Made by a program: the position numbers and the translations under genes
In this document: positions 1-64,000 of the stretch, piece after piece
How the letters are laid out: each line of letters opens with the position of its first letter
Position numbering within the stretch: the stretch's first letter is position 1
The notes under the pieces: generated by a model
The model's input: the letters and a program-made list of their open reading frames with translations, nothing else
Databases searched by the model: none
Told to the model about the DNA's origin: nothing
From: Longitalea luteola
Lineage (GTDB): Bacteria > Bacteroidota > Bacteroidia > Chitinophagales > Chitinophagaceae
Length of the DNA stretch: 64,000 nucleotides
Assembly: GCF_017356035.1 (NCBI RefSeq)
Contig: NZ_JAFIQX010000012.1
Location: 62,001 to 126,000, forward strand
Reading direction: 5' to 3'

Positions 1-270
1 TGCTTTAGAAGCAACTTTCTTGGCGGCTTTCTTGGGCGCTGCTTTCTTGGCTGCTTTTTTAGGAGCCGCTTTTTTGGCCGCTTTTTGTGCTGCCTTTTTC
101 ACGGCTTTTTTTGCTGCTTTCTTAGCTGCTTTTTTAGGAGCCGCTTTTTTCGCAGCTTTCTTGGCGGCCTTCTTCACGGCTTTCTTGGCTGCTTTTTTGG
201 CCGGTGATTTTTTCTTCGCTGCTTTCTTAGGAGCGGCTTTTTTAGCTGCTTTTTTCTTTGCTTTGGCCAT
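1..270 (-). CDS. Histone H1-like Lys/Ala-rich DNA-binding protein (3' end outside window)
   Basis: Reading the minus strand from an ATG at 270 gives 90 codons without a stop, running off the window edge, so the C-terminus is missing. The product starts MAKAKKKAAKKAAPKK and is almost wholly built of AAKK, APKK and AVKK units with occasional Ser, Gln and Val. This is the composition of bacterial histone H1-like/AlgP-type nucleoid proteins, which bind DNA non-specifically through a disordered basic tail. No globular domain is visible in the part present. The complementary strand is also open and would encode a Phe/Ala/Leu-rich peptide; that is a shadow of the GCN-AAR codon repeats. The gene is divergent from rplK, about 1.2 kb away. 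A promoter could lie near 337-345 (TAGCTTTTG on the minus strand), but this is weak. Confidence 0.85.
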   Translation of the reverse strand, partial: MAKAKKKAAKKAAPKKAAKKKSPAKKAAKKAVKKAAKKAAKKAAPKKAAKKAAKKAVKKAAQKAAKKAAPKKAAKKAAPKKAAKKVASKA

Positions 271-866
271 AGTGTTGATGTGTTTTTTGTTGTTGGTTAA
301 TTTCTATAAGAAGAAGCGTTATTATAATTAAACGCAAAAGCTACGCATAAATATTCAAAAAATAAAAAACTACTACCATTTTGCTAACAGTGGTAACCCT
401 TCATGAAGTATGATACCGTTGTTACAGATAGCTCTTCTTGCAAAATTCCGGCCATCATTGCTGGGTATTTATGATGTGTTTTATGCGCATCAATACCTGT
501 TTTAAACAACGGGGACAAGGTCATTTGCAAATGTTGTTGATGCCGCTGAAACCCTTGTTGCTGCTGCGTTTCAGGCTGAGGTTATGCCGGCTGTGCTGTA
601 TATGGTTCGTTAAAACAGGCCTGCCCATACCTGCATACATGTAACCGCTGGCAGGTAACAATAGGCTCTTTGATACATAACGTTCTGTTATATTAAATTA
701 ATTAAAGCGTTTAACCGGCATTCATATATGTGCAAGATCGAAAAAGACAGGAGAGCGCATAGGTTTTATACGATGATATAATCATGCGTTCAGTGGTACA
801 GGTATGTTAATGGGAGCTTTGTTATATAGATTTATAATGTTGGAGATGTAGTTAGGGATACTATGT
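271..866. other. Intergenic, no supported gene
   Basis: Between the histone-like gene and the first repeat array. The longest candidate is a 46-codon minus-strand ORF (384-524, starting MTLSPLF) with no recognisable family. A plus-strand ORF at 438-644 looks random. A weak inverted repeat (CTGAAAC with GTTTCAG) lies near 548-578. I see no tRNA or clear regulatory RNA. Confidence 0.4.
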
Positions 867-868
867 AA

Positions 869-917
869 TGGACAGTGGACAGTGGGCAGTTGGCAATTGG
901 CAGTTGGCAATCGGCAA
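869..917. repeat. Heptad repeat array, unit TTGGCAA
   Basis: Seven consecutive 7-nt units of the form TKGRCAR (TGGACAG, TGGGCAG, TTGGCAA, TTGGCAG, TCGGCAA) run in exact register. The array is non-coding. It belongs with the other period-7 arrays of this window but has its own unit. Confidence 0.85.
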
Positions 918-1007
918 ACGTAATCGCGTAAAGTAGGGGTGATTGGCTGGTAACTGGCGACTGCGAACGGGTAGGGGAGTGAACTGTAACCGGCGCCCGG
1001 CACCCCC

Positions 1008-1252
1008 GGCAACTGGTAACTGGTAACCGGTAACTGGCAACTGGTAACCGACAACTGGTAACTGGTAACCGGCAACTGGTAACTGGTAACCGGCAACTGG
1101 TAACTGGTAACCGGTAACTGGTAACCGGTAACCGGCACCCGGCACCCGGGCAACTGGTAACCGGCAACTGGTAACTGGTAACCGGTAACTGGTAACTGGT
1201 AACCGGCATCCGGCACCCGGTAACTGGTAACCGGTAACCGGCAACCGGAAAC
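1008..1252. repeat. Heptad repeat array, unit GGTAACY
   Basis: About 245 bp made of 7-nt units GGTAACT, GGTAACC, GGCAACT and GGCACCC, almost all in register. Because 7 is not a multiple of 3, all minus-strand frames stay open and produce long pseudo-proteins of the type LPVTSYQ repeated; these are artefacts. The array ends about 50 bp before the rplK promoter. Confidence 0.9.
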
Positions 1253-1300
1253 AGCCATCCGGCGTATATTGCAGCTTATTTCAAGGGTATGAAAAAGTAT

Positions 1301-1329
1301 TTGTGGTTTAAAAACTTTTGTTACCTTTG
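1301..1329 (+). promoter_or_regulatory. Bacteroidota promoter of rplKAJL
   Basis: TTG at 1301-1303, an 18-nt spacer and TACCTTTG at 1322-1329 match the Bacteroidota sigma-70 consensus (TTG / TAnnTTTG). The same -7 octamer occurs before rpoB. The expected transcript start is near 1334, leaving an approximately 145-nt leader before rplK. Confidence 0.8.
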
Positions 1330-1355
1330 CGTCCCCAAAAGAAAGTTCTTTCATA

Positions 1356-1408
1356 GTCCGCCGAACATATGTGAAGGCGGAGACTGCCTCCGCTAAAGCT
1401 TCGGCAGT
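1356..1408 (+). promoter_or_regulatory. Structured 5' leader of rplK with competing stems
   Basis: Three overlapping complementarities are visible: TCCGCC (1357-1362) with GGCGGA (1376-1381); GCGGAG (1377-1382) with CTCCGC (1388-1393); and ACTGCC (1383-1388) with GGCAGT (1403-1408). The first two exclude each other. The loop of the second can pair with the third arm, as in an H-type pseudoknot. The AGCTTCGG core also occurs in other intergenic palindromes here, so it may be a repeat-family member rather than a regulator. Confidence 0.4.
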
Positions 1409-1480
1409 TGATAGAATTTGGGAGATCAAGTAGTCAGGCAGACCTGGCGAACCATCGTTTGAACCAATAAATCAGTAAAA

Positions 1481-1924
1481 ATGGCAAAAGAAATTACCGG
1501 CTTCGTAAAGCTACAGGTGAAAGGCGGCCAGGCAAATCCGGCTCCTCCTGTAGGTCCTGCACTGGGTTCCAAGGGTATCAATATCATGGAATTCTGCAAA
1601 CAATTCAACGCCCGCACGCAGGATAAAATGGGAAAAGTTCTCCCTGTGTTGATCACCGTTTATTCCGACAAATCATTCGAGTTTGTAATTAAAACGCCTC
1701 CTGCAGCCGTTCAGTTGCTGGAAGCCGCCAAATTACAAAGCGGTTCTAAAGAACCTAACCGTAATAAGGTTGGTAAAGTGAACTGGAACCAGGTAGAGGC
1801 TATTGCAAAAGACAAAATGCCCGACCTGAATTGTTTCACCCTGGAAAGCGCTATGCGCATGGTGGCTGGTACCGCCCGCAGCATGGGTCTTACCGTAGAC
1901 GGTAAAGCTCCCTGGGAAAATTAA
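1481..1924 (+). CDS. rplK: 50S ribosomal protein L11
   Basis: 147 residues, the normal length for L11. It begins [20 protein letters not shown] and contains the conserved N-terminal [22 protein letters not shown] segment (prolines of the thiostrepton/L7-L12 stalk interface) and the C-terminal rRNA-binding domain ending near [12 protein letters not shown]. It binds 23S rRNA at the GTPase-associated centre and forms the base of the L7/L12 stalk. It is the first gene of rplK-rplA-rplJ-rplL. The usual upstream partners secE and nusG are not present; repeats and a divergent histone-like gene are there instead. The ATG at 1481 fits the family start. There is no Shine-Dalgarno, as expected for Bacteroidota. 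Confidence 0.97.
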
Positions 1925-1969
1925 TTGTTCACTGTTCCCGCAGGGCGGGACATTTAAAAACGAATGACA

Positions 1970-2665
1970 ATGGGAAGAATTCCTAAAAAAAGAAAAGCAG
2001 TTGACGCTAAAGTCGATAAAAATAAAGTGTATTCACTGAAAGAGGCTTCCTCTATCGTGAAAACCGTAAATACTACAAAGTTCGATGCATCGGTAGATCT
2101 TCACATCCGTCTGGGTGTTGATCCTAAGAAAGCCGATCAGGCTATCCGTGGTACTGTTACCCTGCCACATGGTACCGGTAAAACCAAAAGAGTACTGGTA
2201 TTATGTACACCCGATAAAGAAGCTGATGCAAAATCAGCCGGCGCCGATTTTGTTGGCCTGGATGAGTTTGTTCAAAAAATTGAAGGTGGCTGGACTGATG
2301 TAGACGTGATCATCGCTACGCCTTCTGTGATGCCTAAAATTGGTAAACTGGGTAAGATCCTGGGTCCCCGTAACCTGATGCCCAATCCTAAAACAGGTAC
2401 GGTTACCAATGATGTAGCTGCAGCTGTAAACGAGGTAAAAGGCGGTAAGATCGCTTTCAAGGTGGATAAAGCTGGTATCGTTCACGCTTCTATCGGCCGT
2501 GTAAGCTTCAGCCCTGAGAAAATTGCCGAGAACAGCCACCAGCTGATCGATGCGATCATCAAGGCAAAGCCTTCTTCTGCAAAAGGCACTTACCTGAAAA
2601 GCGTATTCATGGCCAGCTCCATGAGTCCTGCTATTGCAGTTGACACAAAATCTTTAATGAACTAA
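1970..2665 (+). CDS. rplA: 50S ribosomal protein L1
   Basis: 231 residues from the ATG at 1970 ([14 protein letters not shown]), which aligns better with L1 N-termini than the in-frame ATG two codons upstream (1964). It contains the L1 signature around [21 protein letters not shown] and the two-domain core. L1 binds helix 76-78 of 23S rRNA to form the L1 stalk that helps release E-site tRNA; in many bacteria it also represses its own L11-L1 mRNA. It follows rplK by 45 nt in the same direction, so co-transcription is very likely. rplJ follows after a 71-nt spacer. Confidence 0.97.
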
Positions 2666-2736
2666 ACTTTAATAACGCGACGATATAGTTACGCCTCCTG
2701 CGTGATTATGAGCGAAACCAACAAAATATTAGCGTT

Positions 2737-3270
2737 ATGACAAAACAGGAAAAAAATGAAGTAATTGAAGTATTGAAAGAGAAATTCTCTCAATACAACA
2801 ATTTCTATGTTACCAATACAGAATCATTAACGGTTGAGCAGGTTGGTAATCTGCGCCGGGTATGTTTCAATAAGAAGGTTGAAATGAAAGTGGCCAAGAA
2901 TACCCTCATTCGCAAAGCCCTCGAAGCTTTGGATGAAAAAAGGTATGCTGGCATGTTCGATTCTCTGCATGGCGTTACCGCTTTGATGTTCAGTGAGAAT
3001 CCCAAAGAGCCTGCACTGATCATCAGCGACTTCCGTAAAGCTGGTAAAAAAGATGCTACCAAGCCCGAACTGAAAGCCGCCTTCATCGATGGCGATGTAT
3101 TCATGGGCGATAATCAACTGCAGACCCTGACCACCCTGAAAAGCAAAAACGACCTTATCGGGGAGATCATTGGCTTGCTGCAATCACCTGCCAAGAATGT
3201 TATCAGCGGCCTGAACGCCGGCAATAAACTGGCAAGCCTGGTGAAAGCATTGGAAGACAGAGCTCAGTAA
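2737..3270 (+). CDS. rplJ: 50S ribosomal protein L10
   Basis: 177 residues, typical of L10 (uL10). The N-terminal rRNA-binding part runs from MTKQEKNEVIEVLKEKF through the conserved LRRVCFNKKVEMKVAKNTLIRKAL segment. The C-terminal helix (about 140-177, ISGLNAGNKLASLVKALEDR) is the site where L7/L12 dimers attach. L10 anchors the stalk to 23S rRNA and, in many bacteria, autoregulates rplJL. An unusually long 205-nt spacer with repeats separates it from rplL, although the two subunits function as one complex. Confidence 0.97.
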   Translation: MTKQEKNEVIEVLKEKFSQYNNFYVTNTESLTVEQVGNLRRVCFNKKVEMKVAKNTLIRKALEALDEKRYAGMFDSLHGVTALMFSENPKEPALIISDFRKAGKKDATKPELKAAFIDGDVFMGDNQLQTLTTLKSKNDLIGEIIGLLQSPAKNVISGLNAGNKLASLVKALEDRAQ

Positions 3271-3475
3271 TTAGCAATTATGCTAATTAGCTAATATGCT
3301 AAAGAGGTTGCCCGATATTCTGAGGATTCAGCATTAAGGTTTTTCATTAGCACATTATCACATTAGCAGATTAGCACATTCAAAATATTAACTCTGGCCT
3401 GAGAGTTATTCAAACACAAATTTTTTTAAACATCCGCCGGAGCACAGGCAATGAAGGCGGGAAAAATTTACAACA
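3271..3475 (+). repeat. rplJ-rplL spacer with period-8 repeat and hairpins
   Basis: Just after the rplJ stop comes a degenerate ATTAGC repeat. A second block near 3348-3380 has 8-nt units (ACATTATC, ACATTAGC, AGATTAGC). A perfect 6-bp hairpin (AACTCT 3390-3395, AGAGTT 3402-3407) and a CCGCC/GGCGG pair lie before rplL. These may form an intercistronic structure adjusting the L10:L12 ratio; that is inference. No promoter of the TTG/TAnnTTTG type is obvious. Confidence 0.55.
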
Positions 3476-3856
3476 ATGGCAGATTTAAAAGCATTTGCAG
3501 AACAGTTGGTAAACCTGACTGTAAAAGAAGTTAACGAGTTAGCTAAGATCCTGAAAGAAGAGTACGGCATTGAGCCTGCTGCTGCTGCTGTAGCTGTAGC
3601 TGCTGGTCCTGCTGCTGGTGGCGGTGCTGCTGCTGCTGAAGAGAAAACTTCTTTCGACGTTATCCTGAAAAACGGTGGCGCTAACAAACTGAACGTAGTG
3701 AAAGTGGTTAAAGAATTAACTGGTCTTGGTCTGAAAGAAGCTAAAGACTTAGTTGATGGCGCTCCAAAACCAGTTAAGGAAGGTATCAGCAAAGCTGATG
3801 CTGACGCTCTGGTTGCCAAGCTGAAAGAAGCTGGCGCTGAAGTGGAAGTTAAGTAA
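3476..3856 (+). CDS. rplL: 50S ribosomal protein L7/L12
   Basis: 126 residues, the usual size. The N-terminal dimerisation domain ([20 protein letters not shown]) is followed by an Ala/Gly-rich hinge (about 38-55) and the C-terminal factor-binding domain with the conserved [20 protein letters not shown] motif (about 82-101). Dimers form the mobile ribosomal stalk that recruits EF-Tu, EF-G, IF2 and release factors. The codons GCT, GGT and GAA dominate, in line with very high expression. In most bacteria rpoB follows directly. Here a strong terminator follows 25 nt after the stop, and rpoB is 6.9 kb away. Confidence 0.97.
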
Positions 3857-3881
3857 TTAGGACTTTCAAACTAGCTATAGA

Positions 3882-3908
3882 CCCCGGTGTTTACACCGGG
3901 GTTTTTTT
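3882..3908 (+). terminator. Rho-independent terminator of rplKAJL
   Basis: A perfect stem of CCCCGGTGT with ACACCGGGG and a 2-nt loop is followed by seven T. It ends the ribosomal-protein operon, so rpoBC cannot depend on simple read-through from rplL. Confidence 0.9.
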
Positions 3909-3985
3909 ATTATATAGGGAAATCAATTTTCGTAACTTTTATTTTCATAGTTTAGTAGTCTCCTTTATATAACATATAATCAAAT

Positions 3986-5020
3986 ATGAAACGGGTCTCC
4001 CTCAAAGATATCGCTCGCATAGCCGGTGTGTCGCCTTCAACCGTATCGTTTGTATTGAATGGCAAGGCGAAACAAATGCGTATCAGTGAAACGCTGGCCA
4101 GTAAGATCATGGAGGTTGCAAAAAAAGAGGGCTATCACCCCAATCCGGTGGCCGTTAGCCTGCGAACCGGTAAATCGCAGATCTTAGGTTTGATCGTAGA
4201 ATCCATATCGGGTAACTTTTTTGCTTCGCTGTCGAGGATCATTGAAGAGGAGGCCGCCCGCTTTGGCTATAAAGTCGTTTATACCAGCACCGAAAACAAC
4301 CGGCAAAAAGGGAAGGAGCTCATAGGAATGCTGTCCCAACGCCAGGTAGACGGCTATATCATCACGCCAACACCCGGCATGGAGCAGGACATTAAGGAGC
4401 TGATCGACGATAACAAACCGGTGGTGCTGATGGATAGCTATTTTCCCGGCATCGATGTGCCCCATGTATTGGTGAACAATTACGAAGGCGTAAAAAAAGG
4501 AATGGGCCACCTGATCGAAAAAGGCTATCGCCGCATTGGTTTTGTAACAGTTGACCTTAACCTGGTGCAAATGGAACAACGCTTGCAAGCGTACCACGAC
4601 TGCATGGAGCAGGAAGCGCTATCTACGGATAACCTGGTGCTCACCCTCAAATATGAAGAAGAAAAAGAGCTCGGTATACAACAGGTGACTTCCTTCATTC
4701 AAAACACACCGGACCTGGAAGCAGTGTTCTTTGCCACAAACTATCTCGGCTTATTAGGGCTGGAAAGTATCCACCGACTGGGGTTGAAGCTGCCAGACGA
4801 CCTGGCAATGATCTGTTTCGATGACCATGATGTTTTCCGCCTGTATCCGCCCGGTATTACCTGCATTCGCCAGCCGGCAGAGGACATTGCAAAAACAGCG
4901 CTGGAATTGCTGATGGATCAGCTGGGCAAAGGAAGTACCAATGGCGAAACAAAGATCCAGATCTCGCCCGGACTGGTGGTCAGAGGCACGACTGAATACG
5001 TTCAGAAAGTAAACAAATAA
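3986..5020 (+). CDS. LacI/GalR-family transcriptional regulator
   Basis: 344 residues, the normal LacI length. The N-terminal helix-turn-helix (residues 3-25) reads VSLKDIARIAGVSPSTVSFV, followed by the hinge-helix region (ISETLASKIMEVAKKEGYHPNPVAVSLRTG). The rest is a periplasmic-binding-protein-like sensor domain (QILGLIVESISGNFF to the C-terminus) that binds a small sugar-like effector. It lies directly upstream of the susC/susD pair on the same strand, 651 nt before susC, so it probably controls their transcription. The operator is not known; a 12-bp palindrome GCAAAATTTTGC at 5058-5069 lies just downstream of its stop. The gene sits between rplL and rpoB, an unusual site for a local carbohydrate regulator. 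Confidence 0.93.
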   Translation: MKRVSLKDIARIAGVSPSTVSFVLNGKAKQMRISETLASKIMEVAKKEGYHPNPVAVSLRTGKSQILGLIVESISGNFFASLSRIIEEEAARFGYKVVYTSTENNRQKGKELIGMLSQRQVDGYIITPTPGMEQDIKELIDDNKPVVLMDSYFPGIDVPHVLVNNYEGVKKGMGHLIEKGYRRIGFVTVDLNLVQMEQRLQAYHDCMEQEALSTDNLVLTLKYEEEKELGIQQVTSFIQNTPDLEAVFFATNYLGLLGLESIHRLGLKLPDDLAMICFDDHDVFRLYPPGITCIRQPAEDIAKTALELLMDQLGKGSTNGETKIQISPGLVVRGTTEYVQKVNK

Positions 5021-5671
5021 GATCTCAATTAAAGAAAGCCGTTTTCGGCCAGGACCTGCAAAATTTTGCGTCTTTCCTGGTACCATAATCGAACGCTTCC
5101 TATAAATCTCCAACCTGATTTTACTACACTAACGCGAACTGTAAGCTATAAGCGGCTTATGTGAAGCGATGTACTGTGTTTCCCCGGCTTGCGTTTTTAT
5201 GCCTGAATAAATTTAACCCTTACTTCATTATAAATATTTTGCAAAAACGTTTTAGAATCGCTAATTTTAAGTTGAAAACGATTATTCCGAAATATGTTGC
5301 CATATGCCTATTGCTAATTCTTTTTGCAGTTGTATGCAGGCTTATCACTGTTCCCGTTTACGGCCTGGATGAATAAAGAAATATAATATAATAGTCAATT
5401 CTGCCCCTGGAAAACAGGTACATGTTAGTGCGCGCTATAGCCATTATTGTTTTCTCCCATTGCATTCATGTGCCTGCATAAGTATCCCTTCTTGACCCTT
5501 GGTATGATAGAACCGGAGTTGTTCTATGGAACACCCATAGGCGTGAACCTATGCGGGTTGATCTAAAAAAACCTTTTGTGATTTGATGTTTAATGAATTG
5601 TGATGCGAGGCATGCTCTTTGCTCTGTTGGCTAAAACGATATAGTAATTATTTTAAAACCAAAACTTGCGT
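5021..5671 (+). promoter_or_regulatory. lacI-susC intergenic control region
   Basis: About 650 bp without a convincing gene. Visible features are a palindrome GCAAAATTTTGC (5058-5069) nested in a CCAGGA/TCCTGG stem (5049-5080), a near-palindrome GTTCTATGGAAC (5521-5532) and a hairpin CATAGG/CCTATG (5536-5553). The last two sit where a susC promoter/operator would be expected. No clear TTG/TAnnTTTG pair was found. A 71-codon GTG ORF at 5161-5376 has one hydrophobic stretch but no family and is not called. Confidence 0.4.
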
Positions 5672-8600
5672 ATGAAAAAGCAGTTTTATTTAGTCGGACG
5701 TCTATGTCTGCTTAGTTTGCTCGCACTTTTTATTTCTCAATTGGCATTTTCGCAAAATCGCCCGGTTAGCGGAAAGGTGACCGACGCCAAAGACGGTTCG
5801 CCGCTGCCCGGGGTGTCGGTGCAGGTGAAAGGAGGTTCAACGGGTACCAGTACCGATATGAATGGTAGTTTCAGCATCAGTGCCGCCCCCGGCGCCACGC
5901 TGGTATTCTCCCATACTGGTTATGAAGGCTACCAGATGAAGTTAGGGGAGGAGACGGAGCTGAACGTTCAGATGCAGTTAACCAAAGGTTCAATGAGTGA
6001 GGTAGTGGTGATCGGTTACGGTACTGTAAAGAAGAGGGACCTTACCGGGTCGGTAGGTTCAGTTAAAGCTTCACAGCTGCAGGAGCGGCCGGCAGCTTCC
6101 GTGAACGAGGCTTTATCGGGTCGAATTGCTGGTGTTCAGGTTACGACCAACTCCGGCCGTCCGGGTGGTCAAACCAGGATCCGGATCCGCGGTTTCAGTT
6201 CCATTAATTCATCAAACAATCCGCTGTATGTAGTTGACGGGGTATACATACCCATCGGCAACCAAACGCTTAACAGTAACTCCATCGACTATATTAACCC
6301 CAATGATATAGCCTCGGTAGAAGTGCTGAAAGACGCTTCGGGAACAGCTATCTACGGCGCCCGCGGTGCAAATGGTGTAGTGCTTATTACCACTAAACGG
6401 GGTACCAGTGGCCCTACAAAAGTTACTTATGATGGCAATTTCAGTGTGCCCACTATTGGTCCGAAAAGAGTGCATATGCTGAACGCCCAGGAATATCTTG
6501 ATCTCGAGAACCTGGCCTATGATAACATAAAAGTATATGACCCCGCAGGATGGGCTGCCGGTAATCATTCTTCGGTGGTTGATCCCCGTGAAAAGAGGAA
6601 GAAATTGCCCAACCTGTTCGACGCCAATGGTAATCCTTTATATAATACCGACTGGTTAAAAGAATCGCTGCAGCATAAGCTTTCTCAAAACCACCAGATA
6701 GGTGTAACCGGCGGAAACAACGGCAATTTGTATGGATTGTTCCTGGGTTATAGAGACGATAATGGCTTACTGCTTAATTCTTACCTGAAACGTTATTCGG
6801 CACGGTTCGTTCTTGATCTGAAACCGAAGGAATGGTTCCGCATCGGAGGTAGCGTAAGTTATAATAACCAGGAAGAGAACCTGGTTGACCAGGGCACCGG
6901 CGGTTTGAACTCTGTGCGCATGATCACAGAAGCATTTCCTTTCATGCCGGTAAAATTTCCTGATGGCACCTGGGGCGATAACTACCTTTATCCCGGTGCT
7001 GAAGGCGGTAGCAACCCGGTGCACATTATGACCGATAGAAAATATATCGTGAATGTGCAGAATATGCTCGGTCACGCTTATATCAATCTTTTACTAGGTA
7101 ATGGTTTTGATATCAAAAGCCAGGTAGGGGTGAGCGTTGTACAAAGGCAGGAAAACCAGTTCAGCGGCCGGTCGCTCCATAATTTATCAATGGACCAGAA
7201 TGGTACAGCCAGTATTTTTGACAACCGCGAAATTTACTGGTCATCTGAAACTTTCCTGAACTACAACAAAACCATTAACGATGATCATACGGTGAATGGT
7301 TTGGTGGGGCTTTCATGGCAGGGAACCAATTATGCCTCGGTTAATGCCAGCGCCCAGAATTTTTCCACCGACTTTTTCCAGTACTATAATCTGGGTGCAG
7401 GAAGTGTGCAAAATGCGTCCTCTTCGAACAGAAGCAATTTTGCATTCAATTCTTACTTTGGCCGCGTGAACTATGGGTACCAGCAAAAGTATCTGGTTAC
7501 TTTCACGGGCCGTATCGATGGCAGCTCCAAATTCGGCGACAATCATAAATTCGCATTTTTCCCTTCGGCCGCCGTCGCCTGGAATGCATCGAACGAAGCA
7601 TTCCTGAAGAACAACCGAACCGTATCGCATCTTAAAGTACGCGTTAGCCATGGCTTAACCGGCAACTCGGAAATTGCTCCTTATTCATCAGATCCCTTAC
7701 TGGGCTCTTACACTGCCATCTTCAACAACACCAGGTTCTCAGGCGTTGGATCAAACAGGTTAGGCAATCCTGACCTGAAATGGGAAAAAACGGCGCAAAC
7801 GGATGCCGGTATCGAAATAGGCTTTTTAGACAACAGGATCAGCTTTGAGGCAGACCTGTATTATCGCAAGACGACCGACATGCTGCTGGAATCGCCTTTG
7901 CCAAGGTCTACCGGTTACCCATCTATTATGAAGAACATCGGCAGCATGGAGAACAAAGGGCTTGAGCTTACTTTGCATACGGTAAACATAAAAACCCAGG
8001 ACTTTTCATGGAACACCACTTTCAATATTTCCATGAACAGAAACAAAGTGCTTTCACTGGCGACACCGGCGCCTATTTTCTCCGGTAATCCCAACTTCCT
8101 GTCAAACACCGGCATCATTAAAGTAGGAGAGTCTGTCGGTTCATTCTGGGGCCTGGTACGCCAGGGCGTATGGACAGATGCCGAGCGGGCAGAGGCCGCA
8201 AAATATGCCAGCTACCGCGGCGGTAAACCCATTTTGCCCGGCGATCTGAAATACCTGGATGTAAACGGGGATTATGCTATCAATGACCTCGACAGAATGA
8301 TCATAGGTAATGGTAATCCCGACGGCTGGGGTTCATTCAACAACAGCTTCAGCTACAAGAACTGGGACCTGCTCATCGAGATCGGTTATATGTATGGAAA
8401 CGATGTATTGAATCAAACGAAACACTCCGGCGAAGACAGAACAGGTATTGCCAACAGTTTCAGTTCTGTGCTCGATTATTATCAACCAGGCAAGAATAAC
8501 AACAATACCATGATCGCTACCATCCGTGATACGCGGGCCGGTTATGTAACGAATGTAGACAGCCGCTGGGTGGAAGATGGTTCCTTTATTCGCGGAAAAA

Positions 8601-8821
8601 ACCTGTTACTGGGCTATAATGTTCCTGCCACGATGTTGGAAAGAATTAAGTTAAGCAGGTTGCGCGTAACCGCTTCGGTGCAAAACTTCTTCCTGAAAAC
8701 AAAGTTCTCGGGCAACGATCCGGAAGTGACCACTTACAGCAATGCATTTGCACAGGGGCAAACCTTCTTTGATTATCCCAAGCCAACTACATACATGCTG
8801 GGAATAAGTGTTGGATTATAA
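5672..8821 (+). CDS. susC: SusC/RagA-family TonB-linked outer-membrane transporter
   Basis: 1049 residues from the ATG at 5672 (MKKQFYLVGRLCLLSLL); an in-frame TTG two codons earlier is less likely. Order: signal peptide (about 1-28, ending LAFSQ); a carboxypeptidase-regulatory-like beta-sandwich domain (VSGKVTDAKDGSPLPGVSVQ, about 32-115); a TonB-box/linker region (SEVVVIGYGTVKKRDLTGSV); a plug domain (RIRIRGFSSINSSNNPLYVVDG, KDASGTAIYGARGANGVVLI); and a long 22-strand-type barrel to the C-terminus. SusC proteins import oligosaccharides or peptides across the outer membrane using TonB energy, with SusD as lid. susD follows after 24 nt. No hydrolase is attached, so the substrate cannot be told. 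Confidence 0.95.
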   Translation: MKKQFYLVGRLCLLSLLALFISQLAFSQNRPVSGKVTDAKDGSPLPGVSVQVKGGSTGTSTDMNGSFSISAAPGATLVFSHTGYEGYQMKLGEETELNVQMQLTKGSMSEVVVIGYGTVKKRDLTGSVGSVKASQLQERPAASVNEALSGRIAGVQVTTNSGRPGGQTRIRIRGFSSINSSNNPLYVVDGVYIPIGNQTLNSNSIDYINPNDIASVEVLKDASGTAIYGARGANGVVLITTKRGTSGPTKVTYDGNFSVPTIGPKRVHMLNAQEYLDLENLAYDNIKVYDPAGWAAGNHSSVVDPREKRKKLPNLFDANGNPLYNTDWLKESLQHKLSQNHQIGVTGGNNGNLYGLFLGYRDDNGLLLNSYLKRYSARFVLDLKPKEWFRIGGSVSYNNQEENLVDQGTGGLNSVRMITEAFPFMPVKFPDGTWGDNYLYPGAEGGSNPVHIMTDRKYIVNVQNMLGHAYINLLLGNGFDIKSQVGVSVVQRQENQFSGRSLHNLSMDQNGTASIFDNREIYWSSETFLNYNKTINDDHTVNGLVGLSWQGTNYASVNASAQNFSTDFFQYYNLGAGSVQNASSSNRSNFAFNSYFGRVNYGYQQKYLVTFTGRIDGSSKFGDNHKFAFFPSAAVAWNASNEAFLKNNRTVSHLKVRVSHGLTGNSEIAPYSSDPLLGSYTAIFNNTRFSGVGSNRLGNPDLKWEKTAQTDAGIEIGFLDNRISFEADLYYRKTTDMLLESPLPRSTGYPSIMKNIGSMENKGLELTLHTVNIKTQDFSWNTTFNISMNRNKVLSLATPAPIFSGNPNFLSNTGIIKVGESVGSFWGLVRQGVWTDAERAEAAKYASYRGGKPILPGDLKYLDVNGDYAINDLDRMIIGNGNPDGWGSFNNSFSYKNWDLLIEIGYMYGNDVLNQTKHSGEDRTGIANSFSSVLDYYQPGKNNNNTMIATIRDTRAGYVTNVDSRWVEDGSFIRGKNLLLGYNVPATMLERIKLSRLRVTASVQNFFLKTKFSGNDPEVTTYSNAFAQGQTFFDYPKPTTYMLGISVGL

Positions 8822-8845
8822 TAAAGTAACATTAAACAAGCTCGT

Positions 8846-10402
8846 ATGAAAATCTGCAACATAAATTCGTTATATATATTACTACTATCTGCCTTCGCAT
8901 TGACAGCTACCAGCTGTAAAAAATGGTTGAGAGAAGAAGACAATGATCCCTCGAACCTGTCGCCGGACATTTATTACACATTACCCGGTCATGCTGATGC
9001 CGCCATTGCCGCAGCATACGACAGGACCCGGTTCTTTGCAGGTGGCGCCGGGATCTTTGCAAACAATTTCTCAATGCTCGAAATGCCAACAGGTACTGCC
9101 AAAACAGAAACAGGGCAGAATACCGACCTGAACAACCTGCTTGGTCTTAGTTACAACGGCGACAATGTATTCGTGCTTAACTGGTGGACCGGCTTGTACC
9201 AGGTGATTGCGCAAACCAACCTGGTATTGGATAAAGTGCCTGGAATAAAAATGGATGAAGCCAAAAAGAAGCAGGTGCTGGGCGAAGCGCAGTTCCTGCG
9301 GGCCTGGTCTTATTTTTACCTGGTACGGCTTTTTGGGGATGTGCCCTTACATACTACTTCTGTATTAACGGCACTTGATCCTGCGACATATTCTTCACGC
9401 ACGACCAAGGACTCAATCTATATGCAGGTGGTAAACGACCTGAAGGCGGCCGAAGCTTCCGGACTGGCCTGGACCGATGCCGGCGGGCGGGCTTCGCTGG
9501 GCGCCGTAAAGTCGTTACTGGCGGAGGTATATTTGACCATGGCCGGTCATCCGTTGAACAAGGGAAAGGAATACTATAAGCTGGCGGCCGACAAAGCAAA
9601 TGAAGTGATCACCAGCGGTAAATTCAAGCTGTTCGAAAAGTACAACCAGTTGCACAACGAATCGTTGGAAAACCAACAGGAGCATATTTTCCAGATCCAG
9701 TACCTGGGCGGGGTGGCCAACAATGGCAACCAGGCTATACTGCTGCCTAACTTTAAGGATGTTTCAGCGTATGGTACTGAAGTAGGGTCTACCACGCCTA
9801 CTGTGCAATTCTACAATTCCTTTGAGCCAGGTGATAAAAGAACTGTTGACCGGGAAGGATTCTTTTATACCAGTTATTATGATGGCGGCTTCCGGGGTCT
9901 GAAAGCATTGGGAGCGCCATACATCTTTAAACATTTTGATAGTGTCGCAAATGGCACATCAGGTAAAGAGGGTACCGCCATCAGCGGGTTGAACTGGATG
10001 AATATAAGATACGCACAGGTATTGCTCACCTATGCTGAAGCGCAGAATGAAGCAGCTGACGGTCCAACCCAGGGAGCCGTGGATGCCTTGAAACTGATCC
10101 GCGACCGGGCAGGTTTAGCAACGGGCGCGCTGGGCAGCTACGATCAAACCTCTTTCAGGAATGCGGTGTTGCGCGAGCGCTGGCATGAGCTGTGTTATGA
10201 GGGTATTACCTGGTTTGACATGGTTCGGCGCAAAACAGCCTACAACGAAACCACCAACAGCTTCGAGAACTTTGTGGGGCATAAACTGCCTGAAAGCGGG
10301 GCTGTACTGGCTGAAAAACATTTGCTGTTCCCTTTGCCTACCCTGGAAATGCAAAACAATCCAAACCTGAGACCGCAGAACGATGGTTATCCCGGCATAT
10401 AA
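8846..10402 (+). CDS. susD: SusD/RagB-family nutrient-binding lipoprotein
   Basis: 518 residues. The N-terminus is a lipoprotein signal (MKICNINSLYILLLSAFALT, then ATSC with Cys24 as lipidation site), placing it on the outer-membrane surface. The SusD-like N-terminal TPR region is recognisable (LNWWTGLYQVIAQTNLVLDK; GEAQFLRAWSYFYLVRLFGD) and the RagB/SusD C-terminal domain contains NWMNIRYAQVLLTYAEAQNE and LRERWHELCYEGITWFDMVR. It caps the SusC barrel and binds substrate. It follows susC by 24 nt and is closed by a terminator 24 nt after its stop, so the uptake operon is susC-susD only. Confidence 0.95.
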   Translation: MKICNINSLYILLLSAFALTATSCKKWLREEDNDPSNLSPDIYYTLPGHADAAIAAAYDRTRFFAGGAGIFANNFSMLEMPTGTAKTETGQNTDLNNLLGLSYNGDNVFVLNWWTGLYQVIAQTNLVLDKVPGIKMDEAKKKQVLGEAQFLRAWSYFYLVRLFGDVPLHTTSVLTALDPATYSSRTTKDSIYMQVVNDLKAAEASGLAWTDAGGRASLGAVKSLLAEVYLTMAGHPLNKGKEYYKLAADKANEVITSGKFKLFEKYNQLHNESLENQQEHIFQIQYLGGVANNGNQAILLPNFKDVSAYGTEVGSTTPTVQFYNSFEPGDKRTVDREGFFYTSYYDGGFRGLKALGAPYIFKHFDSVANGTSGKEGTAISGLNWMNIRYAQVLLTYAEAQNEAADGPTQGAVDALKLIRDRAGLATGALGSYDQTSFRNAVLRERWHELCYEGITWFDMVRRKTAYNETTNSFENFVGHKLPESGAVLAEKHLLFPLPTLEMQNNPNLRPQNDGYPGI

Positions 10403-10426
10403 CGTGAATAAATAAAATCAGATTTT

Positions 10427-10461
10427 AAGCCGCAAAGTGATCCTGCTTTGCGGCTTTGTTT
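10427..10461 (+). terminator. Rho-independent terminator after susD
   Basis: A perfect 11-bp stem AAGCCGCAAAG (10427-10437) with CTTTGCGGCTT (10446-10456) and an 8-nt loop is followed by TGTTTTT. It isolates rpoBC from the susCD transcript. Confidence 0.85.
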
Positions 10462-10551
10462 TTATCTTTGACCTCTGTTCATGACGTTTTAACACCCCGC
10501 AGCTTCTGCCTGTATGACATATTTCCGGTCCGATTTTTGGTGATTAATTTC

Positions 10552-10581
10552 TTGTTTTATAAGGTATATTCCTTACCTTTG
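10552..10581 (+). promoter_or_regulatory. Bacteroidota promoter of rpoBC
   Basis: TTG at 10552-10554, a 19-nt spacer and TACCTTTG at 10574-10581 give a perfect match to TTG / TAnnTTTG. The -7 octamer is identical to that before rplK, so both halves of the split cluster may keep the same promoter strength. Confidence 0.85.
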
Positions 10582-10587
10582 CCCTCC

Positions 10588-10783
10588 ATTTTTCACAAAA
10601 GCTAATTAGCAGAGGTACGTTGCTACATGGCCAATTTAACATAACTGCCTCTTTTTTAATTCTTTGGGAATTTAACCTTGAAAGTTCAACGTGAACAAAA
10701 AGGTCTAAAATTCTCAAGGAAAATTTTTTTTGTCTATAGATGTTTTGTCGTACGAACAATTAAAAAAACCGGTTTTAAGCAAT
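10588..10783 (+). other. Long untranslated leader of rpoB
   Basis: About 195 nt separate the predicted transcript start from the rpoB ATG. The leader is A/T-rich, has several poly-T and poly-A runs (10651-10656, 10724-10731) and no Shine-Dalgarno. A short TTG-initiated extension in frame with rpoB exists from 10730 but has no family support. No strong hairpin was recognised. Confidence 0.4.
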
Positions 10784-13700
10784 ATGTCTTCAACAAAACT
10801 GTCAAACAGGGTCAACTTCGGTAAAATCAAGAATCTTGCTGAGGCGCCTGACTTACTCGAAGTACAAATTCAATCGTTCAAAGAATTTTTCCAGTTAGAA
10901 ACCACACCCGACAAGCGTAACATTGAAGGGTTGTTCAAGGTGTTCAAGGAAAACTTCCCTATTACAGATACACGAAACATATTCGTGCTGGAATTCCTGG
11001 ACTATTTCATTGACCCGCCCCGCTACACCATCGAAGAGTGTATGGAGCGTGGTTTAACATATGCTGTTCCGCTCAAGGCGAAACTGAGGCTGAGCTGTAA
11101 TGACGAAGAGCACGTTGACTTCCAGACCATTGTTCAGGATGTGTTCCTGGGTAACATTCCTTATATGACCCCCCGCGGTACCTTCGTGATCAACGGAGCG
11201 GAGCGCGTGGTGGTATCCCAATTACACCGTTCTCCTGGTGTATTCTTTGGCCAGTCTATTCACCCCAACGGTACCAAGATCTATTCTGCCCGCGTAATTC
11301 CTTTCAAAGGGGCGTGGATGGAGTTTGCTACCGATATCAATAACGTAATGTATGCGTACATCGACCGTAAGAAGAAATTCCCGGTTACCACGCTGTTGCG
11401 TTCTATCGGCTACGAGACCGATAAAGACATCCTGGAGCTGTTCGGCATGGCCGACGAAGTGAAAGGCGATAAAAAGTCATTACAGAAATACTTAGGTAAA
11501 CGCCTCGCTGCCCGCGTATTGAGAACATGGGTAGAAGATTTCGTGGACGAAGATACCGGCGAGGTAGTGTCTATCGAAAGAAACGAGGTAGTGCTGGAGC
11601 GCGATACCGTGCTCGATGAAGAAGCGGTAGATATGATCGCCGACATGGATGTGAAGAGCGTGTTCGTGCAGAAAGAGGATGTGGGCGGTGACTACGCGAT
11701 CATTTACAACACCCTCAATAAAGATACTTCAAACAGCGAGCTGGAAGCCGTTCAGCACATCTACCGCCAGTTGCGCGGTGCCGATGCGCCGGATGATGAA
11801 ACAGCCCGCGGTATCATTGATAAATTATTCTTCAGCGACAAGCGTTACGATCTGGGCGAAGTAGGTCGCTACAAGATCAACCGCAAGCTGATGCTGAATC
11901 AGCCGCTGGATCAAAAAACATTGACCAAGGAAGATATCATCGAGATCATCAAATACCTGGTTCGTTTGACCAATGGTAAAGCCGAGATCGACGATATCGA
12001 TCACCTGAGCAACCGTCGTGTACGTACCGTGGGTGAGCAGTTATATGCTCAGTTCGGTGTTGGTCTGGCCCGTATGGCCCGTACCATCCGCGAGAGAATG
12101 AACGTGCGCGATAATGAGGTGTTCACGCCGGTTGACCTGATCAACGCCAGAACGTTGTCATCAGTGATCAACTCCTTCTTCGGTACTTCTCAGCTGTCAC
12201 AATTCCTTGACCAAACCAACCCGCTGAGTGAGATCACGCACAAGCGTCGTATCTCTGCACTCGGACCCGGTGGTTTGAGCCGTGAAAGAGCCGGTTTCGA
12301 GGTGCGTGACGTACACTACAGCCACTACGGCCGTTTGTGTACCATTGAAACACCGGAAGGTCCGAACATCGGTTTGATCTCTACCTTGTGCGTACACGCC
12401 AAGATCAACGAAATGGGCTTCATTGAAACGCCTTATCATAAAGTTGAGAACGGAAAGGTTGACCTGAAAAAGCTCACCTTCCTAAGTGCGGAAGAAGAAG
12501 ATAACGCCAAGATCGCCCAGGCCAGTTCGCCACTCGATGAAAAAGGCCACTTCGTAGAAGAGAAGATCACCAGCCGCCAGACCGGCGACTTCCCGATCCT
12601 CGAAAAGAACGATGTGGAGTTCATGGACGTAGCGCCGAACCAGATCGTAGGGTTGAGTGCATCACTGATCCCGTTCCTGGAGCATGATGACGCCAACCGT
12701 GCGCTGATGGGATCGAACATGCAACGCCAGGCCGTTCCGCTGATCCGTCCTGAAAACCCCATTGTAGGTACAGGTCTGGAAGCGAAAGCTGCCCGCGACG
12801 CCCGTGTACAGATCCTGTCTGAAGGCGAAGGCGTGGTAGAGTACGTTGATGGTAGTGAAATTCATGTTCGCTACGACCGTACAGAAGCTGACCGCCTGGT
12901 GAGCTTTGAAGACGACCTGAAAATATACAAACTGACCAAGTTCATAAAAACCAACCAGGAAACCTGTATCAACCACAAACCTGCTGTTAAAAAAGGACAA
13001 CGCCTGAAAAAAGGCGACTTCCTTACAGAAGGTTATGCGGTACAGGGAGGTGAACTCGCGCTGGGCCGTAACCTGAAAGTGGCGTTCATGCCATGGAAAG
13101 GGTACAACTTCGAGGATGCCATCGTGATCAGCGAAAGAGTAGCCAAAGAAGACCTGTTCACTTCTATTCACATTTCTGAATATGAACTGGAAGTACGCGA
13201 TACCAAACTGGGTGAGGAAGAGCTGACACCCGATATTCCAAACGTATCGGAAGAAGCTACCAAAGACCTGGATGAAAATGGTATCATCCGTTTGGGAGCC
13301 GCCATTAAAGAAGGCGATATCCTGATCGGTAAGATCACGCCTAAAGGCGAAAGTGATCCTACTCCGGAAGAAAAACTGTTACGCGCCATCTTCGGTGACA
13401 AAGCCGGTGATGCCAAAGATGCTTCTTTGAAAGCGCCGAACGGGGTAGAAGGGGTAGTGATCGGTAAAAAGCTGTTCCAACGCGCCAAAAAAGACAAGAA
13501 CGCCAAGATCCGCGAGAAGGCTGCTCTGGAAAAGCTGGAAAAAGTGCATGAAAAGAATGTTGAAGATCTGAAAGAAGAGCTGTTGAATAAACTGCAGACC
13601 TTATTGAAAGATAAAGCCTCTGCCGGTGTAAACAACAACTTCGGTGAAGTGCAGATCGGTAAAGGCGCCAAGTTCAATCCGAAGAACCTGGGTTCTATCG

Positions 13701-14587
13701 ATTACCAGAACGTAAACCCGCTGGGCTGGACTGGCGATGCACAGATCGATGATGCCATCAACACACTGTTGCACAACTACAACATCAAGTACAACGAAGA
13801 ACTGGGTAGATATAAAAGAGAGAAGTTCAACATTTCGATCGGGGACGAATTGCCTGCCGGTGTGTTGAAACTGGCTAAAGTATACCTGGCTGTTAAGCGT
13901 AAGCTGAAAGTGGGTGATAAAATGGCCGGCCGCCACGGTAACAAAGGTATCGTTGCCAAGATCGTGCGTGCTGAAGACATGCCGTTCCTGGAAGACGGAA
14001 CACCGGTTGACATTGTATTGAACCCGCTGGGTGTACCTTCCCGTATGAACCTGGGCCAGATCTATGAAACTGTATTAGGCTGGGCCGGTTTGAAAATGGG
14101 TGTGAAGTTCGCTACGCCGATCTTCGACGGAGCTACTACGGAAGAAATTGCCAAACACATCAACGATGCAGGCTTACCAAGCTTTGGTCATACGTACCTG
14201 TATGACGGTGAAACCGGAGACCGTTTCCACCAGAAAGCTACCGTGGGTGTGATCTATATGATCAAACTGCACCACATGGTTGACGATAAGATGCACGCCC
14301 GTAGCATTGGACCCTACAGTCTTATTACACAGCAGCCGCTGGGTGGTAAAGCACAGTTCGGTGGTCAGCGTTTCGGTGAAATGGAGGTGTGGGCACTGGA
14401 AGCTTATGGTGCTTCGAACATCCTGCAGGAATTGCTCACCATTAAATCGGATGATATTATCGGCCGTGCAAAAACCTACGAGGCGATTGTTAAAGGTGAT
14501 AATATTCCAAGAGCGGGTATTCCTGAGTCGTTCAACGTATTGGTGCATGAATTAAGAGGTTTGGGTCTGGATCTCAAGTTTGAGTAA
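10784..14587 (+). CDS. rpoB: DNA-directed RNA polymerase subunit beta
   Basis: 1267 residues from the ATG at 10784 ([17 protein letters not shown]), which matches the usual Bacteroidota N-terminus; the open frame extends 18 codons upstream to a TTG, which is not favoured. Recognisable parts are the protrusion/lobe ([22 protein letters not shown]), the rifampicin region ([40 protein letters not shown] in outline), the flap and the C-terminal clamp segment ([22 protein letters not shown]). It forms the catalytic core of RNA polymerase with RpoC. It has its own promoter rather than sharing the rplJL transcript. rpoC follows after 126 nt containing an inverted repeat. Confidence 0.97.
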
Positions 14588-14690
14588 GATTTTGAGATTT
14601 ATAGATTTTGGGATTTCGGGATTTAAAATCCAGAAATCTCAAAATCGCGAAATCAGAAATCGGAATTCAGCGGGATTCAAACAATTTTAA
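14588..14690 (+). repeat. Inverted and heptad repeat between rpoB and rpoC
   Basis: Starting at the base after the rpoB stop, GATTTTGAGATTT (14588-14600) and its exact complement AAATCTCAAAATC (14634-14646) form a 13-bp stem. The interior contains a second perfect GGATTT/AAATCC stem and period-7 units (GGATTTC, GGGATTT). Further GAAATC copies continue to about 14690. There is no T-tract, so this is more likely an intercistronic processing or pausing element than a terminator. Confidence 0.75.
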
Positions 14691-14713
14691 ATCTGAAATA
14701 AGAAAATCAAAAT

Positions 14714-19006
<4,293 letters not shown>

Positions 19007-19033
19007 TTCTATCAGAAATTTGATTTTTTATAT

Positions 19034-19067
19034 AAAGTAGGAAGCTAACCCCTTCCTACTTTTTTTA
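19034..19067 (+). terminator. Rho-independent terminator after rpoC
   Basis: AAAGTAGGAA (19034-19043) pairs with TTCCTACTTT (19053-19062), followed by T to 19067. Confidence 0.9.
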
Positions 19068-19141
19068 TAAGTGTATTATAATGTTAAAAGTTTTAACAAT
19101 TCTATTTTAGTCATACATTCTATATTGCAAAAAAGGCGTTC

Positions 19142-19735
19142 ATGAAAAATATCTCTACTATATTATCTATTCTCGCTCTTGTGCTCATAGGTGTGCTATT
19201 TTATTTTCAATTCTCTAAGGGGGAAACAAAGAAAAAAGTGGTGGCGCCTGCCGATAAAAATGAACCTACCCATTTCGCTATAGCCTATTTTGACATTGAT
19301 TCGCTGCAGGAACATTACGAATATTTCAAGGATGTGTCGGGCGATATCAAGAAGAAAGAGAATGCCATGAACGCTGAATTGAACGATTTAACGAACAAGT
19401 ACCAGCGCACCATTCGTAAATGGCAGGAAAAAGGCAATAACATTACGCAATCGGAAGGCGAGCAGGCCCAGCGCGAAGTAGGTATGCTGCAACAGCAATA
19501 CCAGCAACGCAAAGGCGAACTGGAGCAGGAAATGCAAAAGCTGCAGGTTGACCGTATGACCGAACTGCGCAAACAGGTAGAAGAGTTTTTAAAAGAGTAC
19601 AACAAATCGAAGAAATACTCTTACATCCTTTCTTACGAGCCAGGCTTTATTATCTATTACAAAGATTCTGCGTATAACATTACCGGTGATTTGATAGCAG
19701 GGCTGAATTCGCAGTATAAAGAGAAGAAAAAGTAA
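19142..19735 (+). CDS. OmpH/Skp-like periplasmic chaperone-type protein
   Basis: 197 residues. A hydrophobic N-terminal segment (about 4-24, ISTILSILALVLIGVLFYFQ) is a signal anchor or uncleaved signal. The mature part starts with the OmpH-type strand FAIAYFDIDSLQEHYEYF (about 47-64). It continues with a long Gln/Glu/Lys-rich coiled coil (about 68-150, including LQQQYQQRKGELEQEMQKLQ) and ends with a beta strand region (YSYILSYEPGFIIYYKDS). This is the layout of Skp/OmpH proteins that bind unfolded outer-membrane proteins. The membrane anchor instead of a cleavable signal is common in Bacteroidota homologues. It stands alone between two terminators. Confidence 0.85.
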   Translation: MKNISTILSILALVLIGVLFYFQFSKGETKKKVVAPADKNEPTHFAIAYFDIDSLQEHYEYFKDVSGDIKKKENAMNAELNDLTNKYQRTIRKWQEKGNNITQSEGEQAQREVGMLQQQYQQRKGELEQEMQKLQVDRMTELRKQVEEFLKEYNKSKKYSYILSYEPGFIIYYKDSAYNITGDLIAGLNSQYKEKKK

Positions 19736-19805
19736 TGTGATAATGTGATAATGTGATAATTCGATAATTGATCCGGAAGATACCGCAGTGTCTTCCGGAT
19801 TTTTT
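19736..19805 (+). terminator. Period-8 repeat and terminator after ompH-like gene
   Basis: The stop codon merges into an 8-nt repeat (GATAATGT twice, then GATAATTC and GATAATTG) up to 19770. Then ATCCGGAAGA (19771-19780) pairs with TCTTCCGGAT (19791-19800), followed by a T-run. Confidence 0.85.
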
Positions 19806-19990
19806 ATTTTACGGGTATTGGGCGTTAGAGGGACGTTCATGTTTGCCGTTTGCGTTTTGCCGTCTGCCGCCTGCTGTTTTCCATGGATGCTAAAATTGGT
19901 AAAATGTGTGGAAATCTGGGTTGGCCGGGATTCGGCTTAGTTTCCTTATCTTGTGTTAAAACCTGATTTTCTTACCCTTATATCACCAAT

Positions 19991-21457
19991 ATGGCAGAAC
20001 ACGCTTCATCATTCAAACCATCACTTAGTTTGCTCGATGCTACCATGGTGGTAGCTGGTTCTATGATCGGCTCGGGTATCTTTATCGTTAGCTCCGATAT
20101 TACCCGCAACGTAGGCAGCGCCGGCTGGATGATCGCCGTATGGCTCATCACCGGCTTTATGACCATTACTGCCGCCGTAAGTTATGGTGAGCTGAGTGGT
20201 ATGTTCCCAAAAGCGGGCGGACAATACGTATACCTGAAAGAAGCATTTAATCCATTGGCGGGGTTCTTATACGGCTGGAGCTTTTTTTCGGTGATACAAA
20301 CTGCCACCATAGCTGCGGTGGCCGTAGCGTTCAGCCGGTTTACTGCCAAACTGATACCCTGGTTCAGCGAAAGCCATAAGCTGTGGGGAATAGAAAAAGG
20401 ACTGAATGCACAGGGGATAATGGAATATTCATTTTCCATCAGTGCCGCACAGTTGCTGGCCATCGCGCTCATTGTATTTCTTACCTATACCAATACAAAA
20501 GGCATTAAGGGCGGAAAGATCATTCAAACGTCCTTCACTACCGTAAAACTGCTGTCGTTATTCGGTTTGATCATTCTGGGTTTCTTGCTGGTAAAAGAAA
20601 GCTTGTGGGCTGAGAACTGGCAAACCGGAATGAATGCCACGCAGCTGGAACAGGACGCCCAGGGTAATTTCATCCAAGGCGGTGAATGGCTGCCCATAGG
20701 CGGTACCGCCCTCATTGGTGCCATTGCAGCTGCCATGGTGGGCTCCATCTTCAGCAGCGACAGCTGGAACAACGTAACTTTCATTGCCGGTGAAATAAAG
20801 AATCCAAAAAGAAATATCGGGTTGAGCCTTTTCCTGGGCACGCTGATAGTGACCGTCATTTATGTAACAGCCAACCTGATGTACCTGAATGTACTGCCTT
20901 TAAGCCATATAGCGTATCCGGAGGGGGAGCGGGTGGCAACAGCTGCGGCTACTTCCATCTTTGGTGAAAATGGCGCTTATGTAATAGCCGTAATGATCAT
21001 GATCTCCACTTTTGGTTGCAACAACGGATTGATCCTGGCGGGCGCCCGGGTATATTATACCATGGCCAAGGATGGCCTGTTCTTCAAACAAACCGGTGTA
21101 TTGAATAAGAATGCGGTGCCTGAGTTTGCCCTGTGGATCCAGTGTGGTATGGCCAGCATTTTATGTTTGAGCGGCGGGTATGGCGACCTGCTGGATATGA
21201 TCTCCTTTGTAGTGGTGCTGTTTTATGCGCTCACCATCCTGGGCATTTTCGTATTGCGCAAAAAACGTCCGGATGCTGAGCGGCCCTATAAGGCTTTCGG
21301 CTTCCCGGTATTGCCCATTATTTATATAATTCTGGCCCTTACATTTTGCATTTTTCTCATTAAAATGAAGCCACAATATGCCGGTATAGGGCTGGCAATT
21401 GTTTTGATAGGTGTTCCTTTATATTATATTGCAGTGCGAAAAAGCAAAGTCGCATAG
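19991..21457 (+). CDS. APC-superfamily amino acid permease
   Basis: 488 residues with about 12 hydrophobic segments. The first segment carries the APC signature (LLDATMVVAGSMIGSGIFIVSSDI, about 14-37), followed by AGWMIAVWLITGFMTITAAVSYGELSGMFPKAGGQYVYL, typical of the L-type/LAT family. It is an inner-membrane amino acid or polyamine transporter; the substrate cannot be told. A hydrophilic insert near 208-228 (QTGMNATQLEQDAQGNF) lies between helices 6 and 7. A heptad repeat begins at its stop codon. A weak TATCTTG box about 40 nt before the ATG may be the promoter. Confidence 0.92.
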   Translation: MAEHASSFKPSLSLLDATMVVAGSMIGSGIFIVSSDITRNVGSAGWMIAVWLITGFMTITAAVSYGELSGMFPKAGGQYVYLKEAFNPLAGFLYGWSFFSVIQTATIAAVAVAFSRFTAKLIPWFSESHKLWGIEKGLNAQGIMEYSFSISAAQLLAIALIVFLTYTNTKGIKGGKIIQTSFTTVKLLSLFGLIILGFLLVKESLWAENWQTGMNATQLEQDAQGNFIQGGEWLPIGGTALIGAIAAAMVGSIFSSDSWNNVTFIAGEIKNPKRNIGLSLFLGTLIVTVIYVTANLMYLNVLPLSHIAYPEGERVATAAATSIFGENGAYVIAVMIMISTFGCNNGLILAGARVYYTMAKDGLFFKQTGVLNKNAVPEFALWIQCGMASILCLSGGYGDLLDMISFVVVLFYALTILGIFVLRKKRPDAERPYKAFGFPVLPIIYIILALTFCIFLIKMKPQYAGIGLAIVLIGVPLYYIAVRKSKVA

Positions 21458-21505
21458 TTACAGGTTACAGGGCCTTGTAACCTGCAACATGTAACCTGGA
21501 ACAAA
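21457..21505. repeat. Heptad repeat array, unit GTTACAG / GTAACCT
   Basis: GTTACAG twice, a 6-nt spacer, then GTAACCT, GCAACAT, GTAACCT and GGAACAA. The two halves are partly complementary (GTTACAGG with CCTGTAAC-like bases), so the array can also fold. It starts at the last base of the permease stop. Confidence 0.75.
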
Positions 21506-21512
21506 TGAAATT

Positions 21513-22508
21513 ATGAGTAAGATAGATTTTGACAAACTGTTTGACGGATTTTCGAATATTAAAGCTGGAGTGATTGGCGATGTGATGCTCGATATATACT
21601 GGTGGGGCCATGTAGAAAGGATATCACCGGAAGCGCCGGTACCTGTGGTAGCGCTTGACAAAAAAGAACATCGCATTGGCGGCGCCGGCAATGTGGCGCT
21701 GAACCTGGCCGCCCTGGGCGCACAGGTTTCTATCTTGTCAGTGATGGGCAATGATGAGAATGGCGGCACGCTGATAGATCTTTTCAACGAGCATGAGATC
21801 AATACCGCATGGATCGCCCAACAACCTTCCCGTATAACCACTGCCAAAACCCGGATCATCAGCCGCAATCAGCAAATGATGCGGCTCGATGCAGAAATAA
21901 CCAAAGATTTGAGCGTTAATGATGAGAATGCCCTGATTGAAAAAGTGCGCCAGTATATCACCACTGAACAACCGCAGGTGATCATTTTTGAAGACTATAA
22001 CAAAGGCGTCCTTACCGAACGGGTGATCAAAGAAGTGACGGCGTTGTGCAAACAACATGGCGTGATCACTACCGTGGATCCCAAGCGAAAAAATTTCTTT
22101 TCCTACCAGGGTGTGGATATCTTCAAACCTAATTTAAAAGAGGTAAAGGACGGCCTGAACCTGCTGATAGAAGAGGTTAACCTGGCCACGCTGAACGATA
22201 TTCATAAAGAGTTACAAAAAAAATTAAGTCATTCCATTTCCTTCATCACTTTATCGGAAAAAGGGGTGTTTTACCAGGAGAACAGTACTGCCAAGATCAT
22301 TCCTTCCCACTTACGAAATATAGCAGACGTTTCTGGCGCCGGTGATACGGTGATAGCCGTGGCGTCACTGATCTATGCCGCCACCCGGCGCATTGATCTT
22401 ATGGCAGAAGTGGCCAATATTGCGGGTGGACTGGTGTGCGAAGAAGTGGGTACCGCTGCTGTTAATAGAGAAAGGCTGCTGAATGAATGTAAGGAGCTGC
22501 TTTCTTAA
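21513..22508 (+). CDS. rfaE1: D-glycero-beta-D-manno-heptose-7-phosphate kinase (PfkB family)
   Basis: 331 residues, matching the kinase half of HldE/RfaE without the C-terminal nucleotidyltransferase domain. The start region FSNIKAGVIGDVMLDIYWWG and ISPEAPVPVVALDKKEHRIGGAGNVALNLAALGA are characteristic of heptose kinases. The PfkB C-terminal signature DVSGAGDTVIA (about 271-281) carries the catalytic Asp. It phosphorylates D-glycero-D-manno-heptose 7-phosphate at O1, an early step towards ADP-heptose for lipopolysaccharide core. The adenylyltransferase must be elsewhere. The ATG at 21513 gives the full PfkB fold. Confidence 0.9.
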   Translation: MSKIDFDKLFDGFSNIKAGVIGDVMLDIYWWGHVERISPEAPVPVVALDKKEHRIGGAGNVALNLAALGAQVSILSVMGNDENGGTLIDLFNEHEINTAWIAQQPSRITTAKTRIISRNQQMMRLDAEITKDLSVNDENALIEKVRQYITTEQPQVIIFEDYNKGVLTERVIKEVTALCKQHGVITTVDPKRKNFFSYQGVDIFKPNLKEVKDGLNLLIEEVNLATLNDIHKELQKKLSHSISFITLSEKGVFYQENSTAKIIPSHLRNIADVSGAGDTVIAVASLIYAATRRIDLMAEVANIAGGLVCEEVGTAAVNRERLLNECKELLS

Positions 22509-22700
22509 AACGCAGAACGCTTAACGCAGAACGCTTAACGCGGAACGCCATACGCAGAACCTGCCTGCCGGCCTTGTTCGCCGAAGCTTCGCGAAGGCGC
22601 AGCAGGCAGGCGCTTAACGCAAATAGCCGAATACATTCGACCAGCTCTCATAACTGGCAACTGTGAACTTTGACCTGTGAACTGTGAAACCCGAACGCAG
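22509..22700. repeat. Heptad arrays interrupted by a long palindrome
   Basis: Directly after the rfaE1 stop, 7-nt units AACGCAG, AACGCTT and AACGCGG run to 22559. A 51-bp hairpin follows (CCTGCCTGC 22560-22568 with GCAGGCAGG 22602-22610, CGAAGCTTCG near its centre), then the AACGC array resumes to 22626. A different array, AACTGTG units, fills 22652-22700 and ends two bases before the next gene's ATG. The palindrome looks inserted into the AACGC array. Confidence 0.8.
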
Positions 22701-22702
22701 CC

Positions 22703-23566
22703 ATGATGACCGCAGCCTTACAATCCTTCCTAAAACAATTGTTGAAGGAAGAAACAATAGTACAGTATACCGCCTTAGGCGGCGGATCCATCAATTATAC
22801 CTACCGCATTACTACCAGTAAAGAAAATTTTTTCTGTAAGATCAATAAGTATTCATCCTTTCCCGGCATGTTCGAAGCCGAACGGGCGGGACTGGAATTA
22901 TTGGCCAGTAAACAGGTCATCCGTATACCGCGGGTAATAGCTGCAGGCCGTATTAACGACAACCAGGTGCTATTGTTGGAATGGATCGAACAGGGCTTAC
23001 GGACCGATGCATTCTGGACAAGTTTTGGTGAACAACTGGCCGCACTGCATCATATTCAGCAAAAGCAGTTTGGACTGAACACCGATAACTATATGGGCGC
23101 ATTGCCGCAAAACAATCAACCGGCTGAGAACTGGGTTGATTTTTTTATACAGAAACGGCTGCAACCCCAGCTAAAACTCGCAGTTGACCATCATTTGCTG
23201 GAACCTACGCACGTGAGCCGGTTTGAAAAATTGTATCAACAGCTGCCTGCTGTTTTTCCGGTTGAACCAGCCTCCTTATTACATGGCGATCTCTGGAGCG
23301 GGAACTTTTTATGTGATGTGCAGGAGAAGCCGGTTTTAATTGATCCGGCAGTGTATTACGGTCATCGCAGTGTAGATATGGCTATGACCACCCTGTTTGG
23401 CGGTTTTGACGGCCTCTTTTATGACAGTTACCAGTATCATTTTCCGTTACCTGCCAACTACCGGGAACAATGGGAGATCTGTAATTTATATCCGCTGTTG
23501 GTACACCTGAACTTATTCGGCAAAAGCTACCTGGCCGATATATTAGATACAATCCGGCGGTATTGA
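22703..23566 (+). CDS. Fructosamine/ketosamine-3-kinase family protein
   Basis: 287 residues with an aminoglycoside-phosphotransferase-like kinase fold. The N-terminal lobe has GGGSINYTYRITTSKENFFCKIN (nucleotide loop and Lys). The catalytic loop is LLHGDLWSGNFLCD (about 193-206) and the metal-binding part is VLIDPAVYYGHRSVDMAMTTLFGGF. The family phosphorylates fructosamines on glycated proteins, leading to their deglycation. The partial ATGATG start allows a start one codon later. It follows rfaE1 on the same strand, but about 190 bp of repeats separate them, so an operon is uncertain. Confidence 0.88.
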   Translation: MMTAALQSFLKQLLKEETIVQYTALGGGSINYTYRITTSKENFFCKINKYSSFPGMFEAERAGLELLASKQVIRIPRVIAAGRINDNQVLLLEWIEQGLRTDAFWTSFGEQLAALHHIQQKQFGLNTDNYMGALPQNNQPAENWVDFFIQKRLQPQLKLAVDHHLLEPTHVSRFEKLYQQLPAVFPVEPASLLHGDLWSGNFLCDVQEKPVLIDPAVYYGHRSVDMAMTTLFGGFDGLFYDSYQYHFPLPANYREQWEICNLYPLLVHLNLFGKSYLADILDTIRRY

Positions 23567-23576
23567 TTTGCGTTAT

Positions 23577-23672
23577 AGGCTGAAGGCTGAAGGCTGAAGG
23601 CTGAAGGCTAAAGGCTGAGGGCTAAAGGCTAAAGGCTTCAGCCTATGCTACAGCTTCGGCGGACGTAGCAAG
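23577..23672. repeat. Heptad array (AGGCTGA) plus GCTAC/GTAGC hairpin
   Basis: Units AGGCTGA, AGGCTAA and AGGCTGAGG start 11 nt after the kinase gene's stop. The array is followed by a hairpin GCTAC (23647-23651) / GTAGC with AGCTTCGGCGG in the loop. The same unit, in the reverse orientation, follows the minus-strand dapA gene at 25021-25099. Confidence 0.8.
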
Positions 23673-23824
23673 GCGCAATTGCAAGTATTATGTAATAAGA
23701 AGCAAGTAATAGATAATACGAGATGACCACTGTTGCAAGCTATTGCTTAAATTTGTGTAACGAAATGCAGCAGAATGACTTATAGTAACGTCTTAAACAA
23801 AATGATAACATCTTAACCGATTGA

Positions 23825-24736
23825 ATGCTGGCTGTAACGATCCTGGGAAATAATTCAGCGCTGCCGGCCTATGACCGGCATCCCACGTCGCAGGTAGTGA
23901 CGTTGGATGACAATTTATTCCTGGTGGATTGTGGAGAAGGCACGCAGCAGCAATTGGCCAAATACCGCATTCGCTGGTCACGCATCAATTATATTTTCAT
24001 TTCTCACCTGCACGGCGATCATTATTTTGGTTTACCCGGATTTTTGCATAGCATGGGTTTGCTGCATCGCGAGCATGACCTGCATTTGTTTGCCCCGGCG
24101 CCTTTAAAGCAGATCCTTGACCTGCAACTGGAAGCCGCCTCCAATGTATTGCCCTACACGCTGCATTTTCATCCGCTGGAAGGAGAGGGTGTGATTGTTC
24201 AGAACGATAAGTTCAAAGTAACCTGTTTTGCCACCAAACACCGCATACCCTGCTGGGGTTTCCGGTTCGACCAGGTGCGGGCGCCCCGGCGAGTGAACCC
24301 CGAGAAAGCCATTGAATATGGCGTTCCGGCTGCTTTTTACGACCGGTTAAAATGGGGAGCCGATTATACCAATAAGAACGGCGAACTCATCAGGAACGAA
24401 TGGGTGACCAATCCCGGCGCCAAGCCTTTATCATACGCATACAGTGCCGATACCATTTTTGATGAATCCCTCATAGAGAAGTTCAGCGGCGTAGATCTGT
24501 TATACCACGAAACCACTTACTTAAAAGAACTGGATAAAAGAGCCGCACTGCGCTTTCATTCCACTACAACACAAGCCGCCTGCATAGCCAAACAGGCCAA
24601 AGTAGGCCGACTACTCATCGGGCATTTCAGCTCGAAATATGACAAGCTGGAAGTGTTTGAGCAGGAAGCTTGTGAAGTGTTTCCTGATACCAGTCTGGCC
24701 TTGGAAGGAGTGACTTTTAGAGCGATACAACGATGA
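23825..24736 (+). CDS. rnz: Ribonuclease Z
   Basis: 303 residues, normal for bacterial RNase Z. The metallo-beta-lactamase zinc motif HLHGDH lies near residue 60 (FISHLHGDHYFGLPGFLHSM). The substrate-binding and second metal motifs follow, including FATKHRIPCWGFRF, SYAYSADTIFDESL, LLYHETTYL and HSTTTQAACIAKQAKVGRLLIGHFSSKY. It removes the 3' trailer of tRNA precursors, making the end to which CCA is added. The N-terminus MLAVTILGNNSALPAYDRHPT is the expected beta strand, so the ATG at 23825 fits. A heptad repeat begins at its TGA. Confidence 0.95.
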   Translation: MLAVTILGNNSALPAYDRHPTSQVVTLDDNLFLVDCGEGTQQQLAKYRIRWSRINYIFISHLHGDHYFGLPGFLHSMGLLHREHDLHLFAPAPLKQILDLQLEAASNVLPYTLHFHPLEGEGVIVQNDKFKVTCFATKHRIPCWGFRFDQVRAPRRVNPEKAIEYGVPAAFYDRLKWGADYTNKNGELIRNEWVTNPGAKPLSYAYSADTIFDESLIEKFSGVDLLYHETTYLKELDKRAALRFHSTTTQAACIAKQAKVGRLLIGHFSSKYDKLEVFEQEACEVFPDTSLALEGVTFRAIQR

Positions 24737-24951
24737 ACGCTTAACGCAAAACGCCCAACGCGGAACGCCCAACGCAAAACGCCCAACGCCGGACGCTGAA
24801 CGCGGAACGCAAAACGCAAGCGCCCAACGCAAAACGTCTGAACGCTGAATGCCAAACGCGGAACGCTGAATGCCAAACGCAAAATGCGGAACGCTGAATG
24901 CCAAACGCAAAATGCGGAACGCTTACGCTAAAGCTTCGGGGGCGAAGCAAC
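24736..24951. repeat. Heptad array (AACGCNN), rnz downstream region
   Basis: About 195 bp of 7-nt units AACGCGG, AACGCAA, AACGCCC, AACGCTG and AATGCCA, starting at the last base of the rnz stop codon. Longer-period copies (AACGCTG-AATGCCA-AACGCAA blocks) occur near the end, a sign of later block duplication. It closes with a GCTTCG/CGAAGC hairpin near 24932-24951. Open frames on the minus strand here are artefacts. Confidence 0.9.
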
Positions 24952-24963
24952 AATACCTAATTA

Positions 24964-25008
24964 AAAAGCCAAACAGGAAATTCAAGTAACACTCCCTGTT
25001 TGGCTTTT
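24964..25008. terminator. Bidirectional terminator between rnz and dapA
   Basis: AAAAGCCAAACAGG (24964-24977) and CCTGTTTGGCTTTT (24995-25008) are exact complements. The flanking A- and T-runs serve both strands, fitting the convergent rnz (+) and dapA (-). Confidence 0.88.
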
Positions 25009-25020
25009 GTATGTATCGTG

Positions 25021-25099
25021 GCCTCAGCCTTTGGCCTTCAGCTTTGAGCCTTGGGCCTTAAGCCTTATGTCTTCAGCTTTGAGCCTTGTGCCTTAAGCC
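25021..25099. repeat. Heptad array (CCTTAAG / CTTTGAG), dapA 3' end
   Basis: Exact period 7: CCTTCAG, CTTTGAG, CCTTGGG, CCTTAAG, CCTTATG and so on. On the dapA strand this reads as AAGGCTTAAGGC-type units and overlaps the dapA stop codon at 25093-25095. It belongs to the same unit family as 23577-23640. Confidence 0.85.
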
Positions 25100-25977
25100 T
25101 TTTTCAAAAATGCTTTCACTTTTTCATGCAATCCTTCACTCAACGGCACCATCGGCAGTCGCAGGTAATTTTCGAGTAGGTTCAACTCGGTCATGAATGC
25201 TTTGACCCCGGCGGGATTGTTTTCAGCAAACATCAGATCATAGGCTTCAATCAGCACATCGTTCAACGACTTGGCTGCTTTGAAATCGCCTTTCAGGCAC
25301 TGGCGCACCATGTGTGTGAACTGTTGCGGGAAGGCATTGGCAGCTACGCTGATCACGCCATCCATACCACAGGCAATTTGCGGTAATACCAGGGCATCAT
25401 CGCCACTGACCACCAGGAAATTTTCAGGACGGTCGCGCAGGATCTGCATACACTGGGCCATATCGCCGCTGGCTTCTTTTATACCACCGATATTAGCCAC
25501 TTCATTGGCGAGGCGCAGGGTAGTGGCTGCCGTCATATTGCGACCGGTACGGCCTGGCACATTATACAACAAAATAGGTTTCGGTGAAGCGGCAGCAAGC
25601 GCTTTATAATGCAGGAAAATACCTTCCTGGGAGGGTTTGTTATAATAAGGGCTGGCGCTTAAAACAGCAGTGGCTTTATCTAACGGAAAAGATTCCAGTT
25701 CTTTAATTACTTCAGGCGTATTGTTGCCGCCAATGCCTACTACCACCGGTACCCGGTTATTCACTTTTTCGTAGGTAAAGCGAATGATAGCGATCTTTTC
25801 TTCTTTGCTGAGACAGGGAGTTTCGCCGGTAGTGCCCAAAGTAACCACATATTCAGCGCCACCATTGATAACGAAATCTATGATCTTGCTTAAAGCATCG
25901 AGATCAACTTCTGAGTTTGATTTGAAGGGGGTGACCAGCGCCACGCCGGTGCCGTATAATGATTGACGAAGAGACAT
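25093..25977 (-). CDS. dapA: 4-hydroxy-tetrahydrodipicolinate synthase
   Basis: 294 residues, typical length. The motifs are GVALVTPFKSNSEVDLDAL at the N-terminus, TLGTTGETPCLSKEE (substrate carboxylate-binding Thr pair), SPYYNKPSQEGIFLHYKALA (catalytic Tyr) and GIKEASGDMAQCMQIL (Schiff-base Lys). It condenses pyruvate with aspartate semialdehyde, the first committed step to diaminopimelate and lysine. The start MSLRQSLYGTGVALVTPF agrees with the family. accA lies upstream on the same strand with a 188-nt gap that contains a short GGCGGAAAAG/CTTCCCGCC-type stem, so the two may be separately expressed. Confidence 0.96.
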   Translation of the reverse strand: MSLRQSLYGTGVALVTPFKSNSEVDLDALSKIIDFVINGGAEYVVTLGTTGETPCLSKEEKIAIIRFTYEKVNNRVPVVVGIGGNNTPEVIKELESFPLDKATAVLSASPYYNKPSQEGIFLHYKALAAASPKPILLYNVPGRTGRNMTAATTLRLANEVANIGGIKEASGDMAQCMQILRDRPENFLVVSGDDALVLPQIACGMDGVISVAANAFPQQFTHMVRQCLKGDFKAAKSLNDVLIEAYDLMFAENNPAGVKAFMTELNLLENYLRLPMVPLSEGLHEKVKAFLKKA

Positions 25978-26165
25978 AACTTTTAGGTTGAACCCCGACT
26001 GTTATCGGAGCGTTTTAGGTTTTGGCTTTTCCGCCAGGCGGGAAGGCCGTTTAAATCTGGAAATAGCTGAGTAACGATAAGGTGTAACAAGTGAGTGCGG
26101 GGGCTACCCACCTCGGGCGGATATGCATTCAGATCCATGCGGTGGTGTACAGGTTCACCAGGCTA

Positions 26166-27143
26166 TCAAGCCGGTAATTCATCCCAGAAGCCCATCTTGT
26201 TAAACTTATCGATTCGCTTTCGAACACGTTCTTCGGGATCCATCTGTTTCAGCTCATTGATGGTGTTAATGAGGTATGGCTTTAATAAGCTGGCAGCTTC
26301 ATCATAGTCCCAGTGGGCGCCGCCAACAGGTTCGGGAATGATACCATCAATTAATCCAAATTCATACATATAATCGGCAGTGAGTTTTAATTGTTCGGCT
26401 GCTTTTTCTTTCTGGTCCCAGCTACGCCAAAGAATAGAGCTGCAGCTTTCGGGTGAAATAACAGTGTACCAGGTATTTTCAAGCATGAACACTCTATCGC
26501 CTACGCCAATGCCCATGGCACCGCCGGAAGCGCCTTCGCCAATGATCACACAAATTACCGGTACTTTCAACCGCATCATTTCGTAGATATTCCGGGCGAT
26601 GGCCTCACCCTGTCCTCTTTCTTCCGCTTCGAGGCCTGGGTAGGCGCCGGGCGTATCGATGAGGGTAATAACCGGTTTATTGAACTTTTCAGCCAGCTTC
26701 ATCAGGCGCAGCGCTTTGCGGTATCCTTCCGGATTGGCCATACCAAAATTACGCAACTGGCGTGCCTTGGTATTGATACCTTTCTGCTGCCCTATCATCA
26801 TAACCGTTTGACCGTCAAGGGAGGCAAATCCGCCTACCATGGCTTTATCATCTTTTACATTCCGGTCTCCAAACAACTCCACGAAATCGGTAGTGAGTTT
26901 GGAGATATATTTCATGGTATAGGGACGGTCGGGGTGACGGCTCAACTGCACTTTTTGCCAGGGCGTAAGGTTTTGCGTAATGGCCTTACGGGTCTCCAGC
27001 ACCCTTTCTTCCAGTTTCTTAATAGGGTCAGTCAGGTCAAGTTTGCTTTTTTCGGCCTTTTGTTTCAAGCCTTCTATATCATCAAAAAGATCTTTGATCG
27101 GTTTTTCAAAATCCAGGAACTGACGGTTTTTATCTTGCGGCAT
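26166..27143 (-). CDS. accA: Acetyl-CoA carboxylase carboxyltransferase subunit alpha
   Basis: 325 residues, matching AccA. It starts [20 protein letters not shown] and shows the carboxyltransferase features [19 protein letters not shown]-type core ([20 protein letters not shown]), [26 protein letters not shown] and [20 protein letters not shown], where the paired Gly stretches form the oxyanion holes. With AccD it transfers the carboxyl group from biotin to acetyl-CoA to make malonyl-CoA for fatty acid synthesis. AccD is not in this window. A possible promoter box TAATTTTA lies about 20 nt before the ATG. Confidence 0.96.
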
Positions 27144-27603
27144 ATGCAGTGATAATAAGCTGTAAAATTAAGGGATGAAGGATTTTTTATGAAAGTTTTC
27201 TATAAACACCTGTTTACATATGACCACCTGCAAAATCAGGGATTGGGCAGGAGTTTTAGTGAACAGCAGACCGTTTATACAGAACTCGTTGTAACTGAGC
27301 GGTATTAACGAATCAACCGGGGTATTTATGATACGCTTTCCTGATTTAAAGGCTGCAAATGTATGAGTATTACGGGAAATCAGCCGTATAGTGGAAAAAC
27401 GATGGGAGTTGGACCAATAACTCATTGATTACAAGCCTTGTACCTGTCAATTTTTCAAAGCTGGGTAATCGCCTTTATGCATTTTTTTCACAAAAAATGA
27501 CAAAATTTAAGTAACCGGCCGGCTGGCATACTGCTTGAAAAAGGGTTAATGATCGTAATCTTATTATGCTTTTGTTTATTAAACCATTCAAAAACATAAT
27601 ACC
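27144..27603. other. accA-hsp20 divergent intergenic region
   Basis: No supported gene up to 27603. A minus-strand 85-codon frame (27168-27425) has no recognisable family and lies in the accA upstream region. The part before 27603 contains a promoter-like sequence for the small-ORF/hsp20 unit. Confidence 0.4.
27535..27563 (+). promoter_or_regulatory. Candidate promoter of the small-ORF/hsp20 unit
   Basis: TTG at 27535-27537, an 18-nt spacer and TAATCTTA at 27556-27563 (four of six consensus positions of TAnnTTTG). It lies about 40 nt before the first short ORF. No CIRCE-type inverted repeat was seen. Confidence 0.45.
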
Positions 27604-27729
27604 ATGACAAACCATTTCACACACCCGCTTACCAGTTGTATCAGCTTAAAGCCTCCACCAATGCAGGCAGCAGTGTTCAGAAGCCTTGTAGAGAAAAACC
27701 TATTGAATGATCGCTTATCATGTAATTAA
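27604..27729 (+). CDS. Short ORF, 41 aa, upstream of hsp20
   Basis: ATG at 27604 to TAA at 27729; starts MTNHFTHPLTSCISLKPPP and ends RLSCN. It is not recognised. It has two cysteines, is moderately basic and has no membrane segment. It lies about 40 nt downstream of a promoter-like sequence and only 2 nt before the next short ORF, which suggests translational coupling. It could equally be untranslated leader of hsp20. The only support for it is the tight spacing and shared strand. Confidence 0.4.
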   Translation: MTNHFTHPLTSCISLKPPPMQAAVFRSLVEKNLLNDRLSCN

Positions 27730-27731
27730 GT

Positions 27732-27854
27732 ATGAGAACACGCTTAAGCCATTGGTACAACCAGTTCTGGATGCCCATTAAATATTATACGCATTATTTG
27801 TTCAGGAGCATCCGTAAAAAAGATCAGGACGATAACCCATTTATAATTTTTTAA
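27732..27854 (+). CDS. Short basic ORF, 40 aa, upstream of hsp20
   Basis: ATG at 27732 to TAA at 27854; starts MRTRLSHWYNQFWMPIKYYT and ends DDNPFIIF. It is rich in Tyr, Trp, Phe and Arg/Lys, as many short stress peptides are, but it matches no family I know. It starts 2 nt after the preceding short ORF and ends 73 nt before hsp20. The reverse strand is also open over part of this stretch, but that frame runs into hsp20 and is not favoured. Confidence 0.42.
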   Translation: MRTRLSHWYNQFWMPIKYYTHYLFRSIRKKDQDDNPFIIF

Positions 27855-27913
27855 AGAATAAGCCGGCAGTTCCAGCTGCTGGTTATATAAACAATATTTA
27901 AAAACATTATTAT

Positions 27914-27922
27914 AAAAGGAGG
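27914..27922 (+). promoter_or_regulatory. Strong Shine-Dalgarno of hsp20
   Basis: AAAAGGAGG ends 5 nt before the hsp20 ATG at 27928. It is a near-perfect anti-16S match. Almost no other gene of this window has one, in line with Bacteroidota ribosomes that mostly ignore the Shine-Dalgarno. Confidence 0.8.
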
Positions 27923-27927
27923 AAGTT

Positions 27928-28386
27928 ATGACAAACATCATGAAAAGAGACAGCGGTCGCCAGCCCGCCAATTTTGGAAGTGTAGTTGATCAGATCTTCC
28001 AGAATAATTTATCACGCTTCTTTGACGACTCTTTCTGGGGATTTGGCGGCGATGTAGATCGCAAGGTGCCCGTAAATTTAAAGGAAACCGATGCGAGCTA
28101 TGAAATGGAACTGGTAGCCCCGGGTTTGCGGAAAGAAGACTTTCAGTTGAACATTTCGGGTGATATGCTTACCATTTCATTTGAAGACAAGAAAGAACAA
28201 AAAGAAGCCAATGAAGGATGGATACGGCAGGAATACAGAAAACGTTCGTTCAGCCGCAGCTTCCATTTGAATGACGCCATTGATACAGATAATATATCGG
28301 CCCATTATGAAAATGGAATACTGCAGGTGACGCTGCCCAAGAACGAGAAGGCGAAACAACGTTCAAAGATCATCAACGTTGAGTAA
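27928..28386 (+). CDS. Hsp20/alpha-crystallin family small heat-shock protein
   Basis: 152 residues. The N-terminal arm (1-45) includes IFQNNLSRFFDDSFWGFGG. The alpha-crystallin domain runs about 46-140: KVPVNLKETDASYEMELVAPGLRKEDFQL, the FSRSFHLNDAIDTDNISAHYENGILQVTLPK core with the A-x-x-x-n-G-x-L motif, and a short C-terminal tail with QRSKIINVE (IxI-like contact). It is an ATP-independent holdase that binds unfolding proteins during heat or other stress. Expression is probably strong when transcribed, given the consensus Shine-Dalgarno. A terminator follows 24 nt after the stop. Confidence 0.95.
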   Translation: MTNIMKRDSGRQPANFGSVVDQIFQNNLSRFFDDSFWGFGGDVDRKVPVNLKETDASYEMELVAPGLRKEDFQLNISGDMLTISFEDKKEQKEANEGWIRQEYRKRSFSRSFHLNDAIDTDNISAHYENGILQVTLPKNEKAKQRSKIINVE

Positions 28387-28407
28387 TTGTATTTTAAAGC
28401 TTAATAA

Positions 28408-28437
28408 AAGCCCCGACGTGACCGCCGGGGTTTTTTT
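28408..28437 (+). terminator. Rho-independent terminator after hsp20
   Basis: A CCCCGACG/CGCCGGGG imperfect stem (28411-28430) is followed by seven T. Confidence 0.82.
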
Positions 28438-28566
28438 ATTTATTAGTGTTTCGGTTCTTGCAACCGGAAGATGATACTTTTAAGTTGGCAGGTGTTCATG
28501 ATCAGCAGGTAACAATCTAACTATAATACGTTAATTTCCGACAATCCCGTCCTTTCACCACTTAGT

Positions 28567-28944
28567 ATATTTGTAACCGGTATGCTGCGTTGTCTTCGGT
28601 AAGGGCCGACGGGGAACCGGAGGTTGCTGTAGGCATTGACTGGTCGAAGTACTGCAGTCATGATGTGCCGGCTACACGTATAACCGGCAACAGCAAACTG
28701 GTTCAGCTGCAGGTATAATCCCAATCCTGCGCCGCCCCACAAGCAGGTTACACTCGATTTCATGAACAACAGTAATGAAAATACAACTATTGCTTTATTT
28801 GCCATTGATGGCGCCAGGGTCTTTGAGGCAAACACGACTGGCATGCGCTATATTATTGATCCCACCTTTTTAAAGACAGGAACCTATCTTGTAAGGGTCA
28901 AAAACGCGACAACAGATCAAACCCGGAAATTGATCGTTCAGTAA
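28567..28944 (+). pseudogene. Remnant of a T9SS-secreted protein (C-terminal sorting domain)
   Basis: Two adjoining frames read as one protein tail. Frame one runs to a TAA at 28716-28718 and ends with GNSKLVQLQV. The next frame continues with NPNPAPP, QVTLDFMNN, LFAIDGARVF and GTYLVRVKN, ending TRKLIVQ at 28944. This is a type A T9SS sorting domain, in which YPNPA is followed by a beta-sandwich and a basic KLIVQ-like end. Removing one A from the TAAT near 28716 restores VYPNPAPP, so a single-base insertion caused the break. Upstream of about 28567 no further coding sequence or signal peptide is visible; the cargo domain is gone. Confidence 0.75.
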
Positions 28945-28969
28945 AATATATTTGTTTTTTCAATGTAAA

Positions 28970-28998
28970 AAAGGAACTATATGAATGGTAGTTCCTTT
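28970..28998. terminator. Terminator-like hairpin after the pseudogene
   Basis: AAAGGAACTA (28970-28979) is the exact complement of TAGTTCCTTT (28989-28998), flanked by A-rich and T-rich bases. It probably ended the former secreted-protein gene. From 28999 to 29208 I see no supported gene; a 63-codon minus-strand frame (28977-29168) overlaps this hairpin and has no family. Confidence 0.7.
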
Positions 28999-29208
28999 GT
29001 GTTTAAGCACAGGTAATTGTATAGTAAATAAGCGTCAGATGTTAAGTAAGCCATGGCATATCGTTTGCCGCAATAGGTACAGACTTTCATATACATTATT
29101 ACATTACCCAGGTAATAACTGAAAGGCCCGGTAGCAGGTGGGGAATCAAAACTCTCCGCATACACCATCGTTTTTTCACCGGGTATTTATTTACTCAAAA
29201 ACATTGTT

Positions 29209-30009
29209 ATGGAAAGAAACCCGACCTACACGCTGATAACCGGCGGCACAATGGGCATTGGATATGAGCTTGCAAAAATATTTGCCAATCATGGACATAA
29301 CCTGATCATCGTAGCACGCGATGAAAGCGAGTTGGCGCTAACATCCAGGGAATTGCAGGCTCTGGGTGTTGAAGTGATCACAATCCCGAAAGACCTGTTC
29401 CAAAAGGAAGCCGCCTTTGAATTATATGATGACATAAAAGAAAGGGGGTTGGTGGTCGACATCCTCGTTAATAACGCCGGGCAGGGGCAATACGGCCAGT
29501 TTGCAGAAACCGATATTTACCGGGAGCTGGACATTATACAACTGAATATCTCTTCACTGGTAGTACTTACCAAGTTGTTCCTGCAAGATATGTTACAACG
29601 TGGTGATGGAAAGATCCTGAACCTTTCTTCGATAGCCAGTAAGGCGCCTGGTCCCTGGCAGGCAGTATATCATGGCACCAAAGCATTCGTGCAGTCTTTT
29701 ACCGAAGGTGTGCGTAATGAAGTAAAGGGTACGGGTGTAACGCTTACCGCCCTGTTACCAGGCGCCACGGATACCGATTTCTTCAGAAAAGCAGAAATGG
29801 AAGAATCGAAAATAGTACAGGAAGGTAAACTCGATGATCCCGTGAAAGTGGCAGAAGATGGATACGAAGCGCTCATGCGGGGCGATGATATGGTGATCTC
29901 GGGATTGAAGAACAAATTAAATGTTGCCATGAGCAATATAATGCCTGATGCCGCCGCAGCAGAGAACATGAATAAAAAACAGGAACCCGCAAACGAAAGG
30001 CGGAAATAA
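29209..30009 (+). CDS. Short-chain dehydrogenase/reductase (classical SDR)
   Basis: 266 residues. The NAD(P)-binding motif is TGGTMGIG (about 9-16), followed by the IIVARDESELALTSREL basic segment that suggests NADP preference. NNAGQGQYG (about 91-99) and the catalytic Ser plus YxxxK (SSIASKAPGPWQAVYHGTK, Tyr about 153, Lys about 157) are present. The C-terminal tail (about 240-266) is polar and Lys/Glu-rich. The substrate is unknown. It ends 66 nt before treZ on the same strand; co-transcription with the trehalose genes is possible but there is no evident functional link. Confidence 0.92.
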   Translation: MERNPTYTLITGGTMGIGYELAKIFANHGHNLIIVARDESELALTSRELQALGVEVITIPKDLFQKEAAFELYDDIKERGLVVDILVNNAGQGQYGQFAETDIYRELDIIQLNISSLVVLTKLFLQDMLQRGDGKILNLSSIASKAPGPWQAVYHGTKAFVQSFTEGVRNEVKGTGVTLTALLPGATDTDFFRKAEMEESKIVQEGKLDDPVKVAEDGYEALMRGDDMVISGLKNKLNVAMSNIMPDAAAAENMNKKQEPANERRK

Positions 30010-30075
30010 CGAAAGGCGACAAAAACAAGTGCCAGGACTGGCATGTATTTTTAAATATTAATAGCTTAAAAAACA

Positions 30076-31905
30076 TTGATTAACACCTATTACCCTATTG
30101 GCGCTTCATTAGATAAAAATGGTCAATGCACCTTTTCAGTCTGGGCGCCTATGTGCAGTTCGGTTAGCGTGGTTTTGGATGCATCACCTGAAGTTACATG
30201 GCCAATGGAAAAGCGTGAAGCGGGCTATTGGTGTGTAAAAGTTGACCATGTAACTCCGGGTATGCAATACCGGTATAAGTTGGATAACGAACTGTTGCGG
30301 CCCGACCCGGCCAGCCGGTGGCAGCCGGAAGGCGTGCATGGCCCCTCCGCCGTGGTGGATACTAATTTCAGCTGGACGGATTCTGCCTGGCAGGGCATTG
30401 AGCTCGCTGACATGATCATTTATGAATTGCATACGGGCACATTTACACCGGAAGGCAATTTTCAGGGGATCATCTCGAAGCTCGATTACCTGCAATCGCT
30501 CGGAATAACGGCTATTGAGATCTTGCCCATCGCCCAGTTTCCGGGGCATCATAACTGGGGGTACGACGGTGTATATCCTTTTGCGATTCAGAATACCTAT
30601 GGTACTGCCGAAGACCTGAAGCGGCTGGTGAATGAAGCGCATCACCGTGGCATCGCCGTAATACTCGACGTAGTATACAACCATGCAGGTCCGGAGGGGA
30701 ATTATTTACCAGATTTTGCACCTTACTTTACAGATAAATACAAATTGTATTGGGGCCAGTCGGTGAACTTCGACAGCGCCTGGTGCGACGGCGTGCGAAA
30801 CTATGTTATCCAGAATGCGTTGCTGTGGCTGGATGAGTTCCATATTGACGCACTGCGGCTCGATGCCGTACATGCTATCTTCGACAGCAGTGCGCTGCAT
30901 ATTATGGAAGAGCTGACGCAACAGGTGCGTTTGCTGGAACAACGAACAAAAAAGCGGAAGATACTGATTGCAGAATTCGATCTGAACAATCCCCGCTATA
31001 TAACGCCGGTAGAGCAGGGCGGCTTTGGCATGGATGCTCAGTGGGTAGATGAATTTCACCATGCGCTGCATGCCGTAATTACCGGAGAACAGTCCGGCTA
31101 TTATGAAGATTTTGGCGGCCTTGATCTGCTGGCCAGATCCCTGCAAACATCGTACGTTTATACCGGCCAGTATTCGAAGCACCGTAAGCGACATTTTGGT
31201 AAAGAACCCCTCAATACTTTATATAACCAATGCATCGCCTTTGTACAGAACCATGACCAGGTAGGCAACCGGTTGCTGGGCGACAGGATCAGTACCTTGC
31301 TTTCGCCGGAAGCGCTGAAGCTGGCTGCTGCTGCCCTGTTGTTATCGCCGCATGTACCGCTGTTGTTCATGGGAGAAGAATATGGAGAAAAGAATCCGTT
31401 CCAGTTCTTTACCAGTCATTCAGATCCGGAATTGATCAAAAACCTGGTGGAAGGCCGCAGGAAAGAATTCGCCGCCTTTAACTGGGAAGGAGAAGTGCCC
31501 AACCCACAGGATGAAGCCGTTTTCAACCAATCGAAGTTAAGCTGGAAGCTGAATGAAGTGCCCGGGTTATTTGACTTCTACCAGCACCTGATCGCCTTCC
31601 GGAAAAAAAGACCTGCTCTGCGGAATTTCCGTCGCAACGATGCTGTGCGGAACATAACCGTTCAAAATAACATATTGCATTTCGAACGCCATGGCCATTA
31701 TGATGTGCTCACCGTTTGCCTCAACTTTGGCGCAGCGCCGCAGTCAGTACAGCTGGAACAATCATGCTTAAAGATCTTTGATTCTTCCGATAAAAAGTGG
31801 GAAGGACCCGGCAGCCAGGCTCCGGAGGTTGTACAGCCCGCACAATCTTTTTCAATGAACCCGTATTCCGCCGTTGTGTTTGAACAAACAAACAGCAATC
31901 AATGA
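30076..31905 (+). CDS. treZ: Malto-oligosyltrehalose trehalohydrolase
   Basis: 609 residues, GH13. I use a TTG start at 30076 because the N-terminal CBM48-like domain (YYPIGASLDKNGQCTFSVWAP) begins at once; no ATG lies early enough. Catalytic region: DVVYNHAGPEGNY, ALRLDAVHAIFD (nucleophile Asp), KILIAEFDLNNPRY (acid/base Glu) and FVQNHDQVGNRLLGDR. It cleaves trehalose from the maltooligosyltrehalose made by TreY. The order treZ-treY-treX with gaps of 32 and 8 nt is a compact operon for making trehalose from glycogen or maltodextrin. Confidence 0.95.
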   Translation: MINTYYPIGASLDKNGQCTFSVWAPMCSSVSVVLDASPEVTWPMEKREAGYWCVKVDHVTPGMQYRYKLDNELLRPDPASRWQPEGVHGPSAVVDTNFSWTDSAWQGIELADMIIYELHTGTFTPEGNFQGIISKLDYLQSLGITAIEILPIAQFPGHHNWGYDGVYPFAIQNTYGTAEDLKRLVNEAHHRGIAVILDVVYNHAGPEGNYLPDFAPYFTDKYKLYWGQSVNFDSAWCDGVRNYVIQNALLWLDEFHIDALRLDAVHAIFDSSALHIMEELTQQVRLLEQRTKKRKILIAEFDLNNPRYITPVEQGGFGMDAQWVDEFHHALHAVITGEQSGYYEDFGGLDLLARSLQTSYVYTGQYSKHRKRHFGKEPLNTLYNQCIAFVQNHDQVGNRLLGDRISTLLSPEALKLAAAALLLSPHVPLLFMGEEYGEKNPFQFFTSHSDPELIKNLVEGRRKEFAAFNWEGEVPNPQDEAVFNQSKLSWKLNEVPGLFDFYQHLIAFRKKRPALRNFRRNDAVRNITVQNNILHFERHGHYDVLTVCLNFGAAPQSVQLEQSCLKIFDSSDKKWEGPGSQAPEVVQPAQSFSMNPYSAVVFEQTNSNQ

Positions 31906-31937
31906 TTACCTAACCTGTTAGAAAATGGAGTTGACTT

Positions 31938-34640
31938 ATGATGATCCCCGTTTCAACATACCGGCTGCAATTGAATGCCGCATTTGCCTTTAAGCAGGTA
32001 GCCGAATTAATCTCTTATTTACAGGAGCTCGGTATTACCACTATTTATGCAAGTCCGTTTTTTGCGGCGCCGGCCGGCAGTATGCATGGTTATGATGTTT
32101 GTGATTCGCATGCCCTGAACAGTGAGATCGGCACCCTCGAGCAGTTGCAGGAGATTGTTACTGCATTGCGCGGAAATAATATGAACTGGCTGCAGGATGT
32201 GGTGCCCAACCATATGGTGTATGGCATGACCAACCAACGCCTGGCCGATGTGCTGGAGCGGGGCGTGTATTCTCCTTATTACAAATGGTTCGATATTGAC
32301 TGGCAGCATCCTGATCCTTCCCTGCATGGAAAACTGATGACGCCATTTTTAGGAAAACCCTTTAACGAATGTATCGAAGCAAATGAACTTACTATTGATA
32401 TATGTGATGGCGGTTTTGTGGTAAGGTATATGGACAACCGGTACCCGCTTTCTATCAGCGCCTATGAGTCTTTGCTGGCAGTAGTTCGCAGGGAACAGGC
32501 GGCTGCTGAAGCAGAGAAGCTCATTCAGGACCTCTATGGGGAAGCTAAGATGGGCTGGCCGCTGTCTTCCTGGCGGGAGATAAAGACATCGCTGATAAAA
32601 CCGGTACTGGCCAATGAAAAACAGCTGGCCGCTGTTCAACAGCTGCTCGCAGTAGTTAATGCAGATACCAAACTGTTGCAGACGATCCTGCAACAACAGT
32701 ATTACCAGCTCACCTGGTGGCAGGATGCCAACCAGCTGATCAATTACCGCCGCTTTTTTGCAGTGAATGAACTCATAGCGCTGAACATGTCGAATGAAGA
32801 AGTGTTCCATGAATACCATCACCTGTTGCAGAACCTGTATCAGCAAAAGCTCATTCATGGATTACGCATCGACCATATTGATGGCTTACAGGACCCCGGC
32901 GAATATTTGAACAGGTTACGCCAGTTGCTGGGCGATGACTGTTATATCATCGTTGAAAAGATCCTGGAGCAACAGGAGCAGCTGCCCGCTGCCTGGCCCA
33001 TTCAGGGTACAACCGGTTACGAGTTTACCTCGCAGATAAACTGGTTACTCACGAATACACAGGGGGCAAAAGAAATGGTGGCGTATTACCGCAACCTGTT
33101 CCCTGACATGAATGATTATAAAAAGATCATTTTTGAAAAGAAACAACGGTTCCTGGAAGCTTATATGGGCGGAGAATGGTATAACCTGATATCCTTATTA
33201 TATAGATTACAACTTGTACCTGATACCATACAAACAGACGCATTGAAGCAGGCGCTGGGTTTGTTCATGTGCTGCCTGCCTGTATACCGGTTGTATCCGG
33301 AGGGGCAACCGCTGGATGCCGTGTCGAAGGAAATACTCAGGGAAACGTTTGAGGACGCTGTACAGAAAGAACCCGCATTAAAAGAGGCGCTGGATTATTT
33401 ACAATCGTTGTGGACAATAGCAGAAAATGATGCGGATCTCAATAAACGCCGGCTGGCTTTTCAAAAGCGATTGATGCAGTTTACCGGACCGCTTACCGCC
33501 AAAGGCGTAGAAGATACTACTTTTTACGTGTACAACGCCCTGTTAGGCCATAACGAAGTGGGTGATACGCCGGATAAAGATCATTATTCAGTGAACGACT
33601 TTCACCAATGGATCCTGCAACGGCAGCAACAACATCCCTGGTCATTGAACGCCACCTCAACGCATGATACCAAACGCGGCGAAGACGGACGCATCCGGGT
33701 GAATGTGCTCACCTGGTTTACCAGGGAATGGCAACAGCAGGTAGAACAGTGGCGGCAGCTTAATTCTAAGCATAAAATAACCAAAGACGGCCAACATCTG
33801 CCGTCTTTGCATGATGAATATTTTATTTATCAGTCCCTGATCGCCGGCTTTCCTGAAGATGAGCAGGTGACCGCTTTATATATTGAGCGGTTACAGGCGT
33901 ATTTTATCAAATCGGCCCGGGAAGCCAAATTATATACCAACTGGCAGGGACCCGATGAAGCCTACGAAGAAGCGGGATGTCTTTTTATTGAAAAGATCTT
34001 ATCGCCCGAACATGATTTTGTACGCAGCTTCCTGCCTTTTTATAAAACCATTGTACGTTATGCCCAACTCTTATCAATGACGCAGGTATTGGTGAAGATC
34101 ACCGTACCCGGGGTACCGGATATTTACCAGGGTTGTGAATTATGGAATACAAGTTATGTAGATCCTGACAACCGGCGGCCGGTTGATTTCAATGAGCACA
34201 AAAAGCATTTACAGGCTTTAAAAGACCAGGAGAAAAAAGGCTTCAAAGAGGCGCTGGATTACGTCACCAGCAACAGGAACGGGGGTCTGGAAAAGTTATA
34301 CGTTACCTGGAAAGCGCTGCAATGCCGCAGGCAAATGGCATCCCTTTTTCTGCATGGCAGTTATTTGCCTTTAAATGCTTCTGCCGAAAGCGGCATTATT
34401 GCTTATGCCCGGCAGTATGAGGATCAGTGGGCGCTGGTGATAGCACCGGTAAGTGACAGGCTGTTAGCCAATATTGGTGAAGAGCAGTTTACAGATGTCT
34501 TTTTAACCCTGCCCGCAAATGCACCAGTACAATGGACAAATGTATTTACAGGTGAAACTATTTCCGTGAAAAATAATTTACCGCTGAATGCGGTGTTTAA
34601 ATCATTTCCGGTGGCATTGCTCACTGGCGAAACCAAATAA
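31938..34640 (+). CDS. treY: Malto-oligosyltrehalose synthase
   Basis: 900 residues, the usual large GH13 TreY. It starts MMIPVSTYRLQLNAAFAFKQ (a second ATG directly follows the first), with the family's STYRLQ and YASPFFAAPAGSMHGYDVCD near the N-terminus. Catalytic motifs include HGLRIDHIDGLQDPGEYL (Asp), YIIVEKILEQQEQLP (Glu) and NATSTHDTKRGEDGRIRVNVL. A C-terminal PDIYQGCELW and VDPDNRRPVDF segment is also typical. It isomerises the reducing-end alpha-1,4 bond of maltodextrins to alpha-1,1. It works between TreX debranching and TreZ cleavage. Confidence 0.95.
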   Translation: MMIPVSTYRLQLNAAFAFKQVAELISYLQELGITTIYASPFFAAPAGSMHGYDVCDSHALNSEIGTLEQLQEIVTALRGNNMNWLQDVVPNHMVYGMTNQRLADVLERGVYSPYYKWFDIDWQHPDPSLHGKLMTPFLGKPFNECIEANELTIDICDGGFVVRYMDNRYPLSISAYESLLAVVRREQAAAEAEKLIQDLYGEAKMGWPLSSWREIKTSLIKPVLANEKQLAAVQQLLAVVNADTKLLQTILQQQYYQLTWWQDANQLINYRRFFAVNELIALNMSNEEVFHEYHHLLQNLYQQKLIHGLRIDHIDGLQDPGEYLNRLRQLLGDDCYIIVEKILEQQEQLPAAWPIQGTTGYEFTSQINWLLTNTQGAKEMVAYYRNLFPDMNDYKKIIFEKKQRFLEAYMGGEWYNLISLLYRLQLVPDTIQTDALKQALGLFMCCLPVYRLYPEGQPLDAVSKEILRETFEDAVQKEPALKEALDYLQSLWTIAENDADLNKRRLAFQKRLMQFTGPLTAKGVEDTTFYVYNALLGHNEVGDTPDKDHYSVNDFHQWILQRQQQHPWSLNATSTHDTKRGEDGRIRVNVLTWFTREWQQQVEQWRQLNSKHKITKDGQHLPSLHDEYFIYQSLIAGFPEDEQVTALYIERLQAYFIKSAREAKLYTNWQGPDEAYEEAGCLFIEKILSPEHDFVRSFLPFYKTIVRYAQLLSMTQVLVKITVPGVPDIYQGCELWNTSYVDPDNRRPVDFNEHKKHLQALKDQEKKGFKEALDYVTSNRNGGLEKLYVTWKALQCRRQMASLFLHGSYLPLNASAESGIIAYARQYEDQWALVIAPVSDRLLANIGEEQFTDVFLTLPANAPVQWTNVFTGETISVKNNLPLNAVFKSFPVALLTGETK

Positions 34641-34648
34641 CGAATTGT

Positions 34649-36817
34649 ATGATCGCAGAAAATAAAACCATCGCACAGCCTTTAGCTGGCGGGGTGTTAA
34701 CCGGCATTTATCCCGGAACCGCTTTTCCATTGGGCGCTACCTATGATGGGAATGGCGTTAATTTCTCTATTTACAGCGAACATGCCGAGCAGGTGGAGCT
34801 GTGCCTGTTCGAGAACCTGGACAGCACGACAGAGTTCCTGAAGATCAAAATGAAAGAACGGGAGCATCATCACTGGCATGTATATGTGGCTGATCTTAAA
34901 CCTGGTCAGTTATATGGGTACAGGGTAAGCGGGCCGTACGATCCGGCCAATGGACAACGTTTCAATCCCAATAAATTATTACTTGATCCTTATGCAAAAG
35001 CCATCTCGGGTATCATCGACTGGCACGACAGTGTGTTTGGCTATAAGATCGGCGAAGATGACCTGAGCTTTAATGCAATTGACAGTGCGCCCTATGTACC
35101 GCGATCTGTTGTAATAGACCCGAAGTTTGACTGGGAGAACGTCCAAAAACCAAAGATCCCTTATGATCAGTCGGTCATTTATGAATTGCATGTGAAAGAG
35201 TTCACCCAATTGAATCCGGAGGTACCTGAAGAACTGCGGGGTACCTATGCAGGGCTTGCCCATCCGGCAGTGATCGATTACCTGAAGCAATTAGGGGTTA
35301 CAGCTGTTGAGATCATGCCCGTGCATCATTTTGTCGCCGACAGGCACCTGGTTGAATCAGGACTGACCAATTTCTGGGGTTATAACACGATCGGTTTTTT
35401 TGCACCCGATGTGCGGTACTCTGCCAGTGGCGTAAAAGGGGAACAGGTCACGGAGTTCAAAAATATGGTGAAAGCCATGCATAAGGCGGGCATTGAAGTG
35501 ATCCTCGATGTGGTATATAACCATACAGCCGAAGGCAATCATATGGGACCCACCCTGTCGTTCAAAGGCATCGACAATGAAGCCTACTACCGCCTTACCG
35601 AGGACAAAAGATATTATATGGACTATACCGGCACCGGCAATACGCTGAATGCCTATTTGCCGGGGGTGTTGCGGTTGATCATGGACAGCCTCAGGTACTG
35701 GACTGTTGAGATGCAGGTAGATGGATTCCGCTTCGATCTGGCAGCCACGTTAGCCCGCGAACTGCATGATGTGAACCGGTTAAGCGCCTTCTTTGAAATT
35801 ATTTACCAGGATCCCGTCATATCGCAGGTAAAACTGATCGCCGAACCGTGGGATGTAGGCGAAGGCGGTTACCAGGTTGGTAAATTTCCGCCGGGCTGGG
35901 CAGAATGGAATGGAAAATACCGCGACTGCATGCGTGATTACTGGCGTGGCGGCGACAGTATGCTTACCGAGTTTGCAGAACGGTTCACCGGCAGTGCCGA
36001 CCTGTATAAAAACGATTACCGCTTTCCTACCGCCAGTATCAATTTCATAACCGCACATGATGGCTTTACGTTACATGACCTCGTTTCATACAACGAAAAA
36101 CACAATGAGGCCAACGGCGAAGGTAATAATGATGGTGAAAGCCACAACCGGTCCTGGAACTGCGGTGCGGAAGGACCAACGGACGACGAAGGCATTAATA
36201 AACTACGTGCCCAGCAAAAAAGGAATTTGCTCACCACCCTGATGTTGTCGCAGGGGGTGCCTATGTTACTGTCGGGCGATGAGATCTGCCGCACAAAAAA
36301 TGGTAACAATAACACTTATTGCCAGGATAATGCTACGTCCTGGATCAATTGGGACAATGCAGATCTGAAAATGCTCGATTTCACCCGACAACTGATACAC
36401 TGGCGCCGCAATCACCCGGTATTTTGCCGCCGCCGCTGGTTCAGGGGACATTTAATAAAAGAGATCAACCTGAAAGATATTGAATGGCTATTACCCGATG
36501 GCACCGAAGTAAAAGATGATGCTTATACATCGGATATGGCCCGGGCGCTTGCCGTTTATTTAAACGGGGCCGATCTTGATATGACAAGTGCTAAAGGAGA
36601 GAAGATCGTGGATGATAATTTTTATGTGATCTTTAATGGAACGCCCGATCCCATTGACTTTAAGTTACCGCCGGCGAAGTATGGCGACAGTTGGATTGAA
36701 GTGATCAATACAACCAGCGAACTGGTGACGCCTGACGGCACCAGGTATAATCCGGATGATACTATTACGGCTGCAGGACGCTCCGTTATTTTGTTACATA
36801 ACCCTTCAATTTATTGA
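34649..36817 (+). CDS. treX: Glycogen debranching enzyme GlgX/TreX type
   Basis: 722 residues. An N-terminal CBM48 (FPLGATYDGNGVNFSIYSEHAEQVELCLFE, about 27-55) is followed by the GH13_11 barrel. Motifs: DVVYNHTAEGNHMGPTLSFKG, VDGFRFDLAATLARE (nucleophile Asp), LIAEPWDVGEGGYQVGKFPP (acid/base Glu) and NFITAHDGFTLHDLVSYN. It hydrolyses alpha-1,6 branches of glycogen, supplying linear chains to TreY. It starts 8 nt after treY. A short extra region near 610-650 (LPDGTEVKDDAYTSDMARAL) lies in the C-terminal beta domain. Confidence 0.94.
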   Translation: MIAENKTIAQPLAGGVLTGIYPGTAFPLGATYDGNGVNFSIYSEHAEQVELCLFENLDSTTEFLKIKMKEREHHHWHVYVADLKPGQLYGYRVSGPYDPANGQRFNPNKLLLDPYAKAISGIIDWHDSVFGYKIGEDDLSFNAIDSAPYVPRSVVIDPKFDWENVQKPKIPYDQSVIYELHVKEFTQLNPEVPEELRGTYAGLAHPAVIDYLKQLGVTAVEIMPVHHFVADRHLVESGLTNFWGYNTIGFFAPDVRYSASGVKGEQVTEFKNMVKAMHKAGIEVILDVVYNHTAEGNHMGPTLSFKGIDNEAYYRLTEDKRYYMDYTGTGNTLNAYLPGVLRLIMDSLRYWTVEMQVDGFRFDLAATLARELHDVNRLSAFFEIIYQDPVISQVKLIAEPWDVGEGGYQVGKFPPGWAEWNGKYRDCMRDYWRGGDSMLTEFAERFTGSADLYKNDYRFPTASINFITAHDGFTLHDLVSYNEKHNEANGEGNNDGESHNRSWNCGAEGPTDDEGINKLRAQQKRNLLTTLMLSQGVPMLLSGDEICRTKNGNNNTYCQDNATSWINWDNADLKMLDFTRQLIHWRRNHPVFCRRRWFRGHLIKEINLKDIEWLLPDGTEVKDDAYTSDMARALAVYLNGADLDMTSAKGEKIVDDNFYVIFNGTPDPIDFKLPPAKYGDSWIEVINTTSELVTPDGTRYNPDDTITAAGRSVILLHNPSIY

Positions 36818-36868
36818 TATACCAGTTGGCATGGAATTTAGACTGTACGGGCAAAGGATCAGCAGCAG

Positions 36869-37354
36869 ATGAATGAAGATACGCTACAATTAATTGGAAA
36901 CATATTGATCGAAAGGCAGCAAACCATTGCGGTGGCGGAAAGTGTTACATCGGGACATATTCAGGTGGCGTTATCTACCGCAGCGGATGCTGCCAAATTT
37001 TACCAGGGTGGTATCACCGTTTATAACCTGGGGCAAAAGAGCCGTCATTTACAAATAGAACCCATTCATGCCATGGCCTGCAATTGTGTGTCGGAGCAGG
37101 TGGCCTATGAAATGGCGCTTGCGGTGTGTAAACTGTTTACCAGTGATTGGGGAATGGCCATTACGGGTTATGCTTCCAAAGTGCCGGAATCGAATAATGA
37201 ATTGTATGCATACTATGCCATTACTTATGCGGGCAATATCATGCAATCAGGAAAACTGGAAGCGCCGGATGACAAGCCGCCAAAGGTTCAATTTTATTAT
37301 ACCTGGGAGTTGTTAAAGTACCTGGAGAGGATCTTAAAAAAGAATGCCGTGTAA
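36869..37354 (+). CDS. CinA C-terminal domain protein (nicotinamide-nucleotide amidase-like)
   Basis: 161 residues, corresponding to the stand-alone CinA C-terminal/PncC domain. Motifs are the early VAESVTSGHIQVALSTAADAAKFYQGGITVY, where AES-TSG carries the catalytic Ser region, and NCVSEQVAYEMALAV. Two changes weaken the call. The usual GPGG loop is replaced by TGYASKVPESNNELYAYYAI, and the C-terminus ends KNAV. Family enzymes convert NMN to NaMN; activity is uncertain here. It is 51 nt after treX on the same strand, which may place it in the trehalose operon. Confidence 0.82.
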   Translation: MNEDTLQLIGNILIERQQTIAVAESVTSGHIQVALSTAADAAKFYQGGITVYNLGQKSRHLQIEPIHAMACNCVSEQVAYEMALAVCKLFTSDWGMAITGYASKVPESNNELYAYYAITYAGNIMQSGKLEAPDDKPPKVQFYYTWELLKYLERILKKNAV

Positions 37355-37365
37355 TTACACGGCAT
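37344..37365. repeat. 22-bp perfect palindrome spanning two convergent stop codons
   Basis: ATGCCGTGTAA is followed directly by its exact complement. The TAA (37352-37354) ends the CinA-like gene and the adjacent TTA (37355-37357) is the TAA of the minus-strand gene. Both proteins therefore end in Ala-Val. Confidence 0.9.
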
Positions 37366-37600
37366 AATGCTTTTCAATGGCTTTGCCTACCTGCTTTATC
37401 AATTCTTCCGGCCGGTCTTCATTGACCGTCCATGCATTGTTGTTATACGAAACATAGCCAAAGGAAATATCATTCAAAACCACATGAAAAGAAGCCGGCA
37501 TGCCGGAATCAGTAAGCTTATCAGATGGATTTACCCAGCCGGTATATTTTGTTCCATCCGCTTCGAAACTGATATCAAATATTTTTTCTTCTGAAGGCAT
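37355..37600 (-). CDS. Small conserved-type hypothetical protein, 81 aa
   Basis: 81 residues, starting MPSEEKIFDISFEADGTKYT and ending IEKHYAV. It has no signal peptide or membrane segment. Its alternating pattern (FDISFEADGTKYTGWVNPSD, FHVVLNDISFGYVSYNNNAW) suggests a small beta-sheet fold with a C-terminal helix (EELIKQVGKAIEK). I do not recognise a named family. It is convergent with the CinA-like gene, sharing the palindrome at the stop codons, and 98 nt downstream of the GH2 gene's stop on the same strand. Confidence 0.7.
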   Translation of the reverse strand: MPSEEKIFDISFEADGTKYTGWVNPSDKLTDSGMPASFHVVLNDISFGYVSYNNNAWTVNEDRPEELIKQVGKAIEKHYAV

Positions 37601-37698
37601 ACGAGACGTGTTTATTGTATGGCTTAAATACTTATGCCAGGATATGAAGCAGCGCTTTGTGCTGTGTAATTATTTACACACAGTGCGATCGATCTATA

Positions 37699-40600
37699 TT
37701 AGCGTTTCAATAAATTGAACAGCAGTTGCTGGCCAACTATATTAGCACTATTCTTTTGTGAATTATTGAATGTTGTCATAGAAGCGTTCTCCCCATCACC
37801 TTCCGCTTTCTTTTCCGGCTTTATATCTTTTATGCAGGAAAATATATCCAGCGCGCATAAAATGATCTTGCCCCTGCCATGTGGTACGATTTGTAACGCT
37901 GAAAAAACTTCGGGTTTGTGATCCGACACACAAGCCACTACACATTCGCCGGTGTTCAGGCGCAAACCCAGCCGGTTCTTGTTATAAGTAGCAAAACACT
38001 GGTATTCCCAGTTAAATACACTGGACTGGGGAAGTCCTGCCAGCAAGGCATGCTGTTTGGAAAAATAATTGCCACCATACCACGATCTTCCCAATTCTTT
38101 TGGGCCGCGGTAATCGAGCACTTCTTTTTTGGCCAGGTGCCCGGCCCATTGTTCTACGTTATTGACTACAATAAGCGTATGCCCATTGTTTACCCATTCC
38201 AGGATATCCGTTACCAGCGGATTGCCGGTTTGTTGTGGTTCAAAGGCGCCTACGACTAAAATGCTGCCCTGCGGCCTTCCGTTGCGGTAGTTTTCAAACC
38301 GGTTCAAGCCGGCGCTCTTAAAAAAGTTGCTCAAAACGCCACTGGTATCGGCGATCATTCCGTGTTGCGGGATGCCAGTCGTATTGAGTTGTACGGCATA
38401 CAATTGATCTTCGCCAGTGGCTATGGAGGTGCGTCCATTCATTAACCGGGCAGTAATGGTAGTATAGCCCGGAGCTGCAGCCGTTAATTGGTTACCTGCT
38501 GACAATAGCTGTCCGTACACAATACCGCCTTCAACTTCCACGGGAATGGTTTTATGAAAAACTGATTTACCGGTTGCGTTACGGGCAGTGACCTCAAGAT
38601 TATACTTGCCCTGGATGTTTTTTTCATTGATCAAATAAAAGTCCATCGTCGTACTATCACCTACAGCCAGCACTTTGCGATTGAGCTTTACGGCCACAAA
38701 CAGAGGCTGATTGTATTTGGCAATCAGGTCAGCATCGCCTTTGAGGTTGCGGTAGTTATCTACGATGCCTGAATGGTTTTCTAGCTTCATGCTTTCCCAG
38801 CCATTCACGGCATAGCCGTCGATCGTATTGTTGATACGCACGTTTTCAATTATGCGTCCCTGATAGTAATAAGCTACATTGCCCATTTTACGGGTAAGGC
38901 TGTCTACATTGGGAAAGGCTTTGCTGAAGCCATTGTTTTTCAGGAATGCATCATACGCCTCGTACCATTTCAGGTAGCTGGCGGTTTCCCAGCCTATATC
39001 TTTTCCTCTCTTGAGAATGGCATCGCGAATGAGCTGTAAACGGGGCGGGGTGCCAATCGCTCCTTCTTCGCCATAGTAAATGACCTCGTCTTTGTGGTCG
39101 GTATATTTTGCGTAGTGGGTAGGGTCATTGTATAAATTGTCGTGATATACGCCGGGTCCGCCCGCATGGTGCTGATCGAACCAGCCATAATCATAGAAAG
39201 TGGTATCGTAAGGCAACAGGTGCAGTTTGAATTTAGGATCGGGTTCATTGAGTTTAATATTGCCGTTGCAGGAATTGTAGGTAATGATGCGGCTGTTGTC
39301 GAGCCTGTGCCCGGCCATCATTTGCTGGCGGTCTACTGTTTGCGGTAACGCACCGCGTTCATTGTGCATATTGTAGATGACCAGTGAAGGATGGCTGCGG
39401 TCGCGGCGGATCAACCGCAGGAATTTTTCGGTTCGGGCAGTGAGATAAAAGGCTGTTTGTTTTCTTTCCAGGTCGTTTTTGGGATTGAACAGGTTTTCGG
39501 GATACGAATTGCCACCGGGTTCTTCGAAATATAAAAGCCCCAGTTCATCTGCATAATCGAGCACATTGCGTTGGCCGATGGCGCGGTGAAAATTGAGCAT
39601 GTTCAGCCCAAGTTTTTTAGCATTGCGGATTTGTTTTTTAGCCAGTTCATCAGAGGGAGTTAAACCGTTTTCGGGCCAGAAGCCCCAGGAAATAGCCGTG
39701 CGTAAAACAATGCGTCTATTGTTGAGGTAGAATTGCCGGTCGCCTGCAATATCTTTTACTTCGAACCAGCGGAAACCGAAACGTTGCGAACAACTGTCGG
39801 CTGAGCCGCTGCCTTCCCAACGTACGGTGGCTATATACAGGTTCGGACTATCGACATTCCATAATTTAGCAGCCGGTAATTTTACCGTAATGGTTTTGGT
39901 GGACGCGCCCGGCGCTATTTGTTGACCGGTCAGTACCTGCTGATAGACCTGTCTTTTAGCGGCTCCTGCTTCCCGAATGTCAATAAAGTATTTGCCAGTG
40001 GCTGTTGTTGCGCCGGTATTTTGTGTGCTTAGCTGAACATCTACTTCTGTGATGGCAGGTTTGTTCTTAATAAATATATCATCAATGAATACATGATCCG
40101 TAGCTACCATTTTTACTTTGCCGGTAATGCCGCCAAAACCATGGCCAGGCTGGGTGCGGTAGATACCCCACATAAAGTTCTGGCTGTCGCGCCAGTCGAA
40201 ATTGCCATTGGGATCAGTAATGCGGATGGCAATTTCATTGGTGCCGCACTGTATGGCTTTGGTCATATCTACTTCGAACGGCGTGCCAGGAATAATATCA
40301 TAGCCGCACAATTTTCTGTTCACAAATACCTCGGCGCGAAAGCGCACGCTTTCAAATTGTAATACGATCCTTTTGGAGCGCATGCTTTGTGGTATTGCTA
40401 TATGAGTAGTAAACCACGACACACCCAGGTAATTGCCCGCCAGGCCAAAGCTGTTTCCATTACGGCCCCAGTAATATTCTTCTACCGTAGCGGGCAAATG
40501 AACAATACGGCCGTTGGCTGACTGGAGCGCTTTCCAGCCGCCGGTGGGTTCGTGAACGGGTAACCGGGTGATATCAACTGGCGGCGTATATAAGGAATCA

Positions 40601-40746
40601 TTTTCCCAGGTGGCCGCGGTATCGAGCCATAATTTCCAGTCGTTTTTCGATAGGTCATTCTCCTGCCTGCCTTTTTGCTGTGCTATTCCTTTTGTAGTAA
40701 GCAGGATACCGATAATCCAGATTGGCAGTGCCCGTTTAATTAGCAT
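37699..40746 (-). CDS. Secreted glycoside hydrolase family 2 protein
   Basis: 1015 residues. A signal peptide (about 1-22, LPIWIIGILLTTKGIAQ) is followed by a GH2 sugar-binding domain (VEEYYWGRNGNSFGLAGNYLGVSWFTTHIAIP; VQFESVRFRAEVFVNRKLCG-type strands), an immunoglobulin-like domain and a TIM barrel beginning near FGFRWFEVKDIAGDRQFYLNNRR. The likely acid/base is in SLVIYNMHNERGALP (Asn-Glu). A possible nucleophile is the Glu pair in IYYGEEGAIG. C-terminal beta domains (about 690-1015) end the protein. GH2 enzymes are beta-galactosidases, beta-glucuronidases or beta-mannosidases; which one cannot be told. No susC/D is adjacent. Confidence 0.88.
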   Translation of the reverse strand: MLIKRALPIWIIGILLTTKGIAQQKGRQENDLSKNDWKLWLDTAATWENDSLYTPPVDITRLPVHEPTGGWKALQSANGRIVHLPATVEEYYWGRNGNSFGLAGNYLGVSWFTTHIAIPQSMRSKRIVLQFESVRFRAEVFVNRKLCGYDIIPGTPFEVDMTKAIQCGTNEIAIRITDPNGNFDWRDSQNFMWGIYRTQPGHGFGGITGKVKMVATDHVFIDDIFIKNKPAITEVDVQLSTQNTGATTATGKYFIDIREAGAAKRQVYQQVLTGQQIAPGASTKTITVKLPAAKLWNVDSPNLYIATVRWEGSGSADSCSQRFGFRWFEVKDIAGDRQFYLNNRRIVLRTAISWGFWPENGLTPSDELAKKQIRNAKKLGLNMLNFHRAIGQRNVLDYADELGLLYFEEPGGNSYPENLFNPKNDLERKQTAFYLTARTEKFLRLIRRDRSHPSLVIYNMHNERGALPQTVDRQQMMAGHRLDNSRIITYNSCNGNIKLNEPDPKFKLHLLPYDTTFYDYGWFDQHHAGGPGVYHDNLYNDPTHYAKYTDHKDEVIYYGEEGAIGTPPRLQLIRDAILKRGKDIGWETASYLKWYEAYDAFLKNNGFSKAFPNVDSLTRKMGNVAYYYQGRIIENVRINNTIDGYAVNGWESMKLENHSGIVDNYRNLKGDADLIAKYNQPLFVAVKLNRKVLAVGDSTTMDFYLINEKNIQGKYNLEVTARNATGKSVFHKTIPVEVEGGIVYGQLLSAGNQLTAAAPGYTTITARLMNGRTSIATGEDQLYAVQLNTTGIPQHGMIADTSGVLSNFFKSAGLNRFENYRNGRPQGSILVVGAFEPQQTGNPLVTDILEWVNNGHTLIVVNNVEQWAGHLAKKEVLDYRGPKELGRSWYGGNYFSKQHALLAGLPQSSVFNWEYQCFATYNKNRLGLRLNTGECVVACVSDHKPEVFSALQIVPHGRGKIILCALDIFSCIKDIKPEKKAEGDGENASMTTFNNSQKNSANIVGQQLLFNLLKR

Positions 40747-40955
40747 GTATATGAGATATTTTATATTGGTAGAAGAAAATAGTATGACAGACGCTACTTT
40801 TTCACGTCAATCGTCATTGAATCGGCAATGGTTCCGCAAAACTATTTTAGATGTTTGGGAAGGGGATAAATATTTAACCTAATAGGTTTAATTTCTGGTT
40901 AATTGGATAAATTGGGACGTAAGCTTTGATGAGTTGGCAGCTGGATAGTTGATGT

Positions 40956-41060
40956 GGTGACTGGTGAATGGTCAATGGTGAGTGGTGAATGGTGAATGGT
41001 CAATGGTCAATGGTCAATGGTGAATGGTCAATGGTGAATGGTCAATGGTCAATGGTGAGT
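40956..41060. repeat. Heptad array, 15 units of GGTSAAT
   Basis: Exactly 105 bp: 15 units GGTGACT, GGTGAAT, GGTCAAT and GGTGAGT without a register slip. It is non-coding and lies between the GH2 start (minus strand, 40746) and the ligD 3' end. 40747-40955 shows no gene. Confidence 0.92.
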
Positions 41061-41079
41061 GGCTCGCGCAGTTTTAAAC

Positions 41080-41260
41080 CTTCCGACTTCCGGCCTCAGA
41101 CTTCCGACTTCGGACCTCCGACTTCGGACCTCCGACTTCGGACCTCCGACTTCGGCCTCAGACTTCCGACTCCGGCCTCAGACTTCCGACCTCCGACTTC
41201 GGACTTCCGACTTCCGACATCCGGCCTCCGGCTTCCGACTTCGGACCTCCGACTTCCGGC
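41080..41260. repeat. Heptad array (TTCCGAC / TTCGGAC) ending at the ligD stop codon
   Basis: About 180 bp of 7-nt units TTCCGAC, TTCGGAC, CTCCGAC and CTCAGAC, with two 1-nt slips. On the ligD strand the array begins on the very next base after the TAG. Open plus-strand frames here (RLPTSDL repeats) are artefacts. Confidence 0.92.
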
Positions 41261-43318
41261 CTACCTGAACAATTTTTGTAAGGAAGTGATCGCCTTCTGC
41301 ATATTGATGCCCTTGCCTAGTACCGGCTTAAAGATGTCGCCCTGTTCTTTGATGCGGGCCACGGCATTTTGAATGGTGAAGTCTTTCATTTTAAGTCCCT
41401 TCTTTACTTCATCCCAGTGCAGTGGCATGGAGACTGTGGCGCCTGGTTTGGGTCTTAATGAATAGGCGGCCGCTAATGTCGCCTGTGGACGGTTCTGTAA
41501 AAAATCAATGTAGATCTTTCCTTTTCTGTCGGCCGTAGCGCGTTCTATGCTTGTAAACCGGGGCAGCTTCTCATGAACGATGGTGGCGATCAGGCGGCCG
41601 AATTCGCGGCTTTCTTCATAGAGGTATTTCGCGCCCAGCGGGATATAGATATGGATGCCGGTGGAGCCGGATGTTTTACAATAATTGGCGATGCCGGCGC
41701 TTTCCAGCACTTCATGCGTAACCTGCGCTGTTTTGATCACCTGCTCGAAGGAATTGGTATCAGGATCCAGATCGATGATGCACCAGTCGGGATTGTCGGG
41801 TGTATGCACGGTGCTGCTCCAGGGATTGAGCTCGATGCAGCCAAGTGAAGCCATGTATAACACATCCGCTTCCCGCACAGGCACCAGGAAACTTTTTTTA
41901 ATGCCCTCACTGGTATATGGAAAAGTCTGGATCCAGGACGGTACTTTGCCCAACACGTTCTTCTGATAAAAACTTTCACCTTCAATACCATTCGGATACC
42001 GGTTCAATGATTGCGGCCGGTCCTTCAGATAGGGAAGTATAACTGGCGCCACCTGGTAATAATAGTTCAGCATGTCGCGCTTGGTAAATTTCTCTTTGGG
42101 CCAGTAAATTTTATTGAGATTGGTGAATTTGAGGGTATGTCCGTCAATGTTTCGTTCCTGCTGTTTTTCCGTCGGGTTCAACAGTGTTTTGCGCTCACCC
42201 GGTTTACGACGGGTAATGATCTTTTCTTTATGCAACACGGATTCTTCCACCAGTTTTTTAGTGGACTTTGCTTTGTCGATATTAACGTCTTTTGCTTTTT
42301 TATCAATGCGCATACCTTCAAAGGAAGGGTGGCGCATAACACCATCGCTGGTCATTTCGGCAAAGGACACTTCGCAAACCAGTTCTGGTTTTAACCAGGT
42401 GGCTGTCGCTTTTGGCGGATTCGGCCTGAAACGGGATGGTTTGTTATAATCGGGCTCTACGTCGAACGGACAGCTTTTCTGCATGAGCGGCTTGAATTGC
42501 TCCATCATTTCGCGCTGTACTTTATCGGTAAAACCGGTACCTATCTTTCCTGTATAGTGCAATATGTTATTTTCAAATACTCCTACCAGCAGGGAACTGA
42601 ATAATTTTGAAGTGCCTTCATTGCGGGTAAAGCCACCGATGACCACCTCCTGCCGCTGAGCGATCTTTATTTTCAACCACTCTTTGGTACGAAAGCCGGG
42701 AACATAAACGCTGTCGGTCTTTTTTGCAATGATACCCTCCAGGTTCATGTTCTTGGCTATCTGGTAAAATTCGGTGCCGGGCGCGTTGAACGTCTGGCTG
42801 AGTTGTATGGCAGGATGCTGCGGCAAAATTTCTTTCAGTATTTCCCGGCGCTGCTGCAAGGGTACATCCAACAATAAATAGCCATCCAGCCAAAGCAGGT
42901 CAAACACATAATACAACAGTTCGCCATCTGCCTCACTGCGCCAGTTCTGCAGATCGCTAAAGCTGGAGATACCATCTTTGTTGGAGATAATGATCTCTCC
43001 ATCGAGCACCGCATTTAAATTGAGCTGCCCCAGGGCGGTAGTAATGGGGTAATATTTTTTGTTGAAAGATTTGTTGTTACGGGATATGAGCTCAACATCA
43101 TCACCATGACAGTGAGCAATAGCCCGGTAGCCATCCCATTTTACTTCGAAGGTCCAGTTTTCGGCATCGAAAGGTTTATCTACAAGTGTGGCCAGCATGG
43201 GGGAGAAGTTGGCCGGAAAAGGCGCCTTTACACCTGCCTTTTTTGTAGTCGTTTGACGTACAGGCATTTTACGCTGCCGGGAAACAGCCTTTTTCTTACG
43301 ATGAGTCATTGCTGCCAT
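41261..43318 (-). CDS. ligD: DNA ligase D-type ligase-polymerase (LIG-POL, no phosphoesterase domain)
   Basis: 685 residues. A basic N-terminal tail (1-30) precedes an ATP-dependent ligase domain (about 36-330) with the adenylation motif EVKWDGYR, nucleophile Lys60, and later DGEIII, GIIAKKTDSVYVPGFRTKEWLKIK and a C-terminal OB part. After a linker, an archaeo-eukaryotic primase-like polymerase domain (about 395-670) has KIYWPKEKFTKRDMLNYY, IIDLDPD (metal Asps), SGSTGIHIYIPL and IYIDFLQN. In other bacteria LigD works with Ku in non-homologous end joining. The phosphoesterase domain found in many LigDs is absent, and no Ku gene is in the window. An alternative start is Met4. Confidence 0.93.
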   Translation of the reverse strand: MAAMTHRKKKAVSRQRKMPVRQTTTKKAGVKAPFPANFSPMLATLVDKPFDAENWTFEVKWDGYRAIAHCHGDDVELISRNNKSFNKKYYPITTALGQLNLNAVLDGEIIISNKDGISSFSDLQNWRSEADGELLYYVFDLLWLDGYLLLDVPLQQRREILKEILPQHPAIQLSQTFNAPGTEFYQIAKNMNLEGIIAKKTDSVYVPGFRTKEWLKIKIAQRQEVVIGGFTRNEGTSKLFSSLLVGVFENNILHYTGKIGTGFTDKVQREMMEQFKPLMQKSCPFDVEPDYNKPSRFRPNPPKATATWLKPELVCEVSFAEMTSDGVMRHPSFEGMRIDKKAKDVNIDKAKSTKKLVEESVLHKEKIITRRKPGERKTLLNPTEKQQERNIDGHTLKFTNLNKIYWPKEKFTKRDMLNYYYQVAPVILPYLKDRPQSLNRYPNGIEGESFYQKNVLGKVPSWIQTFPYTSEGIKKSFLVPVREADVLYMASLGCIELNPWSSTVHTPDNPDWCIIDLDPDTNSFEQVIKTAQVTHEVLESAGIANYCKTSGSTGIHIYIPLGAKYLYEESREFGRLIATIVHEKLPRFTSIERATADRKGKIYIDFLQNRPQATLAAAYSLRPKPGATVSMPLHWDEVKKGLKMKDFTIQNAVARIKEQGDIFKPVLGKGINMQKAITSLQKLFR

Positions 43319-43375
43319 ACCTTAGAAAAGTAATAATTATGCCATAGCCGGGCATAGTTTTTTTGCTTCTGCGGT

Positions 43376-43573
43376 ATGCCTTCGTCAGTAGTAGCCCATA
43401 TGGACTATTATCCGGAATCTTTAACCCTGCGGATAACTTTTACTTCAGGGAAAGTATATGATTATCTGCATGTTCCGGCCAGCATTTATGTTGCAATGAA
43501 GAAGTCGGGTTCGAAGGGCATCTTTCTGAATACGTTTATTAAAGGGCATTATCCGTTCAAAAAGCGTACGTGA
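43376..43573 (+). CDS. KTSC-domain small protein
   Basis: 65 residues covering a whole KTSC domain: MDYYPESLTLRITFTSGKVYDYLHVPASIY, then the signature region MKKSGSKGIFLNTFIKGHYPF. KTSC proteins are small beta-rich proteins of unknown function, sometimes fused to lysyl-tRNA synthetases. It is divergent from ligD with a 57-nt spacer, so the two may share a control region. A short repeat-like stretch (CGTCAAT, CGGCAAT, CAGCAAC) follows its stop. Confidence 0.8.
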   Translation: MPSSVVAHMDYYPESLTLRITFTSGKVYDYLHVPASIYVAMKKSGSKGIFLNTFIKGHYPFKKRT

Positions 43574-43669
43574 GCCGTGCATCGTCAATCGGCAATCAGC
43601 AACCCGCCTCCACAGACAGGTCGTTAATTGGTAGTCGTCAACTTTAAACAATAAACAGAAGGCTTTGAA

Positions 43670-45283
43670 CTATGAATTTTTCTCTTCAATAAGCTTCTCC
43701 CTGATCTTGTATTCTTCCATATCTATCAGTGACAGGTATTTCCTGATCAGCTCTTCATCATATTCCTCTTTATGATTCATTTTAGTGAGCATATCCCGTT
43801 GCCGTTCCAACAGATCAATATAAAAGAGTTGAAAGCTTCTTAAGGTATTTTCTGATAAATTGCCCGGCGCTTCCAGTTGCTGGGTGAGCAATTTCATGTC
43901 TATTTTCATGCGCTCATACAGGTTCTTCAAATGCTCATTGGCTTTATTTTCCCCCAGCTTTTCTTCTACGAATTGTATGGAGCATTTCGTGAGTTTCTGT
44001 TGAATAAATAACTCCTGTTCATGTTCAGGTTTGCCGGCCTGGCTGAATTGCGGCTTTATTACCCTTATCAGCCAGGGTAAGGTAAGGCCCTGGAATACCA
44101 ACGTAACGAGAATGACAATGAATGTGATGAAGAGGATGAGGTTACGGTAAGGGAAAGGCTGATTGTCATTGATGAGCAGCGGAATAGAAAGTGCTGCCGC
44201 CAATGATACCACTCCCCGCATGCCGGCCCAGCCGATAATGAACGGATTGCGCCAGCCCGGACTTGCGTCGGCCACTGTTATAAAACGGCTCATAAAGCGG
44301 GTAAACACAGAAGCGCCCAATGTGCAAAGGATGCGGCAGATGATAAGGGCCAGTGAAATGATCAAACCATAGCTGATAGCGGTACCCACGCTGGTATCGC
44401 CCAGCTGTTGGGTAATGGAAGGTAACTGTAACCCGATAAGCATAAATACCAATCCATTTAATACAAACACCAGGTTCGCCCAAACATTCACCTGTTCAAT
44501 ACGGCTGCGATAAGTGAACATACTTTGCCGTTTGCTGCTCAAAAACAAACCGCCGCTCACAACCGCGAGCACACCAGAAAAATGAAAATGTTCCGCACTG
44601 TAATACATGCAATAGGGCGCAACCAGTGTAAGTATGATCTGGATACTGGCTGTGGTTGGCAGCCATTTGTTAACTGCATAAAAAACAAGCGCTACGGCCA
44701 ATCCGATCACTGTTCCCATAACGATCACCAGGAAAAAGCTGCCGGCCGCTTCATTGAAATGGAACTGACCAGTGATCACCGCGGCGATGGCAAAGCGGAA
44801 AACGATCAGCGACGAAGCATCGTTAAGCAGGCTTTCCCCTTCGAGAATGCTCACCATGGCTTTCGGTACTTTCACCTGCCGCATAATGGTGGAGGCCGAA
44901 ATAGCGTCGGGCGGTGAAACGATACCACCCAATAAAAATCCCAGCGCCAGGGTGAATCCCGGAATGCATGCCCAGGATACAAAGGCAATAACAGTAGATG
45001 TAAGAATAACGATGGGAAAGGCAAAACTCATGATCACGCGGCGCCATTTCCAGAATTCTTTCCACGATACCTGCCAGGCAGATTCATACAGCAAGGGCGG
45101 TAAAAAGATAAAGAAAACCAGTTCCGGGTCAATGGTAACATGCGAAAAGGCGTCCATAAAACTGAGCGCCAGTCCACCCAAAACGAGGACAATAGGGTAC
45201 GCCAGCTTAAGCCTGTTGGCTAACATGACCAGGGCCAGAATGATCAGGATCAGATAAACGTATTGAATAAACTGTTGCTGCAT
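43670..45283 (-). CDS. CPA1-family Na+/H+ antiporter
   Basis: 537 residues. About 12 hydrophobic segments occupy 1-400: IQYVYLILIILALVMLANRL first, FLPPLLYESAWQVSWKEF, FLLGGIVSPPDAISASTI and the conserved EGESLLNDASSLIVFRFAIAAV with the ion-binding ND-type pair, then WAGMRGVVSLAAALSIP. The cytoplasmic tail (about 415-537) is charged and helical (HEQELFIQQKLTKCSIQFVE; RKYLSLIDMEEYKIREKLIE). It exchanges Na+ or K+ for H+ across the inner membrane for pH and salt balance. It seems monocistronic; the small membrane-protein gene upstream has its own terminator. Confidence 0.92.
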   Translation of the reverse strand: MQQQFIQYVYLILIILALVMLANRLKLAYPIVLVLGGLALSFMDAFSHVTIDPELVFFIFLPPLLYESAWQVSWKEFWKWRRVIMSFAFPIVILTSTVIAFVSWACIPGFTLALGFLLGGIVSPPDAISASTIMRQVKVPKAMVSILEGESLLNDASSLIVFRFAIAAVITGQFHFNEAAGSFFLVIVMGTVIGLAVALVFYAVNKWLPTTASIQIILTLVAPYCMYYSAEHFHFSGVLAVVSGGLFLSSKRQSMFTYRSRIEQVNVWANLVFVLNGLVFMLIGLQLPSITQQLGDTSVGTAISYGLIISLALIICRILCTLGASVFTRFMSRFITVADASPGWRNPFIIGWAGMRGVVSLAAALSIPLLINDNQPFPYRNLILFITFIVILVTLVFQGLTLPWLIRVIKPQFSQAGKPEHEQELFIQQKLTKCSIQFVEEKLGENKANEHLKNLYERMKIDMKLLTQQLEAPGNLSENTLRSFQLFYIDLLERQRDMLTKMNHKEEYDEELIRKYLSLIDMEEYKIREKLIEEKNS

Positions 45284-45361
45284 GGGCGGGTGTTGGGCAT
45301 AAAAATAGGAAAAGCCCGGTATGTTAAAAAATGACCGCCAGCAGATTACGATGAAACAAGG

Positions 45362-45396
45362 GAAATGCCGCAGTTTAAAATATGCTGCGGCATTTC
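45362..45396 (-). terminator. Hairpin terminator of the small membrane-protein gene
   Basis: GAAATGCCGCAG (45362-45373) and CTGCGGCATTTC (45385-45396) form a perfect 12-bp stem with an 11-nt loop, 14 nt after the minus-strand stop at 45411. The T-run is weak on this strand (CCCTTGTTTC). Confidence 0.7.
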
Positions 45397-45410
45397 TTAT
45401 TTACGTTTAT

Positions 45411-45581
45411 TTATTTCCGTTCATGGAACAGGCAGACCACCAGTAAAGGAATGGTGATCCACAAGATATAATACCATTTAGGGTGGGACACCATGCCTCT
45501 TTCCAAAGCAATGGCGCTTGCCAGTACCAATAATACAGCAAAAGACATACCCACAGAAACTCGTTCGTGATTTCTGTACAT
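45411..45581 (-). CDS. Small two-helix membrane protein, 56 aa
   Basis: ATG at 45581 to TAA at 45411. The product starts MYRNHERVSVG. It has two hydrophobic segments (about 11-26, GMSFAVLLVLASAIAL; about 37-51, YYILWITIPLLVVCL) separated by a short polar turn (ERGMVSHPKW), and it ends FHERK. This is a plausible two-span inner-membrane protein with both ends basic. I do not recognise a family. The codon pattern and the 12-bp hairpin 14 nt after the stop support a real gene. The antiporter gene lies downstream on the same strand. Confidence 0.6.
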   Translation of the reverse strand: MYRNHERVSVGMSFAVLLVLASAIALERGMVSHPKWYYILWITIPLLVVCLFHERK

Positions 45582-45894
45582 GGCTACAATTTTGCAGTGA
45601 GATAATAAATTACATCAGACAAACCTGGTTCTTAGAACATCAGGCCAGGGGATACCGAGTTATGGTATTTGTAAGTAGAGAAGTAATACAGACGGGGACA
45701 AAAAGGGACAAACTCGGGAAATGACCAGGTAACGGTATTACTAATGTCAAGTATTACATACCTGACAAAATTAGTGATGCGTTTATATAATATTATACCG
45801 GTCATTTATTCCAATTTACTAAAATAAACAGGCATAAGCAATACGCCCGAATTAATACTTCGTTAAAACTAACCGAACCTGTTCCCTGGCTTTT
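45582..45894. other. Intergenic, no supported gene
   Basis: Upstream region shared by the small membrane-protein gene (minus) and terC (plus). A CAGGTA/TACCTG inverted repeat at about 45731-45766 encloses related ATTAC copies. A 68-codon plus-strand frame (45518-45724) overlaps the small membrane-protein gene in antisense and has no family. Confidence 0.4.
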
Positions 45895-45921
45895 TTGCCT
45901 GCCGATAGTAAGTTATATTTG
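45895..45921 (+). promoter_or_regulatory. Promoter of terC
   Basis: TATATTTG at 45914-45921 is a perfect TAnnTTTG. TTG at 45895-45897 lies 16 nt upstream, slightly short of the usual 18-20. The transcript would have a leader of about 15 nt. Confidence 0.65.
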
Positions 45922-45940
45922 AAATTTTGAACCGGCATTT

Positions 45941-46699
45941 ATGGAAGTTATAGTTGCATTATTGACCCTGATACTACTGGAAGTTGTTCTTGGAATAGAC
46001 AATATCATTTTTATTTCGATTGTTACCGGGCGGCTGCCGCTGCATCAGCAAAAGAAAGGCCGGCGGCTGGGGCTGTTGCTCGCCATGGTAATGCGCTTGT
46101 TGCTGCTCACGGTCATTTCCTGGATATTGAAGCTCGAAAAAGACTTTTTCACTGTTTTTGGTGTAGGTATTTCCGGTAAAGACCTTATTTTGATCGCTGG
46201 TGGATTGTTCCTGTTATATAAAAGCGCCGCAGAGATCTATCATAAAATGGAAGGTGAATCGGGAGACACTTCAAAAGATATTAAAGTAACGGGCTTCCGC
46301 AGCGCCATTGGCCAGATCCTGGTGCTCGACCTGGTCTTCTCAATAGACAGTATCATTACGGCCGTAGGTATGGTGAAAGAACTGTGGGTAATGTACGTTG
46401 CAGTTATTGTAAGCGTGGGCATAATGTTATTTGCTGCAGAACCAATAAGCGGCTTTGTGAACAGGCACCCCGCCTTTAAAATGCTTGCGCTTAGCTTTTT
46501 ATTACTCATCGGTTTTGCCCTCATTGGGGAAGGCATCGGATTGCACATCCCGAAGGGATATATTTATTTCTCTATGGCTTTTGCCTTACTCGTTGATCTG
46601 TTCCAGATGCGAATGAACCGGCCTAAAAAAACCACTACTGTGCAAACGCATGAGCACTACCTGCCCGGTGAAGCTGAAAAGGTGAAGAAGGGATTTTAA
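45941..46699 (+). CDS. TerC-family integral membrane protein
   Basis: 252 residues with about seven hydrophobic segments. The conserved acidic membrane motifs are LEVVLGIDNIIFISIVTGRLP (about 13-33) and VLDLVFSIDSIITAVGMVKE (about 127-146), the Asp-containing pair typical of TerC. The TerC family includes metal-ion (Mn2+/Ca2+) exporters and membrane-protein metalation factors. The C-terminus is polar (RMNRPKKTTTVQTHEHYLPG). A Bacteroidota promoter lies about 20 nt upstream, so it is transcribed alone or as the first gene. Confidence 0.92.
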   Translation: MEVIVALLTLILLEVVLGIDNIIFISIVTGRLPLHQQKKGRRLGLLLAMVMRLLLLTVISWILKLEKDFFTVFGVGISGKDLILIAGGLFLLYKSAAEIYHKMEGESGDTSKDIKVTGFRSAIGQILVLDLVFSIDSIITAVGMVKELWVMYVAVIVSVGIMLFAAEPISGFVNRHPAFKMLALSFLLLIGFALIGEGIGLHIPKGYIYFSMAFALLVDLFQMRMNRPKKTTTVQTHEHYLPGEAEKVKKGF

Positions 46700-46727
46700 C
46701 AGCAGGTTGATTAATGTCCTTTTCACT

Positions 46728-46757
46728 TTGTTATGCCGCTATATTGGGTTAAATTTG
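46728..46757 (+). promoter_or_regulatory. Consensus promoter overlapping the start of the next ORF
   Basis: TTG at 46728-46730, a 19-nt spacer and TAAATTTG at 46750-46757 give a perfect Bacteroidota promoter. The transcript start would fall about 46761-46763, i.e. at the GTG of the following ORF. Confidence 0.75.
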
Positions 46758-46761
46758 CGCA

Positions 46762-47106
46762 GTGAGATACATTTCTATTGTTTGCATATTATTTATTCTT
46801 CTCGTTAAGAGCTTTTCTGCAGAAGCAGGAAGGCCCTTGCCAGTAAATAATGTATCCACAGACAAGTCGGCCAGCTTCTCAGCAGCTGATCTTTTACACG
46901 ATATATCAGGTGAAGTTGTGCGTCCCGTTCGGTATACGCGGTTCTTTTCTACAAGGGATCACCGGGTTACGGAAGGAACAATAACGGTTAATCACCTGAG
47001 CAGTTATATAGCTTTCGCATTGCGGAAACGCGTTGCAGTATTTCCTGCTGTACATTGGTCTTCATTGGTAAGGCTGCTATTATTTCCCAATCACTATTTC
47101 TGGTAA
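46762..47106 (+). CDS. Predicted secreted hypothetical protein, 114 aa
   Basis: GTG start at 46762; no internal Met is available as an alternative. The N-terminus has a good signal peptide (RYISIVCILFILLVKSFSAE, about 2-21). The rest includes AADLLHDISGEVVRPVRYTR and ends RLLLFPNHYFW with no recognisable domain. It is basic overall. The promoter at 46728-46757 predicts a transcript with almost no leader, so translation would be leaderless or nearly so; if the start is misjudged the ORF may not be real. It lies between terC and an unknown membrane-anchored protein on the same strand. Confidence 0.55.
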   Translation: MRYISIVCILFILLVKSFSAEAGRPLPVNNVSTDKSASFSAADLLHDISGEVVRPVRYTRFFSTRDHRVTEGTITVNHLSSYIAFALRKRVAVFPAVHWSSLVRLLLFPNHYFW

Positions 47107-47137
47107 ACGCTGTTTGCTGAAAACAGACTTCATCGGG

Positions 47138-47157
47138 TAATGATCTTCAGATCATTA
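47138..47157. promoter_or_regulatory. Inverted repeat upstream of the 47189 gene
   Basis: TAATGATCT and AGATCATTA are exact complements around a 2-nt centre. It sits 31 nt before the next ATG and 31 nt after the previous stop. It could be an operator or a weak terminator; there is no T-run. Confidence 0.4.
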
Positions 47158-47188
47158 ACGGATTTGTATTACCTAAACTGTAACACGT

Positions 47189-47695
47189 ATGTCAGATATA
47201 GTGATCATACTATTATTAATAGTGCCTATACTTATTGTTGTCGTTATATTAAACAGTGCCAATAAAAGGCGTAAAAAGAGAGCACAAAAAAAGATCAACA
47301 GTTTTATTGCGGAAGCTACCCGGCAAACCGGCATCTCGAATTATTTCCGTAAACAGCTGCTGCATCAAACCGTCATTATTGATGAAAGGTTGAGGAAGTT
47401 ATTGATCGTTGAACACAATGGTGTTTTTTCATTCGATGTTTATCCGCTCGATGCCATCAAAAATAATGTGGTGGTGAACCAGAATATGACCTTCACCCCA
47501 CAGGGAGGAGGGCAGAAGCAGGAACATGTTACCACCAGGGTAGGGCTGGAGCTTTCCTTCAAAAAGTCGGACGACCGCAAATTCCTGACTTTATATGATC
47601 ATCATGAACATAATGTTTATTTGATGGCCGACCTGGAAAAGGAGGCCCATCAATTGCGGGAAACAATTGAAAAGGCCAGAAATGGTGTGCAATAA
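47189..47695 (+). CDS. Membrane-anchored hypothetical protein, 168 aa
   Basis: 168 residues. A single hydrophobic segment (about 4-23, IVIILLLIVPILIVVVILNS) is followed by a strongly basic stretch (NKRRKKRAQKK), placing the rest in the cytoplasm. The soluble part (about 35-168) has alternating strands such as KLLIVEHNGVFSFDVYPLDA and TTRVGLELSFKKSDDRKFLTLYDH, and a final helix (MADLEKEAHQLRETIEKA). I do not recognise the family. It ends 14 nt before the KefB-like antiporter, so the two are almost certainly co-transcribed and could interact. Confidence 0.8.
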   Translation: MSDIVIILLLIVPILIVVVILNSANKRRKKRAQKKINSFIAEATRQTGISNYFRKQLLHQTVIIDERLRKLLIVEHNGVFSFDVYPLDAIKNNVVVNQNMTFTPQGGGQKQEHVTTRVGLELSFKKSDDRKFLTLYDHHEHNVYLMADLEKEAHQLRETIEKARNGVQ

Positions 47696-47709
47696 TAAAC
47701 TACACTACT

Positions 47710-49929
47710 ATGGGACATTTACCGCATTTGATAACCGACCTGGCGCTGATCCTGGGCGCGGCAGCGATCAGCACCCTCATATTCAAGCGGCTTAAGCAGC
47801 CGCTGGTGTTGGGGTACATCATTGCCGGGTTCCTGGTAGGCCCCTATTTTCATTTCGTTCCAACGGTTGTAGATAAAGAAAATGTTGAAACCCTGGCGGA
47901 GATCGGCGTGATCTTTTTGCTGTTTAGCCTGGGCCTTGAATTCAGTTTCAAAAAATTGATCCGGGTAGGCGGGGCCGCTTCTATTACCGCCCTGGTAGAA
48001 ATAGTTTTTATAACTGTGGCCGGTTTCTTCCTGGGCCGGTTGATGAACTGGAGTACGATGGACAGTCTTTTCCTGGGTGGCATGCTGGCCAGTTCTTCCA
48101 CGACCATTATCCTGCGGGCATTTGATGAGCTGGGATTGAAAACAAAAGCCTTTGCAGGCATTGTTTTCGGCGTGTTGATCGTTGAAGATATAGTTGTCAT
48201 CCTGCTGATGGTATTATTGTCTACAGTAGCAGTGACCCGCGTGTTTGAAGGATCTGAAATGTTATTGACCATCCTTAAGCTCATTTTCTTTTTAGTGTTA
48301 TGGTTCATTGGCGGCATTTTTCTATTGCCCACTTTGCTGAAGAAAGCAAAGAAAATAATGACGGAAGAAATACTGTTGATCAGTTCGCTGGCGCTTTGTT
48401 TAGGCATGGTGGTACTGGCTACCGTAGTAGGTTTCTCAGCAGAGCTGGGTGCCTTTGTGATGGGATCGATCATTGCGGAAACAACTTCAGCTGAAAAAAT
48501 TGAACATCTGTTAAAACCTGTAAAGGATCTTTTTGGCGCTATCTTCTTTACCTCGGTGGGCATGATGATCGATCCGGCCAATATGGTAGCGTATGCACAA
48601 CCTATCTTCTATGTTACTTTACTTACATTATTCGGCAAATTGATCAGCACAACGGTGGGCGCCCTGCTATCCGGACAGCCATTAAAACAATCGGTACAGG
48701 TGGGAATGAGTATGGCCCAGATCGGTGAGTTCGCGTTTATCGTAGCTACCCTGGGTCTGTCACTGGGTGTAACTTCCGCCTTTCTATTCCCGGTAGCTGT
48801 AGGCGCTTCGGCTATTACCACGTTTACAACGCCGTATCTGATCAAGCTGTCGGGACCATTGTATCATTGGCTCGAAAGAGTATTGCCAGCGCGATTGATC
48901 ACCCGGCTGAACAAATACAGTTCGGCATCGAGGAATGTGGCCCGGACCAGTGAATGGCGGCAGTTCATTCGGTCAACGGTCATTAACGGCGTGTTGTTGA
49001 GTATTATCATTATTGCCATCATCGTCTTTTCATCTCATTATATAGAACCCTGGATCAATAAGAACGGCGATTCGCTGACTTTAAAGATCGGCACCTGTTT
49101 ACTGGCGCTGTTGATCTTAAGTCCGTTTTTATGGGCGCTTGCCATCCGTTCTCCTTCCGATGTTTATAAAAAGGTGATGGACGATTCCCAGTTCAGGGGC
49201 ACTTTTTATGTAGTAAGGCTTATCAGACTGGCCCTTGTTGCCTTCTATGTGGGGTTTTTACTGCACAGGTTCTTTAATCTGTACACGGGTATCTTGTTTA
49301 CGGCATTTACGCTGGGATTACTGCTCATTTTCTCAAAAAAGATCCAGGCTTTGTATGATAAGCTGGAACACCGGTTCGTATCTAATTTGAATGCGCGGGA
49401 AGTTGAAACATCCCGGCTGAACCGTACTGAGCTGGCGCCGTGGGACGCCCATATTGTTCCGGTGGTTGTGCCGGTACGGGCTGCCTGTGTTGGACAAACA
49501 TTGAATGAATTGAAGTGGCGTGAATCGATTGGCGTAAATGTCGTAATGATAAAGCGGGAAGATTACCAGATCGCTGTGCCTGACCGCGAACAGGTGATCT
49601 ATCCGAATGATACCTTACTGGTATTGGGCACCGATCACCAGATCCAAAGATTGAAGGTGCTGATCAGGGCGGAAAATGAACCTGTACAACAGGATATGGA
49701 CGATGTGGCTTTGTTTAATTATTTCATTGCAGAAAATGATCCCCTGGCAGGTAAAACCATCAGGGTATCAGGCCTGCGCGATGAAGCCAGGGCCCTGGTG
49801 GTAGGTATTGAACGGAACAATGACCGGCTGTTGAACCCGGAATCTGATACCGTTCTCGAGGCCAACGACAACCTGTTTATTGTAGGCGATCCCAGGCGCA
49901 TAAAAGAGTTGTTGTTACACACAAAATAA
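47710..49929 (+). CDS. CPA2 cation:proton antiporter (KefB-like) with two TrkA-C domains
   Basis: 739 residues. The transmembrane antiporter domain covers about 1-390, including FKRLKQPLVLGYIIAGFLVGPY, LAEIGVIFLLFSLGLEFSFKK, LGGMLASSSTTIILRAFDELG, VLIVEDIVVILLM and ITTFTTPYLIK. A second hydrophobic block (about 425-545) is followed by two regulatory TrkA-C (RCK-C) domains: about 580-655 (IVPVVVPVRAACVGQTLNELKW, NDTLLVLGTDHQIQRLKVLI) and about 665-735 (DPLAGKTIRVSGLRDEARAL, NDNLFIVGDPRRIKELLL). It probably exchanges K+ or Na+ for H+ under nucleotide or metabolite control. It follows an unknown membrane-anchored protein by 14 nt. Confidence 0.9.
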   Translation: MGHLPHLITDLALILGAAAISTLIFKRLKQPLVLGYIIAGFLVGPYFHFVPTVVDKENVETLAEIGVIFLLFSLGLEFSFKKLIRVGGAASITALVEIVFITVAGFFLGRLMNWSTMDSLFLGGMLASSSTTIILRAFDELGLKTKAFAGIVFGVLIVEDIVVILLMVLLSTVAVTRVFEGSEMLLTILKLIFFLVLWFIGGIFLLPTLLKKAKKIMTEEILLISSLALCLGMVVLATVVGFSAELGAFVMGSIIAETTSAEKIEHLLKPVKDLFGAIFFTSVGMMIDPANMVAYAQPIFYVTLLTLFGKLISTTVGALLSGQPLKQSVQVGMSMAQIGEFAFIVATLGLSLGVTSAFLFPVAVGASAITTFTTPYLIKLSGPLYHWLERVLPARLITRLNKYSSASRNVARTSEWRQFIRSTVINGVLLSIIIIAIIVFSSHYIEPWINKNGDSLTLKIGTCLLALLILSPFLWALAIRSPSDVYKKVMDDSQFRGTFYVVRLIRLALVAFYVGFLLHRFFNLYTGILFTAFTLGLLLIFSKKIQALYDKLEHRFVSNLNAREVETSRLNRTELAPWDAHIVPVVVPVRAACVGQTLNELKWRESIGVNVVMIKREDYQIAVPDREQVIYPNDTLLVLGTDHQIQRLKVLIRAENEPVQQDMDDVALFNYFIAENDPLAGKTIRVSGLRDEARALVVGIERNNDRLLNPESDTVLEANDNLFIVGDPRRIKELLLHTK

Positions 49930-50002
49930 ATACATGGCGCTGCACCAAGAAGGAACGCCATGTCTCTCTGTTTGTCGCTAGTGTTTTTGGAGTCTGTAGA
50001 TC

Positions 50003-50032
50003 AAAGGGATCCGGTGCAGCGGATCCCTTTTT
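50003..50032. terminator. Bidirectional terminator between kefB-like gene and lrp
   Basis: AAAGGGATCC (50003-50012) and GGATCCCTTT (50021-50030) form a 10-bp stem with an 8-nt loop. It touches the stop codon of the minus-strand lrp gene. Just after the antiporter's stop, a second small stem ACATGGCG/CGCCATGT lies at about 49933-49963. Confidence 0.8.
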
Positions 50033-50498
50033 AAATGGGATAAGCCGTAATACTCTTCGTTTCAGATAGTACAAAAAAACTCTGCACGGTAGTGATATTG
50101 GGCAGCGTTGCCAGCTTATTGCGATAGAAGTCGTGATAGGCGTCCATGTCGCTGGTAGCAATGCGCAAAATAAAATCAAAAGTACCGGTCATCTGAAAAC
50201 ATTCCATCACCTCGGGAAATCGCGACACTTCTTTTTCGAAACTGGCCAGGGTTTGCGCCGTATGGTCATTCAGCAATACATGCGAGAAAGCGATAAGCCC
50301 CTTGTTTATTTTCTTCCGGTCGAGCAAAGCCACGATCTTCCTGATATAACCCTGTTCCTTGAGTTTGCGAACACGCTCATGAACCGTGGCTACTGATCTA
50401 TTCAGTTCGAAAGCGATCTCCTTATTCGTAAGCGAAGCATCTTTTTGCAGCAGTCGCAGGATCTGCCAGTCAACTGCATCTAATTCGGTTGGGTGCAT
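50031..50498 (-). CDS. Lrp/AsnC-family transcriptional regulator
   Basis: 155 residues, standard Lrp size. The N-terminal winged helix-turn-helix (about 8-50) contains DAVDWQILRLLQKDASLTNKEIAFELNRSVATVHERVRKL. The C-terminal RAM effector domain (about 70-150) contains GLIAFSHVLLNDHT, VMECFQMTGTFDFILRIATS and the final VQSFFVLSETKSITAYPI. Lrp proteins respond to amino acids. It is divergent from the cysteine synthase gene with 151 nt between starts. The intergenic stretch is very A/T-rich with a near-dyad around AAAATTTT at 50577-50584, a likely Lrp-type site. It therefore probably controls the cysteine synthase; that is inference. Confidence 0.93.
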   Translation of the reverse strand: MHPTELDAVDWQILRLLQKDASLTNKEIAFELNRSVATVHERVRKLKEQGYIRKIVALLDRKKINKGLIAFSHVLLNDHTAQTLASFEKEVSRFPEVMECFQMTGTFDFILRIATSDMDAYHDFYRNKLATLPNITTVQSFFVLSETKSITAYPI

Positions 50499-50649
50499 AA
50501 TGAAAAAAATATCAGTAAAAGCTGTATACGTAACGGATTATCCGAATAAAAATAAGAAAATGATCCAGTTTTCCATAAAATTTTCGGAATTATAGCCAGG
50601 GTATTGGAAATAATAATAAACACCGCCAATTTTAGTGAAAATTAAGCAC

Positions 50650-51696
50650 ATGCCTGCAACTGGAACCAGGACCACCAATGAGAACAAATTTCGGCACTTA
50701 TGGAAGCTGGTGGGCAATACGCCCATGCTCGAGTTGCAGTACAACCACAAAGGCCAGGAACATAGCATTTATGTAAAATGTGAACATTACAATTTAACCG
50801 GCAGTATTAAAGACCGCATGGCGCTGTACATTCTGCAGGAAGCTTATCAACAGGGCAGAATAATGCCTGATGATAAAATTGTAGAAGCTACCAGTGGTAA
50901 TACAGGGATCGCTTTTGCCGCCATCGGCAAAGCCCTGGGACATGATGTAAAGATCATTATGCCCGACTGGTTATCGCGGGAGCGGATGGATATCATAAAA
51001 AGCCTCGGTGCAGCAATAGAGCTGGTAAGTAAAGCGCAGGGTGGTTTCCTGGGCAGTATCCGGCTCAGTGAAGAGTTGTATGCGCAGGGCGGTGTATTCT
51101 TACCCAGGCAATTTGAGAATGATCACAACGCAGCCGCACATGCGTTTACAACCGGCCGGGAAATTTGGGAACAATTAGAAAATTATGGAGTTCAACCGAA
51201 TGCTTTTGTTGCCGGGGTAGGAACCGGTGGTACCGTGATGGGGGTCGGGCAGTATTTAAGAAGCCGGCAGCAGGATATTTTTGTGCATCCCCTGGAACCG
51301 GCGGAGTCACCTACCCTCACTACCGGTTATAAAGTAGGCAGTCATCGCATCCAGGGCATCTCCGATGAATTTATTCCGGCCATCGTGAAACTCGATGAAC
51401 TGGATGAAGTGGTGCAGGCGCATGATGGTGATGCAATTCTGATGGCGCAAAAACTGGCCAAGGAATTGGGACTGGCCGTAGGTATATCTTCAGGCGCCAA
51501 TGTAATAGGCGCTATTAAACTAAAGGAAAAATTAGGTAAGGCCGCTGTTGTGGTAACCATTTTGCCCGACAGCAATAAGAAATACCTCAGTACCGACCTG
51601 GTAAAAGAAGAACCGGTGAAGGAAGGCTATTACACCCCACAGATTAGTTTTACGGGGTATAACACGATCAGCAGGCTTTCAACGATGTCGTTATAA
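50650..51696 (+). CDS. PLP-dependent cysteine synthase family protein
   Basis: 348 residues from the ATG at 50650 ([20 protein letters not shown]); a GTG five codons upstream is an alternative. It carries the fold-type II motifs VGNTPMLEL near the N-terminus, the PLP Lys54 in [11 protein letters not shown], the Asn loop [12 protein letters not shown], and the phosphate-binding [12 protein letters not shown]. The C-terminal part has [13 protein letters not shown] and [17 protein letters not shown]. The family makes cysteine from O-acetylserine (CysK/CysM) or cystathionine from serine; the two cannot be separated from motifs alone. It is divergent from an Lrp-family regulator. Confidence 0.9.
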
Positions 51697-51727
51697 CATT
51701 TATAATACCTGAACATAACTATTGTTT

Positions 51728-52183
51728 ATGCGTTTCACAACGAAATTACTTTTCGCTGCGTTGCTCCTATTGTCCTTACAGCGCGTAACTGGCCAGATCC
51801 TGAAACCGGTACGCTGGAGTTATGGCGCTAAAAAGACCAGTGCTACCGAAGCTGTTGTATTCATTAAAGCCACGATCGATGAAGGCTGGCATTTATACTC
51901 ACAGCATGTAGCTGAAGGTGGTCCGGTTAAAACAACCTTTACATTCCCCGCTTCAAAAGAGTATACATTGAACGGCAGTACGCAGGAACCCAAACCCATT
52001 GTACGGATGGAAAGCGCTTTCAATATGCAGGTGGCGTTCTTTGAAAAATCGGTGATCTTTCAGCAAAAGATAAAACTGAAAAAACAACAAACAACGGTAA
52101 AAGGCAGTGTTGAATATATGACCTGCAATGATGAAAAATGTTTGCCGCCCGACACGCAAGCTTTCAGCATTCCTATTAAGTAA
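51728..52183 (+). CDS. DsbD N-terminal domain-like periplasmic protein
   Basis: 151 residues from the ATG at 51728 (MRFTTKLLFAALLLLSLQRV). A signal peptide ends near VTGQ (about 23). The mature part resembles the DsbD alpha domain: KPVRWSYGAKKTSATEAVVFIKATIDEGWHLYSQ and GSVEYMTCNDEKCLPPDTQAF. The Cys pair in MTCNDEKCLPP is the site that passes electrons to partner thiols. It stands 18 nt before the membrane DsbD, so the alpha domain is encoded as a separate protein in the same operon. Confidence 0.9.
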   Translation: MRFTTKLLFAALLLLSLQRVTGQILKPVRWSYGAKKTSATEAVVFIKATIDEGWHLYSQHVAEGGPVKTTFTFPASKEYTLNGSTQEPKPIVRMESAFNMQVAFFEKSVIFQQKIKLKKQQTTVKGSVEYMTCNDEKCLPPDTQAFSIPIK

Positions 52184-52201
52184 TCGTTTATTTCTGGTAC
52201 T

Positions 52202-53866
52202 ATGTCAATTCGATCCCACCTGAATACGGGGCTCAGCAGTTTGCTGTTGATCCTGTTTTTATTGACCGGCATTCAGCCAGCGTTTAGCCAGGACACCGTT
52301 TCTACAGACGATGTGGAGTTTACGCCGATAACCGATAGCGTTCCTGCTGTTTTAGATACGGCAAGCCGGACCGTCATGGATTCAGCTGTTGCTGTACGGA
52401 CGGTGGTAAAAGCGGCCGATGCCGCTGCGCCGCAATCCCTGCCGGCCATATTTATTGCCGGTTTGCTGGGTGGTTTTGCTGCTGTGCTCATGCCTTGCAT
52501 ATTCCCGATGCTGCCGATGACCGTGAGTTTCTTTACAAAAAGCGCAACGGGAAAAGGCGCTGTGGGCAGGGCGGTGATCTATGGGCTTAGCATTATTGTT
52601 TTGTATGTATTGCTGGGATTACTGATCACGGTACTATTTGGCGCCGATGCATTGAACGATCTGTCGACGAACGGCATTTTCAACTTTTTCTTTTTTGCGC
52701 TGCTTGTCGTTTTTGCCGCTTCGTTCCTGGGCGCTTTTGAAATTGTATTGCCTTCGGGTTGGGTAAATAAAGTAAGCAGTAGGTCGGGCAGCAAAGGACT
52801 AGCGGGCATATTCTTCATGGCGGCCACGCTGGCACTTGTGTCCTTTAGTTGTACCGGTCCTATCATTGGAACATTATTAGTGCAGGCCGCTACCACCGGC
52901 GCCCTGCTGGGGCCTGCTGTAGGCATGTTCGGTTTCTCCTTTGCGCTGGCGTTGCCTTTCACCTTGTTCGCTTTATTTCCTTCCTGGTTGAATGCATTGC
53001 CCCGCTCAGGCGGCTGGCTCAACAGCGTGAAAGTGACATTGGGTTTTATTGAGCTGGCGCTGGCGCTGAAATTCCTGAGTAATGTAGACCTGGCCTATCA
53101 CTGGAACTGGTTCGACCGCGAAGTGTTCCTCGTATTGTGGATCGTGATCTTTGGCTTGCTGGGTATGTACCTGCTGGGAAAACTGCGGTTCAGTCATGAT
53201 AGTGCCGTAACCCATATAACCGTACCACGATTGTTCCTCTCGATCATTTGCCTTGCATTTACCATTTACCTCGTGCCGGGCTTATGGGGTGCGCCTTTGA
53301 AAAGCGTGAGCGCTTTTTTACCGCCCATGTCGAGCCAGGATTTTGATCTGTCATCAGGTATTGGTCATGAAAAAAATAAAATAATTGATGTGCCCAGGAA
53401 GTATGCGGATCTTTTTGAGGCGCCGAAAGGATTTCAACCTTTTTTTGATTATGAAGAAGGTATAGCCTACGCTCAACATACAGGTAAGCCGGTAATGATT
53501 GATTTTACCGGCCATGCCTGTGTGAACTGCCGCAAGATGGAAGCGAATGTGTGGCCCGACGGGGAAGTGGCAAAACTCATCAATGACGAGTATGTACTGA
53601 TACAATTGTATGTAGATGATAAGACCAGTTTGCCGGATCCCGAACAATACACAACACCGGAAGGACGCCGGATAAAAACGATCGGCAATAAATGGAGTTT
53701 CCTGCAAACCAGTGTTTTTAAAGCCAACTCGCAACCTTTTTATGTATTGCTCGATCCGAAAACAAAACAGTTACTCGCGCCGCCGCAGGGCGCCGATTAC
53801 GATGTAACCCGGTATAAACAATTCCTGAAGAATGGCTTGTCGTCGTATGAGCAGCTGGTGAACTAA
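52202..53866 (+). CDS. dsbD: Thiol:disulfide interchange protein DsbD (membrane plus thioredoxin domains)
   Basis: 554 residues. A signal peptide (about 1-29, ending AFSQD) and a variable linker rich in Thr and Val are followed by eight hydrophobic segments (about 82-385). The membrane Cys pair is Cys99 in AVLMPCIFPMLPMTV and Cys217 in SFSCTGPIIGT. The C-terminal thioredoxin domain (about 420-550) has CVNC at 440-443 (DFTGHACVNCRKMEAN). It takes electrons from cytoplasmic thioredoxin to the periplasm for disulfide repair or cytochrome c maturation. The usual N-terminal alpha domain is the preceding separate gene. Confidence 0.93.
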   Translation: MSIRSHLNTGLSSLLLILFLLTGIQPAFSQDTVSTDDVEFTPITDSVPAVLDTASRTVMDSAVAVRTVVKAADAAAPQSLPAIFIAGLLGGFAAVLMPCIFPMLPMTVSFFTKSATGKGAVGRAVIYGLSIIVLYVLLGLLITVLFGADALNDLSTNGIFNFFFFALLVVFAASFLGAFEIVLPSGWVNKVSSRSGSKGLAGIFFMAATLALVSFSCTGPIIGTLLVQAATTGALLGPAVGMFGFSFALALPFTLFALFPSWLNALPRSGGWLNSVKVTLGFIELALALKFLSNVDLAYHWNWFDREVFLVLWIVIFGLLGMYLLGKLRFSHDSAVTHITVPRLFLSIICLAFTIYLVPGLWGAPLKSVSAFLPPMSSQDFDLSSGIGHEKNKIIDVPRKYADLFEAPKGFQPFFDYEEGIAYAQHTGKPVMIDFTGHACVNCRKMEANVWPDGEVAKLINDEYVLIQLYVDDKTSLPDPEQYTTPEGRRIKTIGNKWSFLQTSVFKANSQPFYVLLDPKTKQLLAPPQGADYDVTRYKQFLKNGLSSYEQLVN

Positions 53867-53889
53867 ACCGTACGTTCGATATAGTAAAG

Positions 53890-53925
53890 GCGTGGCACAC
53901 TGTTAAAGTTTGTCACGCTTTTTTT
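53890..53925 (+). terminator. Rho-independent terminator after dsbD
   Basis: GCGTGgCACA (53890-53899) pairs with TGTCACGC (53911-53918) with one bulge, followed by a T-run to 53925. Confidence 0.75.
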
Positions 53926-53997
53926 ATTGGTAAAACTGATTGAGCCGGATTTTATCCTAATTTAATGGCTCATTCCATGGAAATTAAAAATAATTTG

Positions 53998-55413
53998 ATG
54001 AAACTTCCTTTGACCGCCACGGTGGTTTTTCTTTTATTTGCATCCATTATAAAAGGACAATCGAAAGTGTGGACTACATCAGCGCAGCCATTAAAAGAAA
54101 TTGAGCAGTTACGTAAACTGATTAAAGCACCGGTTTTTAAGAATAAAGATTTTGTGGTAACCAGTTATGGCGCCAAAGGCGACGGCGTTACCAAAAACAC
54201 GGAAGCCTTCAAAAAAACGATCGAAGCCTGTAATGCCAATGGCGGCGGAAGGGTAGTGGTGCCTGCCGGCAAATTCCTCACCGGTCCCATCTATCTTAAA
54301 AGCAATGTAAATCTGCACTTACAGGATAATGCTACCATTCTTTTCAGCCAGGACCCCAAAGATTACCCGATCGTTTTCACGCGCTGGGAGGGCATGGAAT
54401 GTATGAACTATTCGCCCCAGATCTATGCCTGGAAAGAGGAGAATATAGCTATAACGGGGACGGGTAAACTCGATGGCAATGCCAATAAGGAAGCCTGGTG
54501 GCCCTGGTGCGGAAATCCAAGATTTGGCTGGAAGCAAGGTATACCGAGGCAGCAGCCCGACAGAGACAGCCTGCATGTGCTCATGCGTAACCAGGTTGAT
54601 CCGCGCAAAAGGGTATTTGGTGAAGGCCATTATTTACGGCCCAGTATGTTGCAGCCTTATCATTGTAAAAATATCCTGATCTCGGGCGTAACAATGATCA
54701 GCTCACCCATGTGGTTTATCAATCCCGTGATGTGTGAAAATGTAACGGTAGAAAAAGTAAAAGTAGAATCGCGCGGGCCTAATACCGACGGCTGTGACCC
54801 TGAGGCCTGCAAGAATGTATTGATCAAAGATTGTTATTTCGATACGGGCGATGATTGTATAGCCATTAAATCCGGACGTGATGAAGATGGCAGAAGGATC
54901 GGCCGGCCCGCCGAGAACCACCTTATTGAAGGATGCCAGATGAAAGCAGGTCATGGCGGAGTGGTGATCGGTAGCGAGATAGCCGGTGGCGCGCGGAATA
55001 TCTATGCCATCAACTGTACCATGAACAGTCCCCAGCTTGACCGCGTATTACGGATCAAAACAAGTTCATCAAGAGGCGGCGTTATCGAGAATGTGTTTAT
55101 GAAAGATGTTAAAGTGGGTACGTATAAAGAATCAGCTGTACATTGTAATATGTTTTATGAAAAGCCAGGCAGCTTCATTCCTGTAATCCGGAATATCTGG
55201 GTGGAGAACCTTCACGTAGAAGATGGCGGTGAATATGCAGTGTATGTGCATGCCTACAAAGATTCCCCGGTGCAGCACCTGAAGATCGTTAACAGCACTA
55301 TCAATGGTGTTAAAACGCCTATGAAGATAGATCATGTGAAAGACATGGAGCTGCAGAATGTGATGATCAACGGGGAACCAGCCAAAATAACTGCTGCGCC
55401 TGCCATGCAATGA
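53998..55413 (+). CDS. Secreted glycoside hydrolase family 28 protein (polygalacturonase-like)
   Basis: 471 residues from the ATG at 53998, chosen because MKLPLTATVVFLLFASIIKG is a clean signal peptide. The frame is open from an ATG at 53965, but a promoter-like TAATTTAA at 53958-53965 overlaps that one. Mature domain: a right-handed beta-helix. DFVVTSYGAKGDGVTKNTEAF is the pectate-lyase-like start. Catalytic motifs are RGPNTDGCDPE, DTGDDCIAIKSG and GHGGVVIGSEI, then LDRVLRIKTSSSRGG (RIK). GH28 enzymes cleave galacturonan-type or rhamnogalacturonan substrates. No susC/D or other pectin gene is adjacent. Confidence 0.92.
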   Translation: MKLPLTATVVFLLFASIIKGQSKVWTTSAQPLKEIEQLRKLIKAPVFKNKDFVVTSYGAKGDGVTKNTEAFKKTIEACNANGGGRVVVPAGKFLTGPIYLKSNVNLHLQDNATILFSQDPKDYPIVFTRWEGMECMNYSPQIYAWKEENIAITGTGKLDGNANKEAWWPWCGNPRFGWKQGIPRQQPDRDSLHVLMRNQVDPRKRVFGEGHYLRPSMLQPYHCKNILISGVTMISSPMWFINPVMCENVTVEKVKVESRGPNTDGCDPEACKNVLIKDCYFDTGDDCIAIKSGRDEDGRRIGRPAENHLIEGCQMKAGHGGVVIGSEIAGGARNIYAINCTMNSPQLDRVLRIKTSSSRGGVIENVFMKDVKVGTYKESAVHCNMFYEKPGSFIPVIRNIWVENLHVEDGGEYAVYVHAYKDSPVQHLKIVNSTINGVKTPMKIDHVKDMELQNVMINGEPAKITAAPAMQ

Positions 55414-55498
55414 GCTGTTAAACTGTTGGCAAAAAAGAGCTGGCGCTTTTGAGGCGGAAGTAAACGATATAGTGTAAGGCTTACTAAATAAATAAAGG

Positions 55499-55527
55499 AG
55501 GATCGCCCGTTTGCGATCCTTTTTTTG
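55499..55527 (+). terminator. Rho-independent terminator after GH28 gene
   Basis: AGGATCGC (55499-55506) and GCGATCCT (55513-55520) form a perfect stem, followed by TTTTTT. The GGAGG upstream of the stem is part of the stem, not a ribosome site. Confidence 0.85.
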
Positions 55528-55590
55528 TTGGCTCATTCTCATCATCAGCACCCAATTGTGCGCCTGTTTATTGTCCCTTACCAGGTTGAT

Positions 55591-56016
55591 TTAATAATCT
55601 GCCTGTCCGATCTCGAGTTTGTAAATTTTATTGTTGGCGTCAATATGGAATTTGAAATAGGTTTTGAAATTCCCCCAGGTGTCGCTATGAAATTTTCCAT
55701 AAACAGACCGGCCACTGTCCTTCACTATATCAACGCTGGTGAATCGCTCGGTGCCGATGGCCCGGGTAGAGAACTTTTGAAAATCCCGCGGGCGGCCATC
55801 ATCCAGCAATTGTGCATCTTTTGTGAAATGCGAAAGCCATAATGGTGAGTCGCCTTTTTGCCAGGCCTCAAACGCAGATCTTACAATGGGATTGCTTAGC
55901 TTGCTTGTATCCATATATATTGTTTTAGCATATTTTTTATTGCATTCACTTTTTACTTCCGCAGCCACACCGCCAACGGATAAAATAAACGCGATCAGTA
56001 ATCTTGGGAAATGCAT
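55591..56016 (-). CDS. Secreted NTF2/SnoaL-like protein
   Basis: 141 residues. A signal peptide (about 1-19, RLLIAFILSVGGVAAE) is followed by an NTF2-like fold. Features are the VRSAFEAWQKGDSPLWLSHFTKDAQLLDDGRPRDFQKF segment and strands SVDIVKDSGRSVYGKFHSDT and TYFKFHIDANNKIYKLEIGQ. These proteins have cone-shaped pockets and range from isomerases to binding proteins; no function is assigned. It is 37 nt downstream of an SDR gene on the same strand, so it is probably co-transcribed. It is the last gene of that unit. Confidence 0.82.
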   Translation of the reverse strand: MHFPRLLIAFILSVGGVAAEVKSECNKKYAKTIYMDTSKLSNPIVRSAFEAWQKGDSPLWLSHFTKDAQLLDDGRPRDFQKFSTRAIGTERFTSVDIVKDSGRSVYGKFHSDTWGNFKTYFKFHIDANNKIYKLEIGQADY

Positions 56017-56053
56017 GATTGTAAATTTGAAAGTGATGGTATGATGCTGCTAT

Positions 56054-56794
56054 TTACGCCATAGCGCCATTTACGCCAATGGTTTGTCCGCTGATCCATT
56101 TGGCCTCATCGCTCGCCAGGAAGCTGACTACTTTGGCTATGTCTTCCACTTCGCCCAGGCGATTAAAGGCGTTTAGCGAGGCGAGGCGGTCAATCTGCTC
56201 CTGGGTTTTTCCTTTGGTGAACAATTCAGTGTTGGTAGGACCAGGCAGGATGGCGTTTACGGTGATACCTCTGTTGCCTGCTTCTTTGGCAAACACGCGG
56301 GTCAGTTGTTCTACAGCGGCTTTGGTGGCTACATACGTTGAGTAAGAGGGCGTCATGACACGGGTTTGCGTGGTTGATGTATTAATGATGGTGCCTCCGT
56401 TGGCCAGTTTCGTAGCAGCCTCGCGCATGGTGTTGAAGGTGCCACGTACATTGATCTCGAATTGACGGGTAAAATCTTCATCGGTAGTGTCTTTCAGCAG
56501 TTTGGTGATCATGATGCCGGCATTGTTGATCAGCACATCTATCCTGCCAAAATGAGCAATGGCGGCATCGAACAGGGCGGTAACTTCGGCAGGTTTACTT
56601 ACATCGGCTTTCAGGGCAATGGCATCACCACCATTATTCCTGATGGCCTTAACTGTTTCATCGGCTTCGCTTTGAGAGCCTGCATAATTGATCACTAATT
56701 TAGCACCATGGCCGGCTAATTGTTTAGCAATAGCAGCGCCAATTCCTCTTGAAGCGCCTGTTACCAATACCACTTTGTTGTTTAACGAGTTCAT
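56054..56794 (-). CDS. SDR-family oxidoreductase (3-oxoacyl-ACP reductase-like)
   Basis: 246 residues. The NADPH motif is TGASRGIG (about 13-20), followed by LVINYAGSQSEAD, where the residues after the second strand suggest NADP. DVSKPAEVTALF, NNAGIMITK, the Ser region INTSTTQTRV and YVATK (Tyr about 154, Lys about 158) complete the active site. The C-terminus SGQTIGVNGAMA is typical of FabG-like SDRs. Its upstream element (56828-56908) is almost identical to the one before the SDR at 63057-63809. The start MNSLNNKVVLVTG is the same as in that paralogue (MNSLKNKVALITG). Confidence 0.93.
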   Translation of the reverse strand: MNSLNNKVVLVTGASRGIGAAIAKQLAGHGAKLVINYAGSQSEADETVKAIRNNGGDAIALKADVSKPAEVTALFDAAIAHFGRIDVLINNAGIMITKLLKDTTDEDFTRQFEINVRGTFNTMREAATKLANGGTIINTSTTQTRVMTPSYSTYVATKAAVEQLTRVFAKEAGNRGITVNAILPGPTNTELFTKGKTQEQIDRLASLNAFNRLGEVEDIAKVVSFLASDEAKWISGQTIGVNGAMA

Positions 56795-56827
56795 AAGACT
56801 TTGTTTTTATTTGTTGTATTTGTTTCA

Positions 56828-56908
56828 ATTGACAACACAAAGATGGCTCATGAACGGCGCCCTGAACGTACAAGGATTACAGCATGAGTTGCAAATTTCT
56901 AAGATCGG
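56828..56908 (-). promoter_or_regulatory. Conserved promoter/operator element, copy A
   Basis: On the minus strand this stretch contains TGCTGTAATCCTTGTACGTT, CAGGG, GCCGTTCAT and a -7 box CATCTTTG (56838-56845) with TTC 18 nt upstream. About 70 of 80 positions are identical to copy B (63859-63939). CGTTCA occurs twice, 12 nt apart, as in AraC-type direct-repeat sites. Confidence 0.75.
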
Positions 56909-57157
56909 CTCTTAAAACAACGGTGGCTGTCCCACTCAGGCAGGTATGTGTTGATAACCATCCATTTAATGTTTGGGTTGTTCAGCGGCAGGAGAATAAG
57001 TCTGGTAAACGTCTTAATCAAACAATCGGTAGCTATGGGTGGTGGCATCACAATTGAAGCTGAAATGCATCTATTGGCGCAGTCCGTCATTACGATGGAC
57101 ACCATCTTATCAGCAGAAGGAGGCAGGGCGGTTAAAATAAAACAGATAAAAGCATAA

Positions 57158-57255
57158 GGCGATATTCAACAGATCAACGAAGCTATGCACGCCTGTTGAA
57201 AGGCGATGTAAAATATCACTTCGTCATTGATATGAATTCGCTGATAAAAGTATAA
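57158..57255 (+). pseudogene. 3' remnant of a zinc-type alcohol dehydrogenase
   Basis: The sequence encodes GDIQQINEAMHA, then after a frame change LLKGDVKYHFVIDMNSL, ending at a TAA at 57253-57255. This is the characteristic C-terminus of zinc-dependent alcohol dehydrogenases (YahK-like). A single missing C near 57193 explains the shift. Upstream to about 56950 there are weak further matches (for example IEAEMHLLAQ), but the nucleotide-binding and catalytic domains are gone. It ends 27 nt before the next SDR, suggesting that the locus once held an intact alcohol dehydrogenase. 56909-57157 holds no other supported gene. Confidence 0.65.
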
Positions 57256-57282
57256 GATCAAAAACAACATAACCACGCATTA

Positions 57283-58020
57283 ATGGCTAGGGTATTTATT
57301 ACAGGTTCGGCAGATGGCCTTGGGCAGTTGGCAGCAAAGGCATTGATAGAACAAGGACACCAGGTGCTGCTGCATGCACGCAATGAAAAAAGAGCCGGGG
57401 AGGCGTTGGCCAGTGTACCCGGTGCTGAAGGGGTGGTGACGGCCGATCTTGGCAATATGGAGCAAACAAAACAGCTCGCTGCAAAAGTGAATGCGTTAGG
57501 CCGTTTTGATGCCGTCATCCATAACGCGGGCGTTTATAACACTTCAGCAAAACATATCCTCATGGTGAATACCCTGGCGCCATATATTCTCACCTGCCTC
57601 ATACAAAGGCCGCAGCGCCTCGTGTACCTCAGTTCGGGCATGCATATACAGGGACGCTTTGAACCGTTAGCTCTCAAAACCGGCAATCGCATTACCTACT
57701 CCGATTCAAAGCTGCATGTGGTAATGCTTTGTAAAGCGGTAGCCCGCAAGTGGCCGGATGTATACGCCAATGCACTGAACCCCGGCTGGGTACCTACAAA
57801 AATGGGTGGGCCGGGTGCTCCCGACAGTTTGGAAACCGGGTATAAAAGCCAGGTATTGCTGGCCGTAAGCAATGAGGCCAAGGTGAAAGTAAGTGGGCGT
57901 TATTTTAGCCGGTACAAAGAAGCAAGTGCTAATCCGCAGGCCGATGATGTACAACTGCAGGAGAAGCTTTTACAGGTTTGTACCGAATTGACGGGTGTTT
58001 CGTTTCCTGAAGAGGTTTAG
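57283..58020 (+). CDS. SDR-family oxidoreductase (atypical)
   Basis: 245 residues. The N-terminal nucleotide motif is FITGSADGLGQLAAKALIEQ (TGSADGLG, about 6-13). HNAGVYNTSAKHILMVNTLAPYILTCL replaces the classical NNAG. The catalytic area is VYLSSGMHIQGRF with the YSDSK motif (Tyr about 132, Lys about 136). NPGWVPTKMGGPGAPDSLETGYKSQVLL is a common C-terminal element. The substrate is unknown. It starts 28 nt after the alcohol dehydrogenase remnant and is followed by paoA, 137 nt on, on the same strand. Confidence 0.88.
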   Translation: MARVFITGSADGLGQLAAKALIEQGHQVLLHARNEKRAGEALASVPGAEGVVTADLGNMEQTKQLAAKVNALGRFDAVIHNAGVYNTSAKHILMVNTLAPYILTCLIQRPQRLVYLSSGMHIQGRFEPLALKTGNRITYSDSKLHVVMLCKAVARKWPDVYANALNPGWVPTKMGGPGAPDSLETGYKSQVLLAVSNEAKVKVSGRYFSRYKEASANPQADDVQLQEKLLQVCTELTGVSFPEEV

Positions 58021-58077
58021 CAGGCAACAATGCCCTGAATGTTTGAAATTCATAAGGATTGGTTTGTTTTTCATAAC

Positions 58078-58106
58078 TTCAATGTGAATAACCGCGATTA
58101 TCTTTA
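58078..58106 (+). promoter_or_regulatory. Candidate promoter of the paoABC operon
   Basis: TTC at 58078-58080, an 18-nt spacer and TATCTTTA at 58099-58106. Compared with the consensus this is TTG to TTC and a final G to A. The TTC-N18 arrangement resembles the one in elements A and B. Confidence 0.45.
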
Positions 58107-58157
58107 GCCAGCCTGATACTACGTAGCGACATTTTTAAAGCCGATAAAACGATCAGT

Positions 58158-58799
58158 ATGGCAACTAAAGGACCGCACAACGAAGATCCCAACGACAAAG
58201 CGCTCAATAAAGGGAGAAGAGAATTTTTAAAACATTCTTCACTGCTCACGGCGCTGGCAGTAGCGCCGCCTCATTTAGTCAAAGCAGCCGAATCGGCATT
58301 AGATGAAAAAGCAGCCGTTTATTTTGAACAGGTACCACTATCACTGGAGGTGAATGGCGTTCATCACAAATTGTCTGTTGAACCGCGTGTTACTTTACTG
58401 GACCTGCTTCGCGAACAATTGGCTTTACCGGGCACCAAGAAAGGATGTGATCATGGGCAGTGTGGGGCCTGCACCGTGCATGTAAACGGAAGACGTGTTC
58501 TTTCCTGCATGTCGTTGGCTGTTATGCAGGAAGGAAAAAAAGTGACTACTATTGAGGGACTGGCCAATGGCGACCAGCTGCATCCCATGCAGGAAGCCTT
58601 TATCAAACACGATGGCTTTCAATGTGGTTATTGCACGCCGGGGCAAATAATGTCGGGCATAGCCTGCATCCGCGAAGGACATGCTAATTCTGATGAGGAG
58701 GTCCGCGAGTATATGAGCGGTAACATCTGCCGGTGTGGTGCTTATCCCAATATTGTTAAGGCAATTGCCGATGTAAAAAAGGGAGGGCATAAGTTATGA
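58158..58799 (+). CDS. paoA: Aldehyde oxidoreductase iron-sulfur subunit (PaoA/YagT-like)
   Basis: 213 residues. The N-terminus carries a twin-arginine signal (GRREFLKHSSLLTALAVAPP, Arg20-Arg21), so the complex is exported folded. The plant-type [2Fe-2S] domain has GTKKGCDHGQCGACTVHVNG and the later VLSC. The second [2Fe-2S] domain has GFQCGYCTPGQIMSG and GNICRCGAYP. It passes electrons from the molybdenum subunit to FAD or an acceptor. Its stop overlaps the paoB ATG by 4 nt (ATGA), a sign of coupled translation. Confidence 0.92.
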   Translation: MATKGPHNEDPNDKALNKGRREFLKHSSLLTALAVAPPHLVKAAESALDEKAAVYFEQVPLSLEVNGVHHKLSVEPRVTLLDLLREQLALPGTKKGCDHGQCGACTVHVNGRRVLSCMSLAVMQEGKKVTTIEGLANGDQLHPMQEAFIKHDGFQCGYCTPGQIMSGIACIREGHANSDEEVREYMSGNICRCGAYPNIVKAIADVKKGGHKL

Positions 58800-59779
58800 T
58801 CAATTTCGAATACCTGCGTGTTTCAACCCCCAAGGCCGCCATTGAGGCATTGAGCAGGGATAACACGTCACAGTGGATCGCCGGTGGCACGAACCTGATC
58901 GATCTGATGAAGAAAGGCGTTATGGCGCCCCAGAAGCTTATTGATATCAGTAACCTGCCTTTAAAGGAAATTAAAAAGGAGGGCAATAAGGTTCACATCG
59001 GGGCAATGGCCCTGAACAGCGATGTGGCGGAGAACGAGCTTATACAAAGAGAACAACCGCTGTTATCCCTGGCGCTGGCCGCCGGCGCCTCGCAACAGTT
59101 GCGCAATATGGCTACTGTTGGCGGTAATATGATGCAACGCACCCGCTGTCCATATTTTTACAATACCGATCTGCCCTGCAACAAACGACAGCCTGGTAGT
59201 GGCTGTGGTGCTTTAAAAGGTTTTAACCGGATGCATGCCATCTTTGGCGCATCTGATAAATGTATTGCCGTTCATCCGAGCGACATGTGTATTGCGCTGG
59301 CAGCTTTAGACGCGATGGTATTGGTGAATGGGCCAAAAGGAGACCGACGCATTCCCTTTACCGATTTTCATCGCCTGCCAGGTGACACCCCGCAAAAAGA
59401 CAATACCCTCGAAAGAGGCGAATTGATCATTGGAATAGAAATACCGGACAATCCTTATAGAAAGAATGTGCATTATTTAAAAGTGCGTGACCGTAGCTCT
59501 TATGCATTTGCGCTCGTATCAGTGGCCGCGGCAATGGATCTGGAGGGCGGCACCATCAAGGATGCCCGACTGGCCATGGGTGGCGTAGCCCACAAACCCT
59601 GGCGACTAAGCGAAGTAGAAACCTGGTTAAAAGGTAAGTCGGTTTCAGACGCTGTGTTCCGTGAAGCAGCGCAGCTGGCCATGCGCGGTGCAAAAGCATA
59701 TGGGCAAAACAACTTTAAATTAAAGCTGGCACCCAACGCCATCGTTGAAGCATTAAAAGCAGCCACCCAAAAAACATAA
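58796..59779 (+). CDS. paoB: Aldehyde oxidoreductase FAD-binding subunit (PaoB/YagS-like)
   Basis: 327 residues, an FAD-binding domain of the molybdopterin dehydrogenase family. It starts MINFEYLRVSTPKAAIEALS. The FAD motifs are WIAGGTNLIDLMKKG and QLRNMATVGGNMMQRTRCPY. A Cys-rich insertion CPYFYNTDLPCNKRQPGSGCG followed by DKCIAVHPSDM supplies four cysteines, the [4Fe-4S] cluster typical of PaoB. The C-terminal domain is the CO dehydrogenase flavoprotein type (VRDRSSYAFALVSVAAAMDL). It is the middle gene of paoABC. Confidence 0.92.
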   Translation: MINFEYLRVSTPKAAIEALSRDNTSQWIAGGTNLIDLMKKGVMAPQKLIDISNLPLKEIKKEGNKVHIGAMALNSDVAENELIQREQPLLSLALAAGASQQLRNMATVGGNMMQRTRCPYFYNTDLPCNKRQPGSGCGALKGFNRMHAIFGASDKCIAVHPSDMCIALAALDAMVLVNGPKGDRRIPFTDFHRLPGDTPQKDNTLERGELIIGIEIPDNPYRKNVHYLKVRDRSSYAFALVSVAAAMDLEGGTIKDARLAMGGVAHKPWRLSEVETWLKGKSVSDAVFREAAQLAMRGAKAYGQNNFKLKLAPNAIVEALKAATQKT

Positions 59780-59788
59780 AAGAAAGCT

Positions 59789-62017
59789 ATGGGTAAGAAC
59801 TTCTTTTTCGACAGGAATGAGCCTGTTCCCATTGACCGGGTAGACGGCAGGGCAAAAGTAACCGGTACGGCCACCTATGCAGCCGAATACAAAACACAGC
59901 AGATCGCCTACGGCTTTTTAGTGGGCAGCACCATAGCAAAAGGCCGTATTAAAAGCCTGGACACAAAAATGGCGGAACGGGCGCCGGGAGTGCTTTCCGT
60001 TATTACTTATTTAAATGCACCGAAGCTGCCAGGTTATCAAACCGGGAAAGACCCTTCCAAACCACCTACAGCCGGACAGCCGCTGCGCATTTTTTATGAC
60101 AATGAGATCTTCTATTACGATCAGCCGGTTGCGTTGGTCATAGCCGATACGTTTGAACGGGCTGTACATGCAGCTACATTGGTGAAAGCGCAATACGAAA
60201 AAGCGGTCCATCAAACGGAGCTCGATGCCAACCTCTCCAGGGCAAAAGTGCCTACCGGGCCCCGGTTTGAAGACTATAAGCGGGGTGAAGCGGATGCTTA
60301 TAAAAATGCGCCGGTAAAAATAGAACAGGAGTATCACCATCCCATAGAAGTGCATAACCCTATGGAACTGGCCAGCATTATTGCCCGCTGGGAAGGCAAA
60401 GAACAGGTGACCGTATATACTAAAACGCAAGGTGTTGAAGCAACGCAGCGCTCAATCGCCGCTGCGTTTAAAATGCCTTTGGAAAATATTACTGTTAATG
60501 CTGAACATATAGGTGGTGCATTCGGTATGGGGCTCCGTACCTGGCCGTATGAAATTGCCTGTGTCATGGGTGCCCAAAAGATCGGCCGGCCTCTAAAGTT
60601 GGTTCTACACCGCGAGCAAATGTTTACCAATGTAGGCCATCGTCCTGAGACGATCCAAAAGATAGGCATGGGCGCTACCACTGATGGCAAACTGGTGGGG
60701 CTTACCCATGAAGCGATAGCAGATACATCTTCCTACGAAGAATTTACCGAAGCTACCGTAAACATTTCACGGTTCCTGTATGCGTGTCCGAATGTAACTA
60801 CCCGCTACCGGTTGGTGCCTTTGAATATTTGTACACCCATCTGGATGCGCGGGCCCGGTGAAGCTACCGGTGCATTCGCGTTGGAATCTGCCATGGATGA
60901 GTTGGCGTTTGCCCTGAACCTGGATCCGCTCGAATTTCGGATACGCAACCATTCAGACACAGATCCCGAGCGCAACCTGCCCTGGTCAAGCAAGCATGTA
61001 AAAGAATGTTACGAAATGGGCGCCGAAAAAATAGGCTGGAAAGAGCGGAAACTACAGCCCCGGGCTTTAAAAGATGGAGACTGGTTAATAGGTTATGGCA
61101 TGGGCACTGGCTCCTTTGGCGCTTTTCGCGGTGCAGCTACTGTAAAAATAAAGCTGGAGCCGGATGGTAAACTGTTGTTACAATGTTCGGTAAATGATAT
61201 GGGGCCTGGCACCGCCACCATGATGACTTCCATCGCCTCCAACGAAATGGGATGGCCGGTAAACCAGATCAAAGTAGAAATGGGCAGCACTAATTTTCCT
61301 CCGGGGCCTACACAGGGCGGATCAACCGTTACTTCTACGGTAGGCGCTGCCGTTCAGGAAACCTGTACTGCATTAAAAGAGAAAATAGCGGAGCTGGCAG
61401 GTAAAGCGGGTTCCGCCTTTCAGGCGGTAAAAGCAGAAGACCTGAAATTTTCAGCAACCGGCATTTCCTTACAAAAAGACGCTTCCGTTAAAATAGCATA
61501 CAACGAGCTGCTTACAAAAAACGGGTTGGCTGCACTTGAATTAACGAGGGAATCCAAAGCAAAGCAACAACAATCTTACTCTATGTATTCCTTCTCTGTG
61601 CATTTTGTAAAATTACGCGTGCATCCGCCTACGGGTCGCATCCGGATAGATCATGTTGTATCGTGTGCCGATGCCGGTACGATCGTAAGTCCGAAAACAG
61701 CCGCCAGCCAAATGATAGGTGGTGTGGTAGGAGGTATCGGTATGGCGTTAATGGAAGACATGGTGATCGACCACCGCTTTGGCAGACCGGTCAATAATAA
61801 CCTGGCCGACTACCATGTGCCCGTGAATGCAGACATTCCACCAGTAGACGTTTTGTTTGTCAATAAAAAAGATCCGCACACCAATCCTATGGGTTCAAAA
61901 GGGCTGGGCGAAATAGCATTGGTAGGTGTTGCGCCGGCTGTTGCCAATGCAGTATTCAATGCCACCGGAAAACGGATCAGGTCATTACCGATCACACCAG
62001 ATAAACTGATGGAATAG
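59789..62017 (+). CDS. paoC: Aldehyde oxidoreductase molybdenum-binding subunit (PaoC/YagR-like)
   Basis: 742 residues. The a/b hammerhead domain is at about 12-125 (RVDGRAKVTGTATYAAEY), followed by the molybdenum-cofactor domain. Cofactor-binding segments are GGAFGMGLRTWPYEIACVM, the WMRGPGEATGAFALESAMDE loop, FGAFRGAATVKIKLEPDG and GPTQGGSTVTSTVGAAVQE. The catalytic Glu is in GSKGLGEIALVGVAP near residue 710. It lacks its own signal and is probably carried out by PaoA's Tat peptide. Paralogous enzymes oxidise aromatic and other aldehydes to acids in the periplasm. Cofactor maturation genes (XdhC/PaoD type) are not seen downstream; the next gene is a convergent AraC regulator 7 nt away. Confidence 0.92.
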   Translation: MGKNFFFDRNEPVPIDRVDGRAKVTGTATYAAEYKTQQIAYGFLVGSTIAKGRIKSLDTKMAERAPGVLSVITYLNAPKLPGYQTGKDPSKPPTAGQPLRIFYDNEIFYYDQPVALVIADTFERAVHAATLVKAQYEKAVHQTELDANLSRAKVPTGPRFEDYKRGEADAYKNAPVKIEQEYHHPIEVHNPMELASIIARWEGKEQVTVYTKTQGVEATQRSIAAAFKMPLENITVNAEHIGGAFGMGLRTWPYEIACVMGAQKIGRPLKLVLHREQMFTNVGHRPETIQKIGMGATTDGKLVGLTHEAIADTSSYEEFTEATVNISRFLYACPNVTTRYRLVPLNICTPIWMRGPGEATGAFALESAMDELAFALNLDPLEFRIRNHSDTDPERNLPWSSKHVKECYEMGAEKIGWKERKLQPRALKDGDWLIGYGMGTGSFGAFRGAATVKIKLEPDGKLLLQCSVNDMGPGTATMMTSIASNEMGWPVNQIKVEMGSTNFPPGPTQGGSTVTSTVGAAVQETCTALKEKIAELAGKAGSAFQAVKAEDLKFSATGISLQKDASVKIAYNELLTKNGLAALELTRESKAKQQQSYSMYSFSVHFVKLRVHPPTGRIRIDHVVSCADAGTIVSPKTAASQMIGGVVGGIGMALMEDMVIDHRFGRPVNNNLADYHVPVNADIPPVDVLFVNKKDPHTNPMGSKGLGEIALVGVAPAVANAVFNATGKRIRSLPITPDKLME

Positions 62018-62024
62018 TCGCGGG

Positions 62025-62945
62025 TTACACGAGCTGTTTGCGGTAATCAGCCGGGCTTTGGCTGGTGTGTTTCTTGAAATAATTGCTGAAATGCGAGGCT
62101 TCGAGGAAACCCAGTCTGCCGGCAATTTCTTTAATGTTCAGCGTTTTGTCCTGCAGCAGCGCCTTGGCTTCAGCTATGGTCTTATCGGCGATCCACGCGG
62201 TAATCGATTTGCCGGTTTTACTGGTAATAACGCTTGAGAGGTAATTCACGTGCAGGAATTGTTTATCGGCGTAATCCTGAACGCGTAGCTGGGTGTCGGT
62301 CTTACCGCTGGCCAGATCGCGGAAATGTTGTTCCAGGTTTTGCTTGAAAGTTTTTACGATCTGGGAGCTGCGGTTGCCTTCATAAATAGGATTATAGTCC
62401 TGGAAGAAGTACTCTTTGATCTTCAACAACAGCGTTACTACACAACTGCCGATGACCTTGTTCTTGTAAGGCGAATGGCTATGGTGTTCGCGGTAAATGA
62501 ATGTATACAGTTCTTCAATGATAACAAATTGTTCTGGTGTCAATACCCGGGGCTCAACGGTTTCTGTAAGCAGGAAAGAGAATTCGCGGTAGATATCCGG
62601 ATGTACCTGTTCTTTTAAATAGGATTCATTAAATACAAGCAGGCAGGTGTCTGTGACCTTATGCCATTCGAACCGCCGGAAATTACCCGGGTTGGTAAAA
62701 TAAACAGTTCCGGGCACCATTGGAAAATTAAGATCGTCGATGGTGTAGTTTCCGAAGGCATCCTTGATGAAAAGGAAACTGAAAAAATTGGGGCGGAAAG
62801 GAATGGAGGAAACAGGATATTCCTTGAAGAGATCTTGCAGGTAAAGGATCGAAAAGCCGGAGCTTTGATCGATAACGCTGTGTGATAACCCCATAAGGTC
62901 GTACAGTTCGTTCAGTGTCTTAACTACAAGATTTTTGGTTGACAT
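62025..62945 (-). CDS. AraC-family transcriptional regulator
   Basis: 306 residues from the ATG at 62945 (MSTKNLVVKTLNELYDLMGL); the frame is open 20 codons further upstream, but that part overlaps the promoter and a palindrome. The N-terminal domain (about 1-180) is a cupin-like sensor (FPMVPGTVYFTNPGNFRRFEW). The C-terminal double helix-turn-helix (about 205-306) includes VNYLSSVITSKTGKSITAWIAD and NIKEIAGRLGFLEASHFSNYFKKHTSQSPADYRKQ. The stop is 7 nt from the paoC stop, in the opposite direction. With two SDRs sharing an operator-like element nearby, it probably regulates this oxidoreductase cluster; that is inference. Confidence 0.92.
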   Translation of the reverse strand: MSTKNLVVKTLNELYDLMGLSHSVIDQSSGFSILYLQDLFKEYPVSSIPFRPNFFSFLFIKDAFGNYTIDDLNFPMVPGTVYFTNPGNFRRFEWHKVTDTCLLVFNESYLKEQVHPDIYREFSFLLTETVEPRVLTPEQFVIIEELYTFIYREHHSHSPYKNKVIGSCVVTLLLKIKEYFFQDYNPIYEGNRSSQIVKTFKQNLEQHFRDLASGKTDTQLRVQDYADKQFLHVNYLSSVITSKTGKSITAWIADKTIAEAKALLQDKTLNIKEIAGRLGFLEASHFSNYFKKHTSQSPADYRKQLV

Positions 62946-62978
62946 GGCCCGAATGTAGGGAATTAGTTGATAAGTTAA

Positions 62979-63044
62979 CAAATATGCCTGTAAGGTACGC
63001 CACATGAGCCGGCGCAGCTATTATGATCAGGCGCACCTTACAGG
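62979..63044 (-). promoter_or_regulatory. Inverted repeat and promoter upstream of araC
   Basis: CCTGTAAGGTACGCC (62987-63001) and GGCGCACCTTACAGG (63030-63044) are complementary at 14 of 15 positions with a 28-nt loop. Directly downstream on the minus strand is a -7-like box CATATTTG (62979-62986). The repeat lies between the SDR stop and the araC start and may be an operator or an SDR terminator (there is no T-run). Confidence 0.55.
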
Positions 63045-63056
63045 TTGGGCCGGGTG

Positions 63057-63809
63057 TTACTGCGTAGCACCGCCATTCACCAGTAAATGTTGTCCGTTTA
63101 CGAATGAGCTCAGGTCGCTGGCGAAGAACTCGGCAATATTGGCTACGTCTTCTACTTCAGCCAGTCGTTTCATGGGAGAACTTTCGATCAATGATTTTCT
63201 CAGTTCAGGATAGCTGTTAGGATCGGCAAAGATGCCGGAGTGATCTACCGCAAAAGGAATGATGGAGTTCACGGTAACGCCACGATGGCCGATCTCTTTT
63301 GACAGTACATCAACCAGGTATCGGGGAACGGTCTTGCTTCCGCCATATATGGCCATGCCGGGAATGGGGAAAGCAGTGGTACTGGAAGCAATGTAAATAA
63401 TGCGGCCATTGTTCTCCACGGTAAGAGCGGCTTGTTGCATGGTGAAATAAGCGCCTTTGGCGTTGATCGAAAACAGCCGGTCGAACTGTTCTTCGGTAAA
63501 TTCGGTAACCGGTGTTTCAACCATTTCAATACCGGCGTTGGCCACTACGATATCTATCTTCCCGAATGTTTTAATGGCTTCTGCAAACAGACGTTTAATA
63601 TCAGCCACTTTACTCACATCTGCCTGTACGGCGATCACCCGGGCGCCCATGGCGGTGATATTGGTTACTACTTCATCGGCCGAAGCTTTGTCGCGTGAAT
63701 AATTGATAACGATGTCGGCACCAAGCGCGGCATAACGTTCTGCGATGGCTTTGCCTAATCCTCTTGCTGACCCGGTAATTAAGGCCACTTTGTTTTTTAA
63801 GGAGTTCAT
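63057..63809 (-). CDS. SDR-family oxidoreductase (paralogue of the 56054-56794 SDR)
   Basis: 250 residues. The NADPH motif is TGSARGLG (about 13-20). Then come DIVINYSRDKASADEV, DVSKVADIKRLF, the variant VANAGIEMVETPVTE, YIASSTTAFPIPGMAIYGGSK (Ser, Tyr, Lys triad) and the C-terminal VNGQHLLVNGGATQ. It is roughly 40 % identical by eye to the SDR at 56054-56794, yet both have nearly the same upstream element. The AraC gene follows after 111 nt on the same strand, so SDR and regulator may be expressed together. Confidence 0.93.
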   Translation of the reverse strand: MNSLKNKVALITGSARGLGKAIAERYAALGADIVINYSRDKASADEVVTNITAMGARVIAVQADVSKVADIKRLFAEAIKTFGKIDIVVANAGIEMVETPVTEFTEEQFDRLFSINAKGAYFTMQQAALTVENNGRIIYIASSTTAFPIPGMAIYGGSKTVPRYLVDVLSKEIGHRGVTVNSIIPFAVDHSGIFADPNSYPELRKSLIESSPMKRLAEVEDVANIAEFFASDLSSFVNGQHLLVNGGATQ

Positions 63810-63858
63810 AAGTTGTCGTTTTAATTGTTTGAGTTATTTGTTGAGTTTGTTTGTCGCT

Positions 63859-63939
63859 ATTGACAACACAAAAATGGCTTATGAACGGCCCCCTGAACGT
63901 ACAAGGATTACAGCAAGCCTTACAAATTTCTAAGGTTGG
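63859..63939 (-). promoter_or_regulatory. Conserved promoter/operator element, copy B
   Basis: Counterpart of 56828-56908. On the minus strand it has TGCTGTAATCCTTGTACGTT, CAGGG, GCCGTTCAT and the -7 box CATTTTTG (63869-63876). The central 11-nt segment downstream of the -7 (TGTTGTCAAT) is also identical. Differences lie mainly in a 7-nt stretch (63914-63920). From 63940 to 64000 no gene is visible. Confidence 0.75.
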
Positions 63940-64000
63940 TGAACCCGTGCGGAAAAGCACGTTATTGGCGGTTGTTTTAATGATATAAACAGAAAGCCCC

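What the first reader, a model, noticed from the sequence alone, without database searches (positions are those of the whole stretch)
869..41260. A genome-wide style of period-7 intergenic arrays, each with its own unit, anchored at stop codons
At least eleven non-coding arrays have an exact or near-exact 7-nt period (two have 8): 869-917, 1008-1252, 3348-3380, 14588-14690, 19736-19770, 21457-21505, 22509-22700, 23577-23640, 24736-24930, 25021-25099, 40956-41060 and 41080-41260. Units differ completely (GGTAACY, AACGCNN, AGGCTGA, GGTSAAT, TTCSGAC), but period and position are shared: nine start at or within about 12 nt of a stop codon (rplJ, rpoB, ompH-like, permease, rfaE1, kinase, rnz, dapA, ligD). 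Heptamer repeats (STRR) are known in cyanobacteria. I know of no described equivalent that is 3'-end anchored with locus-specific units in Bacteroidota.
Basis: partly seen in the sequence, partly recalled or inferred. Interest (0 to 1): 0.75.

Follow-up and report, generated by a model that had tools for sequence, protein, structure and literature searches.

The report
Polarised seven-letter repeats between bacterial genes
This bacterium fills many of the gaps between its genes with arrays of seven- or eight-letter DNA repeats that often start right where a gene stops and usually point away from the gene; related arrays were already known in other bacteria, but the pointing rule and the fast turnover make their origin a testable puzzle.

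Summary
The arrays are real and genome-wide. In 1.26 Mb sampled, spacer autocorrelation stands clearly above shuffles only at 7, 8, 14 and 21; 302 intergenic 7/8-nt arrays were analysed, none of period 5 or 6. 108 of 340 array edges lie within 10 nt of a stop codon; 34 expected.

Units read outward from the nearest gene edge, stop or start alike, in every spacer class (212 of 246 family-assigned arrays), and 111 of 302 have a reverse-complement partner nearby (13 when permuted). At the same spacer, related species carry different units or none, beside stops that in four genes end at the same place in all nine species.

A similar strand rule is published for one G-rich heptamer in Xanthomonas and Nostoc (PMC4692102), so this is a new variant of a known kind. 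RNA hairpins cannot be the common function: two long arrays folded alone did no better, or worse, than shuffles. I favour a non-adaptive, DNA-level spreading process limited by selection at gene edges; the enzyme is unknown. An association with an IS200-like transposase (14 of 15 versus 23 of 56 genomes) is only a lead.

The parts
880..917 (.). period-7 array, CAGTTGG-like, not at a gene end
   Evidence: TRF
1006..1252 (-). GGTTACC-family array (TRF 35 copies; family sense on minus strand), in the rplK-start half of a divergent spacer and reading away from that start
3268..3302 (+). TAATTAGC (8-nt) array whose first unit contains the rplJ stop codon
   Evidence: a worn copy in G001, GATTT-type in G002/G003/G004, none in G005/G007/G008/G009 (read)
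3345..3380 (-). reverse-complement partner of the 3268 array
   Evidence: partner score 12.0; fold of 3268-3380 z -2.8
14587..14624 (+). GATTTNNR (8-nt) array on the rpoB stop, left arm of a hairpin
   Evidence: partner score 17; fold of 14585-14690 z -7.0
14642..14670 (-). right arm (AAATC) of the rpoB-rpoC hairpin
   Evidence: the spacer in 8 relatives has GATTT-type (G005, G009), TTTATGG-type (G002) or no array
19733..19772 (+). TAATGTGA (8-nt) array starting with the ompH-like stop codon, followed by a terminator-like hairpin and T-run (read by eye)
21457..21503 (+). GTTACAG hairpin array from the permease stop to shortly before the next gene
   Evidence: z -2.2; same type in G002, G003, G005, G007, G009, not in G001, G004, G008 (read)
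22509..22560 (+). AACGCNN array starting right after the PfkB (rfaE1-like) stop
   Evidence: AAGTTNNT hairpins in G003 and G008, other or none elsewhere (read)
22659..22688 (-). AAAGTTC-family array, reverse orientation, before the fructosamine kinase start
23577..23637 (+). AAGGCTG array 10 nt after the fructosamine kinase stop, in a spacer whose content differs in all nine species
   Evidence: fold of 23577-23660 z -2.8, partner score only 7
24735..24923 (+). AACGCNN array (27 unit lengths) from the tRNase Z-like stop
   Evidence: its first 124 nt fold worse than all 200 shuffles, z +3.15; partner score 12.5, just over threshold
25026..25102 (-). AAGGCNN array overlapping the dapA stop (convergent gene)
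40955..41062 (+). GGTNAAT (AATGGTS) array
   Evidence: fold z +0.5
41080..41258 (-). AAGTCNG array 2 nt from the ligD stop
   Evidence: no such unit in the 30 nt after the stop of the best matches in seven relatives

Best explanation
The arrays are polarised intergenic repeats: a lineage-specific, largely non-adaptive class of 7/8-nt repeat DNA that repeatedly arises in, replaces and is lost from the unconstrained part of spacers. Most arrays belong to one of about a dozen genome-wide unit families (a 4-5 nt core plus 2-3 looser positions), and the sense strand reads 5' to 3' from the nearest gene edge into the spacer, so that a spacer with arrays on both sides carries a sense array on the left and a reverse-complement one on the right. 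The stop-codon anchor is where selection stops the repeat: array sequence is accepted up to about the second base of the stop codon, as long as a stop remains. Shown: periods, families, polarity, partners, conserved gene ends at several sites, turnover between species. Inferred: that the process acts on DNA rather than through RNA function, that it extends 3' ends or nascent strands away from the gene edge (slippage, template switching or end extension), followed by duplication of multi-unit blocks, and that selection sets the boundary. The enzyme is not identified.
For: Autocorrelation excess above 0.015 at lags 7, 8, 14 and 21 only; no TRF spacer array of period below 7. Edge excess at stops 108 of 340 vs 34 expected, starts 20 of 264 vs 16.6. 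In-phase match to the array consensus is 0.49 and 0.52 at the second and third base of the stop (0.30 over all phases) and at most 0.38 vs 0.27 further upstream. rplJ, rpoB, the ompH-like gene and fructosamine kinase end at the same residue position in nine of nine species, with and without arrays. Outward polarity 212 of 246 family-assigned arrays, 147 of 153 within 30 nt of an edge (largest of 2000 coin-flip runs: 163 and 110); by fifths of the spacer on the plus strand 67:3, 39:1, 21:16, 9:30, 1:59; divergent spacers 25:4; arrays without partner (score <8) 88:14. Label-free: G-richer strand outward 206 vs 79 in G000, 33 vs 11 in G003, 19 vs 4 in six Mucilaginibacter loci. Reverse-complement partner 111 of 302 vs 13 permuted, 18 of 48 vs 0 in G003. 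Turnover at orthologous spacers. Two long arrays folded alone gave z +0.5 and +3.15. Density falls from convergent 2.34/kb to divergent 0.66/kb, as expected if promoters leave less free space.
Against: Non-adaptive origin is inferred; no expression or mutation data were available. Plain slippage from a local seed is not well supported: identical units are 0.9 to 3.4 times as frequent within an array as between arrays of a family, and partner arms of one spacer are no more alike (0.096) than arms of different spacers (0.106). Yet 11 of 12 families are more alike within, so local duplication does play a part. The sense of each family was named after looking at stop-adjacent arrays; start-edge arrays were not used for it, and the G-skew version needs no names. 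In the rnz, dapA, permease and PfkB genes the last few residues vary between species, so the repeat may have touched coding sequence there. Four of six folded stretches do fold well (z -2.2 to -7.0). Smaller samples are weaker: G001 C11 gives 4 stop contacts vs 1.5 expected (maximum 5) and G-out 12 vs 8; Mucilaginibacter stop contact 6 vs 3.3 (maximum 9); the unnamed-pair orientation test is 2600:868 in G000 and 15:4 in Mucilaginibacter but 31:25 in G003 and 3:2 in G001.
Confidence: 0.45

Rival explanations
1. Ordinary slipped-strand microsatellites: any short motif in a free spacer expands by polymerase slippage; 7-8 nt is favoured because shorter loops are repaired or because of polymerase footprint; no polarity mechanism is needed.
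For: Block duplications are visible (28-nt unit 97% at 24854-24923, 35-nt unit 88% at 25026-25102); identical units are more frequent within arrays than between for 11 of 12 families; periods 14 and 21 echo 7. The polymerase idea is in print (PMC4692102 discussion).
Against: Twelve families cover 253 of 321 arrays; polarity 212 of 246, reverse-complement partners and weak within-array likeness are not predicted by local slippage.
Confidence: 0.25
2. Functional RNA elements: inverted arms make hairpins just after the stop that protect mRNA ends, separate cistrons or help termination.
For: Four of six folded stretches fold better than shuffles (14585-14690 z -7.0; 21455-21505 z -2.2; 3268-3380 z -2.8; 23577-23660 z -2.8). 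Several lie between neighbouring genes of one direction such as rplJ-rplL and rpoB-rpoC. Convergent spacers are densest.
Against: The GGTNAAT array alone (40956-41061) folds no better than shuffles (z +0.5) and the first 124 nt of the AACGC array (24737-24860) fold worse than all 200 (z +3.15). Partner arms show no extra likeness beyond family membership. Polarity holds in divergent spacers. Arrays are absent at the same spacer in close relatives.
Confidence: 0.15
3. Mobile or transposase-shaped elements: a domesticated Y1 (IS200-like) transposase spreads or trims palindromic array DNA, as REP-associated transposases are thought to do for REPs.
For: Genomes whose sampled locus has an array with a reverse-complement partner carry a strong Y1_Tnp match in 7 of 7 vs 3 of 16 others (p 0.0005, found by looking) and 7 of 8 vs 20 of 40 in a test noted before its results (p 0.055). 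All 9 genus genomes searched have one strong match, behind the same upstream gene, and by eye the spacer before it holds an array in 8 of 9.
Against: The protein fails the curated REP-transposase cut-off (23 vs 80) and misses the IS200 one narrowly (54.6 vs 55). One array-positive genome (G068) lacks it and 23 without paired arrays have it. Kinship and genome size are not controlled; at 3 Mb and above p is 0.051. One gene hardly explains a dozen families.
Confidence: 0.1
4. Mis-called gene ends: arrays rich in stop codons invade genes and create the stop they seem anchored to.
For: Stops occur in phase with the real stop 2.8 times as often as in other phases (0.169 vs 0.060) and 27 of 340 edges lie more than 3 nt inside the ORF. 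The last residues of rnz, dapA, permease and PfkB differ between species.
Against: In rplJ, rpoB, the ompH-like gene and fructosamine kinase the end is at the same residue position in nine of nine species, including species without an array there.
Confidence: 0.05

Closest known systems
GGGAATC / GGGGA(C/T)T heptamer repeats of Xanthomonas and Nostoc (PMC4692102)
   Same: Period 7, intergenic, abundant genome-wide, mostly 0-50 bp after stops on the coding strand and before starts on the non-coding strand, no bias in gene function, length and sequence variation between close species, inverted repeats mentioned.
   Different: One G-quadruplex-capable unit type there; here a dozen unit families of 7 and 8 nt, most of other composition, and replacement of one unit by another at orthologous spacers. 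There most repeats sit between the same genes in two species.
TAACTGA heptamer repeats in Beggiatoaceae, cyanobacteria and five Bacteroidetes (PMC4679880)
   Same: Intergenic heptamer direct repeats, long arrays in some Bacteroidetes, present or absent between close relatives; in Flexibacter litoralis sets before starts are forward and the one set after a stop is reverse, which fits the outward rule.
   Different: Single unit, mostly just upstream of start codons; unit not among the families here.
Cyanobacterial short tandemly repeated repetitive sequences (STRR; recalled, not read here)
   Same: Heptamer arrays in intergenic DNA.
   Different: Other units and phylum; edge polarity not known to me.
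REP / REPIN elements with REP-associated tyrosine transposases (search listing with abstract starts only)
   Same: Extragenic, palindromic, high copy number, a Y1 transposase in the genome.
   Different: REPs are 20-40 nt palindromes, most with a GTAG or CGTC tag; no 7/8-nt period is mentioned; the transposase here fails the family cut-off.

Membership tests
Polarised G-rich heptamer repeats (Xanthomonas/Nostoc type) | dominant period 7 in intergenic DNA | tested here: met
   autocorrelation and TRF, (8 is a second period)
Polarised G-rich heptamer repeats (Xanthomonas/Nostoc type) | coding strand after stops, non-coding strand before starts | tested here: met
   (G001 sample not significant)
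Polarised G-rich heptamer repeats (Xanthomonas/Nostoc type) | unit GGGAATC or GGGGA(C/T)T able to form G-quadruplexes | tested here: not met
   family consensus units are other sequences; G4 formation itself not tested
TAACTGA repeats | unit TAACTGA close to start codons | tested here: not met
   units; excess contact is with stops, not starts
REP / RAYT system | transposase scoring above the curated REP_Tyr_transpos cut-off | tested here: not met
   23.1 bits vs 80
REP / RAYT system | palindromes with a conserved tetranucleotide tag (GTAG/CGTC) | not tested
   no tag search was run; 8-mer counts in flanks gave no word common to all families
Slippage microsatellite | units within an array much more alike than between arrays | tested here: inconclusive
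   identical units 0.9 to 3.4 times as frequent within arrays; more within for 11 of 12 families
Slippage microsatellite | length polymorphism between strains of one species | not testable with these tools
   nearest genome held is another species (91% identity over 14 genes)

The most novel reading that the evidence does not exclude
A trans-acting, partly templated process adds 7/8-nt units to DNA 3' ends at gene edges, somewhat as telomerase does at chromosome ends: both sides of a spacer can get the same family, units look close to independent draws (fixed core, loose positions), the G-richer strand points outward, and no near-identical copy was found for the two arrays I searched for. It would act in at least Bacteroidota, and by the published Xanthomonas and Nostoc data perhaps in three phyla.
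Probability: 0.06. Interest if true: 0.9.

Novelty: new variant of a known kind. Interest (0 to 1): 0.52.

Why it matters
Heptamer excess in bacterial genomes was noted in 2007 and had no accepted cause in 2015 (as told in PMC4692102). A simple geometric rule (units read away from the gene edge, at stops and starts alike, with many units that are not G-rich) argues against G-quadruplexes as the general reason and tells any future model what it must explain. The species of this genus, with different units at the same spacer next to conserved gene ends, make origin and loss directly countable.

Tried and rejected
Stop-codon function (arrays as multi-frame stops): stop density is higher in sense than antisense at stops (0.081 vs 0.055, shuffled 0.064), but GTTACCG, AAGTCGG and CAATGGT units carry none and starts show the same polarity. 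NHEJ as the cause: Ku is in 32 of 32 genomes searched, arrays or not. Reverse transcriptase: 22 of 32 genomes, absent in array-rich Mucilaginibacter pankratovii. Array copying between loci: no near-identical long copy for two arrays (85% over 214 nt, 89% over 111 nt, 100% over 31 nt; 79% over 186 nt, 88% over 56 nt), but the tool scored only 40 of 206 and 40 of 148 candidates. Fold-back copying of one arm from the other, and selection for pairing: arms of one spacer are no more alike than arms of different spacers. Terminator origin of the units: suggested by a shared core hairpin at the rnz-dapA spacer of G002, G003, G004, G007 and G009 (read), not tested genome-wide. Cognate-array idea for the Y1 gene: its upstream array is GGTNAAT-type in G000, G001, G002, G004, G008, which are rich in that family, and CGNCAAT-type in G003, G005 and G007, but counts of the second family in the samples were too low to judge. 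The control (pattern read backwards) is not empty in this genus because another family fits it.

Rows dropped: spacers under 30 nt; 19 of 321 arrays with midpoint inside a called gene; 68 of 321 arrays that fit no family (left out of family orientation counts, kept in G-skew counts); 17 of 302 arrays with equal G and C (left out of G-skew counts). L015 and L017 were not held for genome searches; L023, L046, L049, L060, L073, L083, L085 were not analysed for arrays. Gene calls are my own hexamer-based script, not a standard annotator. Families were defined by core words chosen after reading stop-adjacent arrays, so core versus variable positions are partly built in; the family-free test shows a weaker version (sorted positional conservation 0.96 to 0.51 against 0.94 to 0.66 under a uniform null, 93 arrays).
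Full report
What was checked. TRF and direct reading confirm period-7 or period-8 arrays at all twelve listed intervals and add one at 3268-3302.

Where it is. The window is part of a 7.3 Mb, 43-contig genome. Its RpoC is 94% identical to Paraflavitalea pollutisoli and a Pseudobacter MAG and 93% to a Niastella MAG, so it is most likely a member of Chitinophagaceae. I took three 400-kb runs of the same genome, called genes with my own hexamer script, and analysed 763 spacers of at least 30 nt, 216 kb.

Genome-wide spectrum. Spacer autocorrelation is 0.303 at lag 7, 0.285 at 8, 0.294 at 14 and 0.287 at 21, against about 0.263 in dinucleotide shuffles; other lags exceed shuffles by about 0.010 or less; coding DNA shows the period-3 signal only. 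TRF finds 349 arrays in spacers, 10 in shuffles and 50 in 1.05 Mb of coding sequence; base periods in spacers are 7 (153), 8 (83), 14 (34), 16 (11), 21 (10) and scattered others, and none below 7.

Position. Of 321 period-7/8 arrays, 302 are intergenic. Edges within 10 nt of a stop: 108 of 340 (random placement in the same spacer: mean 34, maximum 47 in 200 runs); within 10 nt of a start: 20 of 264 (mean 16.6). Density per kb of spacer is 2.34 convergent, about 1.5 co-directional and 0.66 divergent. The second refutation test is passed. The end of the stop codon is in phase with the array: agreement with the in-phase consensus begins at the second base of the stop. ORF calling does not explain this in four window genes: rplJ, rpoB, the ompH-like gene and fructosamine kinase end at the same residue position in nine of nine species, whether or not an array follows, for example LKFE* for RpoB; in permease, PfkB, rnz and dapA the last few residues vary, so there the repeat may have touched the coding end.

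Unit families. The units are not locus-specific. Twelve families (TAATNNGM, GATTTNNR, AGTTRACN and AGTTNTTN with period 8; AACGCNN, AAGGCNN, ARGTCNG, AGTTYAN, AATGGTS, RGTTRCM, CAATNGN, GTTTRTN with period 7) hold 253 of 321 arrays. The 1008-1252 array has 43 other matches in the genome and the 24737 array 40; none is a near-identical long copy (85% over 214 nt, 89% over 111 nt and 100% over 31 nt; 79% over 186 nt and 88% over 56 nt), though only 40 of 206 and 40 of 148 candidates were scored.

Polarity. At stops (within 15 nt) the family sense strand is the coding strand in 104 of 107 cases; before starts (within 60 nt) it is the non-coding strand in 57 of 60 (summed over families). Both facts are one rule: reading from the nearest gene edge into the spacer, 5' to 3', gives the sense unit, in 212 of 246 arrays and 147 of 153 within 30 nt of an edge (coin-flip maxima 163 and 110 in 2000 runs). 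It holds in convergent (67:7), co-directional and divergent (25:4) spacers and for arrays without a partner (88:14). Sense was named after reading stop-adjacent arrays, so I repeated it without names: the G-richer strand points outward in 206 of 285 arrays of this genome (p 3e-14), 33 of 44 in G003, 19 of 23 in six Mucilaginibacter loci, and 12 of 20 in G001 (not significant). A pairwise test without names gave 2600:868 in this genome and 15:4 in Mucilaginibacter, but only 31:25 in G003 and 3:2 in G001.

Partner arms. A reverse-complement match to the array lies within 150 nt in 111 of 302 arrays against 13 with permuted arrays; the same for direct copies is 35 against 16. Period-8 arrays have one most often (60 of 98). 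In the window the threshold is met at 3268, 3345, 14587 and, barely, 24735. G003, a single-contig genome of the same genus, repeats this (18 of 48 against 0) and the stop anchor (19 against 5.1, maximum 13). In six Mucilaginibacter loci 20 of 24 arrays have a partner, though the stop contact there is not significant (6 against 3.3, maximum 9).

Turnover. Eight same-genus genomes with 86-91% nucleotide identity to this one over 14 shared genes show, in orthologous spacers, different units or none. rplJ-rplL: TAATTAGC in G000 and worn in G001, GATTT-type in G002, G003 and G004, nothing in G005, G007, G008, G009. rpoB-rpoC: GATTT in G000, G005 and G009, TTTATGG in G002, none in the other five. 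After the fructosamine kinase stop, 0 to about 120 nt of unrelated sequence sits between conserved flanks, by eye a clear 7-nt array in two of nine species. These are readings of the printed spacers, not scores. Outside the genus, sampled loci of Chitinophaga, Sphingobacterium and Pedobacter have 0 to 2 arrays each, while four of six Mucilaginibacter loci have 4 to 6.

What it most likely is. I read the arrays as repeat DNA that spreads and disappears in the free part of spacers, with gene-edge selection fixing where it ends. Against an RNA role for all: four of six folded stretches fold well (z -7.0, -2.2, -2.8, -2.8), but the GGTNAAT array alone does not (z +0.5) and the first 124 nt of the AACGC array fold worse than all 200 shuffles (z +3.15). 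Against simple slippage alone: identical units are 0.9 to 3.4 times as frequent within an array as between arrays of a family, and arms of one spacer are no more alike than arms of different spacers. Some block duplication is clear. The outward rule suggests extension of DNA 3' ends away from the gene, but no enzyme is identified: Ku is universal in the set (32 of 32) and reverse transcriptases do not track the arrays.

A lead. A strong Y1 (IS200-like) transposase match is present in 7 of 7 named genomes whose locus has an array with a partner and in 3 of 16 without. A test written in the notebook before its results gave 7 of 8 against 20 of 40 (p 0.055); counting weak or partial matches as present makes it 7 of 8 against 24 of 40 (p 0.14). 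Kinship and genome size are not controlled. In this genus the gene follows the same upstream gene in 9 of 9 species and by eye has an array in front of it in 8 of 9, but it misses the curated cut-offs for REP and IS200 transposases.

Literature. PMC4692102 (passages and two sections read) reports the same positional and strand preference for a G-rich heptamer in Xanthomonas and Nostoc and no known function. PMC4679880 (abstract and section 10 read) reports TAACTGA heptamers in five Bacteroidetes. PMC4060949 was searched for passages only. Eight paper searches showed, among the 10 to 20 rows listed each, no paper on such arrays in Chitinophagaceae or Mucilaginibacter; the held library lacks most subscription journals.

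Verdict. Observation confirmed, interpretation partly supported. It is a new variant of a known kind: intergenic heptamers, here with many unit families, a clear edge polarity, reverse-complement partners and fast turnover.

Noticed in passing
window 22561-22612: GC-rich palindromic insert (CCTGCCTGCCGGC...GCAGGCAGGC) interrupts the AACGC array region; words such as CTGCCGGC are found in the 3' flank of 5-6 of 25 AACGC arrays, so it looks like a separate dispersed element.
   Followed up: no
window 19733-19772 and other TAATGTGA arrays: TAATGTGA arrays share 3' flank words (GAATACAG in 5, AAATACAG in 6 of 49 arrays), which could hint at descent from a common element.
   Followed up: partly
window 23567-23576: Ten bases after the fructosamine kinase stop (TTTRCGTTAT) are conserved in all nine species, directly before a spacer whose content differs in every species.
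   Followed up: no
L229 1352-1902 (G000:C39) and L257-L264: Y1 transposase-like gene with the HUH motif in place (read by eye), behind a DAHP-synthase/chorismate-mutase-like gene and, in G000, before an aroB-like gene (gene names recalled from reading the sequence); one strong match in each of 9 genus genomes searched.
   Followed up: partly
rpoB-rpoC spacer of G001, G004, G008 (L160, L161, L162): These three share a block (GAACGTTGAAG..GCGACGCAACGGA..GATGAAAAGGGTTACTGTCGCCGGTAAC) where others have arrays; similar GTGAGTGACACAACG blocks recur in the 25978 spacer of several species, so another dispersed repeat may exist.
   Followed up: no
genomes G000-G005, G007-G009: All nine searched genus genomes carry two Ku matches, 22 of 23 other genomes carry one; all nine also have a reverse transcriptase with an open frame of 507-529 aa.
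   Followed up: no
window 1-270 (minus): Low-complexity coding repeats (12- and 75-nt periods), resembling a lysine/alanine-rich histone H1-like protein (recalled resemblance).
   Followed up: no
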